From: a virus | Length of the DNA stretch: 47,680 nt | Reading direction: 5' to 3' (one strand) | IMG/VR virus record: IMGVR_UViG_3300032278_000017 | Location: 1-47,680 of that record | Shown: piece by piece, positions 1 to 47,680 of the stretch | How positions within the stretch are numbered: position 1 is the first letter of the stretch | Layout: each line of letters opens with the position of its first letter | Made by a program: the position numbers and the translations under genes | The notes under the pieces: model-generated | The model's database searches: none | Seen by the model: the letters and a program-made list of their open reading frames with translations, nothing else | Told to the model about the DNA's origin: nothing

Positions 1-700
1 ATCTAAACAATCTACGACATTGTTCATTACTCTTACTGTAAAAACAGAACATATTCATTAATGCAAAGTCCGCTTCGCTTTGACTTGGGTACTCCCCTTG
101 CCATTCTCCTTTACATAATAGATCGAACTTAGCACCGTTGACAGCACCAGAAGCCATCAGTACTATCTCTTTGTCGGATAATAAAGCATCCTCTTCAGTC
201 AGTTCAGCTAGGGTTAATTCCGCCCTTGCTACTTCATTAAAGAGGATTGTTAAAAGCTCTTGACAATCTTGTACAGGTTTCACGTGACCATCTATCACCT
301 TACCTGTACAGATCATATATCTCGCTTCGGAGTATACCTCTACCTTATCACGGCGTACTCCACGGGGCACCGATCCAAGTCCCCAGATGTGGACACCTTT
401 ACCACTTCGTGATAATTCAGCATACGTGTCGAAGGTCTTTAATATTCTGGCATGCCGTACCTGTTGCTCCTTTGTTGTTGGTTCATCTAAATCAATGACC
501 GTGAATGGATCGTCAAGTGTAAGGGCAAAACCGATATCCAAGTCGTGTTTTTGAGCGTACGAGACAGCGTCATCGTAGGTGACATAAAGTGCGGGGTCAC
601 GAACATCTGCATAGGCTCCTGTTTTGACTGACCTCGGTGCTTTGTCCTCACCACTGACTAACCATTGCTCCTTTTTTCGCAATGCGTTAGGTAATGGCAT
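1..700 (-). CDS. Primase-polymerase (AEP/NrS-1-like), C-terminus beyond window edge
   Basis: Reading from the ATG at 700-698, the frame is open to base 1 (233 codons). The protein resembles phage primase-polymerases of the archaeo-eukaryotic primase type. It has the IGFALT..DPFTVIDLD segment carrying the metal-binding D-x-D, followed about 35 residues later by SGKGVHIWG, a conserved catalytic or nucleotide-binding motif, then EVYSEARYMICTG and, near the edge, SQSEADFAL and EQCRRLFR. Such enzymes prime and sometimes extend DNA at phage forks. The start codon directly follows the stop of the upstream 72-aa gene, so the two are probably co-transcribed. The reading frame continues across the ends of the window (see 47640-47680) to give a 246-aa protein. 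Motifs are seen directly; the function is from the family. Confidence 0.8.
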   Translation of the reverse strand, partial: MPLPNALRKKEQWLVSGEDKAPRSVKTGAYADVRDPALYVTYDDAVSYAQKHDLDIGFALTLDDPFTVIDLDEPTTKEQQVRHARILKTFDTYAELSRSGKGVHIWGLGSVPRGVRRDKVEVYSEARYMICTGKVIDGHVKPVQDCQELLTILFNEVARAELTLAELTEEDALLSDKEIVLMASGAVNGAKFDLLCKGEWQGEYPSQSEADFALMNMFCFYSKSNEQCRRLFR

Positions 701-919
701 TTAGCTCGTAGTAATGAGGACAGCCTCTCCAGTCAAATAAGTATACAACTCTTCAACACGGTTTACTGAGGGATCTTTAATATTCCCGCTACTAAATTTA
801 CGCAGCCAGTAAAACGTGATGTCAGATCCCGTGCTGTGGAGCTCTGCGTGTACGTCAGCAATACTCATCTCTGACTCTTGTAATAGGCGTCTAGTAACTT
901 CCATTAAGGACTCGGCCAT
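701..919 (-). CDS. Small HTH-like putative regulator (72 aa)
   Basis: A 72-residue protein with a strong ribosome site (AGGAGGG) before its ATG. Residues 18-45 (SIADVHAELHSTGSDITFYWLRKF) look like a helix-turn-helix with the second helix around ITFYWLRKF, and the tail VNRVEELYTYLTG fits the last helix of Cro/XRE-like folds. It is the first gene of the leftward unit and faces the rightward early promoter across 148 bases, the usual position for a regulator of that region. The HTH is judged by eye only. A DNA-binding role is an inference, and there is no sign of a full lysogeny repressor with a dimerisation or cleavage domain. Confidence 0.6.
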   Translation of the reverse strand: MAESLMEVTRRLLQESEMSIADVHAELHSTGSDITFYWLRKFSSGNIKDPSVNRVEELYTYLTGEAVLITTS

Positions 920-959
920 GTTCTTTCCCTCCTTTTTTTGGGGGCAAAGTTCCTGGGGT

Positions 960-988
960 AATATAAGGGGGACCGTAAAATATCACAA
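960..988 (-). promoter_or_regulatory. Leftward sigma70-like promoter
   Basis: On the minus strand TTGTGA (988-983) is followed after 17 bases by TATATT (965-960). It lies just upstream of the AGGAGGG ribosome site of the 72-aa regulator and would drive that gene and the primase-polymerase. It was read by eye. Confidence 0.5.
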
Positions 989-1014
989 CCCTAAAGTATT
1001 CACACGATGCGGGG

Positions 1015-1043
1015 TTGACAATCAGGTCCCATCTTTCTTACCT
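1015..1043 (+). promoter_or_regulatory. Rightward early promoter
   Basis: A perfect -35 box TTGACA (1015-1020) is followed after 17 bases by a weak -10, TTACCT (1038-1043). It is the only good promoter in front of the rightward replication block. The weak -10 next to a consensus -35 would suit activation or repression by the neighbouring HTH-like protein (inference). Confidence 0.5.
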
Positions 1044-1067
1044 TAAATGTAATTAGTAAGGGGGTGA

Positions 1068-1451
1068 GTGATTGTAGGTGCTCATACACTTAAACGGTCA
1101 GTGCCTAAGCCCAGCAGGCCACTGGATGCTTTAACAACAAAAACGCCCCTTACCTTATCTAGACCAAAGGACGCTATGACCATTAATGAACGATTAAAAA
1201 TTATCACTCAATTTAATAACTCACAAGTAGAACAATTTGAAGCTCTCTATGAATTGCGTAATTTGATTAACGATACACCAACCCTTGATGTCTTTTGTGC
1301 GATAGAGCTTTTCTTACATGATAGAGAAAGTAGCTTAACCGAGATTGACAAAGATTTTATGCGTAAAAAACTTTATCAATTTCCAGAGGATTTAGATAAT
1401 GTATCTGAAATATTGCGGATACGCAATAATGGACTAAAAGGAGACGACTAA
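1068..1451 (+). CDS. Hypothetical early protein
   Basis: Not recognised. From the GTG at 1068 it is 127 aa, preceded by AAGGGGGTGA, a near-perfect anti-16S match but only 3 bases from the GTG. A second start at ATG 1176 has AAAGGA well placed and gives a 91-aa protein (MTINERLKIITQ...). The extra N-terminal 36 residues are rich in Lys, Pro and Thr and look unconstrained, so the shorter form may be the real one. The rest is helical and charged (EQFEALYELRNLIND...). It is the first gene of the rightward operon and ends five bases before the next gene. Confidence 0.65.
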   Translation: MIVGAHTLKRSVPKPSRPLDALTTKTPLTLSRPKDAMTINERLKIITQFNNSQVEQFEALYELRNLINDTPTLDVFCAIELFLHDRESSLTEIDKDFMRKKLYQFPEDLDNVSEILRIRNNGLKGDD

Positions 1452-1455
1452 AAAA

Positions 1456-1866
1456 ATGGCTGACTCTCAAGCCTACTTCGCAACACTCGAAAGGTGGCAA
1501 GAACTAAAAGCTGCCATTACAAAGTTACAAGGTGAAGAACGTGCCTTAAGAGAGGGCCTATTTGAAGGGGCCTTCCAAACACCCGTCGAAGGCACCAACA
1601 CAATGGACCTACCTGATGGCCGCAAGCTAAAAGGTGTCTACAATATCCGTCGTACAATACGTGAAGCCGAATTCGACGACCTAAAAATCTCGCCGGCACT
1701 ACGTAAGACGCTCTTCAAGACCAAACACACTCTACAAACAACCGCATATCGTGGGTTAGATGATGAGACACGTAACAACGTAGACACAATCCTCACCATC
1801 AAACCTGGATTACCTACACTCTCTATCATCGCCGCCAAACCAGACAAAGCAGAGGTGACACCATAA
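1456..1866 (+). CDS. Hypothetical protein, DUF7173-like
   Basis: A 136-aa protein with an N-terminal helical segment (RWQELKAAITKLQGEERALRE) followed by an LPDGRKLKGVYNI motif and a C-terminal IKPGLPTLSI segment. I associate this pattern with small phage proteins found next to Sak4-type ATPases (DUF7173, from memory). Its stop codon overlaps the start of the ATPase gene by one base (TAATGG), so translation is probably coupled. The biochemical function is unknown; the position suggests a helper in recombination or replication. Confidence 0.75.
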   Translation: MADSQAYFATLERWQELKAAITKLQGEERALREGLFEGAFQTPVEGTNTMDLPDGRKLKGVYNIRRTIREAEFDDLKISPALRKTLFKTKHTLQTTAYRGLDDETRNNVDTILTIKPGLPTLSIIAAKPDKAEVTP

Positions 1867-2594
1867 TGGCGCTAACTTTCACAACAACTGCCGAAGCTGC
1901 GCGACTCCATGGTGTTAAGACTTGCACTCATGGACGAGGTGGAGTAGGTAAAACCACTCTTGTTAGAACTCTGCATGAATGGCCTTCCACTGGACCAACT
2001 CTTCTCCTCAGTGCCGAGTCGGGAGTACTTTCCTTAGGCGATGTGGAAATACCTCAAATTACTATCTCAAATTACGATGAGATGGACGAAGCCTACAACT
2101 TCATTGCTTTTAGCGAGCATGCCAAACAATTTCAGAGTGTAGCCTTAGACAGTATCTCTGAGATTGCGGAACAATGCTTACGTGGAGAGATGGCAATTCG
2201 TAAGGATGGTCGGGCAGCTTACGGTGAAATGGGTAGTCAAATGAGGGACCTCATTCGTAAGTTCCGAGACCTACCAGGAAAGCATGTGTACTTCAGTGCT
2301 AAACAGAGTAACAATAAAGATGATGTAACAGGTGTGAGCAGGTACGGTCCTTCGATGCCAGGACAAGCCTTGACTAAGGATATGCCTTACTTCTTCGATG
2401 AACTCTTTAGCATGGAAATCGGTGTATTGCCCGAAACAGGTGAGCAATACCGTTATCTTCGTACTAAGTTAGACTTACAGTTTGAAGCAAAGGACCGTTC
2501 AGGAGCTCTGGACGCGATAGAAGAGCCGCATCTCGGCAAGGTAATTGACAAGATAATGGCTCATAATGTAGCACTTAACCCTCAAGGAGTTTAA
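1866..2594 (+). CDS. Sak4-like RecA-fold ATPase (ssDNA annealing/recombination)
   Basis: A 242-aa ATPase with the Walker A motif GRGGVGKTT near residues 23-31, a Walker B-like SVALDSISE near residue 95, and MSAK-like strand YFSAKQ around residue 140. The size and motif order match phage Sak4/Rad51-like single-strand annealing ATPases, often annotated only as nucleotide-binding proteins. Sak4 proteins work with a phage ssDNA-binding protein, and such a gene follows immediately. The likely role is recombination-dependent replication and repair of phage DNA. A general P-loop ATPase with another role is the alternative. Confidence 0.8.
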   Translation: MALTFTTTAEAARLHGVKTCTHGRGGVGKTTLVRTLHEWPSTGPTLLLSAESGVLSLGDVEIPQITISNYDEMDEAYNFIAFSEHAKQFQSVALDSISEIAEQCLRGEMAIRKDGRAAYGEMGSQMRDLIRKFRDLPGKHVYFSAKQSNNKDDVTGVSRYGPSMPGQALTKDMPYFFDELFSMEIGVLPETGEQYRYLRTKLDLQFEAKDRSGALDAIEEPHLGKVIDKIMAHNVALNPQGV

Positions 2595-2600
2595 TCTCTC

Positions 2601-3266
2601 ATGGCACAATTACCATCGGCATTTGACGCTACGCAGCATGAACCTCGTACTGGTCCACCACCGCCTCTACCGTCAGATTGGTACAACAGTATCATCACGG
2701 AGAGCGAAGTAAAGCTCACCAAAAAAGGCCGAGGCGATGGTGGTGTTGCCGGCACTGGTGAGTGGTTAGTAGAACTCACTTTAAAGGTTCTCGACGGTCC
2801 TTATGTTGGTCGTCTATTTTGGGATCGCCTAAACCTCGGCAACGCTAACACAGTGGCTGTAGAGATCGCCAATTCCACTATGTCTTCTATCTGTCACGCT
2901 GTTAATGTGTTTCAAGTACCTGATACATCAGTGTTACACGGTCATCCTTTAATGGCAAGGGTTATCGAAAAGGCGCCCGAAGGCGGTTACGATGCCGGTA
3001 ATGATGTAAAAGGGTATGCTAGGATCGGGGATAAAGTTTCAAAAAATGGACAAGAAATCAAACTTGAGCCTAAACACGGCGATGCCCCAAAAACCCCTAG
3101 TCAGCCTAATCCTGCAGGGGCTTCTGAATTTACTCCACCTTGGACAGGCGAAGCAGCCCCACCAGCGGCACCGGCACCTGCACCTGTAGCCCCACCTGCA
3201 CCGGCAGCGCCGGCTGCGCCAGCAGGACCGGCTACGCCAGAAGCACCCCCTTGGGCAACGAGTTAA
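2601..3266 (+). CDS. DUF669-type single-stranded DNA-binding protein
   Basis: A 221-aa protein, ribosome site AAGGAG at 2584-2589. Residues 1-150 match the pattern of DUF669 proteins (YNSIITESEVKLTKKG, WLVELTLKVLDGPYVGRLFWDRLNL, ARVIEKAPE), which serve as phage SSB-like partners of annealing ATPases. The last ~60 residues are a low-complexity Ala/Pro linker ending in PPWATS. This resembles the disordered linker plus short conserved tip of SSBs, but without the usual acidic tip. It is adjacent to the Sak4-like gene, which supports a shared job. Confidence 0.75.
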   Translation: MAQLPSAFDATQHEPRTGPPPPLPSDWYNSIITESEVKLTKKGRGDGGVAGTGEWLVELTLKVLDGPYVGRLFWDRLNLGNANTVAVEIANSTMSSICHAVNVFQVPDTSVLHGHPLMARVIEKAPEGGYDAGNDVKGYARIGDKVSKNGQEIKLEPKHGDAPKTPSQPNPAGASEFTPPWTGEAAPPAAPAPAPVAPPAPAAPAAPAGPATPEAPPWATS

Positions 3267-3278
3267 TCCTTTTGGGGA

Positions 3279-3367
3279 AGAGAGTGCCTACAGTCCTTGT
3301 GGGAGGAGCCGGGTGGTTCAAGGTTGGTCGCCTTCATCCCGGTCTGGGTTCAATTCCCAGCCTCTCT
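3279..3367 (+). other. tRNA-like element (degenerate or non-canonical)
   Basis: Bases 3344-3360 form a clear T-arm-like hairpin: CTGGG, loop TTCAATT, CCCAG. The flanking ends AGAGAGT (3279-3285) and CCTCTCT (3361-3367) pair in six of seven positions like an acceptor stem, giving an 89-base span. A D-loop-like GTGGTTCAAGG lies inside. I could not fold a proper anticodon arm, and no CCA is encoded. It may be a decayed tRNA or an RNA structure controlling the next gene, whose ATG is only three bases away and has no Shine-Dalgarno sequence. Confidence 0.35.
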
Positions 3368-3369
3368 TT

Positions 3370-4191
3370 ATGACCACACTTAAGCGTATTGATGATTTTC
3401 TAGAAAGTAAGCAGGGTAAAGGCTTTCGCCGGCATCTTGGTGCGTCTATTATTGGCCGACCTTGCGCACGTCAACTGTGGTATACGTTTAGATGGGCACG
3501 TCGTTCTTCTTTTAAAGGTCGCATACTTCGGCTATTTCAACGAGGTCATGAAGAAGAGATACGTCTTATCAATTTTATGCGTAAGTCTGGTATCCATGTA
3601 GAAGATGTAGATCCAGATACAGGTGATCAGTATCGCATAATAGATTGGAACGGTCATTTTGGTGGATCACTGGACAGTATACTCTTTGATACACCAGAGT
3701 TTCCAATGATAGATATCCTTGCGGAATACAAGACGCATAATGATAAGAGCTTCAAAAAAGTTAAAAAAGATGGTGTAAAGAAATCGAAATATGAGCATTA
3801 TATTCAGTCCCAAATTTATATGCACTACAAAGAGTTACCTGCGGCTTTATATTTTGCTGTTAATAAGAATGACGATGAAATAGATATTCAGTTAATAGAA
3901 TACGATAGACACGAAGCTCTAAAGCATGTAGAAAGAGCTGGTAAGATTATTAATGCAGAGGCCATACCGCCACGCATACCAAATGCGAGCCCTGGATGGT
4001 ATATCTGTCAATGGTGTGATTACAAAGATGTCTGTCATCATCATGCTAAAAAAGATATGAATTGTCGTACGTGTATCCATTCTGCTCCAGTAGAAAATAG
4101 CGAATGGTTTTGCAACAAGTTTCATTGTAAACTCGAGTTTTCTGATCAACTTCGTGGATGTCTAGAACATTCTGAAATAGTGGAGGATTAA
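3370..4191 (+). CDS. Cas4/RecB-like PD-(D/E)XK nuclease with Fe-S type cysteines
   Basis: A 273-aa protein with the PD-(D/E)XK pattern: GGSLDSILFD (catalytic D near residue 102) and ILAEYKTHN (E-x-K near residues 120-124), followed by the conserved QSQIYMHY helix. One cysteine near residue 33 (GRPCARQLWY) and a C-terminal CQWCDYKDVC match the four-cysteine Fe-S site of Cas4 and AddB nucleases. A further CRTC...C..C cluster follows. The likely role is an exonuclease making ssDNA for the Sak4/SSB pair. I place the start at ATG 3370 rather than the in-frame GTG at 3313, because the extension would translate the tRNA-like element. Confidence 0.8.
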   Translation: MTTLKRIDDFLESKQGKGFRRHLGASIIGRPCARQLWYTFRWARRSSFKGRILRLFQRGHEEEIRLINFMRKSGIHVEDVDPDTGDQYRIIDWNGHFGGSLDSILFDTPEFPMIDILAEYKTHNDKSFKKVKKDGVKKSKYEHYIQSQIYMHYKELPAALYFAVNKNDDEIDIQLIEYDRHEALKHVERAGKIINAEAIPPRIPNASPGWYICQWCDYKDVCHHHAKKDMNCRTCIHSAPVENSEWFCNKFHCKLEFSDQLRGCLEHSEIVED

Positions 4192-4194
4192 ATA

Positions 4195-4320
4195 GTGAGC
4201 TACCTTTTTATAGCTTCAGGCGTTGTACTGATACTATCAATAATATCTTTAGGACTTATGCTACGGGATATCAAAGAAGAAGTTCCTCTCGATGCAATTC
4301 AATTGGATTTATTTGAGTAA
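4195..4320 (+). CDS. Small single-pass membrane protein (41 aa)
   Basis: A 41-residue frame starting at GTG with a GGAGG ribosome site eight bases upstream. It has one hydrophobic segment (YLFIASGVVLILSIISLGLM) and a charged cytoplasmic-type tail (RDIKEEVPLDAIQLDLFE). Its stop overlaps the helicase start (TAATGG). Function is unknown; the tight coupling argues it is a real gene. Confidence 0.55.
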   Translation: MSYLFIASGVVLILSIISLGLMLRDIKEEVPLDAIQLDLFE

Positions 4321-6083
4321 TGGCTGTACTGCTCGAATTCAAAGATGGACGTTATCGCTGCACCCAATGTGGCAAGGTAGCTTATACGGATCGACATAAG
4401 GCTAGCCTAGAAGCATCGGATACGCGCCCATACTTTGATGACAAATGCGGATGGTGGCATATTCCTGAAGCGTCGACTTCGAAAGATGTTATGGTTGCGC
4501 GTGATTATCAGGAAGCATGCCTTAACCACATCCATGATTACTTTGGGCAAGAGAACGGTAATCCAATTGCCGCATTACCTACGGGTACTGGCAAGTCTTT
4601 CATCATAGCTGAGTTCATTAAACGTGCTTTAGAATCTTATCCGAAAACACGAGTAATGATGCTCACCCATGTGAAGGAATTAATTGAACAGAATCTTAAC
4701 GCTCTATTAAACATCTGGCCCACTGCGCCAGCCGGCGTCTATAGTGCTGGGATTGGTCGTCGTGATCATAAAGAACCCATTACTTATGCGGGTATTCAAT
4801 CTGTTTATCGTAAACCTGAAATCTTTGGGTATATAGATATCATCCTAATTGATGAAGCCCATCTTGTGAGTAACAAAGGCACCACAATGTACCGCAAGTT
4901 TATAGGCGCACTTAGGGAGGTCAATCCACAGCTCAAGGTTATAGGCTTCACTGCTACAGCCTTTAGGCTCGGGCAAGGTATGCTAACTGATAAGGAAGGG
5001 TTGTTCGATGATGTTTGTTTCGACTTAACTGAACGTGACGCTTTTAATTGGATGATCTCACAAGGTTGGATCAGCCCCTTAATACCGAAGCGCACAACAG
5101 AACAATTAGATGTATCCGGAGTTCGCTTATCGGGTGGTGAATATATTCAAAAAGACTTACAAGAACACGTTGATCAGGATACTATTACTATAGCTGCTCT
5201 TAATGAAGCGGTTAGGATTGCCTCTCAACGTAAACATTGGCTCGTTTTTGCTAGCGGTATAGAACATGCTGAGCATGTAACAGAGCACCTCACAAATACT
5301 TTCGGAATCACCGCAAGTGTAGTTCACTCTAAACTTCAAACTGCAGAAAGAAATCAAAGACTAAGAGATTTCAAAGCCGGTCGTATTCAAGCTATGGTGA
5401 ACAATAATATCCTCACTCATGGTTTTGATTATCCAGACATCGATTGTATCGTAATGTTAAGACCAACCGCTTCACCAGGACTGTGGGTACAGATGCTCGG
5501 ACGCGGTACCCGTCCGGCTCCTGGCAAAGACAACTGTCTTGTACTCGACTTTGCTGGCAACACACAACGCCTAGGTCCGATTAACGACCCTGTCATGCCA
5601 AGGAAAAAAGGAAAGGGGCCGAAAGGCATTGCCCCCGTTCGGCTGTGCGAGGTCTGTGACTGCTACTCCCACGCCTCCTGCCGGTTTTGTCAGAATCCTG
5701 AATGTGGTGTAGAGTTTCCAAAGGCTGTTAAGATTCAAGCCTCTGCTAGTTTGAATCAACTTATTGCTGGGGACGCACCTGAGATTCGTCAGTACCCTGT
5801 ATCTCAAGTTATATATAAGGTGCATAAGAAGAAAGGCAAACCAAACTCTATGCGAGTGGAATACTATACAGGGCTGCGTAAGTTTAGTGAATACATTTGC
5901 TTAGACCATGGCGGCTACGCCTCCCGTGTTGCTCGTCAATGGTGGGAGTTAAGATCACCTTGGGGAGTACCCCCTGATGTAGAGTCTGGCTTGAAAGCTG
6001 TAGATTATTTGAAGATACCTAAAACTATATCAGTCATTGAAAACAAACGGTATCCGGAGATCGCAGGTTATGAATTCGATTGA
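4320..6083 (+). CDS. DEAH-type SF2 DNA helicase with zinc ribbons
   Basis: A 587-aa helicase. Visible motifs: an N-terminal CTQC, Q-like RDYQEACLN, Walker A LPTGTGKS (about residue 88), motif Ia TLTHVKEL, DEAH box ILIDEAH (about residue 178), motif III GFTATAF, motif V THGFDYPDID and motif VI QMLGRGTRP. After the helicase core there is a cysteine-rich zinc-ribbon-like stretch (CEVCDCYSH..CRFCQNPEC) and a C-terminal domain of about 100 residues. The layout is that of phage UvsW/RecG-like DEAD helicases used to remodel forks or branched DNA. The replicative helicase was not otherwise found, so this protein may also serve at the fork (inference). Confidence 0.88.
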   Translation: MAVLLEFKDGRYRCTQCGKVAYTDRHKASLEASDTRPYFDDKCGWWHIPEASTSKDVMVARDYQEACLNHIHDYFGQENGNPIAALPTGTGKSFIIAEFIKRALESYPKTRVMMLTHVKELIEQNLNALLNIWPTAPAGVYSAGIGRRDHKEPITYAGIQSVYRKPEIFGYIDIILIDEAHLVSNKGTTMYRKFIGALREVNPQLKVIGFTATAFRLGQGMLTDKEGLFDDVCFDLTERDAFNWMISQGWISPLIPKRTTEQLDVSGVRLSGGEYIQKDLQEHVDQDTITIAALNEAVRIASQRKHWLVFASGIEHAEHVTEHLTNTFGITASVVHSKLQTAERNQRLRDFKAGRIQAMVNNNILTHGFDYPDIDCIVMLRPTASPGLWVQMLGRGTRPAPGKDNCLVLDFAGNTQRLGPINDPVMPRKKGKGPKGIAPVRLCEVCDCYSHASCRFCQNPECGVEFPKAVKIQASASLNQLIAGDAPEIRQYPVSQVIYKVHKKKGKPNSMRVEYYTGLRKFSEYICLDHGGYASRVARQWWELRSPWGVPPDVESGLKAVDYLKIPKTISVIENKRYPEIAGYEFD

Positions 6084-6270
6084 GAAGTGGAGTGTAGACT
6101 ACAAGCGTTTGCTTACAAAAAAATTAATCAAAGAAGGTATTATTATTAATTGTGTCAACTGTGATAATTTTGATAAGCCGCAGGAAATCTGTAAACTAGC
6201 TTCACAACGTCCACCTGCTTCTGTTATCGTGACTGGATGTATTAGATGGACGGATGGATTACCGTTCTGA
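6070..6270 (+). CDS. Small four-cysteine zinc-finger-like protein
   Basis: A 66-aa protein overlapping the end of the helicase gene by 14 bases. Cysteines occur as CVNC..C and a distant GCIRW, a common arrangement for tiny phage zinc-binding proteins. The start at ATG 6070 is chosen over an in-frame TTG at 6037 because GGAG lies about 11 bases upstream of the ATG. The exact function is unknown. Confidence 0.6.
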   Translation: MNSIEKWSVDYKRLLTKKLIKEGIIINCVNCDNFDKPQEICKLASQRPPASVIVTGCIRWTDGLPF

Positions 6271-6276
6271 AGGCAC

Positions 6277-6306
6277 TTGACAAGTGGTCGAAGCAATCGG
6301 TATTAT
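6277..6306 (+). promoter_or_regulatory. Internal early promoter
   Basis: TTGACA (6277-6282), 18-base spacer, TATTAT (6301-6306) followed by AAGG. The same layout, including TTGACAAG and TATTATAAGG, recurs at 9951-9980, so these two look like members of one promoter class in the rightward block. Confidence 0.65.
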
Positions 6307-6338
6307 AAGGGGTAGAATTGACCAGTAAAGGAGTCCGT

Positions 6339-6749
6339 ATGAGTCTTACAACTCTCGGTAAGATGGAGAACGATCAGACCTTTCTTATGCCTTGGCGTAA
6401 ACCTGGCGCCCGAGCCGGTAAGATTATGCGTATTGGAGCCGGCAGTGTTGATGTCCACATCCCTAGACACGATGGGACCGGATGGGAGCGTACAGCAATT
6501 GCTCTCGAAACAGAGGTCCTCCCTTGTGACAAAGAACTATATCTGCAACAAGGGTTCGGTGAAGATGGCGCGGGTGGGCGAGTCCGTAATAAGAGCACAA
6601 TAAGAAAGCCCGTTGACATCGTTTGGGGTATGTGCAAGGATATGCCAGGAGCTACACGGGATGAGATAGTAGAGGCTTGCGTGGCTCTTGGTGTTAACCC
6701 GAACACAGCCAAGACTCAGTATTACCACTGGAGAAAGAAGCATGGTTGA
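6339..6749 (+). CDS. TARTQ-family small protein 1 (136 aa)
   Basis: First member of a five-copy family in this window. The last ~45 residues (VWGMCKDMPGATRDEIVEACVALGVNPNTAKTQYYHWRKKHG, given here only as motifs VWGMCKD and TAKTQYYHWRKK) match the other members' pattern W-x-x-C/S, then a helix, then TA[RK]TQ-x3-W. This looks like a helix-turn-helix-like unit with a basic C-terminus. The first ~90 residues are specific to this copy and resemble a small beta domain. ATG 6339 is chosen because AAAGGAG lies six bases upstream; the promoter at 6277 precedes it. DNA binding is an inference. Confidence 0.7.
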   Translation: MSLTTLGKMENDQTFLMPWRKPGARAGKIMRIGAGSVDVHIPRHDGTGWERTAIALETEVLPCDKELYLQQGFGEDGAGGRVRNKSTIRKPVDIVWGMCKDMPGATRDEIVEACVALGVNPNTAKTQYYHWRKKHG

Positions 6750-6963
6750 TCGTAAAGCTCTCCTCGAGCAAGCCCAGGATTGTGTCGCTTACCCGACTGG
6801 ACTAGACGGTCGTGACTATGAAAGGGATATAGAAGTAATACAATCGAGGTTGTTAGAAGCTATTGCTATCGGATTCGTTATAGTTGCGGATGTACTAGTT
6901 GAAGAATGTAAGAACGGCGGAGCAATTGAGAATTTAAGATGGCGAAGATCTAAAAGAACATAA
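6742..6963 (+). CDS. Hypothetical protein (73 aa)
   Basis: Not recognised. It starts at ATG 6742, overlapping the previous stop by eight bases, with GGAG at about 12 bases upstream. It is mostly helical with a hydrophobic stretch LLEAIAIGFVIVADVLVEEC and a basic end (RWRRSKRT). The segment is too polar at both ends to call a membrane span with confidence. Co-translation with the TARTQ-family gene is likely. Confidence 0.6.
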   Translation: MVDRKALLEQAQDCVAYPTGLDGRDYERDIEVIQSRLLEAIAIGFVIVADVLVEECKNGGAIENLRWRRSKRT

Positions 6964-6973
6964 ATAGGGCGCC

Positions 6974-7003
6974 TGTCTTCCCGTCCTTAATAGCAGGAAG
7001 ACA
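6974..7003 (+). promoter_or_regulatory. Hairpin in the leader of the 99-aa gene
   Basis: TGTCTTCC (6974-6981) and GGAAGACA (6996-7003) form a perfect 8-bp stem with a 14-base loop. It is followed within 15 bases by AAAAGGAG and the start at 7027. There is no U-tract, so an mRNA-stabilising or regulatory hairpin is more likely than a terminator. Confidence 0.45.
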
Positions 7004-7026
7004 AACTCTCGAAAAGGAGTAGTACC

Positions 7027-7326
7027 ATGGCCGAACAGGCCGATGCAGGGACGGCGACAGTAGAGGCACCTCCAAAGCAGCCGTCACAGAATGGAGTTAC
7101 CCGTCCGAAGACAGGAACAAAGACGGGGCGCGTGTGGGAGATTTCTGACGAGCTCTCAACTTCCGATGGCCCCGCAGCTCGCAAGGACGTGATGGCAGCT
7201 GGTGAGGCAGAAGGACTAAACTCTGCGACCATCGCCACTCAGTACGGTCGGTGGAGGAAGTTCCACGGTCTTGGAAGAGCAGCGGTTGCCGCCGCTTCTG
7301 AAGACACCGCAGAAGTCGAGGAGTAA
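7027..7326 (+). CDS. TARTQ-family small protein 2 (99 aa)
   Basis: Second family member. An Ala/Thr/Pro-rich, probably disordered N-terminus (residues 1-35) leads to the family core VWEISDELS...ARKDVMAAGEAEGLNSATIATQYGRWRKF (core motif here SATIATQYGRWRKF). The ribosome site AAAAGGAG is strong and codon use is GC-rich compared with neighbours, as in the copies near 43-47 kb. It sits between a leader hairpin and a terminator-like hairpin, so it may be an independently expressed, abundant protein. Function unknown; a small nucleic-acid-binding protein is plausible. Confidence 0.7.
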   Translation: MAEQADAGTATVEAPPKQPSQNGVTRPKTGTKTGRVWEISDELSTSDGPAARKDVMAAGEAEGLNSATIATQYGRWRKFHGLGRAAVAAASEDTAEVEE

Positions 7327-7357
7327 CCTGAGCAGGTAATATGTTACTCTGGCAACT

Positions 7358-7393
7358 AGGAGGGTACGGCTCCTAATCGAGTCGTGCCCTCCT
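7358..7393 (+). terminator. Terminator-like hairpin
   Basis: AGGAGGGTACG (7358-7368) pairs with CGTGCCCTCCT (7383-7393), 11 bp with one G-U. It is followed by a weak T-rich stretch TCTTGTCC. It lies between the 99-aa gene and queE, and may only partly terminate because no strong promoter is obvious before queE. Confidence 0.5.
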
Positions 7394-7416
7394 TCTTGTC
7401 CTCACCGGAGAAATTA

Positions 7417-8145
7417 ATGCTAAACGAGCAAGTTCCTTTATCTTCAGATTACCATGATGAAGGATTTATAAAAGTACATTCAATGTTCAACACCATCCAA
7501 GGTGAAGGACCATACGCAGGATATCCAGCTCTTTTCGTACGACTATATGGATGTAATCTTCAGTGTCCTATGTGTGATACTGAATACACGAAAGAATATG
7601 AGCAATACAATCCTATGCACTTAGCGCAGGAAGTAAAATCCCGACTACAACTGATGCACAAGTTGTCGGTGCCCAAGATGAACCCACTTGTGGTGATTAC
7701 AGGGGGTGAACCTCTTCGTCAGAACATTCGTCCTTTCGTAGACTATTTATTAGGCATGGATTTTCTTGTTCAGATCGAAACTAATGGTGTCTTTTATTTG
7801 GATCTTCCATGGGGCCATGATTCTTTAACTGTTGTATGTAGTCCGAAGACAGGGAAGATTCATCCTAAAACAGCAACGCGTGTTCATGCTTATAAGTATG
7901 TGCTATCGAGTGATGGCGTAGCTGAAGATGGCTTACCTATCGCGGCCTTGGGGCATCCTCTTGGTAAGTATGCGCATGTCGCTAGGCCTCCAGATAATTG
8001 GTCTGGACCTGTTTATCTAAATCCTTTAGATGCAGTTAACGATAAAGCTAATAATAAGAACCTTCAAGCCGTTGCGCAATCTGTTACGACGCATGGTAGA
8101 TACATCATGGGTGTACAGATGCACAAACTTATAGGACTACCATGA
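7417..8145 (+). CDS. queE: 7-carboxy-7-deazaguanine synthase (QueE), radical SAM
   Basis: A 242-aa radical SAM enzyme that turns 6-carboxy-tetrahydropterin into 7-carboxy-7-deazaguanine (CDG). Seen: FNTIQGEGPYAG, characteristic of QueE; the cluster-binding CNLQCPMC (C-x3-C-x2-C); and VITGGEPLRQ for SAM binding. ATG 7417 is chosen because GGAG is ten bases upstream, while the in-frame start at 7384 lies in the preceding hairpin. The gene overlaps queC by four bases and starts the deazapurine cassette. Confidence 0.95.
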   Translation: MLNEQVPLSSDYHDEGFIKVHSMFNTIQGEGPYAGYPALFVRLYGCNLQCPMCDTEYTKEYEQYNPMHLAQEVKSRLQLMHKLSVPKMNPLVVITGGEPLRQNIRPFVDYLLGMDFLVQIETNGVFYLDLPWGHDSLTVVCSPKTGKIHPKTATRVHAYKYVLSSDGVAEDGLPIAALGHPLGKYAHVARPPDNWSGPVYLNPLDAVNDKANNKNLQAVAQSVTTHGRYIMGVQMHKLIGLP

Positions 8146-8960
8146 CCAAATGCTTAGTAGTACTCTCTGGAGGACAAGATTCAACTACTTGCCTCTTTTG
8201 GGCAATAAAACGATTTGGCGCAGGTGCTGTTTCTGCTGTAACTTTTGACTACGGACAAAGACATAAGCGCGAAATTCTTTCGGCTCGTATGATAGCAAAC
8301 CGTGTGGGAATTGAACATGAGATTATAACGCTTGGCGATGATATCTTAAAAGGTACATCTCCTTTAGTTAACTCAGAAGAGGAACTGGAAGAGTATGCAG
8401 ATCACCAGTCCTTACCAGGAGGTCTCGAGAAGACCTTTGTACCTATGCGGAATCAATTGTTCCTTACTATTGCGGCTAACAGAGCTTATGTACTTGGATG
8501 CAATACACTTGTGACAGGTGTAAGCAATGAAGATTTTGGTGGGTATCCAGATTGCCGACCAGATTTTATAGAAGCCTTTATAAGGGCTTCCTCAATAGGT
8601 ACCTTTACAGAGGATTCGTTAAGAGTATTGACACCCTTAATGGATTTAGATAAAGAAGCAACTGTTCACCTTGCCGTTAAACTTGGGTTCGGGTGCTACG
8701 AGGCGCTTGGCCTTAGTCACACATCATATGATGGACAATACCCACCGCAAACTAAAGATCATGCTACACTACTCAGGGCCAAAGGGTTCGAACTCGCAGG
8801 TGTGCCTGATCCGTTAATATTACGCGCCTATGAAGAAGCTCGCCTTAACGTGTATCCTGATACCAAAAACTATTTAGGCTCTGCGATTTTCCCACACCGC
8901 CGGATGATTACTGATTTAGTTGCATGGGTCGAAGAATGGGAGAAAACTTATGCCACATGA
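8142..8960 (+). CDS. queC: PreQ0 synthase-type enzyme (QueC), zinc cysteines absent
   Basis: A 272-aa PP-loop ATPase; SGGQDSTTC at residues 9-17 is the nucleotide-binding loop. QueC converts CDG first to the amide ADG and then to the nitrile preQ0. The C-terminal part keeps the family frame (SYDG..., LLRAKGFELAGVPDP), but the four cysteines that bind zinc in characterised QueC are replaced. The usual SCYN position reads TSYDG, and the usual CGxCxxC reads QTKDHAT. Asp/His/Thr could in principle still contact a metal. It is translationally coupled to queE (ATGA overlap) and overlaps queD. Assignment to QueC is firm; whether it performs both steps is uncertain. Confidence 0.9.
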   Translation: MTKCLVVLSGGQDSTTCLFWAIKRFGAGAVSAVTFDYGQRHKREILSARMIANRVGIEHEIITLGDDILKGTSPLVNSEEELEEYADHQSLPGGLEKTFVPMRNQLFLTIAANRAYVLGCNTLVTGVSNEDFGGYPDCRPDFIEAFIRASSIGTFTEDSLRVLTPLMDLDKEATVHLAVKLGFGCYEALGLSHTSYDGQYPPQTKDHATLLRAKGFELAGVPDPLILRAYEEARLNVYPDTKNYLGSAIFPHRRMITDLVAWVEEWEKTYAT

Positions 8961-9420
8961 GGTTACACGGTATCACGATTTTAGTGCGGGGCATAGAGTC
9001 TCCGGTCACGAGAACAAATGTAAAGATCTTCACGGGCATAATTACCGTGTTCATTTTACTTGCATTAGTGCAGAACTTGACGATGTTGGTCGTGTGATCG
9101 ACTTTGGGGTTATCAAAGAATTGCTTTGCGAATGGCTTGAAGAGAACTGGGACCATAAGACGCTACTATGGGACTTAGATCCTATTGCCGGTATCCTACG
9201 TGACGGGTTCAGCTGGTCCACGGCTTTAGAGTCTTTTATGAGCGACAGCATTGTAGAAGTACCCTTCAATCCTACTGCGGAGAACATGGCCCAGTACCTA
9301 GTTGATGTAATTGGACCCGAACTATTGAAGGGAACGGAAGTACAACTCATAAGTGTTACCGTCGACGAAACTCGTAAGTGCTCTGCTACCTATACCGCCT
9401 TCAAAGGACATCAGTCATGA
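8950..9420 (+). CDS. queD: 6-carboxy-5,6,7,8-tetrahydropterin synthase (QueD)
   Basis: A 156-aa member of the PTPS/QueD family, converting dihydroneopterin triphosphate to 6-carboxy-tetrahydropterin. Zinc ligands and the active site are visible: FSAGHRV, then KCKDLHGHNY with the catalytic Cys and two His. The C-terminal VDETRKCSATY supplies the substrate-binding Glu. It starts at ATG 8950 inside the end of queC and its stop overlaps folE (ATGA). It is longer than many QueD proteins (about 120 aa) through an insertion around residues 75-105. Confidence 0.93.
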   Translation: MPHEVTRYHDFSAGHRVSGHENKCKDLHGHNYRVHFTCISAELDDVGRVIDFGVIKELLCEWLEENWDHKTLLWDLDPIAGILRDGFSWSTALESFMSDSIVEVPFNPTAENMAQYLVDVIGPELLKGTEVQLISVTVDETRKCSATYTAFKGHQS

Positions 9421-9968
9421 TTCACCTTTCTACTCTTATTAGAGATATGCTTCACGAAATAGGTGAAGATGTTGAAAGGGAAGGACTTGAGGAAACACCA
9501 CAAAGAGCCGCTCGTGCATGGCTACACTGGACTCAAGGTTATGGGGTGAAGCCTAAAGATGTTCTTAAGACGTTTAAAGATGGTGGTGAGACCTACGATG
9601 AGATGATCTTAGTAAAAGACATCCCGTTCTATAGTCATTGCGAACATCATTTAGCTCCCTTTTTTGGTACGGTAGATATAGGATATATTCCTAACGGTAA
9701 GATCTTAGGGCTATCCAAATTTTCACGTCTTGTTGATATATTTGCCTACCGATTACAGGTTCAGGAACGGTTAACAGAACAAATAGCAAACGCTCTTACA
9801 GAACACTTAGAACCAAAAGGTGTAGCTGTATCTATAAGAGCCCGACATCTATGCATGGAGAGTCGTGGTATACAGAAGCAAGGTAGCGAGACTGTAACTA
9901 ATGAGTTACAAGGGGTATTCAGAACAGATCAATCGGCCCGTTTGGAATTCTTGACAAGCACCCGATGA
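9417..9968 (+). CDS. folE: GTP cyclohydrolase I (FolE)
   Basis: A 183-aa GTP cyclohydrolase I, the first step from GTP to dihydroneopterin triphosphate. The zinc site is intact: YSHCEHHLAPF (Cys and His) and RHLCMESRG (Cys). The helical N-terminus with EETPQRAARAW and the GLSKFSRLVDIFAYRLQVQERLT segment are typical. Family length is about 180-220 aa, so this is full length. Encoding FolE frees the phage from host pterin supply. The 3' end carries the -35 box of the promoter for the next gene. Confidence 0.95.
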   Translation: MIHLSTLIRDMLHEIGEDVEREGLEETPQRAARAWLHWTQGYGVKPKDVLKTFKDGGETYDEMILVKDIPFYSHCEHHLAPFFGTVDIGYIPNGKILGLSKFSRLVDIFAYRLQVQERLTEQIANALTEHLEPKGVAVSIRARHLCMESRGIQKQGSETVTNELQGVFRTDQSARLEFLTSTR

Positions 9969-9980
9969 GGTGGTTATTAT
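9951..9980 (+). promoter_or_regulatory. Promoter for the DpdA-like gene
   Basis: TTGACA (9951-9956), 18-base spacer, TATTAT (9975-9980) then AAGG. The -35 is inside folE. A normal start point about seven bases after the -10 falls at 9987-9988, so the mRNA would begin almost exactly at the ATG at 9989 (leaderless or nearly so). Confidence 0.65.
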
Positions 9981-9988
9981 AAGGTCCA

Positions 9989-10876
9989 ATGAAAATCTAC
10001 CTCGCCGCAGTAATCTACAATGATTTTAGACCAGGAAGTCCTGTCTACAATCGACTTGACGATCGAGAAAAACGGGCAGTTGAAGAGTGTAAACATATCC
10101 TTGACTCGTACCATTATGTTCATAGGCAACGGCTTGTCGATCGTATTCGGAAGACAGGGCGACAAATCTTTTTGGACTCAGGTGCTTTCTCAGCTTATAC
10201 ACAAGACGTAACTATCGACATAGATGAGTATTGTGATTACTGCGAACGTAATTCCGATTTTATTGAAGTAATCTCTGTACTGGATTCTATTGGTAACGCT
10301 GAAGAAACCTACCGAAACCAAAAACATATGGAGTCTAGAGGACTTACTGTCTTGCCATGTTTTCACTATGGTGAGCCTGAAGATGTCCTCGCCTATTACG
10401 CAAGTGCGTACGATCACATTACCATCGGCGGCATGGTACCTGTCTCGACGCCTCAACTAAAAGTGTGGTTAGATCGATTATGGGGCAAATACCTAACGAA
10501 TCAGAATGGTACCGCAAAGCTGAAAGTTCATGGCTTCGGCCTCACGTCCGTACCTCTTATGACAAGGTACCCTTGGTACTCGGTGGACTCATCCTCTTGG
10601 GTGCAATTGGGTGGTATGGGAAATATCTTCTTACCCGATTACGGAACAATAGCAATATCCGAGTTTGCTCCTCAATTAAAAGAGAAGATGAAACACGTTG
10701 ATAATCTACCTGACGAGCATCGTACTATCGTAGTAGGGTATATCGAAGAACTAGGTTTTGACCTTGAGCGCCTTCGTAAAATGCACCTTAGTCGTAAATG
10801 CTTCAATATGGTTACGTATGGGGATTTTCAATCTGATACTAAACCATTTATTGAACCACAACCAGAATTGTTTTGA
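9989..10876 (+). CDS. dpdA: DpdA-like DNA guanine transglycosylase (7-deazaguanine insertion)
   Basis: A 295-aa protein with the TIM-barrel pattern of phage DpdA/TGT-related enzymes, which exchange guanine in DNA for a 7-deazaguanine base. Seen: FLDSGAFSAY with the first catalytic-type Asp (about residue 58), VISVLDSIGNAEETYRNQ with the second Asp, GGMVPVS substrate-loop-like segment, HGFGLTS, and WYSVDSSSW near the end. The tRNA-TGT zinc motif CxCxxC is absent, as expected for short phage DpdA forms. It lies directly after the queE-queC-queD-folE set and overlaps the clamp-like gene. With no queF or amidotransferase gene seen, preQ0 or ADG is the predicted inserted base. Confidence 0.85.
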   Translation: MKIYLAAVIYNDFRPGSPVYNRLDDREKRAVEECKHILDSYHYVHRQRLVDRIRKTGRQIFLDSGAFSAYTQDVTIDIDEYCDYCERNSDFIEVISVLDSIGNAEETYRNQKHMESRGLTVLPCFHYGEPEDVLAYYASAYDHITIGGMVPVSTPQLKVWLDRLWGKYLTNQNGTAKLKVHGFGLTSVPLMTRYPWYSVDSSSWVQLGGMGNIFLPDYGTIAISEFAPQLKEKMKHVDNLPDEHRTIVVGYIEELGFDLERLRKMHLSRKCFNMVTYGDFQSDTKPFIEPQPELF

Positions 10877-11841
10877 TTACAGCATTGAAATTTGTTCGTG
10901 GCGCAGTATCAAGGAAGGACTACCAACCGGCCCTGTCTCACTTTCTAATTAAGGACGGACGTGTCATGGGGTATGACGGAACTATTGCCCTGTCCAGTCC
11001 TATACCTATTGATATTCACGCCACGCCAAAGGCTTTACCGTTTATTAAGGCAATCGAACGTTGTACTGACTCTACAACAGCCTTGAACCTAACAGATACA
11101 GGAAGAATTTCTTTGAAGTCCGGTAAGTTCAGAGCAACTATTGAATGTACAAAAGAAAGTTTAGTTTTAGAATCAATTCAACCAGAAGGTGATCATGTTG
11201 ACCTCAGTTCTACGTTGGTTTCGGCGCTTCGTACTCTTGAGCCTTTTATCGGTGTTGATGCTTCCCGTCCTTGGTCTAGTGGTATTCTTTTGCATAATTT
11301 TTCTGCTTTTGCTACCAATAATATCATTCTGGCCGAGTCTTGGATTGGAGGGGCTCTCCCAAACATTAACCTCCCGGGATCTGCAATCAAAGAGTTGACA
11401 AGAATAGCCGAAGAACCTATAGGTATTCAGTTAAGCGAGACATCTGTTACATTCCATTTCAAAGGCGATAGATGGTTACGCTCTCAACTCTTAAACACAG
11501 AATGGCCTGATATACATTCATTGCTTGAGAAAACATTCGACGCCTCGACTATGTCTCCCTTACCGGATGATTTCTATAACGCTGTCGAAACAATCGCCTA
11601 CGCAGTGGAAGATGACGGTAGAATATATTTTCGCGAGGATTGCATAACCACAGCTTTAGAAGGCGGTATCGGAGCCACTGTGGAGATTCAAGGGTTACCC
11701 TCGTTTGGATCTTACCACCATAAGATGCTTATGCTATTAAAAGATCGTGTCCAACAAATCGATTTTACAAAACATCCTAATCCTTGCCCCTTTGTAGGGG
11801 ATAAGCTTCGAGGTGTATTCTTAGGTATGCGCGATGATTAA
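10873..11841 (+). CDS. Sliding-clamp-like protein (DnaN-related, tentative)
   Basis: A 322-aa protein starting at a TTG that overlaps the dpdA stop (TTGA). The N-terminus (FVRGAVSRKDYQPALSHFLIKDGRVMG-type, short motif SHFLIKDGRV) and the repeated sheet/helix pattern resemble phage beta-clamp homologues that tether DNA polymerase. It lies immediately upstream of the family A polymerase with a TAATG overlap, which supports a polymerase accessory role. No catalytic motif is visible. Clamp assignment rests on overall pattern and context, not on a diagnostic motif. Confidence 0.6.
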   Translation: MITALKFVRGAVSRKDYQPALSHFLIKDGRVMGYDGTIALSSPIPIDIHATPKALPFIKAIERCTDSTTALNLTDTGRISLKSGKFRATIECTKESLVLESIQPEGDHVDLSSTLVSALRTLEPFIGVDASRPWSSGILLHNFSAFATNNIILAESWIGGALPNINLPGSAIKELTRIAEEPIGIQLSETSVTFHFKGDRWLRSQLLNTEWPDIHSLLEKTFDASTMSPLPDDFYNAVETIAYAVEDDGRIYFREDCITTALEGGIGATVEIQGLPSFGSYHHKMLMLLKDRVQQIDFTKHPNPCPFVGDKLRGVFLGMRDD

Positions 11842-13829
11842 TGCGTCCTGATTCTCTTGGTCTCTTTTGGCAAGATTTACCAAGAAAGAAGGGTGACCGT
11901 ATGGCCCGCATTATGCCGGATATTCCTGATACAGGATGGGTAGCGCCTACAGAGTTCCCTAACTTATCCGCAGCTAAAGCCCTTAGCATAGATGTTGAGA
12001 CATACGACCCCGAGCTAAAGAAGCAAGGTCCTGGATGGGCAAGGGGTGTGGGTCATCTTGTAGGCATTGCTGTAGGTACAGAAGATGGGCACCGTTGGTA
12101 CTTTCCGATGCGACATGAGATCAGTCCCGAAGAGAACTTGGATCCGAACCATGTATTAACTTGGGCAAAAGATAACCTAACCGATCCCCACCAAGTTAAA
12201 ATAGGCGCTAATATAACTTACGATGTAGGATGGTTACGTCAAGAAGGAATCCATGTACAAGGAGCCTTACATGATGTACAGTTTGCCGAAGCTCTTCTTA
12301 GGGAGCAGGCTACTGTTAACCTCGACGATTTAGGAGAACGTTATTTAGAAGAAGGTAAAACAGGTTCTATTCTTTATGACTGGTGCTCAGCTTATTATGG
12401 CGGTCCCGAAACTCAAGTACAGCGAGCAAACATATACAGAGCACCTCCTAACCTCGTCGGTCCTTACGCAATAGGAGATGTCGACCTACCCTTCCGCATA
12501 CTGGAAAAGCAATGGCCGCTTCTTATAGCCGATAATTTACGTGAGGTATATAGCATAGAATGCCGCCTTATATATTTAATGATTGAAATGAGATTCACTG
12601 GGGTTAGGATCGATCTACAAGTAGCGGAACAGTTACGTGATCGTATGATACAAGAGCTAAAGATAGTAGATAGTCAAATGAAAGATATGGTTGGCTTTGA
12701 AGTTAACACTAATGCCTCAGAAAGTTTGGCTCGCGCCTTCGACGAACAAGGGATACCTTATGGCTTCACAGGTAAAGGTAACCCATCCTTCACAAAGAAG
12801 TTCTTAGAAACTGTTGATCATCCATTAGCTGATTTAGTACTTACGAAGAAGGCTCGCGAGAAACTGAAAGGTACCTTTATCGAGAGTTACTTATTAGAGT
12901 CCCATAGAGAAGGGAGAGTGTACGGTCAGTTCCATCAACTAAGAAGCGACGCAAGCGGTACGCGCTCTGGCAGGCTGTCTTCAAGTACCCCGAATCTTCA
13001 GAATATACCTAGTCGATCAGAACTTGGAAACCTTATAAGAACAGCTTTCGTACCTGACCATAATCACGCTTCCTGGCAGAAAGTAGATTACAGTCAAATT
13101 GAATACAGAGGACTTGCCCATTACGCCCAAGGCCCTGGCGCTGAACAAGTTCGCGAAAGGTACCGTAATGAACCTACAATCGATTTTCATGGCATCGTTA
13201 AAGAGTTCGTTAGCAGCATTACGGGTATTACTCTAGATCGTACTACAGTCAAGAATGTAAACTTTGGAACAGTCTACGGTATGGGTGAGCCTGGTCTTGC
13301 TAAGTATATCAATGTACCGATGAAAAAAGCTAAAGAGCTATTTAGTACCATTCATACTGCGGCCCCGTTTATAAGATCTACAATGGACGCAACTATGGCA
13401 GAGGCCGAAGAGCTTGGATATATTACCACAATTCTTGGTCGGCGATCGAGGTTTGACTTGTGGGTACCGAAGCACTTTGGCAAAACAGCAGTAACGCCCG
13501 TACCATTTGAGCAAGCTATCTTGATGTACGCTAGTCCTCGGCGTGCTTACATTCATAAGGCTTTAAATCGTCGATTACAAGGTTCGGCGGCAGACCTTAT
13601 CAAATATGCTATGCTGCTATGTTGGGAAGCTGGGTTATTCGATGACGTAGGTGTCCCGAAGCTAACAGTTCACGACGAGTTAGATTTTAGTGATCCTGGA
13701 GGTAAAGAGGATATCTTTAAAGAGATATATCATATTATGAGAACTGCGCTACCTTTTAGTGTTCCAATAGAAATAGATATAGAAGTAGGACCTTCGTGGG
13801 GAACATTAAAGAAGGTTGCTAACCCTTGA
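11841..13829 (+). CDS. Family A DNA polymerase with 3'-5' exonuclease
   Basis: A 662-aa replicative-type PolA. The exonuclease domain begins with SIDVETYDP (D-x-E), and a later IGDVDLPFRI fits Exo III. The polymerase motifs are VDYSQIEYRG (motif A), RTTVKNVNFGTVYGMG (motif B) and LTVHDELDF (motif C), in that order; RLQGSAADLIKYAM precedes motif C. No 5'-3' exonuclease domain is present, as in T7-like enzymes. Start ATG 11841 overlaps the previous stop; an in-frame ATG at 11901 with a GGGTGA before it is an alternative. It is the last gene of the rightward block. Confidence 0.95.
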   Translation: MRPDSLGLFWQDLPRKKGDRMARIMPDIPDTGWVAPTEFPNLSAAKALSIDVETYDPELKKQGPGWARGVGHLVGIAVGTEDGHRWYFPMRHEISPEENLDPNHVLTWAKDNLTDPHQVKIGANITYDVGWLRQEGIHVQGALHDVQFAEALLREQATVNLDDLGERYLEEGKTGSILYDWCSAYYGGPETQVQRANIYRAPPNLVGPYAIGDVDLPFRILEKQWPLLIADNLREVYSIECRLIYLMIEMRFTGVRIDLQVAEQLRDRMIQELKIVDSQMKDMVGFEVNTNASESLARAFDEQGIPYGFTGKGNPSFTKKFLETVDHPLADLVLTKKAREKLKGTFIESYLLESHREGRVYGQFHQLRSDASGTRSGRLSSSTPNLQNIPSRSELGNLIRTAFVPDHNHASWQKVDYSQIEYRGLAHYAQGPGAEQVRERYRNEPTIDFHGIVKEFVSSITGITLDRTTVKNVNFGTVYGMGEPGLAKYINVPMKKAKELFSTIHTAAPFIRSTMDATMAEAEELGYITTILGRRSRFDLWVPKHFGKTAVTPVPFEQAILMYASPRRAYIHKALNRRLQGSAADLIKYAMLLCWEAGLFDDVGVPKLTVHDELDFSDPGGKEDIFKEIYHIMRTALPFSVPIEIDIEVGPSWGTLKKVANP

Positions 13830-13833
13830 CGGA

Positions 13834-13858
13834 ACCTAGAATTTTTAGGTATTTTTAT
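13834..13858 (+). terminator. Weak terminator after the polymerase gene
   Basis: ACCTA (13834-13838) and TAGGT (13846-13850) with an AT-rich loop, followed by ATTTTTATA. The stem is only five base pairs, so it would be a weak rightward terminator. Confidence 0.4.
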
Positions 13859-13870
13859 ATAAGTAAATCA

Positions 13871-13976
13871 GCCCTACTCCATCCCAGAAGAAGGCCGATT
13901 AACCCCCTGTTGCTCATGGTACTAATCGTACAGTGTTGCTCCTGGCAGGGCACGGATGACTGGGGTGGGGTAGGGC
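13871..13976. ncRNA. Structured convergent intergenic element (possible ncRNA)
   Basis: The 15-base arms at 13871-13885 (GCCCTACTCCATCCC) and 13962-13976 (GGGGTGGGGTAGGGC) pair along their whole length with two G-U pairs. The 76-base interior contains GTTGCTC twice and a CGATTA/TAATCG inverted pair. No reading frame explains it. It is the most structured part of the 261-base gap between the two convergent operons. It could be a transcript-end structure or a small RNA. Confidence 0.4.
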
Positions 13977-14031
13977 GATTTAAGGCCATTTCCGGCCAGG
14001 GGTAGGTTACCTACCAGCCCACCTGATAAAA

Positions 14032-14077
14032 CCCCTTAAACCGTTGATAAACCTTGCTAAACGGTTGATTAAAGGGG
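14032..14077. terminator. Nested bidirectional hairpin between convergent operons
   Basis: Outer arms CCCCTTAA and TTAAAGGGG and inner arms AACCGTT and AACGGTT form a nested stem that reads much the same on both strands. It sits between the rightward polymerase gene and the leftward late operon, where a two-way terminator is expected. A smaller palindrome GTAGGTTACCTAC lies just before it at about 14002. Confidence 0.5.
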
Positions 14078-14090
14078 TACCCTTAACCGC

Positions 14091-14459
14091 CTAGGGTATT
14101 AGGTCCACAAGGGTCTTCTTAACAACGTCGAGCCCGTTATCCAAGGACGCGATAACAATCCAACGGTATGGACCCCCTCCTGGGACGGGGTCGCCATCTA
14201 CGTCTGCATCAGCGGCCCAGTAAACAGCTGCATCAGTTACAGGATTGTCCGCATCAAAATCATCATTAACAATAGACCTTGATTCATCAGTGGTACCTGT
14301 ATCTGCCCACACTTCAGGATTTGTACCTGTTCTCTTTTGAAGTTTGATGGCAAGGATACTATCTATGATAACACCGGAAGGGATCTCTGCACTCAAGCGT
14401 ACAGTGAAATCTTGTTTGCCTTCTAAGTGCCACTCAAACTTAGCTTCATTATGGGACAT
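14091..14459 (-). CDS. Hypothetical protein at the distal end of the late operon
   Basis: Not recognised. A 122-aa, acidic, beta-rich protein (KFEWHLEGKQDFTVRL, YRWIVIASLDNGLDVVKK) with a Gly/Pro/Asp loop (DADVDGDPVPGGGPY). It has neither a signal peptide nor a membrane segment. Similar small beta proteins accompany tail or fibre genes in some phages, but here it follows the lysis genes. It is the last gene before the convergent region. Confidence 0.65.
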   Translation of the reverse strand: MSHNEAKFEWHLEGKQDFTVRLSAEIPSGVIIDSILAIKLQKRTGTNPEVWADTGTTDESRSIVNDDFDADNPVTDAAVYWAADADVDGDPVPGGGPYRWIVIASLDNGLDVVKKTLVDLIP

Positions 14460-14462
14460 TTT

Positions 14463-14585
14463 TTATGCATCCGTTTTAGAAAGACGAGCAATTTTTATAT
14501 CTACTATGCGCAAGCGAGGAGTAGGTATAGAGACTTTATTCACACGACCAAGACTATCTGATATTGTCACACGTTTTTTTGTCAT
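14463..14585 (-). CDS. Small basic protein (40 aa)
   Basis: A 40-aa frame whose ATG overlaps the stop of the endolysin gene (ATGA) and which ends three bases before the next start. It is Lys/Arg-rich at both ends (MTKKRVTISDSLGR..., RLRIVDIKIARLSK). The tight coupling and lack of gaps suggest it is real. Function unknown. Confidence 0.5.
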   Translation of the reverse strand: MTKKRVTISDSLGRVNKVSIPTPRLRIVDIKIARLSKTDA

Positions 14586-15055
14586 CGTGAGACCGCTACC
14601 CAGAACGCCGGTCGCTTATTGGCGAGCCGTGGTGTATCGTCTATGTGCCAGTGTCCAGTCTCAATTCCAAACCCGAGCTTTGGCCATTGACCGTCTTTCC
14701 AGAGTTTGAGCACCTGATAACTAAGCTCTAGCTCACGCTCCTCGAGGGTTAGGGGAGAGCCGTCATCCTCACTTGGTACCGCCGGTTTAAGATCGACCGA
14801 GCGCACTAAAGTATTATTGATGTGGAGATGCGCCGAGGTTGTGGGGTATGATTGCCCCTTAGCGATTTCCCTAGCATAGATTCGATTTAAATCTTCTTGG
14901 TTGCGGGCATCGTCTGTGATTTTCAGAGGGAATCCACAACGCATTCGTAGGCGATCGAGATCCTGAAGAAAAGTTGGGTCCATGAGTTCGGGTCTGTCGA
15001 ACTCCGAAGAGCTAAAGAATTGAAGGCTAAAGCCTTGGGGCCATTCGTGCGCCAT
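14582..15055 (-). CDS. Endolysin, M15 (D-Ala-D-Ala carboxypeptidase-like) peptidase
   Basis: A 157-aa zinc peptidase. Motifs of the M15 family are visible: SAHLHINN..VRSVDLKP (His and Asp ligands) and GHWHIDD with the final His. This fold serves as the catalytic domain of many small phage endolysins that cut the peptide cross-links of peptidoglycan. The usual HxxGxAxD motif is modified here (H-x(8)-D spacing), so the fine specificity is uncertain. It has no signal peptide, which is consistent with release through the holin encoded just upstream (start/stop overlap at 15055). Confidence 0.8.
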   Translation of the reverse strand: MAHEWPQGFSLQFFSSSEFDRPELMDPTFLQDLDRLRMRCGFPLKITDDARNQEDLNRIYAREIAKGQSYPTTSAHLHINNTLVRSVDLKPAVPSEDDGSPLTLEERELELSYQVLKLWKDGQWPKLGFGIETGHWHIDDTPRLANKRPAFWVAVSR

Positions 15056-15465
15056 CAGACCTCCTCCTTTGACTTCATAATCTTGGTAATACTACCTACA
15101 CTCTTTTCTACCGAGCGTCCTCCGAGGTAGCCACCGAGGCCTATTTTGATTACGAACCACAGGTCGGGTGGTATCTCCATTCCGGTGAACTGGCTCCACA
15201 CCACCAGAAACACGAACGTGAGCATCGTGATCGGTCGCCAGGTGCGTGTCAGCCAACTGTTAGCTGTAGCCTCTGCTACGATGATAGACGCCTGGGACTC
15301 GGCTAACTTCTGCTCATAAGCCAACGTTTGGCTCATCATAGCTGTCTCTAACTGGAGCAGTACGCCCTTGGCCTCAAGTCGCTCTTCGTCCGATGTGTGG
15401 AGGTTGTCGACTAGGTTGGTAACCGGCTTAATGAGGCCGGCGATAAAACTAAGTGGTCCACTCAT
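15055..15465 (-). CDS. Holin, GTA-type three-TM family
   Basis: A 136-aa protein: amphipathic N-terminal helix and coiled region (residues 1-75), then the signature SWLTRTWRPITMLTFVFLVV membrane segment and a second segment WFVIKIGLGGYLGGRS ending in EKSVG. This matches the GTA_holin_3TM pattern known from gene transfer agents and proteobacterial phages. The start ATG 15465 overlaps the upstream stop (ATGA); a longer in-frame version is unlikely. It would form the lesion that lets the downstream M15 endolysin reach the wall. Confidence 0.8.
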   Translation of the reverse strand: MSGPLSFIAGLIKPVTNLVDNLHTSDEERLEAKGVLLQLETAMMSQTLAYEQKLAESQASIIVAEATANSWLTRTWRPITMLTFVFLVVWSQFTGMEIPPDLWFVIKIGLGGYLGGRSVEKSVGSITKIMKSKEEV

Positions 15466-15791
15466 GGACATCTCTCGTCGATATTGGTTGGCAGAACAAC
15501 TTCTCCTGTCGCCGTTAATCCAGCGAGACAAAGAATCCTGCGGTCCGCGTTTCGGGCATCCGCTAGGGCTGTATCGATATCGGCTAGACGACGATCCATC
15601 ATATTAATGCGATTAACGTTGCTTGCAACTGTCTCTGCTATCCCTGGAATTTGATCGATGCTTTCAGCTGTATCGCCAACGCCAAAAGCTGCACCAAAAC
15701 CTGCCGCAAACATTGTAGCAAAACCTCCTAGCATCCATACTAAGCCTTTACCGTGAGGCACGGCAGCGGCAAATGTTTCTAGTAGCCTCAT
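15462..15791 (-). CDS. Membrane protein of the lysis cluster (holin or spanin-like)
   Basis: A 109-aa protein with GGAG upstream. A hydrophobic segment at about residues 15-38 (GLVWMLGGFATMFAAGFGAAFG) is followed by a helical, heptad-like stretch (ETVASNVNRINMMDRRLADIDTALADAR as motif region) and a tail with two cysteines. One N-terminal membrane span plus coiled coil is typical of inner-membrane spanins or accessory holins. No outer-membrane lipobox is visible. Its position before the holin gene supports a lysis role. Confidence 0.6.
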   Translation of the reverse strand: MRLLETFAAAVPHGKGLVWMLGGFATMFAAGFGAAFGVGDTAESIDQIPGIAETVASNVNRINMMDRRLADIDTALADARNADRRILCLAGLTATGEVVLPTNIDERCP

Positions 15792-15805
15792 TATGTATCT
15801 CCATT

Positions 15806-16234
15806 TTAGTTTTCATTATCGCCTTCTATCTCCATATCTGGATCAATAATTTTACGGATATTATGGAGCGTAGCGGCTTCTATTTTTAATCCTTTTTCTT
15901 CTCTCATTTTATAGAGAGCTGTCATACTGAGCAAAGGTACACGGAGAGTTATACCTGCGCCTATAAGTGTTTGTACTTTATCCACATATTCACTAGCCAC
16001 ATGAGGTTCTGTTCTTTTGCCTATAACTTCACCATCTTTCTCAACTTCAATTGTGAGATATTTCTTATCGAGAGTCTCTCGGGTAGTGGTATAAGCTTTT
16101 ATCATAGGTGTCATCTTTTCTACAATGCTAGAGACTCTAAATGAAAATAAAGTTTCTAAATCTTCAATAGTAAGTAGTTCCCGGCAACCTTGGTAGATCT
16201 CGATTAGTTCGTCATTACTGATTTTCAGTTCCAT
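15806..16234 (-). CDS. Hypothetical protein (142 aa), possibly DUF1617-like
   Basis: Helical and acidic. The outline MELKISNDELIEIYQGCREL, a central region with EVIGKRTEPHVASEYV, and a C-terminal acidic tail resemble phage proteins grouped as DUF1617. This is a weak match from memory. Found between the fibre region and the lysis genes. Function is unknown. Confidence 0.55.
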   Translation of the reverse strand: MELKISNDELIEIYQGCRELLTIEDLETLFSFRVSSIVEKMTPMIKAYTTTRETLDKKYLTIEVEKDGEVIGKRTEPHVASEYVDKVQTLIGAGITLRVPLLSMTALYKMREEKGLKIEAATLHNIRKIIDPDMEIEGDNEN

Positions 16235-16276
16235 GATTCTTTTTCCTCTGAGAGAAAGGGTTAAGTGCTACAGTGG

Positions 16277-16636
16277 TTAGGCTTCTGCTTCTTCTGCTTC
16301 CCAAGGCATTATATGATCCGTTTCATGAGTAGGATGTGCCCGTAATTCTATATCCGCATCAAGTCTCGTCTGTAGTTTTGCAATACGATCCTCACCCATA
16401 TCTGCTTCAACCCATGATATTAAGTCAGCTTTTTCTATATCGGCATAATCTGTCCAGCTATCATCACCTTCTTCACGGATCAACATTGTAGAGTTTACAG
16501 TAGTGGCTACAACACCTTCATTATTCTCAGCTTTGTAGGTCCAATGAATAACAGTAATGACATCGGAATGTCCGTCATCATCTGGACCCTTCAAGCGTTC
16601 TATCGTACCAAAGTCCCAACTATATGTGTTATCCAT
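16277..16636 (-). CDS. Hypothetical acidic protein next to the tail fibre gene
   Basis: A 119-aa acidic protein overlapping the end of the fibre gene by eight bases. The first half is beta-like (DVITVIHWTYKAENNEGVVATT) and the second helical (IEKADLISWVEADMG). Similar small proteins follow S74-type fibres in marine phages (DUF7936-like, from memory). It could be a fibre-associated or assembly protein, which is inferred from position only. Confidence 0.6.
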   Translation of the reverse strand: MDNTYSWDFGTIERLKGPDDDGHSDVITVIHWTYKAENNEGVVATTVNSTMLIREEGDDSWTDYADIEKADLISWVEADMGEDRIAKLQTRLDADIELRAHPTHETDHIMPWEAEEAEA

Positions 16637-19600
16637 TTTCCAGTGCCTCTACCTTAGCTGTGAGTTCCTGTACTGCCGCCACCAATAGTGGCACCAAGTG
16701 AGATTGATCTAATCCCTGAGTTACCATCTCGCCTTCATCGTCCATGTCATCCTTCTCCCCATGCACAGCCTGTGGAACTATATCTGAAACCTCATGTGCA
16801 AAGAAACCTTGCTTAACAACCGAAGGGGGATCGTTTTTGAAGTTAAACTTGTATGGCTTTAGTTGACTGAGCAGATCAAGTGCGTCATCGAATGGCGACT
16901 CATTTTCCTTCAGTCGATAGTCAGAAGACGTATTATACGAAGTAGCATTATTAGTGGTGGCGATGTATCCCACGTTATCCCATGTGGAATCTGAAGCCTG
17001 TTGCCGGACAAACCAACACGCTATACGGCTAGTGCTATCAGCTAGAGTATCATAGAACGCCGCCCCTTGGTGACCGCCTCCATTATAAGTAATGGTTAGC
17101 GGGTAGGGATTGCTGTTGTATTCCGTTGCTGTATCAACTCCAATCCCACACAAGATGTTTCCAGAAACTGAGAGACGTTGAAGTGGGGTTACAGTTCCTA
17201 TTCCCACATTTCCACTGGACTTGATAATCATCTTAGTGGGACAAGAAGCACCTGTATCTGTAGATAGTCTAAAGGACAGAAGCCCGTTAGAAGTAGCCGT
17301 GTCCCACCCTCCAGTTATCATAGACACTGGGTATGTTCCACCAAATGCACCGACAGGTGAGAAGCCAATACCCAAAGCCAGTGTTTCACCTGTGCCGACG
17401 GCATTGTTCATTAGTCTGATAAGAGACTTGCTTGACGTATCAATTCTTACGCCATGCTGGCTAGTGCCGTAACACTCAAACTGAGCACCTGGACCAGTAG
17501 TCCCTACGGATAATTTTCCATTAGGAACGATGACGTTCTTAGATGTATCAACCGTGAGAGCTATGTCATCCAGATCGGTACGACTGTTAGTGCCATCGGA
17601 ATTATTAAGGATATGGAACTTGCCGGCATAGGCTCCGTTATTGGTTCCTTCATACATGAGGGCAACCTTCTGGTAGTTGCCATCAGCGTATACCTGACCC
17701 AATCCGATTCCGCAGTATTGACCAGGTGAGTTAACGGAGTCTCCACCAATGTGGATTCGCTCCCCGCTTGCCAGATTGCCTACTTGGAATGGGTAGTCTG
17801 GAGTCTGGTTTGTTCCGATCCCTACATTTCCATTAGCAAGAATGTTCATGGCGGTAGTGCCATTATGACTACCAGGAGCAACCGCACCATCGTTGGTGTT
17901 GTTTACAACGAACCTGAGATAGCCGCCAGTTGCTGTGTTTCCAGCGGTGATGTAGTTCCCGCCGTTATTGCCTAGCTGTAGGCCCTGCCATTGTAGGGTG
18001 GCTCTGTGAGTGTCGTTGGTTGTGTATCGGGCTATAAATGCCTTGTCTTGTTCGACAATAGTATTACCGACAACCGTAAGATTCTGGGTGGCGTCTAGGG
18101 TTGCGGCCTTGGTACTTGCGTAGCTTCCACCGCCTGTACTCTTGCCAGTATAAAAGTCTAGACCACCAGAGTATCCACCTGTCGTGAAGGATCGAATTTC
18201 ACCCATCGTATAGAACGTCGATGCACTCGACGCGTGTTGTTTCTTAAATACGATCTTCTCCATATCGGCAGGATTACCAGTCGAGTTACTACTGGAGTTC
18301 AACTCGATGCTTCCAGCTACATGGAGCTTGTCACGGGGTGCTCCATTAATCCCTACAGTTCCAATACCGACGTTTCCTGCCGCCGCTATAATCATCCGCT
18401 CAGTTGTGGCATTGTTAGATAGACTTGTACCAAACTTGAGATTGCCACCGTTCTCGTATACAGAAAGCTCATAAGAGCCATCTGAGTTTCTTCCCACCTG
18501 ACCGTATTGGGTTGTGCTGTAACCCATACGGATCATGCTCTCGCCGGCATTTGTTAATTGCAGTTGAGTAGCTGGAGCCGATTGGCCGATCCCGACTTTA
18601 CCGTCAGAGATAATACGCATCCGCTCACTTACATTGACGGTGAACCGCAGATAGTCGGCGGCGTGGTCGTACTGAATACCGCCAGCGTATGTGGCGGCTC
18701 CAGATGTACCGTCAGAGAACTCGATACGTCCCGCCGAGTCACTACCTGAAAAGATAGTCATGCCTTCCACGCCGGAACCATCACCGACAACTAGTCTGTC
18801 AGAATACTGATCCCCAGGAGTTGCGGTTCCGATACCGACGCGGCCCGATGTATCCATAACAATTTCATCGTTCCCAGAACCGTTGTAATTAAATCTGAAC
18901 GTGTCATCGGTATGAGCGTAGACTGCCCAGTAGTTCGTGGCGTCTGTTGTCTCGAAACCTACGACACCTTTGACTTGTAGCTTCTGGGCTGGCGATACGG
19001 TCCCCACCCCCACGTTGCCGTTTACAAGAATTGACATCCAGCGAGCACTAGTACCGTGGTTCAGGAAGTCCAACTTGGTCGCTGAACCTTCGATGCCCCA
19101 TTCAACGTTAGATGTAGTTTCTCTTAAGAGGAAGCTGGGATTTGTAGGCTCGTCAAGCCTTATGTAACCACCGACAACATGTAATTTTCTTGCTGGAGCA
19201 TTAGTACCAATCCCAATCCGACTAGCGCCACCATCGACAAAGAAGCAATTGGCATCTCCGTTGCTCTCTACCCTGAAGTCTACGTCAGCAGAATCTTCAT
19301 TGAATACCGAACCCACTCCTCCCTGAACTGAAAACCCCCTCTCAGCGATAGTGAGCCTATCTTCATTTATCCGTATAGCTGGCGTTGTCCCAAGCGCAGA
19401 GCCAAGGCCGATTAACAGGTCATCTGCGGTGTCGTCTAATCCAATGTGAAAGTCTTGGGCGTTACCATCAAATATGATCTTCTGATCTTCTGCCCCAGCA
19501 TCACCAATAGTGAGATCACCAGCTACTGTAGCGGCTCCAGTTACAGAGAGAGTCTGCACTGATATCAAGTCAGATACCACCAAGTTTCCATCGGCTATAT

Positions 19601-21215
19601 CCAGGGCAGTCTGGCCATTACCCCCTGTGATTGTGAGTTTCTCTCCACTAGAATCCCAGAAGAAGTGGTCGCCAGCAGTGTCAGAATAAAAGATTACGTC
19701 TTGGCCGCTTCCATCGGAGCCAACAGTGAGTAAGCCGGTGGTCAAAGACGTCAGAGTACCGACACTGGTGATCGCTGACTGGGCCGCACCTGTGACCGTG
19801 GCCGCAGAGCCACTTGCATTGCCCGTCAATGCTCCAACGAAAGTCGTAGCCGTGACTGTTCCACTGCTTGGGTTGTAGTTGAAAGTACCGTCCGACTCAA
19901 GGCCCAAGCTACCGCCCGTCAAGGCTCCACCGGCAGTGAAGATCACCGCGTTGGTCTCACTAGTAGATTCGTTGTCAGTGATCGTAACCGTACTAGCAAG
20001 CGTGGCGGTGGAGGCCAAGGTGGCCGTGTCAGCGTTACCAGTCAGAGCGCCAGTGATAGCTGTAGAGTTAATGGCGTCAAAGTATCCGGTAGCCCACCTG
20101 ATACCGCTGGATCCAAGATTCAGCGAACTATCCGCAGAAGGGAAAAGGTGTTGGTTGAAATCCCAGGAATCTGTGTCGTTTTCCCACAGGATAGTTTTGT
20201 CCGACGCACCCTTTAGAGTAATCCCGCCACCGTCCGCAGTAGTGTCCGATGGACTAGCGACTGCGCCAAGCTCAATATTTTTGTCATCAACTGTGAGCGT
20301 GGTCGCGTTGATTGTGACGGTCGTTCCATTGACCGTCAGATCGCCGGAGACAACCATAGTCCCTGCGGTCAAAGTGTCTGCTACCAACACATTTCCATCG
20401 GCCACGTTCAAGGCGGTTTGACCGTTCGTCCCAGTAACTGTCAGCAACTCTTCACTAGCATCCCAGAACAGGTGATCACCCGCAGTAGCCGAGTAGAAAT
20501 ACACATCCCCACCGCTACCGTCTGAACCAACAGCCAGCGAGGTTAAGGCTCCGACACTAGTGATGTTGGTCTGAGCGGCCGTGGACAGAGTGCCTACAAA
20601 TGCCGTACTTGTGATGCTCGTAGCACCTGTTACCACTCCTGCATCAATTAATATCGTGCTGTCTAGAACGATATCCTGGCCTGTCAGTGGCGTAATATGC
20701 AGATCGCCGGTAGTTGAGGCGAGTACGTTGCCGTTCAGGTTTAGATTGTCTATCTGAAGAGCGGTCAGGGTGCCGAGTGAAGTAACATTAGCCTGCGCCG
20801 CTGTTGTAAGTGTTCCGGCGATATTCGTGGCCGTGATATTCCCTGTGAACACCACATCGTCGGTGCCGTCGTCAACGGTAAAGACAATTCCATCAGACCC
20901 GCTACCATTGACATTTGTGGACATGAACTCGAACTGCGTGTTACCAGAGTCGTATTGGAACCAGTAGTCGGAGCCTGTGCCAAAGTAAAGCTCTTCATCG
21001 TCGCTCAGTATGATACCACTTGCAGATGCGTTAAACGCGCCCGTTACCGTTAGATCACCTGCTACCGTAACATCGTTACCATCTGGCGTAATCGTAAGAT
21101 CGCCTGAGTTCGAAACTAAAAATACAACATCAGTTGATCCGGTATCGTTATAGGCAAGGATCAATGGAGCAGTAGTGTCTGCTAGGTTCAATCCACCTGG
21201 ACTATACAGAGCCAT
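16629..21215 (-). CDS. Tail fibre/spike with C-terminal S74 intramolecular chaperone
   Basis: A 1528-aa receptor-binding-type protein. The first ~480 residues are beta-repeat-rich with two similar blocks (VGSDGSG.D...FYS.TAGDH.FWD, then NGQTAL.[VI]ADGN). The middle carries at least seven copies of a G-[NRK]-VGIGT-like motif spaced 50-150 residues apart, typical of trimeric fibres. The C-terminus has SSDYRLKEN (Ser/Lys dyad for self-cleavage), KPYKFNFKN, GFFAHEVSDIVPQAV and a final helix of the S74 chaperone domain, which folds the trimer and is then cut off. It is the likely host-range determinant. The gene begins ten bases after the 86-aa gene. Confidence 0.88.
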   Translation of the reverse strand: MALYSPGGLNLADTTAPLILAYNDTGSTDVVFLVSNSGDLTITPDGNDVTVAGDLTVTGAFNASASGIILSDDEELYFGTGSDYWFQYDSGNTQFEFMSTNVNGSGSDGIVFTVDDGTDDVVFTGNITATNIAGTLTTAAQANVTSLGTLTALQIDNLNLNGNVLASTTGDLHITPLTGQDIVLDSTILIDAGVVTGATSITSTAFVGTLSTAAQTNITSVGALTSLAVGSDGSGGDVYFYSATAGDHLFWDASEELLTVTGTNGQTALNVADGNVLVADTLTAGTMVVSGDLTVNGTTVTINATTLTVDDKNIELGAVASPSDTTADGGGITLKGASDKTILWENDTDSWDFNQHLFPSADSSLNLGSSGIRWATGYFDAINSTAITGALTGNADTATLASTATLASTVTITDNESTSETNAVIFTAGGALTGGSLGLESDGTFNYNPSSGTVTATTFVGALTGNASGSAATVTGAAQSAITSVGTLTSLTTGLLTVGSDGSGQDVIFYSDTAGDHFFWDSSGEKLTITGGNGQTALDIADGNLVVSDLISVQTLSVTGAATVAGDLTIGDAGAEDQKIIFDGNAQDFHIGLDDTADDLLIGLGSALGTTPAIRINEDRLTIAERGFSVQGGVGSVFNEDSADVDFRVESNGDANCFFVDGGASRIGIGTNAPARKLHVVGGYIRLDEPTNPSFLLRETTSNVEWGIEGSATKLDFLNHGTSARWMSILVNGNVGVGTVSPAQKLQVKGVVGFETTDATNYWAVYAHTDDTFRFNYNGSGNDEIVMDTSGRVGIGTATPGDQYSDRLVVGDGSGVEGMTIFSGSDSAGRIEFSDGTSGAATYAGGIQYDHAADYLRFTVNVSERMRIISDGKVGIGQSAPATQLQLTNAGESMIRMGYSTTQYGQVGRNSDGSYELSVYENGGNLKFGTSLSNNATTERMIIAAAGNVGIGTVGINGAPRDKLHVAGSIELNSSSNSTGNPADMEKIVFKKQHASSASTFYTMGEIRSFTTGGYSGGLDFYTGKSTGGGSYASTKAATLDATQNLTVVGNTIVEQDKAFIARYTTNDTHRATLQWQGLQLGNNGGNYITAGNTATGGYLRFVVNNTNDGAVAPGSHNGTTAMNILANGNVGIGTNQTPDYPFQVGNLASGERIHIGGDSVNSPGQYCGIGLGQVYADGNYQKVALMYEGTNNGAYAGKFHILNNSDGTNSRTDLDDIALTVDTSKNVIVPNGKLSVGTTGPGAQFECYGTSQHGVRIDTSSKSLIRLMNNAVGTGETLALGIGFSPVGAFGGTYPVSMITGGWDTATSNGLLSFRLSTDTGASCPTKMIIKSSGNVGIGTVTPLQRLSVSGNILCGIGVDTATEYNSNPYPLTITYNGGGHQGAAFYDTLADSTSRIACWFVRQQASDSTWDNVGYIATTNNATSYNTSSDYRLKENESPFDDALDLLSQLKPYKFNFKNDPPSVVKQGFFAHEVSDIVPQAVHGEKDDMDDEGEMVTQGLDQSHLVPLLVAAVQELTAKVEALENG

Positions 21216-21224
21216 TATATCTCC

Positions 21225-21485
21225 TTAAACCAGAGGTAAAGCGAGGATAGCCAATTGACCTCTGACTAAATAAATGGTCGAACCCGCAATTACCGAATCG
21301 GTAAAATAAACATCACCAGTATCCGTGTCTTTAACAAGGGTCGCATTTTGGTCGGATTGGTATTGAGTAAACCCATAGCGCCCCGATTCTTTCCTTTCAT
21401 ATACAACTAAGAACCCAGCCCTATCCGCAATACTTTCCCGAGGAATCTCCCATATATTCGTCGGTATTACGCGACTATTAGCCAT
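21225..21485 (-). CDS. Hypothetical tail-tip associated protein (86 aa)
   Basis: Not recognised. A small beta-rich protein (RAGFLVVYERKESGRYGFTQY, VKDTDTGDVYFTDSV) located between the hub protein and the fibre. Its start overlaps the 115-aa gene by eight bases. It might be an adaptor for the fibre; this is only a positional inference. Confidence 0.6.
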   Translation of the reverse strand: MANSRVIPTNIWEIPRESIADRAGFLVVYERKESGRYGFTQYQSDQNATLVKDTDTGDVYFTDSVIAGSTIYLVRGQLAILALPLV

Positions 21486-21825
21486 CGTAACCAGCCTCTA
21501 TAGCTAAAGCCCGTAGTTCCCCATCCCGATCAGCTAAGTTACGAACCGATGTTCTTACATCACGTACATCGCTACTAATACGATCTAAGAGCCTGGCCTG
21601 TGCATTAATCTGTTGAAGAAGAGACTCCATTTTACCACGAACCTCTGTAGTAGGTTCTTCGTCTTCAGCACCATGGAGTAAACCCCTCAAAAGGGCAAGT
21701 TGTTGCCCGTGCTTCCTAACTATTTGAGCAGTCTCTTTTGTCCACACATTTAACTCTTCATGGGAACAAAGCGTCATTCCAGTCAGTTCATCTAGTAGGT
21801 CTTGAGTCTCTGTGATTGTCGCCAT
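21478..21825 (-). CDS. Coiled-coil protein of the tail-tip cluster (115 aa)
   Basis: Residues 25-105 are strongly helical with heptad spacing (ETAQIVRKHGQQLALLRGLL, LLQQINAQARLLDRISSDVRDV as outline), so a trimeric coiled coil is likely. No enzymatic motif is present. The place between the hub and fibre genes suggests a linker or assembly role. Confidence 0.6.
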   Translation of the reverse strand: MATITETQDLLDELTGMTLCSHEELNVWTKETAQIVRKHGQQLALLRGLLHGAEDEEPTTEVRGKMESLLQQINAQARLLDRISSDVRDVRTSVRNLADRDGELRALAIEAGYDG

Positions 21826-21835
21826 TGGATATTCC

Positions 21836-24800
21836 TTAATATGTATTAGAGTAAGCTGGACGATCGTATTCGAGCTTCCAACAAGCTAACCGTACATCAT
21901 CACCGTCCCAAGTAGTCGTCCCATTTGCGGGGTACATCTGAACATCAATAGTATAAACCTTAGCAGCAGATACAACGTGGCTCAAAGTTAATTCTTTAGC
22001 TTGCCAGCCAGTTGTATCGTTAATCACTGTACCAACGAGCACACGACTACCACCGCTAAAATCATTGGAGATAAAATTAGCGATAAGATAGTTAGTTGTC
22101 TCTTCTCTGTAACCCACCTGAGTTAGCTTAGTAAGCGTAACTCCTGGAGGCAGAATTACCGTGGCGTGGTTAAGGGCGTAACCGCTATCGGTACCTGTCG
22201 CATATCCTTTTTTATATAAGAGTGTGTAAGGCTGATAGGGAGACCCAAACTGAGATCCGATCTCGCACTGAAGGGTCGTCCAGGGTACTATAATTTCCCC
22301 AGAAACTTCTGCAAGATTAACAACCGTAAAGCTATCTCCGAAAGTCTGCACATTACCGTTGACATCAGTATACTTTACGCGCCATTGTAATTCGCCCTCA
22401 GTACCATCAGCTACTGGAATATTAATTACACGTTGAAGGGTAGAGGCTGATGAGATTGTACCTGTCGATGATGTCCATGCGGTGAGCCAGGAACCATCGA
22501 TAGACTCACCTCCAGCCACTCCGTCGCGCTTTTTATATTCGATAGCGGTCACACGAAGGAACGTATCCTCGACATCGAGTGTCACGGTAGAGATCGCCGC
22601 AGCGCGCACTTCTTTAACAAAGACTTCAGGTTTGAACTCTCCTGGTCGAGTATAACGAACCTTAACCGATTCTGTAGATTCACGACCTCCGCCATTAGCT
22701 AGACCGTATCCGAAGGCCGTTACATAGCCAACCTGACCTACGTCTAGCGTAGCAAGTGTTCCGATATCATTTGTTGCAAACATCCGACCATTTTTTGCCG
22801 TCTCAAGACGTGTGTTTCCATCGCTAGGTTGACCTGAAGTAGACCCTAGGATCTTAATAGAGGCTGTATCGACATCTCCTTGGACATTGGCAGAAAGGAT
22901 ACCAGTTGCGTCTGTTGTAAGCGAAACGGCGATATTTGAGATCGTTCCTGCATCAAAGCCCCCAGATGCGATGTGAGTCTTAAGCGCATGGCTTGTATCC
23001 GGCTTGTACCAAAGTTGAAATTGAACAAAGGATTGATGTTCTTCTGCTAACGTAACGACTTGCGCATACGAGGTTGCGTTAGCCGGCGTGGCAGTCTTCA
23101 GTGTCCACGAGCTCCAGGCCGCGGCTCCTACTTTTGTCCTCTGATACAGGTCGGTCGCTATACCAGCCGGATCAAGAACTTTAACAGTGAACGTACCTTC
23201 TGTACTTGATTCCACCTGCGAGATCTCTTCCAGCCTCGGTGTTATAGGAGAACCACTATGGATTTTCCTCGTCTTTACCGAAGCAGATGATTCTGTACCT
23301 CCACCGCTAGAGGCGCTATACCCAAATGCGGTAACATAAACTGTATCACCAATATCGATAGTAGCAAGCGTACCAATATCAGCGGTTGTGAGCATACGAC
23401 CATTCTTCGCTGTTTCATTACGTGTATCCGCGTCACTGGGCTGTCCAGAACTAGAAGCTAAAATTTTAATTGAACCTGTATCCACATCCCCCTGTACGTT
23501 AGCAGAAACAACCCCGTCCTCAGCAATGGTAATATCTAAAGCGATATTTGGAATAGTGCCCTTATCGAAACCTCCGGACGTAACTGGAACCTTGACAGTA
23601 TTCCCATTGATGACATACCAAAGTTGAAATTGAATATAAGACTGATGCCCCTCTACAAGTGTAACATCTTCGTCGTAAGAAGTGTTGTGAGAAGGAGGAT
23701 CTCCTATAAGTGTCCACGATGTCCAAGTAGCGGTTCCTGACTTTGAGCGCCAGTAGAGTTTTGTTGCGTGCGATTGGGGATCTAAGATCTTAACCGTATA
23801 AGTACCAGTCGTAGCGGTCTCAGTCTGGCTCACATCCTCTATTGTGGGTACAATGTCACCCACTCGGACAACTTGACCCTTAATCGAGATAGAGGATTCA
23901 TCACCTGTTCCGTTAGCACCGCTATATCCAAAGCACGTTACATAAGCTACATCCCAAAGATCAATCGTAGCAAGTGTTCCTATATTTGTTGTCGTAAATA
24001 CGCGCCCATTCTTTGCGGTCGCGGCTCGAGTTGTGCTATCGCTTGGTTGCCCTGAATCAGAAGCTACAATTTTAATGGAAGCTGTATCTATGTCTCCTTG
24101 AACATTCGCGGATACTACACCATCCTTATTGATTGTTACCTGCATAGAGATGTTCGGGATGGTCCCTTTATCGAAGCCTCCGGAGGTAACAGGGATCTTA
24201 AAACTCTCCGCGCCAATGTCGTACCAGAGTTGAAATTGGATAAACGACATATGACTCTCTAGGAGCGTAACTGTATGGTTGTATGAAGTATCGTCTGATG
24301 GACTTCCGGTCTTTTGAACCCAAGCACTCCAGTCTCCATGACCAGATTTCGTACGATAGTATAAGTCAGTCGCAAGACTTTGTGGATCTAGAACCTTAAC
24401 TGTATAGGTGCCATTTGTACCGTCTTCTGTTTGAGATACATCTTCAAGGGTTGGAGCAATAACTGTAGCGTTAATAACTCTAGCTTTAACTGATGCCGAT
24501 GATTCATCCCCACCTCCGCTAGTAGCACTATAACCAAAGGCTGTAGCATATCCTGTTTCACCGGGATTTAAAGTAATAGATCCAATAGTAGCGGATGGAA
24601 ACATTCTTCCATCTTGAGCAGATACAGCTCTTGTATCCGTATCACTTGGTTGACCTGTTTTTGAAGCTAGAATTTTAATAGAGGCCGTATCTGAATCGCC
24701 TTGTACATTAGCGGACAAAACTCCCGCTTCATTAATTGTCAGCACAACTCTAATGTTCGGCCGCTGACCTAAATCGAAACCACTCGATTTAATGATCAGT

Positions 24801-26647
24801 GGGTGCTGTACACCGTTGATTGTATATCGACCACGAAACTCGACAAAGGAAGGATGACTCTCCACCATCGTTATAGTTCGAGTGTACGTATCAAGGTGCG
24901 TAGGTGAAGCATCCTGTACGCCATACGAACTCCAAGCAGCCGTGCCCGACTTCGTGCGATAGTATACATCGTCCATCACGGCATCGGGATCGTATAACTT
25001 GACTGTATAAGTCCCGTCAGTAGCACCTTCGGATTCAGCTGTGATCTCCCAGGACGGTGTTTCGATCTCAACTGTAACAGCTGGTGGATCAAAAGATAAA
25101 CGAACAGGATCTCCACATTCGCCTGTTAATGAACGAGGTTCTAATTGAAGGAATGTTACATAACCTGTCGCTGGAATATCAATTACAATTGTCTCTGCCC
25201 CAACTAATACTTGTTCAGGAGGACATGATCCGGTAGGCCATGGCTCATCGTCTTCTTCAATAGGTTGAGGAAGTGTTTCCAGATACGCCCAAACTGAGTA
25301 TACCTTAGAGTTATTGTTCCAATTAACAGTAATCTTATCAGCACTAGGTGTTTCATGTAATACCCGAACAGCCCTAAGTTTCGGGTGTGTAGCAACGCTC
25401 GTAGGGGGCCTTATAGATAGGTCACGCCAAGATTTCGATCCAGCGGTTGGTACACCCCTTAAACCAATAGAACTGTGCGGTTCTGTGTTGACAGCAAAGT
25501 TGATTTTATTACTAAATAACGCCCATTTTTGATTACTGTCGAAAAACCTGTTGTGAGCCGGTATTGTATACAGATCAATACCTGATTCGGTAAATAATAA
25601 AGGCACCGTAGTAGCTGATGCTACAACATCAGGATCAGCTACATCTGATAACGCTGCCGTTAACATTGCTTGAGCTTCCGTTTCAGTCCGTATAGGAGAA
25701 TTCTCTTCGAGCTTAATCCAAAAAGGTCTACGAACACCTAGAGAACCGCCATACTTAGTCAAACTAGCAGAATTAACGTCAGGCCCGAGCAGTTGTTCGA
25801 CACTATCCTCATCCACATAGACCAAGAATCCAACATTACGTACTTCTGCATCATCTAATGATAGCTGTTTGAAATCCCTTGCTTCTACAGTTTGATCGGC
25901 TACTGTTTTAGTTCTAGCCGGTGCAAAGAATGTAATCTCAGGAGCATTTTGTCCTCTATACCGATAGTAGACAACCCATCCCATAGACTGAGCAATAGCT
26001 GTTAATTGTTGCCAAATAGTTTTTTGATATCCTGGCGCCCAATCATTTGGAAGAACTTTACTTGTGGCCGCAGGGAAGTAAGTAGGTATCGTACTGTAGC
26101 CGTGATTAGTGAGGACTTGCGTTACAACTGTTTCTAAAGAAGTACCGGCAAGGTATGTACGCTCACTTTCGGCTTTAGCATGTTGAAGCACAGCTGCTAA
26201 ACCATCTACTTGAACGGTTATTCGACCTTTATCGTGATCGGGCCAATCTACTTTACCCACAATTCCTCGAAAGATCTCATACCATGTAGAATCGCCATCA
26301 CTGGGACGGGCGCCACCTACAGCTGTCAGATTAACGTCAAGAGTTACTAGACGACCAAGTTGTAGTAGCGGAGAGTAGTCTTCTGCATCATCTTCGTTTA
26401 AATCACTACCTTCAACAAGTGGAGATAAAGATTGATTAACACCACTGATAGTAGAATCACGAATAAGAGTTATTTGCATAGAACCAATTGGTTCTATTGG
26501 ATCGGGTTTACGAACAGATAATTTTGTATAACGATTTTCGAGAGAAATAAGGGTACCTGAGCCATTCTCGATTTTCAGGCGAGTGTGAACATCGTAAGCA
26601 CCTCCAGTATAAAGAGTCGAGGTTGCGCTATCGAGTCCCGACCGCAT
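21836..26647 (-). CDS. Tail hub / central tip protein with four tandem domains
   Basis: A 1603-aa protein directly after the tape measure. The first ~450 residues look like a hub (TRLKIENGSGTLISLE, FRGIVGKVDW, DGLAAVLQHAKAESERTYL, WQQLTAIAQSMGWVVYYRY), similar to baseplate-hub or tail-attached lysozyme-less central proteins. Four repeats of about 200 residues follow (aa about 530-1330; see the repeat entry), then a C-terminal ~270-residue part ending in KLEYDRPAY. No peptidase motif was seen. Role: close the tail tube and connect the fibre. Confidence 0.75.
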   Translation of the reverse strand: MRSGLDSATSTLYTGGAYDVHTRLKIENGSGTLISLENRYTKLSVRKPDPIEPIGSMQITLIRDSTISGVNQSLSPLVEGSDLNEDDAEDYSPLLQLGRLVTLDVNLTAVGGARPSDGDSTWYEIFRGIVGKVDWPDHDKGRITVQVDGLAAVLQHAKAESERTYLAGTSLETVVTQVLTNHGYSTIPTYFPAATSKVLPNDWAPGYQKTIWQQLTAIAQSMGWVVYYRYRGQNAPEITFFAPARTKTVADQTVEARDFKQLSLDDAEVRNVGFLVYVDEDSVEQLLGPDVNSASLTKYGGSLGVRRPFWIKLEENSPIRTETEAQAMLTAALSDVADPDVVASATTVPLLFTESGIDLYTIPAHNRFFDSNQKWALFSNKINFAVNTEPHSSIGLRGVPTAGSKSWRDLSIRPPTSVATHPKLRAVRVLHETPSADKITVNWNNNSKVYSVWAYLETLPQPIEEDDEPWPTGSCPPEQVLVGAETIVIDIPATGYVTFLQLEPRSLTGECGDPVRLSFDPPAVTVEIETPSWEITAESEGATDGTYTVKLYDPDAVMDDVYYRTKSGTAAWSSYGVQDASPTHLDTYTRTITMVESHPSFVEFRGRYTINGVQHPLIIKSSGFDLGQRPNIRVVLTINEAGVLSANVQGDSDTASIKILASKTGQPSDTDTRAVSAQDGRMFPSATIGSITLNPGETGYATAFGYSATSGGGDESSASVKARVINATVIAPTLEDVSQTEDGTNGTYTVKVLDPQSLATDLYYRTKSGHGDWSAWVQKTGSPSDDTSYNHTVTLLESHMSFIQFQLWYDIGAESFKIPVTSGGFDKGTIPNISMQVTINKDGVVSANVQGDIDTASIKIVASDSGQPSDSTTRAATAKNGRVFTTTNIGTLATIDLWDVAYVTCFGYSGANGTGDESSISIKGQVVRVGDIVPTIEDVSQTETATTGTYTVKILDPQSHATKLYWRSKSGTATWTSWTLIGDPPSHNTSYDEDVTLVEGHQSYIQFQLWYVINGNTVKVPVTSGGFDKGTIPNIALDITIAEDGVVSANVQGDVDTGSIKILASSSGQPSDADTRNETAKNGRMLTTADIGTLATIDIGDTVYVTAFGYSASSGGGTESSASVKTRKIHSGSPITPRLEEISQVESSTEGTFTVKVLDPAGIATDLYQRTKVGAAAWSSWTLKTATPANATSYAQVVTLAEEHQSFVQFQLWYKPDTSHALKTHIASGGFDAGTISNIAVSLTTDATGILSANVQGDVDTASIKILGSTSGQPSDGNTRLETAKNGRMFATNDIGTLATLDVGQVGYVTAFGYGLANGGGRESTESVKVRYTRPGEFKPEVFVKEVRAAAISTVTLDVEDTFLRVTAIEYKKRDGVAGGESIDGSWLTAWTSSTGTISSASTLQRVINIPVADGTEGELQWRVKYTDVNGNVQTFGDSFTVVNLAEVSGEIIVPWTTLQCEIGSQFGSPYQPYTLLYKKGYATGTDSGYALNHATVILPPGVTLTKLTQVGYREETTNYLIANFISNDFSGGSRVLVGTVINDTTGWQAKELTLSHVVSAAKVYTIDVQMYPANGTTTWDGDDVRLACWKLEYDRPAYSNTY
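22660..25055 (-). repeat. Four ~600-bp tandem repeats inside the hub gene
   Basis: Repeat starts lie near 25050, 24450, 23855 and 23245 (minus strand). Each encodes TYTVK..DP, then YYRTKSG..WSSW, HPSF/HQSFVQF, GGFD.G...NI, ILSANVQGD.DTASIKI, GQPSD..TR and GYVTAFGYS...G..ES. The first copy is the most divergent. The spacing of roughly 200 codons and conserved WxSW and GQPSD motifs suggest repeated immunoglobulin- or FN3-like modules. Confidence 0.75.
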
Positions 26648-29599
26648 CTAATCCCATCCCCCGTCATCATTAAAAACTACCGTACCACCTCTAGTTCTAC
26701 GGGTCATTACAGCGGATTCAAATTTTGCCAGTATCTCGCTACCCGTGTCATCGCCTTCGTTGACAATGGTTACGTTTTCTACTTCCCAGCTATTTGAGTA
26801 TACCACAGGACGGACAGAAGTATCCGTAGTGGTGCGCCGAGACGTTTTGTTATTCCTTGTACCAAAGCTTCCATATAATTGCTCATAGTACACAATGTCC
26901 ATCGCGCGAGGGAAATCGGTCGTAACATTAAGCAATACCTTATTGAGATCATCTAAGGCGCCAACTGTGGCTAAAATGGTATCAATAAGTTGATTCTTAT
27001 CTGCAAAGCTACCTAGTAGATCAAGAGTAAGGTCACCTTTTGTAATCATAGTAAATATTTCGCGCAAACCTGCAAGTAATGTTTCGCGTGCGCCCTTATC
27101 GTCCAGGTTTAGATTAAAGAGCCCTAGCTGCTTCATTAGATCAGGTGCCAACTGATTCAAGAGTGACTGCTGATCTGTAAGTCTCTGTTGGGCTGTATCA
27201 GGTATACCCATGATTTTATTACGAGCGGAAATTAGTTTCTGCTGTTCACTAAGACTCTCTCCAAACTGAGTTAGATCTCTAACCGCAAATTCTAAGGCTT
27301 GTGAAAGAGCTCTCAGAGCGCCTGTTACAAGTTTACCTGTATCTTCATCAATAAGATCTATACCTAGTTGTTCTGCCGCCTTTATTAGTAAAGCTCTTTG
27401 TTCCGCGTCCATCGTATTCATGTCCGACGGTATTGCGGTTCCCGCTCGAATACCTTCACGGAACTTTCTCATCCACTCGGTTTCACGGGCGTCTTTTATA
27501 AGACGATTTGGGTTCCTTCCGAAATCAGCCATTTCTTGCAGGCGCATATTATTTTGCGCCATAAGTAGCGCACTGCGTTCCATTTGTTCTCTTAAAAGCT
27601 TTTGTTCCTGACGCGCTCTTTCAGTGGAACCAATCAAGCCTCCAATAGCTCCAGTAAGACCACCTATAAGAGCTCCCCAAGGACCACCCGTCATAAAGCC
27701 AGCAGCGGCTCCACTCACAGCGCCCATAGCAGTACCGAGGCCAACATTTGAGGTTTGTTTACCAACTAGTTGACCTGCAAAGAAACCGGCTAAAGCAGGA
27801 GCTAAATATTTTGTCCAAGATTTACTAGCTTCAACTGTTATACCATCTATTTGTACGGGTACTGCACCGCCTAATCCTTTTTCGCCGCCCAGTTGAGCAG
27901 CGGCTCTATGCGCATTCGCAGCCGTAACCGCTTGGGCCGTTGCTTGATTTAAAGCTTCTTGTTTTTGAGATACTCCAAACGCGCTCATAAGTCCGGATGC
28001 CCAGGACGAACCAAACTGTTGCATCATTTTAGCTGCCGCCATCTCAGCTATTAATCTAGTAAACAGTTTTTTAATCGCACCAAAAAGATCACTAAACCGT
28101 TCTATGCCATCATCCATAATAGCTGCAAATGTATCAGCAAACGATCTCTGAATATTTTTTAAGAACCTATCAACAATTTGTTCTTGCTCTTTTAAAGCAT
28201 CCTGCATTTTTTCTATAACTTCTACAATCCCTAGAGTCTTCATAGCAAGTTGTTCTTCGAGATCAATAGCCTGTTCCATTTGCTCTAAAAGCTCACCTGT
28301 TAATTCTCGACGAGCTTCAACACGTTGGTTAACAGCGTCATAAGCGATTTTCTGTTTATCTGACATTTTATCTACTAAAGAAGCTAGCACCACTTGCTGA
28401 TGGGCTTCTCTAATCATGTCTTCGATTCTTTCTTTTGTTTTTATTTGGGCAGCTGTTTCAAGATCTATTCTTTTTCCCATAGGATCAGTCAAAATAGCGT
28501 TTTCTTGAGCATCAAGCCATTCTTCTGTGGCTCTCCGAGTTTCATCTAGGAGTATCTTATAAGCCGCTAAACCAACACCTACTGAGGCTATCATAATGAT
28601 GAATTGGGTAAGTCCTTTCGCGCTATTTTTAATTACATTTGCAGTAGCCGCAACGACACCCATAGTTCTAGCTAATTGAATCCAGTTTTTTATCATTGCT
28701 GCGCCTGTAAACATAACTTGAACAAGATGGGCCGATATCATCATCGCTTTATAAGTTACCAATGCGGCTACAAGACCTGCTACAGCAGAGATTACTATAT
28801 CTATATTTTCTGACATCCAGCGCATTGCTGCACCGACAGTTTCCGTAACACCTTTTGCTTCATTAAGAATACCTATTTGCATAGTCAGGGCGTTATTCAA
28901 AAGTTCCATCGATTGCCCTATTGTAAAAGGCATATCTTCGACGGCATCTACAAACTCTTCGTGCTTATTAATAAGAGCGTCAATTAGATCTTGAACAGTA
29001 AGCAACCCTTTAGGCGCCAATGCTTGAAGCTCACCAATAGATACGCCCATCTCATCAGCCAAAGCTCTAGCCACAAGTGGCATAGCTTCCATTACGGTAC
29101 GGAACTCGTCACCATCCAGCTTACCCTTACTCATAGCTTGGGCTAACTGCCTAATAGACTGCGCGGCCTCAACCCCAGTGGAACCAGAGAGGAGTGTAGC
29201 TGCGTTTACAGCCTCAGTCATTTTTAGTAGGTCTTCTTGAGAACGACCAAGCTGATCGGCATTAAGTGCAACACGAGTGTAGAGAACCGATGTGGCCGCG
29301 AGTGTATTACGAGTTTTTTGCGAGATATCATATAAACGCATTTGAATCGCACGCTGTTTATCTGTCTCCTTGGTAGTCACCTTGATACGAGCAGAAATCA
29401 ATGTCCAAGTATCAGCGTACTCAGTCATCTGGCGTACACCAAAGAGTCCGCCTAACATACCAAGGGTAGCAGACAGATTCCTCGTACTACGTTCAAACTT
29501 CTCTGTAGCGCGACCAGCATTAGTCGCTGAATGGGTGAACTTACCCATTTGTCTAACGGCACCTGATGCGTTAACCCGCAGACCAAGAGCAGCTAGCAT
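26648..29599 (-). CDS. Tape measure protein
   Basis: A 983-aa protein. Residues ~45-210 are the tape measure N-terminal domain: YADTWTLISARIKV, TSVLYTRVALNADQLGRSQ and SGSTGVEAAQSIRQLAQAMSKG, then LDGDEFRTVMEAMPLVARAL. Two hydrophobic stretches follow (about residues 270-345) and a Gly/Ala-rich region near 640 (GGPWGALIGGLTGAIGGLIG). It sets the tail length. Start ATG 29599 overlaps the chaperone fusion stop (TAATG); an upstream in-frame start at 29620 is less likely. Confidence 0.9.
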   Translation of the reverse strand: MLAALGLRVNASGAVRQMGKFTHSATNAGRATEKFERSTRNLSATLGMLGGLFGVRQMTEYADTWTLISARIKVTTKETDKQRAIQMRLYDISQKTRNTLAATSVLYTRVALNADQLGRSQEDLLKMTEAVNAATLLSGSTGVEAAQSIRQLAQAMSKGKLDGDEFRTVMEAMPLVARALADEMGVSIGELQALAPKGLLTVQDLIDALINKHEEFVDAVEDMPFTIGQSMELLNNALTMQIGILNEAKGVTETVGAAMRWMSENIDIVISAVAGLVAALVTYKAMMISAHLVQVMFTGAAMIKNWIQLARTMGVVAATANVIKNSAKGLTQFIIMIASVGVGLAAYKILLDETRRATEEWLDAQENAILTDPMGKRIDLETAAQIKTKERIEDMIREAHQQVVLASLVDKMSDKQKIAYDAVNQRVEARRELTGELLEQMEQAIDLEEQLAMKTLGIVEVIEKMQDALKEQEQIVDRFLKNIQRSFADTFAAIMDDGIERFSDLFGAIKKLFTRLIAEMAAAKMMQQFGSSWASGLMSAFGVSQKQEALNQATAQAVTAANAHRAAAQLGGEKGLGGAVPVQIDGITVEASKSWTKYLAPALAGFFAGQLVGKQTSNVGLGTAMGAVSGAAAGFMTGGPWGALIGGLTGAIGGLIGSTERARQEQKLLREQMERSALLMAQNNMRLQEMADFGRNPNRLIKDARETEWMRKFREGIRAGTAIPSDMNTMDAEQRALLIKAAEQLGIDLIDEDTGKLVTGALRALSQALEFAVRDLTQFGESLSEQQKLISARNKIMGIPDTAQQRLTDQQSLLNQLAPDLMKQLGLFNLNLDDKGARETLLAGLREIFTMITKGDLTLDLLGSFADKNQLIDTILATVGALDDLNKVLLNVTTDFPRAMDIVYYEQLYGSFGTRNNKTSRRTTTDTSVRPVVYSNSWEVENVTIVNEGDDTGSEILAKFESAVMTRRTRGGTVVFNDDGGWD

Positions 29600-30425
29600 T
29601 ATTTCTTCGCCTCGGGCCAAGCCCTAAATACTTTTTCTTCTGCCACAGGGGTCTCCTTTTCTTCTTCGGCGTCTCCTGCTAATAATACCGAATCAAGTAA
29701 CAGTAAAGCTTCTATGTGGTAAGGCTCTGTAAACTGAATGTCCATTAACCTAATCCACGCTTCAATAGTAACATACGATAAGGGAGCCACAGAAGACATA
29801 CCAACTCCGCTGCGACCATGAAGTTGATATACCCAGTCCAATAAATACTCAAGCTCTTCGGGACACTCAGGTAGTTCCAGAAGTTCACGGGCACGAATAG
29901 CTCCGGGAGTATTTCCAGTAGCGGCTTTGCGTAAGTGATCTCCGGTTTTACCATGTTTCTCTTGTTTGTCAAGTCGACGCTCGGCGCGAAGGTACTCCGC
30001 TAGGAGCTCGACTCTTTCTCGAAAAAACGCGTATGATCATTCATTGCCTCCACAACTTGATCTAATACCCAAGGACAATGCGTATAGATCATACGTACAT
30101 TGTGCGCGTCACAACGAACTTCTTCACCCTTATCCTCAATACCTTGCCACGATAAAGTACAATGAATAACTTTTTCTAAACTATCTTCATGTAGCCTAGC
30201 ACCAGTAAGATCTTTTGGCTTTAAACGACGACGACGCTGTTTGCCTTCTGCATTACGATACCGTGTAGAATGAGCGCCTGCGACTGTGATACCAACTTCT
30301 TGTTCTTTACCATCCGCGTCTTCATAATACATAGGCGTATCATTCAGATCGTTAATATGAACAAAGGTACCATCGTCCTCAAGTTTTCCAGCTTCTTTTT
30401 CTTTACTGATGTCAAAGCCTGACAT
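29599..30425 (-). CDS. Tail assembly chaperone fusion (GT-type) by -1 frameshift
   Basis: The second frame lies open from 30021 to 29599 (141 codons including stop) but has no good start of its own. It is reached if ribosomes slip by -1 at TTTTTTC (30027-30021) in the 142-aa upstream gene; base 30021 is read twice. The fusion is about 275 aa from the ATG at 30425. Its second part reads ERVELLAEYL..., then ARELLELPECPEELEYLLD, and ends KVFRAWPEAKK. This architecture, just before the tape measure gene, matches lambda G/GT-type chaperones that bind the tape measure during tail assembly. Confidence 0.8.
30000..30425 (-). CDS. Tail assembly chaperone (G-type, unshifted product)
   Basis: A 141-aa protein. 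ATG 30425 has AAAGG nine bases upstream; an earlier ATG at 30434 touches that site and is less likely. The sequence is charged (ISKEKEAGKLEDDGTF, KQRRRRLKPKDL) and ends HTRFFEKESSS shortly after the slippery site. It lies between the tail tube and tape measure genes, as expected for G-type chaperones. Most ribosomes should make this form, a minority the GT fusion. Confidence 0.8.
   Translation of the reverse strand: MSGFDISKEKEAGKLEDDGTFVHINDLNDTPMYYEDADGKEQEVGITVAGAHSTRYRNAEGKQRRRRLKPKDLTGARLHEDSLEKVIHCTLSWQGIEDKGEEVRCDAHNVRMIYTHCPWVLDQVVEAMNDHTRFFEKESSS
30021..30027 (-). promoter_or_regulatory. Programmed -1 frameshift site
   Basis: On the minus strand the heptamer T TTT TTC (X-XXY-YYZ class) sits in frame in the G-type gene (codons CGT TTT TTC). 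Slipping back one base joins it to the long second frame. The stop of the unshifted frame follows 18 bases later. Confidence 0.75.
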
Positions 30426-30461
30426 GATTTTCATCCTTTGAGAGAATAAATCCGCGAAAAT

Positions 30462-30480
30462 GGAGCTCCCACCTAGCTCC
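30462..30480 (-). terminator. Hairpin after the tail tube gene
   Basis: GGAGCT and AGCTCC form a 6-bp stem (30462-30467/30475-30480); on the minus strand ATTTTC follows. It is probably an attenuator limiting expression downstream of the abundant tail tube gene. Confidence 0.45.
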
Positions 30481-30536
30481 TCTCAGAACTGCCCCCTAAA
30501 ACTTAAAGCTGTTCTCCCTTTACCCACATTGCAACA

Positions 30537-31544
30537 TCAAACTATTGTAGCAGTCTCTGTACTTGTGTAGAACTCGATTACGTTGCTAGCCCCTGCTGGT
30601 GCGTGCGCCGTAAACTGACGAGTCTCTATTTTTGCGGCATCCCCACCACTAAACGGAGCGTCTACATCTATCAGTTTAACACGAGGCATTATAATACCGA
30701 ATGTTAGCTTCGGAGCAGCTGTTGGATCTTCTAGTGCAATTTGAATTGCAAACTCTGTTCCAGCATCGAAATCAGTAGCAGCCTGGAGATCTTCCCGCAC
30801 TGCCGAAATATCGCCTGTTACACGAAGCATATTCATAAAGATATCAGGAGTAGTAGTGCTGCCAATAGTAGCCTGACTCGCTGCTTCAATCTCAACCGTT
30901 ATGTTCATACCAGTAATCTTAGTAACAGCCGATCCTTTATACTTTAGAACTGAATCATCAGCGATTAACGGAAGTCCTGTGGTTAGTGCTGGAGTTGTAA
31001 AGTACGGGGAGCCCCCTGTAGTCTCAATGCTTCGGTCTACTCCTTGAAACGTCCAAGTGACAGTAGCCATTTCGTTTGGCTGGAAGGAAAAGTCTGCGCC
31101 TGTTAACCGGCAACCGACAAAAGTCTCTGATAGGTCCGTATCGATATCGTATTGCTCGATAGTATACGAGGTATTGATAGGAATAGCTGGAGTCTCTATT
31201 TTACACACTTTCGTTCCGACTCCTGAACCCCCTGCACTTATACCTGCTACCTCCGCTAATGAACCTATAGTACCACGGGCAAGAGATTCCAACAGTAGAT
31301 CGAACTCACCTCCTGGGTTGATCTCTGTAGTAAAAGAACCAGCAACATCAGTAGATCCAAGTCTACCCATGTTCTGTGTTAGGTCTGAACGTCTTTCGGC
31401 CGATGCAATATTAGACCTTGTTTTCTTCAAACCTGGACTATCCAAAGCTCGAATCCGATCCGCGCTACTAGCGCCTGCGGCTGTCCCAAATGTGCTCTCG
31501 CGCTTTAGTGCGGCGAGGACATTGTTTGCTGTTTGAGTAGCCAT
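30537..31544 (-). CDS. Major tail (tube) protein
   Basis: A 335-aa protein with a strong ribosome site (AGGAGGAACAA). The pattern ALKRESTFGTAAGASSADRIR at the N-terminus, then DLTQNMGRLGSTDVAGSFTTEI and GGEFDLLLESLARG, is that of long tail tube subunits. The rest is a beta-rich body. It lies between the tail terminator and chaperone genes, which is the conserved place for the tube protein. Confidence 0.85.
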   Translation of the reverse strand: MATQTANNVLAALKRESTFGTAAGASSADRIRALDSPGLKKTRSNIASAERRSDLTQNMGRLGSTDVAGSFTTEINPGGEFDLLLESLARGTIGSLAEVAGISAGGSGVGTKVCKIETPAIPINTSYTIEQYDIDTDLSETFVGCRLTGADFSFQPNEMATVTWTFQGVDRSIETTGGSPYFTTPALTTGLPLIADDSVLKYKGSAVTKITGMNITVEIEAASQATIGSTTTPDIFMNMLRVTGDISAVREDLQAATDFDAGTEFAIQIALEDPTAAPKLTFGIIMPRVKLIDVDAPFSGGDAAKIETRQFTAHAPAGASNVIEFYTSTETATIV

Positions 31545-31556
31545 TTGTTCCTCCTC

Positions 31557-32210
31557 CTAAATAGTGTTTTGCGTCCGCGCCCACAGTGGGATTGTGACAA
31601 CAATTAAAGGGTTTCCGTCATCGTACAGTACTTGACCTCTTTCTGGAGCAGGTTGAGCGCGTACACGCACAATCGTACCATTAGATAGAGTAAGTCCTAG
31701 ACGAGGTTGGAATACATCTAAGATAGCTCCCGCCATCTTATAGAGAGCCTGCGCACCCACATCTGGTAGTCCGTATACTCTACTGATATAGGTTGGATAA
31801 TGGCTCATGGTACCTAATGGACCCATCGTATCTTGATTATTAGGACCAGAGATATAGTCTTCTTCTAAACTCCAACGTTCATTATTGGTAGTTAGACTTT
31901 CGTTCTCCCATGCACGTAATTCAGGTATCTTCACAGATAGGGTACGACCAGAGCCAGCAGCTTGTACTGGTCGGGCATTCTTTAAGGTAATAGTCGTTGC
32001 AGTCACAGATTGGATCACGCCGACACTGTTATCAGTAAACCCTGTCGGGGTTACCTCCATACCCTTGGCCAATCCGTCCGTGACAAAGCTACCCGTTGCC
32101 CGTGTAAAACCATTTCCGGTGGCTGCGAGGGTAACCGCCCCAGTACTAGCGAAATCTACCGTAAGCAACCTATTCCGTAGGGCGAGAAGGGTGAGATGAT
32201 CGTCTAACAT
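31557..32210 (-). CDS. Tail terminator-like protein (DUF4128-like)
   Basis: A 217-aa protein. The end (GNPLIVVTIPLWARTQ) and the region YISRVYGLPDVGAQALYKMAGAIL fit phage tail terminator proteins of the DUF4128 type. A beta insertion (residues 20-95: GNGFTRATGSFVTDGLAKGM... , short motif VTATTITLKNA) is unusual for the family and resembles a carbohydrate- or surface-binding add-on. It closes the tail tube and contacts the neck. Confidence 0.65.
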   Translation of the reverse strand: MLDDHLTLLALRNRLLTVDFASTGAVTLAATGNGFTRATGSFVTDGLAKGMEVTPTGFTDNSVGVIQSVTATTITLKNARPVQAAGSGRTLSVKIPELRAWENESLTTNNERWSLEEDYISGPNNQDTMGPLGTMSHYPTYISRVYGLPDVGAQALYKMAGAILDVFQPRLGLTLSNGTIVRVRAQPAPERGQVLYDDGNPLIVVTIPLWARTQNTI

Positions 32211-32217
32211 AGCGTTA

Positions 32218-32619
32218 TCATTTCATCGGCACCTTTGCTTTAGCCTCCCTAAGAGACTTAGCCACAATAAGCCTATAATTCAATCGCGTAATCTTGACAC
32301 TATGCCATCCGCCTACTTTAGAACGAAGTGTAGCGTTTCGCCTGTTATCTTCAATAATAGGAGCATAAGGAACGTCAGTCTCAATAGTCATATTTCCGCT
32401 ACGAGCAGTACCAGTCATCCGCCACGAAGCACGAAGCCGTCCCGTCTTAACAGGTTGACCAGGCGCACCTGTAACTTCACTACCGTACTTAACAGATTTA
32501 TAAGCTTCCTGCACAGAACCAAGAAAAGTTAGCCGAAGACGTTCTTCAGACTTATCACCAAATTCTTTTAATCTCTTTTTAAATTGTCTTGCAGAATTTT
32601 TAAAGGAAAGAGTACTCAT
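32218..32619 (-). CDS. Neck/head-tail protein, HK97 gp10-like
   Basis: A 133-aa basic protein. Motifs SVQEAYKSVKYGSEVTGAPG, PVKTGRLRASW and VPYAPIIEDN follow the HK97 gp10-like pattern (head-tail joining or tail completion). Its start overlaps the stop of the 119-aa upstream gene by four bases. Confidence 0.75.
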   Translation of the reverse strand: MSTLSFKNSARQFKKRLKEFGDKSEERLRLTFLGSVQEAYKSVKYGSEVTGAPGQPVKTGRLRASWRMTGTARSGNMTIETDVPYAPIIEDNRRNATLRSKVGGWHSVKITRLNYRLIVAKSLREAKAKVPMK

Positions 32620-32972
32620 GTAGCTATCACCTTGGCCCCTATTCCATGACCAGATGGTCGGAACGGAAAAACAAATCTAACTGTGCGCATTTTATTCGCC
32701 CATTGGATTTGAGACTCCAAAACTGGTTCATCATCAATCGTGTTTGGAATAAAGAATAATGTAACAGGATTCTTTTCCGTTAAGTTATGCTCTCTATACT
32801 CAATCGCATCACCATCTAATTCTACAGCATGACCTTTAACCACAACTATGCGGTCATTGCTATATGTATCTGTAGTTTCGTCGTAGTCAGAGAACTGGCG
32901 CACAAACTCAACAGGAGTACCTAATTGTTGCATCCTGCGCAGACTGGAACGGTGTCGCATTACATAAAGCAT
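32616..32972 (-). CDS. Head-tail stopper-like protein
   Basis: A 118-aa beta-rich protein, placed between the connector and gp10-like genes where the head closure/stopper is normally found. Seen: RRMQQLGTPVEFVRQFSDYD, VVKGHAVELDGDAIEYREHNL and KMRTVRFVFPFRP. The ATG at 32972 follows the upstream stop by one base; ATG 32960 is a possible alternative. Confidence 0.6.
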   Translation of the reverse strand: MLYVMRHRSSLRRMQQLGTPVEFVRQFSDYDETTDTYSNDRIVVVKGHAVELDGDAIEYREHNLTEKNPVTLFFIPNTIDDEPVLESQIQWANKMRTVRFVFPFRPSGHGIGAKVIAT

Positions 32973-32973
32973 C

Positions 32974-33408
32974 TCACCAGTCAAACAAGTTAGTTGACTG
33001 ATAAGATGGGATACCGCTAGAAATCGCTAAATCCGCTCCTGTATCCGCTATGGCGTTTTGGTAGTCACCAAAGTAGTCATCAGCAAGAGCTCTAAGAGCG
33101 TCTCGTTGATCTGACTGGTATTCAGTCTCCCCCATAACTTCAACTTTGAAATCTTCTCGTGCAGGTCGGGCAAGCGTAAGCGTATACGCAGCTCTAAACG
33201 CTAAATAAAGAGCCCAGGCCTCTACAGCTATATCCTGCTTAGCAGTTGTTTCGAATGTAAGGCCAGAGACTTTTGCGACTCCTTGGGCTACATATGAGGT
33301 TAGCCTATTAAGGAGCGCACTACTACCTTCACCTTCGCTCTCACCTGGAAAAAGATCAGGCTCTACTGGTCCTATAGGAGCTAGAAGATTAGCAGGCGTA
33401 ATAGCCAT
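32974..33408 (-). CDS. Head-tail connector/adaptor protein
   Basis: A 144-aa, mostly helical protein: LLNRLTSYVAQGVAKVSGLT, AVEAWALYLAFRAAYTLTLARPA and QSDQRDALRALADDYFGDY. The order (after the capsid, before the stopper) and helical pattern fit gp6/gp15-like adaptors that bind the portal. The start overlaps the previous stop (TAATG). Confidence 0.65.
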   Translation of the reverse strand: MAITPANLLAPIGPVEPDLFPGESEGEGSSALLNRLTSYVAQGVAKVSGLTFETTAKQDIAVEAWALYLAFRAAYTLTLARPAREDFKVEVMGETEYQSDQRDALRALADDYFGDYQNAIADTGADLAISSGIPSYQSTNLFDW

Positions 33409-33719
33409 TAATCATTCCACGGGGTGGAACCTTCTTCTTTCTTCTTAGGAGCTTTTTTCTTTTTCTTTGAAGGAGCCTTAGTCTTAGGAGGCTTATTAGC
33501 CGCCGGCCTTTTTCTTGTGGCCTTTTTCTGGACAGGAGCTTCTTCAGCGACTGGATTTTCATCCACTGATACTTCTGAACCTGTACCAGAGATAACACCA
33601 GCTTCGCTGAGACGAGCCTTTTGACGATCGGTTAGCCTTTCCGCGAGCATAGCTGCATGCTCTTCATTCTCTGGAAGGTAAACTTCATCGTCTATACGAA
33701 CTGCTCCATGGATTTTCAT
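33408..33719 (-). CDS. Small protein with histone-H1-like lysine-rich tail
   Basis: A 103-aa protein. Residues 1-45 (GAVRIDDEVYLPENEEHAAML..., then LTDRQKARLSEAGVISG) form a small beta/helix unit. The C-terminal half is an extended Lys/Pro/Ala tail (KKATRKRP, PPKTKAPSKKKKK) ending EEGSTPWND. The start ATG 33719 follows AAGG by five bases. Such tails bind nucleic acid; the gene directly follows the major capsid gene. It may help organise DNA in the head or act in head-tail joining (inference). Confidence 0.65.
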   Translation of the reverse strand: MKIHGAVRIDDEVYLPENEEHAAMLAERLTDRQKARLSEAGVISGTGSEVSVDENPVAEEAPVQKKATRKRPAANKPPKTKAPSKKKKKAPKKKEEGSTPWND

Positions 33720-33745
33720 GTATACCTTAATCAAAAGGATGAATG

Positions 33746-33771
33746 GGTAGGGGGTCCGAAGACCCCCCACC
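33746..33771 (-). terminator. Strong hairpin after the major capsid gene
   Basis: On the minus strand GGTGGGGGGTC, loop TTCG, GACCCCCTACC: 11 bp with one G-U and a UUCG tetraloop. The U-tract is poor. It probably raises the capsid:downstream expression ratio by partial termination or by protecting the 3' end. Confidence 0.65.
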
Positions 33772-33791
33772 GATTCAAAATGGTCTTAAGA

Positions 33792-34856
33792 TCAGACCCC
33801 AGCATCAATTACATACATCTTCTGTTCATCCGGATCGGGCATCGGATTAACTTGAGCTTCCACGGTTAGCTCTCTGCCGGCATTACCAGCTTCGTGATAG
33901 ACCGTTACACCTCGCACGTCTACCCCTGCTCCGGGCGATTGTGCGCTGATGTCAAAAGCTCTTGTTACAGGCGCGAAAGCCGTACTACCGACTCGCTGTC
34001 CTGCCGGAATAACCGCAACTTTCTGCGCCGGCCACACCTTAACAGAGGATTTCGCGGTGCCACCATCGTCAAACGTCTCGACAGTGTTCTCGTTCGTGTA
34101 AAACCTGAACGGAGAACCTAACTCGTCCTGAATACGCTGCTCGAGTTGAGGCAGCATTACCTTCAGGCCAGAAGCTGCTCCTGGCATCGGGTTAGGGGCA
34201 TCGACCTGAATTGCATTCCGAGTCGCAAGGCGTAGCATCACACCTTCGATCGGGCCTACGTTCTCAATAGCTGTTTGCAGCCACGTTAGCAAGAGGTCGT
34301 AAGCATTCACGCCCCCATTGTCCCAAGCTGTTCCAGCAGTTTGATATCTACCTGCGGCAAATCCATAACTGACCGTAAATGAATCTCCAGTCTGTGGATT
34401 CGTGGTGATAATTTCACCATTTGCCCAAGCAGTCATTACATCAAGTTCTAACCGACGCCAATTAGCCAGAGCCAATTCCTCGGTTCGAGATGGAATCCGT
34501 GAACCGACAACTTCTCGGAACAATGCCTGATTCCCTCTTACTTCATTCTGGAGATCGTTGATCTCCTTTTCTTCGATACGGAAGTACGACTCGATCGGTA
34601 CCCACTCGATCTCCGAACGAGGCGGAGTCTGGAGCGGTATGTACCGTCCGCGTGTATTCCATTCACGCCTATCAGCGGTCACACGAACATCTTGAGTTGA
34701 AAGCGACGCGATCTTGGTTTGGTCCACATCTCGGCGCGGCATAAAGCCGTCCCAGAGTAAACGACCCTGATCCGTCGGGTCGACTGTCTGCGCACGAACA
34801 GTCAGCGCAGTGGGCGACAAGAGCTCTTCAGCCTGCATCCAGGTGAAATCAGCCAT
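33792..34856 (-). CDS. Major capsid protein (lambda E-type HK97 fold)
   Basis: A 354-aa protein. The N-terminus (WDGFMPRRDVDQTKIASL) and the region VGSRIPSRTEELALANWRR, then ALTVE/VEAQVNPMPDPDEQKMYVID at the end, match phage E-type major capsid proteins. It lies after the decoration protein and scaffold genes and is followed by a strong hairpin, consistent with high expression. Confidence 0.88.
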   Translation of the reverse strand: MADFTWMQAEELLSPTALTVRAQTVDPTDQGRLLWDGFMPRRDVDQTKIASLSTQDVRVTADRREWNTRGRYIPLQTPPRSEIEWVPIESYFRIEEKEINDLQNEVRGNQALFREVVGSRIPSRTEELALANWRRLELDVMTAWANGEIITTNPQTGDSFTVSYGFAAGRYQTAGTAWDNGGVNAYDLLLTWLQTAIENVGPIEGVMLRLATRNAIQVDAPNPMPGAASGLKVMLPQLEQRIQDELGSPFRFYTNENTVETFDDGGTAKSSVKVWPAQKVAVIPAGQRVGSTAFAPVTRAFDISAQSPGAGVDVRGVTVYHEAGNAGRELTVEAQVNPMPDPDEQKMYVIDAGV

Positions 34857-34898
34857 GTGCCTTTAACCTCCCTTGGGTTGTATAATCCGTTTAACGGA

Positions 34899-35711
34899 TC
34901 AGAGTGAAGTGAAGACGATACTATCGGAGATGTTATAAAGCTCTTCATCCGTTAGTGTACGTCCGAGGGAATCTTCGACGATATGACGTTGCATCATGCA
35001 ATGAGTCGCGATGGCAACATCAATATCCGTAGCAGCATCAAGTAAAGCAGTTGTGTTACCCGCAGCAACTTTCGTCGCCTCGATAACTACGCCGTAGCCT
35101 CGACCCACGTTCTGAGTCGGACTCTGTACTGCCTGCTCAACAAAAGTCGCCGTGGTTAAGTCACTGCCGTTTGTCATATCGTCAGTAACACTTGTCCAGC
35201 CACCAGAGTCGGCCGCGATCGCAATGTGGCCCACTTTAGCGTTTCCAACATCAGCTTTCGGCGCAGCAGCCAATGCAGCGGCTGCTGTATCGTAAGCCTG
35301 TGTAGCAGAAGCCACCTTAGACGTAAAGGCGCCTGCCGCACTAACCTGAACTACAATTACACCAAATTTCGAGGCGCTGACAACTTGTGCAGCGGTAACA
35401 GGAATAGTGGCGTCTGCGGCAACATCAACTTGTCTACCATCAATAAAGGCAGTAAGCTGTGAAGCCGTCTTGTACTCTTCAGCGGTGCTGCTAATTGCAA
35501 AACCGCCAAGCTCAAGAATAATTCCGTCTGTACTCGGCATTATTCCTTCGCGTGTCATAATCACACCGGGCTTCAAAAATCCATGCGTATCGACTTCGTA
35601 AGTTGTTAACTCCGATACATCAACACGCACTGGCACGGCATGATCGATAGGGCCAATAAACGGACTCGGGTGAATTGCCCCGCCTACCGTATTGGTCACT
35701 GATAATGGCAT
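34899..35711 (-). CDS. Head decoration-like protein with extended domain
   Basis: A 270-aa protein between scaffold and capsid genes. The first ~75 residues (SELTTYEVDTHGFLKPGVIMTREG) resemble D-type head decoration proteins. A longer beta/Ala-rich region follows (GVIVVQVSAAGAFTSKVAS, AAAALAAAPKADVGN) and then a helical tail. Two adjacent ATGs follow AGGAGGTCG; the second (35711) has the better spacing. Decoration or cementing of the capsid is inferred; it is longer than typical D proteins (about 110 aa). Confidence 0.6.
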   Translation of the reverse strand: MPLSVTNTVGGAIHPSPFIGPIDHAVPVRVDVSELTTYEVDTHGFLKPGVIMTREGIMPSTDGIILELGGFAISSTAEEYKTASQLTAFIDGRQVDVAADATIPVTAAQVVSASKFGVIVVQVSAAGAFTSKVASATQAYDTAAAALAAAPKADVGNAKVGHIAIAADSGGWTSVTDDMTNGSDLTTATFVEQAVQSPTQNVGRGYGVVIEATKVAAGNTTALLDAATDIDVAIATHCMMQRHIVEDSLGRTLTDEELYNISDSIVFTSL

Positions 35712-35741
35712 CATCGACCTCCTAATAATACTGTGAACATT

Positions 35742-36455
35742 TTAGCCGGTACGAACCATCCCAAGTCGATCTTCAATTGAGCGGCTAACCGACTGCTCTT
35801 GAACTACCTTTTGCTTATTCTCGGCTTCTTGACGAATCTTATCGTAGATGGTTCCACCTTTGTCACCACCTCCGCCGCCACCTCCTGGAACAAAGTTCCT
35901 TGTGCCCGCTACCTTCTCAGGCTGTTCAATCGAGGCGGCTCTCAATCCATTTAAAACCGGAACCTTTCCTTTTGCATCTTCGAACGACATTGCTACTTGA
36001 TTTTCACCAGCAAGAGTAAGATAAGGTGTAGCCACCATCTCATCTCTGTCGTTCTTCTTTTTCCGTACCTCAAATTTCGCTCCACTGAGGTCTGGAATGG
36101 CTATAAGTGTATCAACCGCTTCTTCAGCGAGGCCAGCCGCTTGCGCAAAGCTGACAGCAGTTGCCCGTATTTCGAGCCCCTGCAACTTTGTCGACGCCTC
36201 TGTGCCGGCTTCCAGCCGGGCCTTCACATCTGCAGAATGTCCTAGTTCTTGAAAAGCTCGAAACTCAAGTCCATCATTTTTAGAAATGAGCAATTGACCT
36301 TCCTCTGGAACTGATTCGCGCAGACCATTGATCTCTTCTCGCTGCTTCCGGTTATCCTTCTCAAGATCATTAATCTTCTTACCGACTGATTCGGGTGTAC
36401 CGAACGTCCGGTAACGCGCAAATTCCATTATCTCTGCATCCGTAATCTCGGGCAT
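35742..36455 (-). CDS. Scaffolding protein
   Basis: A 237-aa charged protein with an N-terminal coiled coil (VGKKINDLEKDNRKQREEINGL), a middle region with DSLIAIP-type helices and a Gly-rich break (GGGGGGGDKGG) before a helical, basic C-terminus (YDKIRQEAENKQKVVQEQ). This is a typical scaffold pattern and is located right before decoration and capsid genes. The ATG 36455 has AAGG eight bases upstream; the GTG at 36464 overlaps it. No head protease gene was found, so the scaffold may leave intact. Confidence 0.7.
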   Translation of the reverse strand: MPEITDAEIMEFARYRTFGTPESVGKKINDLEKDNRKQREEINGLRESVPEEGQLLISKNDGLEFRAFQELGHSADVKARLEAGTEASTKLQGLEIRATAVSFAQAAGLAEEAVDTLIAIPDLSGAKFEVRKKKNDRDEMVATPYLTLAGENQVAMSFEDAKGKVPVLNGLRAASIEQPEKVAGTRNFVPGGGGGGGDKGGTIYDKIRQEAENKQKVVQEQSVSRSIEDRLGMVRTG

Positions 36456-36565
36456 CACTGTCACCTTGACAGGTTAGGCGCTGGCCTCCAGCCCCTCAAT
36501 GAATGATTTATACTTCTACATAAGGTAATAGGTAATGCGGGAAAACACAACCTCACGCTTGTTTC

Positions 36566-36811
36566 TTATTTTTTAATTGAAGCATAAGCCACAGTAGTAG
36601 AGACAATGCCGTTCATCTTTCTACGGCGCACTCTCACTAGCTCAATAGCGCCATCTATAAGTAGATTACGTAAACGAACGCGAACCATTGCTGCACTTAT
36701 ATTTAAAGCTTCCGCAAGTTCGAGCACGGTCATAGCACCATCTTCGGTTTCGGTAAGGACAAGGGCATCTCTGACTTGTTCAAGGAGTTCCGATTCAGTA
36801 ATATGAGCCAC
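36566..36811 (-). CDS. Winged-helix DNA-binding protein in the head cassette
   Basis: An 81-aa protein: a first helix LLEQVRDALVL, then the helix-turn-helix TVLELAEALNISAAMVRVRLRNLL, then a wing IELVRVRRR. This fits a small winged-helix regulator (MarR/ArsR-like size). It begins right at the stop of the phosphoesterase gene. A regulator embedded in a morphogenesis operon could give late feedback control (inference). Confidence 0.7.
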   Translation of the reverse strand: MAHITESELLEQVRDALVLTETEDGAMTVLELAEALNISAAMVRVRLRNLLIDGAIELVRVRRRKMNGIVSTTVAYASIKK

Positions 36812-37651
36812 CTACACCTCCACGGTTGTTGGTCTATCGGGAGTGTATAGAACGGTTTTCATGTCATAACCATCATCGTCTATTTCAAACCACACAAGTC
36901 CAATGTCAGCAAGTGATTCGGCAACCCTATGTACATACTCCGTAGCAAGTTGCCAAGCCGGTAGAGCCACGGCTCTCGTCTTTACCTTATGAATCCTTCC
37001 ACTATCAGCGAATTGATGGAAGTGAGAACGAATAGCTACATCGGGTGGATCTTCGTGATCCATCATGTAGTTAAAGAAGATATCTTGAGCGAACCATCTG
37101 ATGTATGGACCTTTGGTGTGAGCACGTCTTCCCATGCGTCCATGGTGCTTAACATCGAATAGTACGGGACCAATCTTAATCATCCTTGAATATGATGATT
37201 TATTACCAGTGTCGGGATCTCCTATAACTTTCCAGCCCAGAGCTTTAAGGGATCTCGCAATTCCTTCCTCTGAGCCACCTGCTCTGCCCACATGGCTAGG
37301 TGTGCCTCTTAAGATATGAATGGTCTTAGGCTTGAGAGCCAGTGGAACTCTGAGGGACTCCATCGCACACCTCATATGGATGCCCGTCAGTCCACTCGCA
37401 ATTTGGGTAGTACGATGATGATCTCCATCAATGAGATCACCGTTTAATATAAGATGTAATGCAGCGCTTTTATGCTTACGCTTAACTGACTGGATTACGC
37501 CCCATGCCATCTCCCAGTTATCCCAAAGCCAGTTCTGAGCCTTAGACGGCATATACATACCATCGTCATCAAGCTCCAAACCTTCGGGCGGGCACAACCC
37601 TACCGTGGAGCCACAGTGAGTGTCTCCTAAACATACAACTATATGCTTCAT
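36812..37651 (-). CDS. Calcineurin-like metallophosphoesterase
   Basis: A 279-aa enzyme with the two-metal site of this family: GDTHCGS (D-x-H), LILNGDLIDGD (GD), RGTPSHVG in the GNH-like position, MKHHGR-like KHHGRMG, and RSHFHQF (H-x-H). It may cleave phosphodiesters in nucleic acid or nucleotides. Overlaps the portal stop by four bases. Its position between portal and scaffold is unusual. Confidence 0.8.
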   Translation of the reverse strand: MKHIVVCLGDTHCGSTVGLCPPEGLELDDDGMYMPSKAQNWLWDNWEMAWGVIQSVKRKHKSAALHLILNGDLIDGDHHRTTQIASGLTGIHMRCAMESLRVPLALKPKTIHILRGTPSHVGRAGGSEEGIARSLKALGWKVIGDPDTGNKSSYSRMIKIGPVLFDVKHHGRMGRRAHTKGPYIRWFAQDIFFNYMMDHEDPPDVAIRSHFHQFADSGRIHKVKTRAVALPAWQLATEYVHRVAESLADIGLVWFEIDDDGYDMKTVLYTPDRPTTVEV

Positions 37652-39462
37652 TCATTTTCTTCCTCGATGTCCGTATCGGAGAGGGGATTAGGCTCATCTT
37701 CAAGTGTTTGTCCTGGTATAAGCTGTTCGGGTACCTCTGGTACTTCAAGAGCTGCCAGAATATCTTCAGGCACCCCTAACTCACGCATCACCTCGATAAC
37801 ACTTTCAGTAGTGAAAGTTTGACTAGCTGTTCCAGCCCGTTCAAGAATACTCATAATATGTGCCGTAGATGTATCGATACGCGCTATCTCGGCATTTGTA
37901 TCATCAATACCCAAACGAGTCATAACTGTAGATTTTGACAATACACCCGCTTCATAAGCCTCTAGATCTAAACGCACTAGATCAGGACTTCTAGGTCCAG
38001 CGTTAATATTCTGTTCAACGGTAAGCCTTAAAAAATTCGTAAAGCGTCCTTCATTGCCCGATAGATTTTCCGCCAAAGCAAGAGCAGTAGTAAGAAGCTC
38101 TCTAAGCATACCTTCTTGAGAAGTCTTACGCTTTTCGAGATCCTTTTCAAATACAGCCCGAGCCTGTTCATAAGCAATACCGCTACTCTCGGCATTTGAT
38201 ACACCTCCAAGATGTCCTTGAGCACACATTCGTAGAATACGCCTACGTACACTATCTGCGGCTAACAAGTAAGGACCAGGATCTACTGGATCGACAATTA
38301 CCACTCCAGGTTGGGAATGACTCTTCTGGTCACCCCTTTCATCAGCAATAGGCAGACCAACTAACTCAGTTGTGGTACTTGCGCCCAACGTCCTAGGCTG
38401 TGGAATAACCTGCCACTGTCTCCCTTCATCATCCCGTTCAATAAAGGCTCCGTCCTTAAGAGTATCTCCATCTTCGTAAGGAATCCGTAAGCCCTGCGGT
38501 TTCGCGTTAGTTGTATACCTCTCTCGAAATGCGGCCGTTTCTCCAATACGCGTCACAATTGTGGTTAACAGATTCAATTGGCGTTGAGTACGTATAACAG
38601 GATCGGTAATTAGAATGTTAGCACTCATCTCAGCCATCAACAAACGACCACCAAGAGGTAACTCCGCAACCACATCAGGTTTATCCTCATTCGCATATGT
38701 GATACGCAGAGTAGTTTCGGAGTCTTTATCGTTTACACGCTCTGGATCGAGATATACGAGTTCTGCCCGAGGAAAATCAATACGTTTACCATCAGCCGCG
38801 AATTCAACTTCAACGTCAAGAAAAACAGCTATTTTATCCATCGTACTTTTATCTGTGATTATAGCACCCCACTTAGGCTGAGGGGCCATCACATGAATAA
38901 AGCTTAAAGCTTCTTCTATAGAACTTACTTCTCGAACAGTAATAGTATTATCAGGATTACGTATCAAAAAACGGTGGGGTATCCAAAGACGTAGATCAGC
39001 CCACCCCGCCCATGCCGCAGTACGTTGATTATTTTGAATATGCTCTTGCATACGCTGCGTATGCCACCATTCTTCCAGAATGGGTAATAATTCATTTAAT
39101 CTCGCCTTGACACTTTCGGTTGTCGCTGGCGTTTCCAATATAGGTGTACCACCCAGCTGCGGGTTTGAGAACGCGTTTTCGATATTCGCCAGAACTTCGC
39201 CGATCGCGTCCTCAGGAGCAAATTGTTTCTCGATAGTCGTGTTAGTTGTAGCATCTCCAGGACCTACCCACTCCGTACCTTTCTGGAAGTGATTTTTATC
39301 CACCACATATCCGGCTGTGATAGTATAATCAGTAGGGAGTACATCGGCTAAGGCTTTTTGAGCATCCTCGTACTTCCATTTAGCAAAAGGTGCGACAGCT
39401 AACAGATGTGGTACTTCTGCCGATTCAACCGGCTCGGTTTGAACAGCTACTTCAGGAGGCAT
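37648..39462 (-). CDS. Portal protein
   Basis: A 604-aa protein following the terminase large subunit with an 11-base overlap, as expected for a portal. Recognisable parts: WWHTQRMQEHIQNNQRTAAW, RLWIPHRFLIR, AELVYLDPERVN, a long helix QRQLNLLTTIVTRIGETAAFRERY (stem), and a clip/C-terminal part with SDTDIEEENE acidic end. No protease fusion. It forms the dodecameric DNA channel. Confidence 0.8.
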   Translation of the reverse strand: MPPEVAVQTEPVESAEVPHLLAVAPFAKWKYEDAQKALADVLPTDYTITAGYVVDKNHFQKGTEWVGPGDATTNTTIEKQFAPEDAIGEVLANIENAFSNPQLGGTPILETPATTESVKARLNELLPILEEWWHTQRMQEHIQNNQRTAAWAGWADLRLWIPHRFLIRNPDNTITVREVSSIEEALSFIHVMAPQPKWGAIITDKSTMDKIAVFLDVEVEFAADGKRIDFPRAELVYLDPERVNDKDSETTLRITYANEDKPDVVAELPLGGRLLMAEMSANILITDPVIRTQRQLNLLTTIVTRIGETAAFRERYTTNAKPQGLRIPYEDGDTLKDGAFIERDDEGRQWQVIPQPRTLGASTTTELVGLPIADERGDQKSHSQPGVVIVDPVDPGPYLLAADSVRRRILRMCAQGHLGGVSNAESSGIAYEQARAVFEKDLEKRKTSQEGMLRELLTTALALAENLSGNEGRFTNFLRLTVEQNINAGPRSPDLVRLDLEAYEAGVLSKSTVMTRLGIDDTNAEIARIDTSTAHIMSILERAGTASQTFTTESVIEVMRELGVPEDILAALEVPEVPEQLIPGQTLEDEPNPLSDTDIEEENE

Positions 39463-40711
39463 AACTATGTCCCGCGTAAATGGTAGTTTGAGTCTTTCTG
39501 GCTCTGATTAAAGGAGCAAGGGCGTACCTGGCGCTATCTATAAGATGATTATGTTTATCCACTATCTTTGGAAGTACCTCACCAGTGTCCCTATCTGTTT
39601 TATAGCTATAGAGGCGGCATTCTTCTTTGAAGTGTTTACAACTTGGGTGAATAACAATCGCCTCAAAACCTCGTAAGAAAGCGATACCGTCTTCAATAGA
39701 TCCAGGCCATTTATAGACTGACGTAATACGCCTCGGACCATGCCTTTTAAGATAAGAGATTGTTTCAGGTCTTGCAGAATCAGCACGAATAACACGATGC
39801 GTAATCGCCTTACCCATATCTCGCATCCATCGATTATAAGTGTGATCGATGTCTAATCTAACTTTCCAAGATTCTCTTCGAACATGAAGAATACCCTGAG
39901 AAGCAATCTCCCCGTGTCTTTTAGGAACACGTTTAATCCAGAGTTCTATACAAGTTGTGGGATCTTCAGCGAATCCAAAATCAGCTCCGTTATACGGGCC
40001 TAGCCAGAGTTTAGAGTGGGGGTCAGGCTCAAATGATTCAACACGCCATTTGCCATGCAAAATCTGCGCTTCCGACGATCTTCGCGGTTGCCCTCCCCAT
40101 ACATGATCCGCCGCGTCTGGGTCAACACGATAGAGATAATTCTTCTCTTCCTCAAGTGTTGAAGGGAACCAAGGGTTATCTTCCCATCCGACTTTCTCAA
40201 CGATAGCATTAGGTGGCTCTTCGACCACAAATCGTTGGTAAGTAGGGTCTTCTTCAAGATCGGGGTTGAACGAGATCCAAATCTCTGATCCTTCTTTACG
40301 AATAGTTGGAATAAGAATTTCCCAGGAATCTTTAGTAACCGATTCTGCTTCTTCAACCCAACAAATATCGATCCCTTCAAGGGATTTAATTCTGTTCGTG
40401 TTATACCGAAGTCCTTCAAAGATAATGGAAGATCCAGTGGTAGAGTGGACAATCTCTCTTTTCGTGACTTGCCAACCTGGAAGATCCATAAGTGCCATCT
40501 GATCTTGAAAAAGCTTGTGGACTGAATCGGCAATGGATTTTTGGTATTCGCGGCAACATAGGATACGCATAGTCCGTTGTGAGCCCATAATAAGAATAGC
40601 TCTTGCGAAACTCCAGGACCGAGCAGCTCCTCGACCTCCCCAATAGACTTTATAACGCCTTGGCATAAAGAGTCCGCGCGAATAGTATGGAAGTTGCGCA
40701 TCTACTTGCAT
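39452..40711 (-). CDS. Terminase large subunit (PBSX/Terminase_3 type)
   Basis: A 419-aa packaging motor. N-terminal ATPase: YWGGRGAARSWSFAR is in the Walker A position, with Ala-Arg where Gly-Lys is usual; IDICWVEEAE is Walker B. The C-terminal nuclease has GADFGFAEDPT (first Asp), RADSARPETISYLKRHG, and HNHLIDSARYAL (last Asp). All three parts are in order and the size is normal. It overlaps the portal gene and abuts the 95-aa gene. Confidence 0.88.
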   Translation of the reverse strand: MQVDAQLPYYSRGLFMPRRYKVYWGGRGAARSWSFARAILIMGSQRTMRILCCREYQKSIADSVHKLFQDQMALMDLPGWQVTKREIVHSTTGSSIIFEGLRYNTNRIKSLEGIDICWVEEAESVTKDSWEILIPTIRKEGSEIWISFNPDLEEDPTYQRFVVEEPPNAIVEKVGWEDNPWFPSTLEEEKNYLYRVDPDAADHVWGGQPRRSSEAQILHGKWRVESFEPDPHSKLWLGPYNGADFGFAEDPTTCIELWIKRVPKRHGEIASQGILHVRRESWKVRLDIDHTYNRWMRDMGKAITHRVIRADSARPETISYLKRHGPRRITSVYKWPGSIEDGIAFLRGFEAIVIHPSCKHFKEECRLYSYKTDRDTGEVLPKIVDKHNHLIDSARYALAPLIRARKTQTTIYAGHSYAS

Positions 40712-40998
40712 TAGTTACCTTCCATCTCAAGACGAACCTTGAGCAAGGCTATCTCCCTTTCTAGATCGGATAGGCGATTCTGTAAAGCGGCAATCTGTTC
40801 CGTCAAAAGCCCAGTAGTACCGATGTACTTCTTCTGCCGATCCGCTACATCAGCGATCTCTACCATTGCAGTAGCATCCGCTTGTTCCATCGCGGTAAAC
40901 CGGCCTCCCGCTACCCAAGCAGCTACCAGAATAGAGATAGCAAAGCCGATACTGATTGCCGGAAGTGAGGACGCTTTGGTAATCGTTGTATTACTCAT
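40711..40998 (-). CDS. TM plus coiled-coil protein (95 aa)
   Basis: A membrane segment at about residues 12-32 (LPAISIGFAISILVAAWVAG) followed by a coiled coil (QIAALQNRLSDLEREIALLKVRLEME). Located between terminase genes, with start/stop coupling to the large subunit. It resembles holin- or spanin-like accessory proteins; function is uncertain. Confidence 0.6.
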   Translation of the reverse strand: MSNTTITKASSLPAISIGFAISILVAAWVAGGRFTAMEQADATAMVEIADVADRQKKYIGTTGLLTEQIAALQNRLSDLEREIALLKVRLEMEGN

Positions 40999-41019
40999 AG
41001 CCCCAGAACTCTCTTCCCT

Positions 41020-41256
41020 CTATCGGTTGGATCGAACAAACTCCACCAAAATCTTGATGTCTGAACGCATCTCAGCTACTGAGACTTTTAACTCACCCAT
41101 AGCTTTTGCATTGTCTTCATGCCGTCTACCGAACTCATTCTTGACTTCGTATAGGCTGAACACCAAAAATCGATACAAGGCGTAAATGGCTCCCAATAAC
41201 AGAACTAAAGGGAGCCCGTACTGCTCGATCAAACTTAAAAAGCTATTAGGCTCCAT
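41020..41256 (-). CDS. TM plus helical protein (78 aa)
   Basis: An N-terminal membrane span (YGLPLVLLLGAIYALYRFLV) and a charged helical tail (VAEMRSDIKILVEFVRSNR). Same architecture as the adjacent 95-aa gene, so the two may act together. Holin-like is one option; there is a better holin candidate at 15055. Confidence 0.6.
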   Translation of the reverse strand: MEPNSFLSLIEQYGLPLVLLLGAIYALYRFLVFSLYEVKNEFGRRHEDNAKAMGELKVSVAEMRSDIKILVEFVRSNR

Positions 41257-41270
41257 AGGGCACCATCTTT

Positions 41271-41930
41271 TTAGGGTGTACCAGTAGCGTCAGCCGCTCT
41301 GTCTGAATCCGACTCTATGAAAGCTACAGGGCCTGATGCGGCATCTATCTGACTAAAGTCTTCTGTCTCTTCAAGTTGTTCACTAGTTGGCCCTAATTCG
41401 GCAGATTCACCATTAGGAAGAACAAAGTTGACGTTAACCGACAAAGGTGCTCCGCCAGGTCCGCCTATATCTATACTATCATGGAACATACTATGAACAC
41501 GAGCAAGATCCCTAAGAGCAGCCACAGAATCGTGAAACTCAATCTTAGGGTTCCCATTACTATCAAAACTAAAGCTCTTAATGAATTGACTATTTTCGAT
41601 AACAGCTTCGTTGTCTACTCTTAGAGCTCCTGTACGGGGATCGCATTTGACAATGTCACCCATCTCAGATCGAGCAATCTCAGTAAACCGAAGGAGCACT
41701 TCTGTAGCATCCATAGTGTGGGCATCTAGGCGTTCCTGTATGTATGCGCGCACGTTGGGGTGCCGAAGAAGTTTAGAAGCGTTACCGGAGTTATTTGATT
41801 CGGGGATTACATAGCCGGCGAACTCATAAGCAGCCCGCCCATTGAATCGCTTACCAGTATTTGCGCCAGTAAGCCATTCATCGGCGAACATCTTCTGTTT
41901 TGCACGTAATTTACCGACCGCTGTACTCAT
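41271..41930 (-). CDS. Terminase small subunit
   Basis: A 219-aa protein with the Terminase_2 pattern: KLRAKQKMFADEWLTGANTG, AAYEFAGYVIPESNNSGNASKLLRHPNVRAYIQERL (short motif ASKLLRHPNVRAYI) and VLLRFTEIARSEMGD, ending in an acidic tail. It recognises phage DNA for packaging. ATG 41930 overlaps the upstream stop (TAATG); a longer start at 41957 is less likely. Two small TM genes separate it from the large subunit. Confidence 0.85.
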   Translation of the reverse strand: MSTAVGKLRAKQKMFADEWLTGANTGKRFNGRAAYEFAGYVIPESNNSGNASKLLRHPNVRAYIQERLDAHTMDATEVLLRFTEIARSEMGDIVKCDPRTGALRVDNEAVIENSQFIKSFSFDSNGNPKIEFHDSVAALRDLARVHSMFHDSIDIGGPGGAPLSVNVNFVLPNGESAELGPTSEQLEETEDFSQIDAASGPVAFIESDSDRAADATGTP

Positions 41931-42175
41931 TAGGCGTCTTCTCCCGGTGACATCCATCCTGCTGTGGGATCACAAATAAAGCATTCGCGTCCAGCTTTTA
42001 CTTCAAGCCCACAGCCATCACAGATTCTTGATCCGGCATGGAAATCCCATTGACATAACCAACAGTACCGCTCATTCTCTTCACTTTCGGAAGAACAACG
42101 AGGGCAATGGATAGTTATCTCGAAGGTACGAGGAATATCATATACAAAAATGGTATCCGAAGGTAAAAAAGTCAA
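41930..42175 (-). CDS. Double zinc-ribbon protein
   Basis: Up to 81 aa with four cysteine pairs: CPRC, CWLC, CDGC and CFIC, which can build two zinc ribbons. The only in-frame start I see is TTG 42175, with no good ribosome site, so the start is uncertain. It lies just before the terminase small subunit; a nucleic-acid-binding accessory is plausible. Confidence 0.6.
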   Translation of the reverse strand: MTFLPSDTIFVYDIPRTFEITIHCPRCSSESEENERYCWLCQWDFHAGSRICDGCGLEVKAGRECFICDPTAGWMSPGEDA

Positions 42176-42183
42176 GGGTCATC

Positions 42184-42288
42184 TTATAGCTTACCTTCTC
42201 GCTCTTCCTCATACATTATTGTGGCTATAGCCAATCCACACAAACCTCCAATGAAGCACCCAAGAAGGAGCCCGACGTAAAAAGACAT
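42184..42288 (-). CDS. Tiny membrane protein (34 aa)
   Basis: A 34-aa frame: MSFYVGLLLGCFIGGLCGLA, then IATIMYEEEREGKL. One Gly-rich membrane span and an acidic tail; AGGAG lies nine bases before the ATG. It is part of the chain of closely packed small genes at the start of the late operon. Confidence 0.5.
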   Translation of the reverse strand: MSFYVGLLLGCFIGGLCGLAIATIMYEEEREGKL

Positions 42289-42297
42289 TTACTTCTC

Positions 42298-42615
42298 CTA
42301 ACTAAGCAGTTGTTGGGATTCTTGAATTTCTGTATAAAAGATTATATCGGTGATAAAAGCACTAAGTTCACCAACCATTAAAAACTCATGGGCTTCTGTT
42401 TGCAAGTCAATAAGATCGCCATTTTCATTTATAGCTATTTCAACGGGATAGGAGCTAAGTGCCGAGTTAGGCCAGAGCTTATTAGGTCTGTGCGCCCAGT
42501 CATAAGTCTCTTGGGCGTTAGCCACAATGAAGGTCCATCCATTGTCGGTGCGGGAAATCTGCCCGTAAGGCGTTGTTTGAATATCCATGGGCAGCATACG
42601 TTTAGATAGCGACAT
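42298..42615 (-). CDS. Hypothetical protein (105 aa)
   Basis: Not recognised. ATG 42615 overlaps the previous gene's end by 14 bases and has GGAGG nine bases upstream. The core is beta-like (YGQISRTDNGWTFIVANAQE, VEIAINENGDLIDL). No membrane segment or catalytic motif. Confidence 0.6.
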   Translation of the reverse strand: MSLSKRMLPMDIQTTPYGQISRTDNGWTFIVANAQETYDWAHRPNKLWPNSALSSYPVEIAINENGDLIDLQTEAHEFLMVGELSAFITDIIFYTEIQESQQLLS

Positions 42616-42814
42616 CGTAAGAGGCCTCCGCACTAACAGGCTCCGTTAAAGGTGTCTGCCCAGTCTTGCTGCGTAGCAAGGTAGTGTACGATTCAACCCA
42701 AGCAAGGATTTCGCGGTCGGAGAGGTGGGCTTCAAGGATACAACGATCCAAGGCACAGAACAGAGCGCCCTTGGGTGTAAGCCGGCTGGCCGTATGCTCC
42801 TCAATAATAATCAT
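42602..42814 (-). CDS. Hypothetical protein (70 aa), first late-operon gene
   Basis: Start ATG 42814 with AAGGAG seven bases upstream. A helical protein (RLTPKGALFCALDRCILEAH, SDREILAWVESYTTLLRS) of unknown function. A promoter lies just upstream, so it heads the long leftward late operon. Confidence 0.65.
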   Translation of the reverse strand: MIIIEEHTASRLTPKGALFCALDRCILEAHLSDREILAWVESYTTLLRSKTGQTPLTEPVSAEASYDVAI

Positions 42815-42858
42815 GGTTTGCTCCTTAGAAGCGGAATTGGTCGTTTTTCTTATTTTAT

Positions 42859-42888
42859 AAAATAGTGAATGACTCATGGGTTTGTCAA
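42859..42888 (-). promoter_or_regulatory. Likely late promoter
   Basis: Minus strand TTGACA (42888-42883), 18-base spacer, TATTTT (42864-42859), then an AT-rich stretch and the AAGGAG of the 70-aa gene. No other strong promoter was noticed upstream of the structural genes, so this may drive the operon to 14091. Confidence 0.6.
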
Positions 42889-42969
42889 GTAGATCGTGAG
42901 GGTATGCTTCTAGAAGTGAATTTGAGGATTTTGCCAAAAGCATGTGCTGGTGACAAACCCGCAGTAGGC

Positions 42970-43016
42970 AAAAAAAAGATCCAAAACGGATACCCCCGCC
43001 CCCGATGGTGGGGGCG
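42970..43016 (-). terminator. Intrinsic terminator of the 106-aa gene
   Basis: Minus strand CGCCCCC, loop ACCATC, GGGGGCG (stem 42997-43003/43010-43016), then a smaller ATCC/GGAT hairpin and eight Ts (42977-42970). Confidence 0.75.
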
Positions 43017-43032
43017 AGGGGCCGCGGTGCGG

Positions 43033-43353
43033 TCAGCCGTCGATCACAACGCCACGAGGCGTCGCGCCAACCGATCCCTCGTTGAACCATTTCAGGTAAG
43101 CCTGCACCTGAGTGCGCGCGGTGTAGTAGGCGACGCCCATTTCCTGACCCGCCTTGTTGAGGTCCCGACGCGCTGGAGGCGTGCCGCCATTCTCTTCCGT
43201 CATGTTGAGGCACATCACCCAAGTCCGCGCGATCGGGTAGTCGACCGTCGAAGCGCCCCGACGGTTCTCTGGTGCCACTCGCTCTGGTGCCACGAAGGTG
43301 GCTGTGGCGGTGGCCTCTGGGGCCGTCTTCTCTGTCGGTGTCTTCTTCGCCAT
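43033..43353 (-). CDS. TARTQ-family small protein 3 (106 aa)
   Basis: Third family member, starting MAKK with AGGAG upstream. N-terminal Ala/Thr/Pro region with VAPENRRGASTVD, then the core TWVMCLNMTEE..., GVAYYTARTQVQAYLKWF, ending PRGVVIDG. It is strikingly similar to the 105-aa protein at 44532 (shared RGAST-D, YYTARTQVQAY, PRGVVI), so the two are recent duplicates in opposite orientation. GC-rich compared with most genes here. It has its own promoter and terminator, so it is a single-gene unit. Function unknown. Confidence 0.75.
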   Translation of the reverse strand: MAKKTPTEKTAPEATATATFVAPERVAPENRRGASTVDYPIARTWVMCLNMTEENGGTPPARRDLNKAGQEMGVAYYTARTQVQAYLKWFNEGSVGATPRGVVIDG

Positions 43354-43397
43354 TTTGTTGCTCCTGGTGCGTTGGCCGATTTCATTATCGACACCTA

Positions 43398-43426
43398 ATA
43401 ATCATAAAGGAGGGAGAGTGGGGCAA
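43398..43426 (-). promoter_or_regulatory. Promoter of the 106-aa gene
   Basis: Minus strand TTGCCC (43426-43421), 17-base spacer, GATTAT (43403-43398). Two palindromic operators lie 12-50 bases upstream of the -35. Confidence 0.5.
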
Positions 43427-43437
43427 GGGCAGAATGT

Positions 43438-43457
43438 GAGAAATTGACCAATTTCTC
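43438..43457. promoter_or_regulatory. Palindromic operator-like site
   Basis: GAGAAATT and AATTTCTC flank GACC: a perfect 8-bp inverted repeat just upstream of the promoter of the 106-aa gene. Confidence 0.5.
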
Positions 43458-43461
43458 GAAT

Positions 43462-43477
43462 TGTTGTCTGGACAACA
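43462..43477. promoter_or_regulatory. Operator-like palindrome TGTTGTCT-G/A-GACAACA (copy 1)
   Basis: TGTTGTCTGGACAACA, perfect apart from its centre. A second copy with a perfect centre lies at 44953. Both sit beside TARTQ-family genes. Confidence 0.6.
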
Positions 43478-43539
43478 CTTCGCACATTGGTCTCGATTAG
43501 GGGTTGACAAGCGGGCAAGGAGGACTCCGTAAACTGCCT

Positions 43540-43570
43540 CATAATTATACACTCAAGATGTATAATTATG
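43540..43570. promoter_or_regulatory. Long perfect AT-rich inverted repeat
   Basis: CATAATTATACA (43540-43551) and TGTATAATTATG (43559-43570) are exactly complementary with a 7-base loop. A TTGACA lies at 43504-43509 on the plus strand. No gene follows on that strand nearby. Operator, cruciform or RNA hairpin are possible. Confidence 0.5.
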
Positions 43571-43598
43571 CGCAGGAGCGAGTGTCCCCTTTTTGCTC

Positions 43599-43630
43599 CA
43601 TGTCAGAATGACAGCATGTCAGAATGACAG
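43599..43630. repeat. Tandem 16-bp repeat (CATGTCAGAATGACAG x2)
   Basis: Two exact copies, 43599-43614 and 43615-43630; each contains the inverted repeat TGTCA-GAA-TGACA. GGAGC at 43574 and GCTCC at 43595 precede it. A related tandem pair is at 44995-45030. Confidence 0.7.
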
Positions 43631-43672
43631 TGTCCACTTTTGGCTCCACCTCGAGGATCAGGCGCAGATTCG

Positions 43673-43764
43673 GGATTTTCAGCCGATTTTCATAATCACG
43701 GGATTTTCATCCTCAGGATTTTCTTCCGGGATTTTCTTCTTCGGGATTTTCTTCTGGGATTTTC
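43673..43764 (+). repeat. GATTTTC array A (7 copies)
   Basis: Seven GATTTTC units, six of them as GGATTTTC, all in the same orientation with irregular 4-9 base spacers. They fill the noncoding stretch between the 106-aa gene's upstream region and the terminator of the small TM genes. From 43360 to 43795 no gene was seen. Confidence 0.75.
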
Positions 43765-43795
43765 TAACACGTAAGGATCTAGATCCTCAGCAATA

Positions 43796-43823
43796 CAAAA
43801 AAAATAAGCGCCCCGAAGGGCGC
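43796..43823 (-). terminator. Intrinsic terminator of the small TM genes
   Basis: Minus strand GCGCCC-TTCG-GGGCGC (43823-43808), followed by TTATTTTTTTT. A textbook hairpin with UUCG loop. Confidence 0.85.
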
Positions 43824-43830
43824 CCACCTT

Positions 43831-43965
43831 TTATCTAAGGCGTCGCATCCGGCGCCTCTCCTCATTAACAGCCCTCTCAACCATTGCCTCATAAGATACC
43901 GCGAACCAACAGATCCCAATAAGGAAGAAAGCAACGCCGATTATAAACAATAGTAGAGTTTCCAT
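43831..43965 (-). CDS. Small membrane protein (44 aa)
   Basis: ETLLLFIIGVAFFLIGICWF forms one membrane span, then a charged, Arg-rich helix (ERAVNEERRRMRRLR). The ATG directly follows the stop of the 66-aa TM gene, and a strong terminator follows, so both form one transcript. It could be a lysis or envelope protein; function unknown. Confidence 0.6.
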   Translation of the reverse strand: METLLLFIIGVAFFLIGICWFAVSYEAMVERAVNEERRRMRRLR

Positions 43966-44166
43966 TTAGATTAGATCCCCTCTGTTGACCACAGGTGGGG
44001 GAGGAATTAGACGGCTGTTCTCTCCGCGCTCCTTATCGTACTCCTTAATCTCCCTCCACATCCACCCAATGACGCCTCCTAAGAGTATAGCTAAGATGAG
44101 AGTTACCAGAACATCTACGCCGGTGAAGGCGTTTGTGGTCATTCCTTCGATAAACGCGTTGCACAT
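43966..44166 (-). CDS. Small membrane protein (66 aa)
   Basis: One membrane span in the middle (VDVLVTLILAILLGGVIGWM), then a charged region (REIKEYDKERGENSR) and a proline-rich end (LIPPPPVV). AAAGGAG precedes the ATG. It heads a two-gene unit with the 44-aa TM protein. Pro-rich tails after a TM are seen in some spanins, but no outer partner with a lipobox was found. Confidence 0.65.
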   Translation of the reverse strand: MCNAFIEGMTTNAFTGVDVLVTLILAILLGGVIGWMWREIKEYDKERGENSRLIPPPPVVNRGDLI

Positions 44167-44211
44167 ACGTTGCTCCTTTGGTGTGAACTCGTAGTGTAAT
44201 CCTCACCCTAT

Positions 44212-44240
44212 AATATAGTGCAATCCAACTCTACGGGCAA
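44212..44240 (-). promoter_or_regulatory. Promoter of the small TM genes
   Basis: Minus strand TTGCCC (44240-44235), 17-base spacer, TATATT (44217-44212); the ribosome site AAAGGAG follows about 30 bases later. Confidence 0.65.
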
Positions 44241-44256
44241 GGGATTCTTGAACCAA

Positions 44257-44434
44257 GGATCAAGATCCGGATCTAGCTGAGGTTCATAGTGGCAATCCCG
44301 AACGAAGGATCAAGATCCGGAGCAAGAGCCGGCAATGTCGTATCGCAGCCGGCGGATGAGCACTTGCTGCACGGACTGCATAAATATAGCGCCTTTGCTC
44401 GAATGTGTCAAGGGCTCAAAGGATCAAGATCCGG
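44257..44434. repeat. GGATCAAGATCCGG repeats, cluster D (3 exact copies)
   Basis: Exact copies at 44257-44270, 44307-44320 (50 bases apart) and 44421-44434. Each holds the dyad GGATC-AA-GATCC plus GG. The stretch 44241-44447 has no gene; it lies between divergent units and contains a strong minus-strand promoter. Confidence 0.8.
44383..44411 (-). promoter_or_regulatory. Consensus promoter pointing into noncoding repeats
   Basis: Minus strand TTGACA (44411-44406), exactly 17 bases, TATATT (44388-44383). Downstream are two GGATC dyads and then the second promoter at 44240. It would give the TM genes a 200-base leader or drive a separate small RNA. Confidence 0.65.
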
Positions 44435-44447
44435 TTCTAAAGCGGGG

Positions 44448-44476
44448 TTGACTTATGGAGGATCAGTCGGTAAATT
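44448..44476 (+). promoter_or_regulatory. Promoter of the 105-aa gene
   Basis: TTGACT (44448-44453), 17-base spacer, TAAATT (44471-44476). An AGGAG lies seven bases before the ATG at 44532. A GGATC dyad ends 14 bases upstream of the -35. Confidence 0.6.
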
Positions 44477-44531
44477 TAGTCAGGTTACAGCACGAGGCTC
44501 TAACCACACTAGCAACACTAGGAGCAGCACA

Positions 44532-44849
44532 ATGGCAAAGAAGCAAGCCAAAGACGCCGCACCGCCCGCAGCAACGGCGGTCTTCGTCAAGCCGGAGACA
44601 GTCGCACCGGCGAATCGTAAGGGTGCGTCGACGATCGACAATCCGGTCGGCGAGACCTGGATCACCTGCATCAACGCTACCGCCGCAAACGATGGAGCGA
44701 TGCCGGAGCGCAAGGTGCTTAATCAGGCAGCGATGGATCGGGGAGTGGCGTACTACACGGCGCGGACACAGGTGCAAGCCTACCGCAAGTGGTTCGTCGC
44801 AGGAGCAGACCCAACTCAGGGGCTGCCGCGAGGCGTTGTCATCGGGTAA
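44532..44849 (+). CDS. TARTQ-family small protein 4 (105 aa)
   Basis: Starts MAKKQAKDAAPP at ATG 44532 with AGGAG; a longer frame upstream runs through noncoding repeats and is rejected. After an Ala/Pro-rich stretch comes VAPANRKGASTID, then TWITCINATAAND, the core GVAYYTARTQVQAYRKWF and the end PRGVVIG. It is nearly a twin of the 106-aa protein at 43033 but on the other strand. GC-rich. It has its own promoter and a large terminator hairpin. Probably abundant and nucleic-acid binding; function not known. Confidence 0.75.
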   Translation: MAKKQAKDAAPPAATAVFVKPETVAPANRKGASTIDNPVGETWITCINATAANDGAMPERKVLNQAAMDRGVAYYTARTQVQAYRKWFVAGADPTQGLPRGVVIG

Positions 44850-44863
44850 CGCACTCACCACCC

Positions 44864-44906
44864 GCTGTCAAGGGGGAGCGCTAGCACAGGCTCCCCCTTC
44901 GACAGC
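44864..44906 (+). terminator. Large terminator hairpin
   Basis: GCTGTCAAGGGGGAGC (44864-44879) pairs with GCTCCCCCTTCGACAGC (44890-44906), 16 bp with a one-base bulge. There is no U-tract, so termination may be incomplete or the stem may protect the mRNA end. Confidence 0.65.
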
Positions 44907-44915
44907 AGCCCGAGA

Positions 44916-44929
44916 GGATCAAGATCCGG
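44916..44929. repeat. GGATCAAGATCCGG copy
   Basis: Exact copy of the cluster D dyad, followed by a partial repeat (AGCTAGATCCGGAGCTAGAT). Confidence 0.75.
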
Positions 44930-44952
44930 AGCTAGATCCGGAGCTAGATTCT

Positions 44953-44968
44953 TGTTGTCTAGACAACA
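44953..44968. promoter_or_regulatory. Operator-like palindrome TGTTGTCT-A-GACAACA (copy 2)
   Basis: TGTTGTCTAGACAACA is a perfect 16-bp palindrome; it differs by one base from the site at 43462. Confidence 0.65.
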
Positions 44969-44994
44969 GTCATTTTGACAGGAGCAAAAAGGCT

Positions 44995-45030
44995 CCATGT
45001 CATCATTTTGTTCCATGTCATCATTCTGTT
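44995..45030. repeat. Tandem 18-bp repeat (CCATGTCATCATT... x2)
   Basis: CCATGTCATCATTTTGTT (44995-45012) and CCATGTCATCATTCTGTT (45013-45030), differing at one base. It follows a GGAGC...GCTCC hairpin (44981-44996), as at 43574-43630. Confidence 0.7.
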
Positions 45031-45047
45031 CCAGCAGTGGAGCAAGG

Positions 45048-45144
45048 GGATCAAGAGGATTTTCGTGATTTTCAGTTGATGATAAGGATCATGACGATTT
45101 TCGGGATTTTCAGTTTAAAGGATCAAGAACCGGATCAAGATCCT
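45048..45144 (+). repeat. Mixed GATTTTC/GGATCA array B
   Basis: Four GATTTTC units (from about 45058 to 45110) between GGATCAAG elements near 45048 and two overlapping dyads GGATCAAGAACCGG/GGATCAAGATCC at 45120-45143. The stretch 44907-45156 holds no gene. Confidence 0.7.
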
Positions 45145-45156
45145 CTTCTGGCTACA

Positions 45157-45181
45157 GAAAAGGCGCCCCGTAAAGGACGCC
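45157..45181 (-). terminator. Terminator of the leftward small-gene operon
   Basis: Minus strand GGCGTCC (45181-45175), loop, GGGGCGCC (45169-45162), followed by TTTTCTG. 7 bp with one G-U. Confidence 0.65.
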
Positions 45182-45188
45182 AGTTCTG

Positions 45189-45497
45189 CTACTCGTAGTG
45201 CGGTGTGTGCTCTGGATACGAGTAAGGAATATCGTTCCAGACCTCGGCCTGATAGTGACCCCCGCTGTAGTTAACGGATTGTATGGGGAGCCGCCCGTAA
45301 GGAATCTTACGTTGCTCATGCCGCCTGAAGGCCAGAGTTCGATTAAAGCGCCGGCTGTAATCGTACGCCTTCTCCTCATCCGAATCTGGAAAGGCCTTCA
45401 CGACCTTCATCAGGTCGCCGGTGGTGAACCACCAGCCTCCTTCCTCGGGTCCGCCGTATACTCTATCGAGTTCGAACACCGCCACGAAGATCACCAT
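45189..45497 (-). CDS. Hypothetical protein (102 aa)
   Basis: AGGAGGGC before the ATG; overlaps the 86-aa gene by seven bases. Tyr- and Arg-rich with MVIFVAVFELDRVYGG at the start and YSYPEHTPHYE at the end. Last gene of a four-gene leftward operon that is closed by a terminator. Not recognised. Confidence 0.65.
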   Translation of the reverse strand: MVIFVAVFELDRVYGGPEEGGWWFTTGDLMKVVKAFPDSDEEKAYDYSRRFNRTLAFRRHEQRKIPYGRLPIQSVNYSGGHYQAEVWNDIPYSYPEHTPHYE

Positions 45498-45751
45498 GCC
45501 CTCCTAGACTTGAGGATCTGGTTGAGCTCCTTCTTAACTCTCCTGGCTACCTCACCCCTCCACGTCGTCGCGTTACTCAAAAAGTAAGCAACCATTTGCT
45601 CACCAGTATCGGCGAAGAAGTTATCATCGATGCTATAGAGCGAGTCCATGGCATCCAGATAAGGGACTGCGGCGTAGTTTGGCTTTTTCCAGTCGCTCCT
45701 AATTTCCGAAGCGATAACGTGAATAGGCCGTTGCTCCTCAACCTGCGTCAT
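45491..45751 (-). CDS. Conserved phage small protein (86 aa)
   Basis: PIHVIASEIRSDWKKPNYAA, VPYLDAMDSLYSIDD, and TWRGEVARRVKKELNQIL are patterns I recognise from small proteins of unknown function common in phages of actinobacteria and other hosts. Probably an intracellular host-interaction protein. The ATG overlaps the upstream stop by four bases. Confidence 0.7.
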   Translation of the reverse strand: MTQVEEQRPIHVIASEIRSDWKKPNYAAVPYLDAMDSLYSIDDNFFADTGEQMVAYFLSNATTWRGEVARRVKKELNQILKSRRAW

Positions 45752-46011
45752 AAGTACCTCCTGTCCTCTGAGTTAAAAGGTGTGCTCCATTCGAGCCCCA
45801 GTACGTGCGGGAATAAGGAGCGTTCGAAGTCCGTGCCTCGCTCACAAACATGGACACGTCCGCTGCTGTTATAATGACGTGGGGCAGCGCCTCCCACGAC
45901 GACATACTCCGTCTGCTCGGAGGTAATGTGATCTCCTCGCTCCAGAACTATGCCGGTTCCCTTGCGGACAAGAATTAGCTTCCTGCCCGAGTAGTCGATA
46001 CTTTCAATCAT
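45748..46011 (-). CDS. Hypothetical protein (87 aa)
   Basis: ATG 46011 overlaps the previous stop (ATGA), with AAGGA nine bases upstream. Beta-rich (YSGRKLILVRKGTGIVLERG, TEYVVVGGAAPRHYNSSGRV). A small beta barrel is possible. Function unknown. Confidence 0.65.
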   Translation of the reverse strand: MIESIDYSGRKLILVRKGTGIVLERGDHITSEQTEYVVVGGAAPRHYNSSGRVHVCERGTDFERSLFPHVLGLEWSTPFNSEDRRYL

Positions 46012-46280
46012 GATGGGTGTCCTTGCCTCGCATTCTCGAGGGCGACGCACTCTGTGATGTTCTTCTGGGCGTCTTCGGACAGGTGCTTCCACACTTGCTC
46101 TGTACAACGAATCTGAGCGTAATCGCTAGGGGTCATCCCCCATTCGATCTGCTCTTGGGTCACTGTCGGCAGCTTATCCAGCACGCCGTACAGCTCCCGA
46201 TGCGTATCCATGGTGATTCCATCCATGGTCTCAGCTACCTGATCGGGAGTCATGAACTGCATTTCGAACGGTGCGTCCAT
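46008..46280 (-). CDS. Hypothetical protein (90 aa), first of the leftward operon
   Basis: ATG 46280 has AGGAG eight bases upstream; the longer in-frame ATG at 46316 overlaps the promoter -10 and has no ribosome site. Helical, acidic (PDQVAETMDGITMDTHREL, SEDAQKNITECVALENA). A TATATT-like -10 is at 46327-46322 but the -35 is weak. Function unknown. Confidence 0.65.
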   Translation of the reverse strand: MDAPFEMQFMTPDQVAETMDGITMDTHRELYGVLDKLPTVTQEQIEWGMTPSDYAQIRCTEQVWKHLSEDAQKNITECVALENARQGHPS

Positions 46281-46394
46281 CGTGCTACTCCTGTTGAGTG
46301 GGCTGGCTTCTTCCATGTATTAATATAACGCAATCACTCAACGGTCACCAGACCGATCAGAAAATTAGCATCTTCATGAAAAGATCGTAAGTAG

Positions 46395-46572
46395 GGATCA
46401 AGAACCGGCGCTTGATGAGGATCAAGATGCGATTCTAGATCCCCATACCTTTAGGATCAAGATGCGGATCTAGAAGCGGATCAAGAACCGCCGTTAGATC
46501 CTACCGCAATTTTCGATTTTCAGGAGCATAATATCACACGTGATTTTCAGGATCAAGATCATGCGCGTGATT
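46395..46572. repeat. Mixed GGATCAAGA/GATTTTC array C
   Basis: GGATCAAGAACCGG (46395), GGATCAAGATGCGA (46419), GGATCAAGATGCGG (46454), GGATCAAGAACCGC (46478) and GGATCAAGATCATG (46550), with CTAGATCC fragments between, and three GATTTTC units (about 46515-46572). The stretch 46328-46583 contains no gene; this is upstream of the four-gene leftward operon. Confidence 0.75.
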
Positions 46573-46583
46573 TTCAGCTAAGA

Positions 46584-46615
46584 CAAAAAAAGAGGCCCCA
46601 TCCGAAGATGGAGCC
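46584..46615 (-). terminator. Intrinsic terminator of the 157-aa gene
   Basis: Minus strand GGCTCCATC-TTCG-GATGGGGCC (46615-46594), 9 bp with a UUCG loop, followed by TCTTTTTTT. Confidence 0.85.
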
Positions 46616-46647
46616 CCCGAGAACGGCATTCAAGCCCTTCGCCGGCA

Positions 46648-47121
46648 TCAGGCGTCGGGACCGTCCTCTCCCTCTTCAGGGTGGAGAGCCTTGGGCAGCT
46701 CATCCAGGCTGAGATCCGACAAACGACGAGTACCTTTATCCGTCGCGGTGAACCAAGCCTGGAACTGAGTCCGCGCTGTGTAATACGCGATCCCTTCCTC
46801 CTGAGCCAGGGCTACAACCTCGCTCCTCTTAGCCCTGTCCTCTGGAGCGGCTCCAGCGACCACAGTGTCGCAGAGCTCCCATACTGCGGCAACAGGGGAC
46901 TCGGCCGTGGACTTTCCACGAAGAGCTGGGTCAGGGAGATTGGCTCCGGCCACGATGGCCTCATAGATCTCGGTTTTCGTCCCGCCTGCATCAATCTCGA
47001 TCTCCATCGCCGACGCTTTCTCAACCAATGCTGCTTTGGTGTGCGCCCGGATGAAATCATCAGATGGGATGGTCCGTAATTGCTTACGGATCTCGACGGG
47101 TGTTGCTACTGCATCGCTCAT
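46648..47121 (-). CDS. TARTQ-family small protein 5 with SAP/HeH-like domain (157 aa)
   Basis: Fifth family member. ATG 47121 with AAGGAG upstream. Residues ~27-62 (TKAALVEKASAMEIEIDAGG, then TKTEIYEAIV) look like a HeH/SAP/LEM-type helix-extended-helix motif, a known DNA- or RNA-binding module. The family core follows (AVWELCDTVVAG, GIAYYTARTQFQAWF), then an acidic tail (LHPEEGEDGPDA). The extra motif is the best clue that this family binds nucleic acid. Own promoter (47200) and terminator; GC-rich. Confidence 0.75.
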   Translation of the reverse strand: MSDAVATPVEIRKQLRTIPSDDFIRAHTKAALVEKASAMEIEIDAGGTKTEIYEAIVAGANLPDPALRGKSTAESPVAAVWELCDTVVAGAAPEDRAKRSEVVALAQEEGIAYYTARTQFQAWFTATDKGTRRLSDLSLDELPKALHPEEGEDGPDA

Positions 47122-47171
47122 ACTTAGGCTCCTTGCCTGTGAGAGTACGGGAGGCATTCTCCCGAAGTATA

Positions 47172-47200
47172 AAATTAACGCACTGGGGTAATATTGTCAA
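47172..47200 (-). promoter_or_regulatory. Promoter of the 157-aa gene
   Basis: Minus strand TTGACA (47200-47195), 17-base spacer, TAATTT (47177-47172). Confidence 0.65.
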
Positions 47201-47220
47201 CCCCTGATCTTAACGCCGGA

Positions 47221-47406
47221 TCATGCTGAGGTTCCCTTTCCTGTGTGGAAGCCTCTTGACCAGTACATGAACAGGTCCTTCTTGAACGCACTGTTGAAGC
47301 TAGCGCACACCTTGCCGACCTCTTCGGCCACATGGTCGCGATCGTTACTGTTCAGGTCCATCTTACTGATACTGTTTGCTAGCGCCTTAAAATGCTGAGC
47401 CGTCAT
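47221..47406 (-). CDS. Small conserved-type phage protein (61 aa)
   Basis: ATG 47406 overlaps the upstream stop by one base, and GGAGG lies close upstream; the longer ORF start at 47442 is not needed. HFKALANSISKM...VGKVCASFNSAFKKDLFMYW resembles a family of tiny helical phage proteins of unknown function (a helical N-terminal pattern MT..HF..LA). Co-translated with the 77-aa gene. Confidence 0.65.
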   Translation of the reverse strand: MTAQHFKALANSISKMDLNSNDRDHVAEEVGKVCASFNSAFKKDLFMYWSRGFHTGKGTSA

Positions 47407-47639
47407 CAGCCCTCCTTCGTAAGAGATTTCAAATGAATCCACTTCTTCTTAGTACCTAGATTTTGAGCACACTCCTTGATAGCGTACTTGATGGCATACT
47501 GGGGCTTCATTCTTCCAGGCATGATTATAGTTTCCTGTTCATCGTGCCCTTCAATGATAAAGACGACGTGCCAAAGACCATAACCTGCTCGACGCCATTC
47601 AGCCAGCTGTTCAAGGGCTGCGGGGTCACCCTTGCTCAT
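47406..47639 (-). CDS. Hypothetical protein (77 aa)
   Basis: ATG 47639 immediately follows a stop codon TAG (47642-47640), the same adjacency used between the regulator and the primase gene at 700. Short motifs WRRAGYGLWHVVFIIEGHDE and KYAIKECAQNL; mixed alpha/beta. No clear ribosome site, so coupling to the upstream gene is likely. Function unknown. Confidence 0.6.
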   Translation of the reverse strand: MSKGDPAALEQLAEWRRAGYGLWHVVFIIEGHDEQETIIMPGRMKPQYAIKYAIKECAQNLGTKKKWIHLKSLTKEG

Positions 47640-47680
47640 CTACGGCGATGTTACTGCGCCGAACAATGAGGGGGCTCCTA
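47640..47680 (-). CDS. Continuation of the primase-polymerase frame (last codons)
   Basis: Read on the minus strand from 47680, the frame that would follow base 1 encodes LGAPSLFGAVTSP then TAG. It includes the codon shared across the ends (T at base 1 plus TA at 47680-47679). If the ends join, this completes the primase-polymerase as a 246-aa protein. This depends on circular or permuted ends and cannot be proved from the window alone. Confidence 0.5.
   Translation of the reverse strand, partial: GAPSLFGAVTSP

Follow-up and report, generated by a model that had tools for sequence, protein, structure and literature searches.

It is well known that some phages carry 7-deazaguanine in place of guanine in their DNA. 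Directly upstream of queE, two of them have a gene with an activator name, CAjan gp46 ('transcriptional activator FtrA domain-containing protein') and Iggy QEA09772 ('putative transcriptional activator'). Both products contain the ~50-residue TARTQ core described here, and the activator name is annotation only; in Pfam and NCBIfam scans that covered P1-P5, the five members in the window, nothing was matched, whether an AraC/FtrA or other activator family or any other. The profiles of PHROG 18634, 11298, 7864, 21588, 22313 and 17772 pick up the core in P2 and its relatives, with E-values from 2.7e-22 (PHROG 18634 with P2) to 7.6e-5; all six are labelled as unknown function and have no links among them in the database. 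PHROG matches are weak for P1, P4 and P5 and absent for P3. The family is therefore already in the databases, in pieces, and a search of Pfam, NCBIfam and PDB sequences for a well-annotated family covering all five proteins found none.

The window is the whole stretch of viral DNA that was analysed (47,680 nt, IMG/VR record IMGVR_UViG_3300032278_000017). The five open reading frames that the initial annotation had grouped together are all present in it, and their positions are listed in Table 1 with those of the neighbouring genes and repeats.

Table 1. Positions of the TARTQ genes, the 7-deazaguanine cassette and the repeat-filled gaps in the window.
Feature	Coordinates	Strand	Description
ResIII-type helicase	4320..6083	+	left border of cassette; tblastn to phage helicases, synteny
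P1	6339..6749	+	beta-barrel (SH3/KOW-like) N-domain and TAKTQ core (~6591-6746); first TARTQ gene past the helicase
P2	7027..7326	+	C-type TARTQ protein, disordered tails, core ~7102-7272; queE directly downstream
queE, queC, queD, folE	7384..9968	+	preQ0 synthesis; genes ordered as in the annotations of Me-ZS1, Iggy and CAjan
DpdA	9989..10876	+	7-deazaguanine DNA transglycosylase; ~40-50% identity over 94-100% to annotated phage DpdA/TGT
P3	43033..43353	-	Ala/Pro-rich N-terminus and YYTARTQ core (~43078-43254)
GATTTTC (7 copies) and GGATCTAGATCC	43646..43790	+	gap upstream of P3
GGATCAAGATCC repeats	44257..44442	+	upstream of P4
P4	44532..44849	+	near paralogue of P3; core ~44625-44801
GGATCAAGATCC and GATTTTC repeats	44916..45153	+	downstream of P4
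GGATCAAGA-type and GATTTTCAG repeats	46395..46577	+	past P5 terminator
P5	46648..47121	-	four-helix SAP/HeH-like N-domain and YYTARTQ core (~46738-46914)

The common C-terminal core was recovered in every member when that member was omitted and a profile of the other four cores was run against the six-frame ORFs of the window, with E-values of 1e-7 (P1), 1.8e-8 (P2), 2.8e-19 (P3), 2.5e-15 (P4) and 3.8e-14 (P5). The next real ORF had an E-value of at least 0.35 and the best among 20 shuffled sets was 3.7e-4; together, these comparisons rule out a chance likeness. The core approximately follows the pattern P-x3-VW-x-IAD-...-RKDV-x3-C-x3-GI-x3-TA-x-TQY-x2-W-x-K. By core identity, P3 and P4 are near paralogues (33/57), followed by P5 (26/51 with P4, 25/52 with P3), and P1 and P2 are distant, the other pairs sharing 12-19 of ~50 residues. 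The N-termini do differ, being a five-strand beta barrel in P1, Ala/Pro-rich in P2-P4 and four helices in P5. Two further properties had been ascribed to several of the genes. GC-richness applies to P2-P5 (0.59-0.64, compared with 0.464; P1, 0.51). As to separate promoters and terminators, a terminator-like hairpin follows immediately after P3 (43020-42993) and after P5 (46618-46591), and a promoter match (11/12) lies 33 bp ahead of P1.

AlphaFold2 models of P1 and P5 give the same three-helix core, rather than unrelated folds. In the P1 model (mean pLDDT 92), a five-strand barrel (pLDDT >90) is followed by helices at residues 91-101, 107-116 and 121-135, with a pLDDT of about 97 in the core; in the P5 model, the core follows four N-terminal helices. 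Two of these (29-38 and 49-59), separated by a loop, have a pLDDT of about 66-82, and the matches of this N-domain to PHROG profiles are weak. Models of other members, predicted independently, agree with the core to 0.7-0.8 A when 50-59 residues are superposed. Both models have the layout of a helix-turn-helix: three helices, a short turn linking helix 2 to helix 3, and a conserved helix 3. Across 90 sequences, conservation of the core is highest in this recognition helix; in P5 numbering, T115 and Q119, at its start, are kept in 90/90, T118 and R99 in 86/90, and W123 in 85/90. The contigs were fetched by the pattern T[AI][RKA]TQ, an ascertainment that bears on these counts, and the two invariant residues persist in paralogues outside it (for example TASTQ, TVQVQ and TAAVQ). 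Overall, 109 cores were gathered; besides the window, the sources were 44 viral contigs and two reference phages.

The TARTQ core is thus confidently predicted to be a trihelical helix-turn-helix. Because it has this layout, with the recognition helix as its most conserved part, we infer that it binds double-stranded DNA. The nucleic-acid binding proposed at the outset is supported by the predicted fold, the superposition on relatives' models and the genomic company of the core (a replication/modification cassette and a SprT-like protease fusion), but solved structures gave no significant match to the core (best TnsB, E-value 0.018). Profiles of HTH_23 and HTH_28 match the core weakly (E-values 0.02-0.1), and a fold search with P5 returned nothing usable.

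P1 and P2 occupy a conserved place, with the helicase on one side and, on the other, the 7-deazaguanine DNA cassette queE-queC-queD-folE-dpdA. The common layout in relatives is two or three tandem members from the ResIII helicase to queE, the last of them (C-type, P2-like) commonly directly upstream of queE; P1 orthologues occupy the same place in L006, L007 and L009-L012. The family had been described as scattered, which is wrong for P1 and P2. Nor are five paralogues the large investment they had been taken for: one to five copies per record are normal and most relatives have two to four, so that five is a high but normal number. Many C-type members have Ala/Lys-rich tails. In one relative, a gene in tandem with P1 and P2 orthologues (L012:5185-5886) encodes a SprT-like metalloprotease domain (PF10263, E-value 1.7e-8) fused to a TARTQ core; the SprT-like family is tied to DNA-protein crosslinks.

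The core was found in nearly every examined phage that uses the same type of DpdA for 7-deazaguanine DNA. In particular, 23 phage records were tested, and it was present in 18/18 with the window's DpdA type and in 0/5 with other types. Phages picked from a list of DpdA proteins (9g, HD01, MiCath, Yong-L2-223 and PSTCR7) all had the core, and 7/7 phages picked by the core had DpdA. Of 40 records with the core, 34 also have the window's DpdA type; five of the other six contigs look cut off near the locus, and the sixth (G016, 99 kb) is a real exception. Moreover, tblastn with the P2 core matched 151 phage records, compared with 155 for DpdA at 80% coverage, and the totals are near-equal per host genus. 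In phages Kmi2C, SCUT-S3 and Kharn, the helicase, clamp and polymerase genes keep this order, but no part of the cassette lies among them, and both the core and DpdA are absent; this speaks for a core that is carried along with the cassette and not with the replication block. The core of the C-type member beside queE is 43-77% identical in most listed relatives and 34-37% in Nonagvirus and Providencia phages; for DpdA, the identity is about 40-50%. A Queuovirinae-type DpdA/TARTQ block was also seen at ~278-285 kb of MT135025.1 (Vibrio phage V07), a 349-kb entry under the label Straboviridae that is flagged as unverified and is probably a chimeric assembly.

Further, there are carriers of the core in which DpdA of the window's type was not found. 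In Salmonella phage birk (Rosemountvirus), a single, distant C-type member follows the helicase directly (L075:7915-8442); its relatives occur in 63 records, nearly all of them Rosemountvirus-like, and no such DpdA was found in the Rosemountvirus genome tested. The 99-kb G016 contig likewise gave no such DpdA, and its 724-aa protein (L024:8462-10633), which has no Pfam matches, carries the core towards the C-terminus, at residues 535-581. A scan of bacterial genomes with the P2 core returned no relative; with the L093 protein, it returned five loci in bacterial assemblies. Integrative elements in assemblies named Vulcaniibacterium, Thiobacillus, Betaproteobacteria SCN1 and Hoeflea (L097, L098, L099 and L100) have two tandem TARTQ genes each, one element also having a DNA methylase, and no DpdA was found within the fetched 7-20 kb. 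The profiled element L099 encodes a tyrosine integrase, AlpA and a primase/helicase-like protein (AAA_25/DUF3987), the gene for the last being present in L100 as well; these small elements look like phage satellites. One L100 protein shares 94% identity across 168 residues with a member from the lytic Stenotrophomonas phage L071, which points to recent transfer. Taken as a test of the core as a cassette gene, the counts above (18/18, 34/40 contigs, and three backbone-only phages without either) stand beside a core without this DpdA in Rosemountvirus, G016 and the elements. These three break a strict dependence on DpdA, and the core must have a use where DpdA of the window's type is not nearby.

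P3-P5 have a different setting. The initial annotation had noted repeats around three members, and indeed GGATCnAGATCC-type and GATTTTC units, clustered on the plus strand, fill the four gaps around P3, P4 and P5; the window has 7 copies of GGATCnAGATCC against 0.0 expected and 32 of GATTTTC against 8.7 expected. GATTTTC is strongly biased in strand, with 30/32 copies on the plus strand, even within minus-strand genes. Relatives of P3-P5 were found only in G002, G003, G005 and G040/L095: P3/P4-type members in G003, G005 and G040, a P4 orthologue at L095:8584-9054, and P5 orthologues with the N-domain in G002, G003, G005 and G040. In the close relative L095, the same repeats flank its three members (the P4 and P5 orthologues and a third), and G005 and G002 contain clusters of GATTT(T)TCA; G004, VpKK5 and Me-ZS1 gave neither a P3-P5-type member nor a repeat excess. 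For P3-P5, the suggestion that the proteins read these repeats fits a co-distribution that is only correlative and is confounded by relatedness, since the repeat-bearing phages are each other's nearest relatives; it does not apply to P1 and P2, which have no such repeats beside them. P3-P5 are a lineage-specific, recent expansion. Two near-perfect palindromes, TTGTTGTC(T)(G/A)GACAACA, at 43461-43477 (upstream of P3) and 44952-44968 (downstream of P4), are possible operators. The word GAT(T/C)AGGGGTTGACAA, common to 43495-43510 (+) and 47194-47209 (-), the second being upstream of P5, is a -35-like box.

We give about an even chance to the TARTQ proteins being DNA-binding regulators adapted to the modified genome. 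The five belong to one phage protein family with the predicted trihelical core in common; this core would bind double-stranded DNA, and the variable N-terminal parts would tune it or add function. The pair ahead of the queE-dpdA cassette, P1 and P2, would most likely regulate phage gene expression on a 7-deazaguanine genome; P3-P5, in transcription units of their own, would probably work on the surrounding gaps, which are filled with repeats. A search upstream of 97 family genes found no common operator, just -35-like words and a coding-sequence word; the latter, AAGTGGAA, was discarded as a coding-sequence artefact, probably 'KWK' codons of the upstream gene. The peak of conservation in the recognition helix would also be unexpected if the paralogues read different operators. 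Both the co-occurrence and the invariant helix are better explained if the core is an accessory of DNA modification that recognises DNA with 7-deazaguanine or guides DpdA to the motifs it modifies. Its near-perfect match to one DpdA type and absence from five phages of other types, the joint absence of core and cassette from three phages with the same backbone, and a C-type member beside queE about as conserved as DpdA or more all fit such an accessory, which must nevertheless account for Rosemountvirus, G016 and the integrative elements; on the whole, we consider it a tentative reading and somewhat unlikely. According to their papers' titles, CAjan has two modification motifs and Iggy one, and each phage has two family members, so that the idea of one protein per motif is unsupported and was dropped. 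A version in which the proteins are readers or targeting subunits, their invariant recognition helix sensing the modified base or bringing DpdA to its motifs, and in which the integrative elements' copy gets their own DNA treated like that of a lytic phage is, we think, improbable.

Alternatively, the proteins could be nucleoid- or replication-associated architectural components of the replication module, with little sequence specificity. Their location within the exonuclease-helicase-clamp-polymerase block, the Ala/Lys-rich tails of many C-type members and the fusion to a SprT-like metalloprotease point this way, but the same replication block without the cassette lacks the core, and such a role seems doubtful at best. 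It is more doubtful still, and the least probable of the readings, that the ligand of the core is not DNA but RNA or another protein, such as RNA polymerase: trihelical domains can bind either, and the P1 barrel resembles (by weak matches) the KOW/SH3-like type common in RNA-binding and transcription factors, but the conserved T..TQ that starts helix 3 suits a DNA recognition helix and no RNA-binding family was matched. Regulation of gene expression on the modified genome is the reading we favour.

Compared with known systems, the homing-endonuclease-associated HNH_repeat (PF18780) has a similar T...(F/Y)G.W ending, and it matches 4/89 members weakly (best E-value 0.038); homology was rejected, as E-values of 1 or less occurred in 1/24 phage records versus 11/14 control genomes. 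Mycobacterium and Rhodococcus phages likewise have a neighbour of DNA-binding type beside DpdA, a ParB-like/HTH gene, but their DpdA is of another type and the TARTQ core was not found in those tested. On the evidence of their sequences, the TARTQ proteins form one family that joins several separate PHROGs of unknown function and hypothetical genes. A family that tracks one type of DpdA, with a member usually directly before queE, provides a concrete, deletable candidate in phages that are in culture, CAjan, 9g and Iggy among them, and one that bears on the choice of sites by DpdA and on transcription of DNA with altered bases.

Follow-up and report, generated by a model that had tools for sequence, protein, structure and literature searches.

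Introduction

Iteron origins of replication are made of direct repeats, and phage P4 has a separate ori and crr; in phage P1, the pac site carries Dam-controlled GATC hexamers upstream of the gene for the small terminase subunit. Dispersed polar binding sites are known from few phage groups. The stoperators of the cluster A mycobacteriophages L5 and Bxb1 are short asymmetric words in many copies, oriented mainly one way with transcription and drifting in consensus among relatives; they number 20 to 30 sites genome-wide and have a known repressor (PMC6550527). The repeats of halovirus HF2, which are 29 or 58 bp long and bear promoters, are confined to intergenic spaces and keep their position among relatives (PMC8707807).

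The window analysed here, a single stretch of 47,680 nucleotides, covers the greater part of an uncultured siphovirus genome, of which it is a fragment. Near its right end, noncoding gaps hold arrays of a 12-bp unit containing GGATC, together with a second word, GATTTTC. These resemble stoperators in being short, asymmetric, repeated, variable among relatives and uniformly oriented (12:0 for the unit core GGATCAAGA and 14:0 for GATTTTC in the array region). Unlike stoperators, the GGATC units lie together within 3 kb instead of being dispersed over the genome, as GATTTTC is, and they form 12-bp tandem runs accompanied by a second word. As in HF2, the repeats are intergenic and positionally conserved, although the unit is only 12 bp long and an internal sigma-70-type promoter is not conserved. 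Direct repetition in one orientation near a primase-helicase gene is shared with iteron origins and with P4 ori/crr, but the arrays occupy several gaps; GATC hexamers upstream of terS are shared with P1 pac, but the arrays are spread over kilobases. Our tentative reading, to which we give not quite even odds, is that a phage-encoded DNA-binding protein recognises the arrays as clustered, polar sites; the TARTQ proteins are the foremost candidates for this role. The sequence evidence comprises a 12/6-bp frame, a fixed orientation, confinement to gaps, the GATTTTC companion and conservation above that of the surroundings.

Genomic context of the arrays

The structural genes of the window are leftward, and polA, a sliding clamp gene and queuosine/7-deazaguanine genes including a DpdA-like transferase are rightward; the phage carries both dpdA and que genes. 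The left end of the window (1-700) is the N-terminal part of a primase gene, and a contig of a near relative (L304, positions 156-8724) bridges the right end (47680) to the left end through genes that, by reading their sequence, we name primase, VRR-NUC-like and phosphoribosyltransferase. Judged from L304, the stretch missing from the window would be roughly 6 kb. The array region is made up of operons of small genes located between those for primase and terminase; terS (41271-41957) lies 1.7 to 4.6 kb downstream of the arrays. No Dam gene was identified among the genes examined.

Two polar words in noncoding gaps

The noncoding gaps between 44.2 and 46.6 kb contain 12 plus-strand copies of the core GGATCAAGA, and the genes of the array region contain none. 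Noncoding DNA beyond 42.9 kb totals 2,540 bases and includes these 12 copies, as against two in the other 45 kb, both intragenic (23169 on the plus and 42026 on the minus strand); 12 of the 14 copies fall within 2.3 kb; the Fisher p of about 4e-14 for this clustering is descriptive, the region having been picked on account of the motif. With up to 3 mismatches allowed, GGATCAAGATCCGG has 24 matches in the window, compared to a mean of 3.8 and a maximum of 9 in 100 dinucleotide shuffles. A preliminary description of this DNA had reported about ten dyads restricted to noncoding gaps, with exact copies at 44257, 44307, 44421 and 44916 and variants at 45120, 45132, 46395, 46419, 46454, 46478 and 46550. 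Every one of these coordinates is correct, and within the array region the restriction to gaps holds, the core not being equally frequent in coding regions; the statement that the motif is absent elsewhere in the window needs amending only for the two intragenic strays. That description missed a further core at 45048 and degenerate in-register units at 43775, 44269, 44319, 44928 and 46466, as well as the longer frame to which the dyads belong, and it was silent on GATTTTC.

This frame is 12 bp long with a 6-bp sub-step and reads (C/A)GG-NN-C-(A/T)AG-NN-C in the motif direction; its fixed letters belong to the search pattern, so only the free positions are informative, and AT predominates in both NN pairs, with AA, AG, CG or TT as the alternatives. 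Most of the arrays tested show autocorrelation maxima at 12, 24 and 6. A plain dimeric operator is disfavoured because the site, though nearly palindromic, is strictly polar.

The second word reads GAAAATC on the terminase-gene strand. Outside the arrays, no 7-mer of the window is more strongly strand-skewed than this word (16:2 vs 3.9 expected), and a near relative has the same bias (TGAAAATC, 5:0). In other lineages this polarity is not seen outside the arrays; we therefore reject it as a general genome-wide feature and record it with caution. Intrinsic curvature by phased A-tracts was also rejected, since the GATTTTC spacings (9, 11, 13, 15, 27 or 37 bp) are not consistent multiples of the helical turn.

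The exact 14-mer was found in 120 stretches of viral contigs, each with a single chance-like match, and in a stricter 21-mer scan only L304 gave several matches. A nucleotide search of phage records returned no match. In addition, 64 genome contigs held one match each, and a host or prophage source was thus not found.

Organisation of the arrays gap by gap

Read as the leftward genes run, gaps 1, 3 and 4 share one order: the end of a gene, its intrinsic terminator, the array and finally the following gene, headed by its presumed promoter. The same succession of terminator, array and next gene recurs in L285, L132, L287 and L288. Gap 2 lies between divergent genes. The earlier placement of the motif beside promoters is apt for gap 2 and otherwise loose, as most arrays are closer to terminators than to promoters.

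The gap-1 array (43655..43786, plus strand, aligned with L285) contains a degenerate GGATCAGGCGC at 43655, seven GATTTTC words (43674, 43685, 43702, 43717, 43730, 43745 and 43758) and the unit GGATCTAGATCC at 43775-43786. Read leftward, it starts about 12 bp beyond the intrinsic terminator of the leftward gene (43799..43832, minus strand), which is conserved in L285. The array gaps also contain other short tandem words, such as two copies of CATGTCAGAATGACAG at 43599-43630 of the window, and a perfect 12-bp inverted repeat with a 7-base loop (CATAATTATACA/TGTATAATTATG) is found at 43540-43570; L285 has runs of ATGTTCAT at 4286-4356 and 1628-1740.

Plus-strand unit runs follow at 44257..44285 (GGATCAAGATCC GGATCTAG CTGAGGTTC) and 44307..44334 (GGATCAAGATCC GGAGCAAGAGCC). 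Between two divergent sigma-70-like promoters sits a single plus-strand unit, GGATCAAGATCCGGTTC (44421..44438), which is exact in L285. The leftward promoter, TTGACA-17-TATATT (11/12; 44383..44411, minus strand), is conserved in L285, as is the -35 box of the promoter of the TARTQ2 gene, TTGACT-17-TAAATT (44448..44476, plus strand). A coding role for the units was considered, as units can be read in frame upstream of TARTQ2 (44289-44531), and rejected: TARTQ2 has its own promoter and start, and L285 conserves this start together with the ribosome site.

Three tandem 12-mers, GGATCAAGATCC GGAGCTAGATCC GGAGCTAGATTC (44916..44951, plus strand), are followed in gap 3 by the palindrome TTGTTGTCTAGACAACA, also written TTGTTGTCTRGACAACA (44952..44968). 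A second copy of the palindrome lies in gap 1 (43461-43477), and by its sequence it is a candidate operator of another protein. The gap-3 array proper (45048..45145, plus strand, aligned with L285) runs from GGATCAAGAGG through four GATTTTC words and GGATCATGACG to the units GGATCAAGAACC GGATCAAGATCC (45120-45143), and adjoins an intrinsic terminator at 45162..45181 on the minus strand.

The gap-4 array (46395..46501, plus strand) consists of two blocks of four 12-mers, 46395-46442 and 46454-46501, each an imperfect large palindrome. Three more GATTTTC words and the unit GGATCAAGATCA (46550) occupy 46515..46576 on the plus strand, and the adjoining terminator (46591..46618, minus strand) is conserved in L285. 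Folding of this gap exceeds that of shuffled sequences, with z-scores of -4.75 in the window, -4.55 in gap 4 of L285 and -3.70 in the L286 array, and two GAAAATC copies in L286 sit in hairpin loops, as might be expected of an RNA-level element in which hairpins or repeated GAAAAUC binding sites would be present on read-through or antisense transcripts. We consider such an element highly improbable: gaps 1, 2 and 3 fold like shuffles (z -0.7 to -1.1), the gap-4 fold is strong on both strands, as palindromic DNA would give, most arrays lie beyond a terminator, and an Rfam search returned nothing reaching the gathering score.

We also asked whether the units could be promoters, using a sigma-70-type scan. 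Only two of them (46556 and 46460) supply a TTGATC -35-like hexamer with a rightly spaced -10, and the -10 of the 46556 case is absent from L285; this role was rejected.

Conservation in a near relative

The near relative L285/L304 was found through its TARTQ proteins. Its contig and L128 share a sample of origin, and the L128 terminase has 94% identity to that of the window. L285/L304 contains about 20 in-frame units and 28 GATTTTC (GAAAATC) words, mostly in the matching gaps. Over four aligned gaps, identity between the window and L285 is 78% for units, 92% for GATTTTC and 93% for terminators, compared to 59% for the rest. None of 1,321 label rotations reached the word-conservation value. 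Part of the excess is probably an alignment effect, however, as any one repeat can be paired with several copies. In gap 2, the exact 14-mer AGGATCAAGATCCGGTTC at 44421 is kept in L285 at the same distances to both divergent -35 boxes, while its flanks have changed.

The genes between the same arrays differ, the window having two small ORFs where L285 has another pair. This difference, and the uniform orientation of the repeats, fit recombination boundaries at which accessory cassettes swap or are deleted through same-orientation repeats, with no protein reader. We regard this explanation as distinctly unlikely, in that words differing by lineage are of less value as shared homology, and a unit held at fixed spacing between promoters suggests more than homology. 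In L285 itself, a 55-bp promoter segment is tandemly duplicated at 3497-3633, with the copies 96% identical and 82 bp apart.

TARTQ proteins and further lineages

Five TARTQ paralogues are encoded in the window. The genes for TARTQ1 (106 aa; 43033..43353, minus strand), TARTQ2 (105 aa; 44532..44849, plus strand, divergent from its neighbours) and TARTQ3 (157 aa; 46648..47121, minus strand, whose terminator is followed by the gap-4 array) lie in or beside the array region, while two further paralogues (matches at 6579-6743 and 7009-7278, plus strand) have no arrays nearby. The predicted structure of TARTQ1 has three helices, with pLDDT >90 over most of them. Structure comparison gave weak, generic three-helix matches (Foldseek E 0.8 or worse, VIA Z 7.0 or less), HTH proteins being among those of TARTQ1.

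GATTTTC arrays lie upstream of the TARTQ1 orthologue in each of the six lineages found (the window, L285/L304, L132/L284, L286, L287 and L288), nearly all in the terminase-sense orientation. In L304 and L283, and possibly in L291 and L288 as well, further GAAAATC arrays follow the VRR-NUC-like gene. While GATTTTC is constant, the GGATC word varies by lineage: the second word is GGCGC/GGAGC in L132, AGCGCC/GGATC in L286, GGAGC/GCTAGC in L287 and CTGATC in L288. The array-bearing phages have related primases (57-62%). Cultured relatives with polymerases about 54% identical lack both the arrays and TARTQ1. The co-occurrence of arrays and TARTQ1 is not independent, however, because the lineages form one clade.

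Since TARTQ1 accompanies the arrays everywhere and has three confident helices, the TARTQ proteins are natural candidate readers, although TARTQ paralogues are also present in phages without arrays. The earlier suggestion of binding sites for a regulator or for TARTQ proteins is the best fit to the conserved islands, the spacing at 44421 and the GATTTTC arrays before TARTQ1; its TARTQ part is tempered by the generic three-helix fold of the model. A phage protein, perhaps one TARTQ paralogue, would dock on the arrays and act at the DNA level on autonomous small-gene operons, by repression, activation or a block to read-through at operon boundaries. The lineage-variable GGATC word may be read by a paralogue or by another, faster-evolving protein. 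A system of one constant and one lineage-variable word beside a small paralogue family makes the specificity of reader and site directly testable.

Words that vary by lineage would likewise be expected if initiators and origins co-evolved, the arrays then being replication iterons, to whose direct repeats the phage primase-helicase would bind, in several clusters as in P4 ori/crr. The clusters are uniformly oriented, lie within about 8 kb of the primase gene and adjoin a minimum of cumulative GC skew, and the divergent gap before the L304 primase has no repeats of its own. By analogy such a role is conceivable, yet we judge it unlikely: units fill several inter-operon gaps (four in the window and more in L304) instead of one locus, the skew turn tracks gene direction equally well, and an A+T-rich unwinding stretch is not established. 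The spread across several gaps, over about 3 kb, is mildly against any single origin or pac site.

GA/TC composition near the terminase gene

The arrays might instead mark the place of terminase or 7-deazaguanine action, with GATC hexamers resembling those of P1 pac. They are dense in GA and TC (34.6 per 200 bp vs 25.3 in the rest of L304), an enrichment that follows trivially from the words. In L285, L286, L287 and L288 they lie near, and upstream of, a zone without any GA or TC dinucleotide, which spans TARTQ1 with its flanking DNA at a short distance from terS, on the upstream side: 671 bp in L285 (857-1526, equal to L304 13452-14121), 888 bp in L286 (2016-2902), 579 bp in L287 (3769-4346) and 711 bp in L288 (6860-7569). 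The phage has dpdA and que genes, and DpdA in phage CAjan modifies GA and GGC sites (PMC8306585). A marking role remains quite unlikely on these analogies, given that terS is 1.7 to 4.6 kb downstream of the arrays and that the orthologous stretch of the window, 42634-43360, is normal and has no such zone.

Proteins encoded in the zones contain no Asp and no Glu, and the constraint therefore appears to act at the DNA level. A link between the zone and DpdA (GA/GGC) modification is a guess. Among the four zone phages, only L286 is connected to dpdA, which is carried by L291/G022, probably the remaining half of its genome; as for L285, L287 and L288, their records are fragments excluding the polymerase region, so the absence of dpdA from them is uninformative. 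It is very unlikely, in our estimation, that GA/TC-dense arrays and a GA/TC-free zone jointly encode, in their sequence, where the DNA upstream of terS receives 7-deazaguanine modification. Were this so, the phage would fix which of its own DNA is heavily modified and which unmodified, and terminase or a TARTQ landmark protein could find the spot. More generally, the clade may link DNA-modification context to sequence composition near packaging genes. In the other loci fetched, GA/TC-free runs reach at most 366 bp (L277), the next longest being 256 bp. The zones of L285 and L287 are also nearly free of GC.
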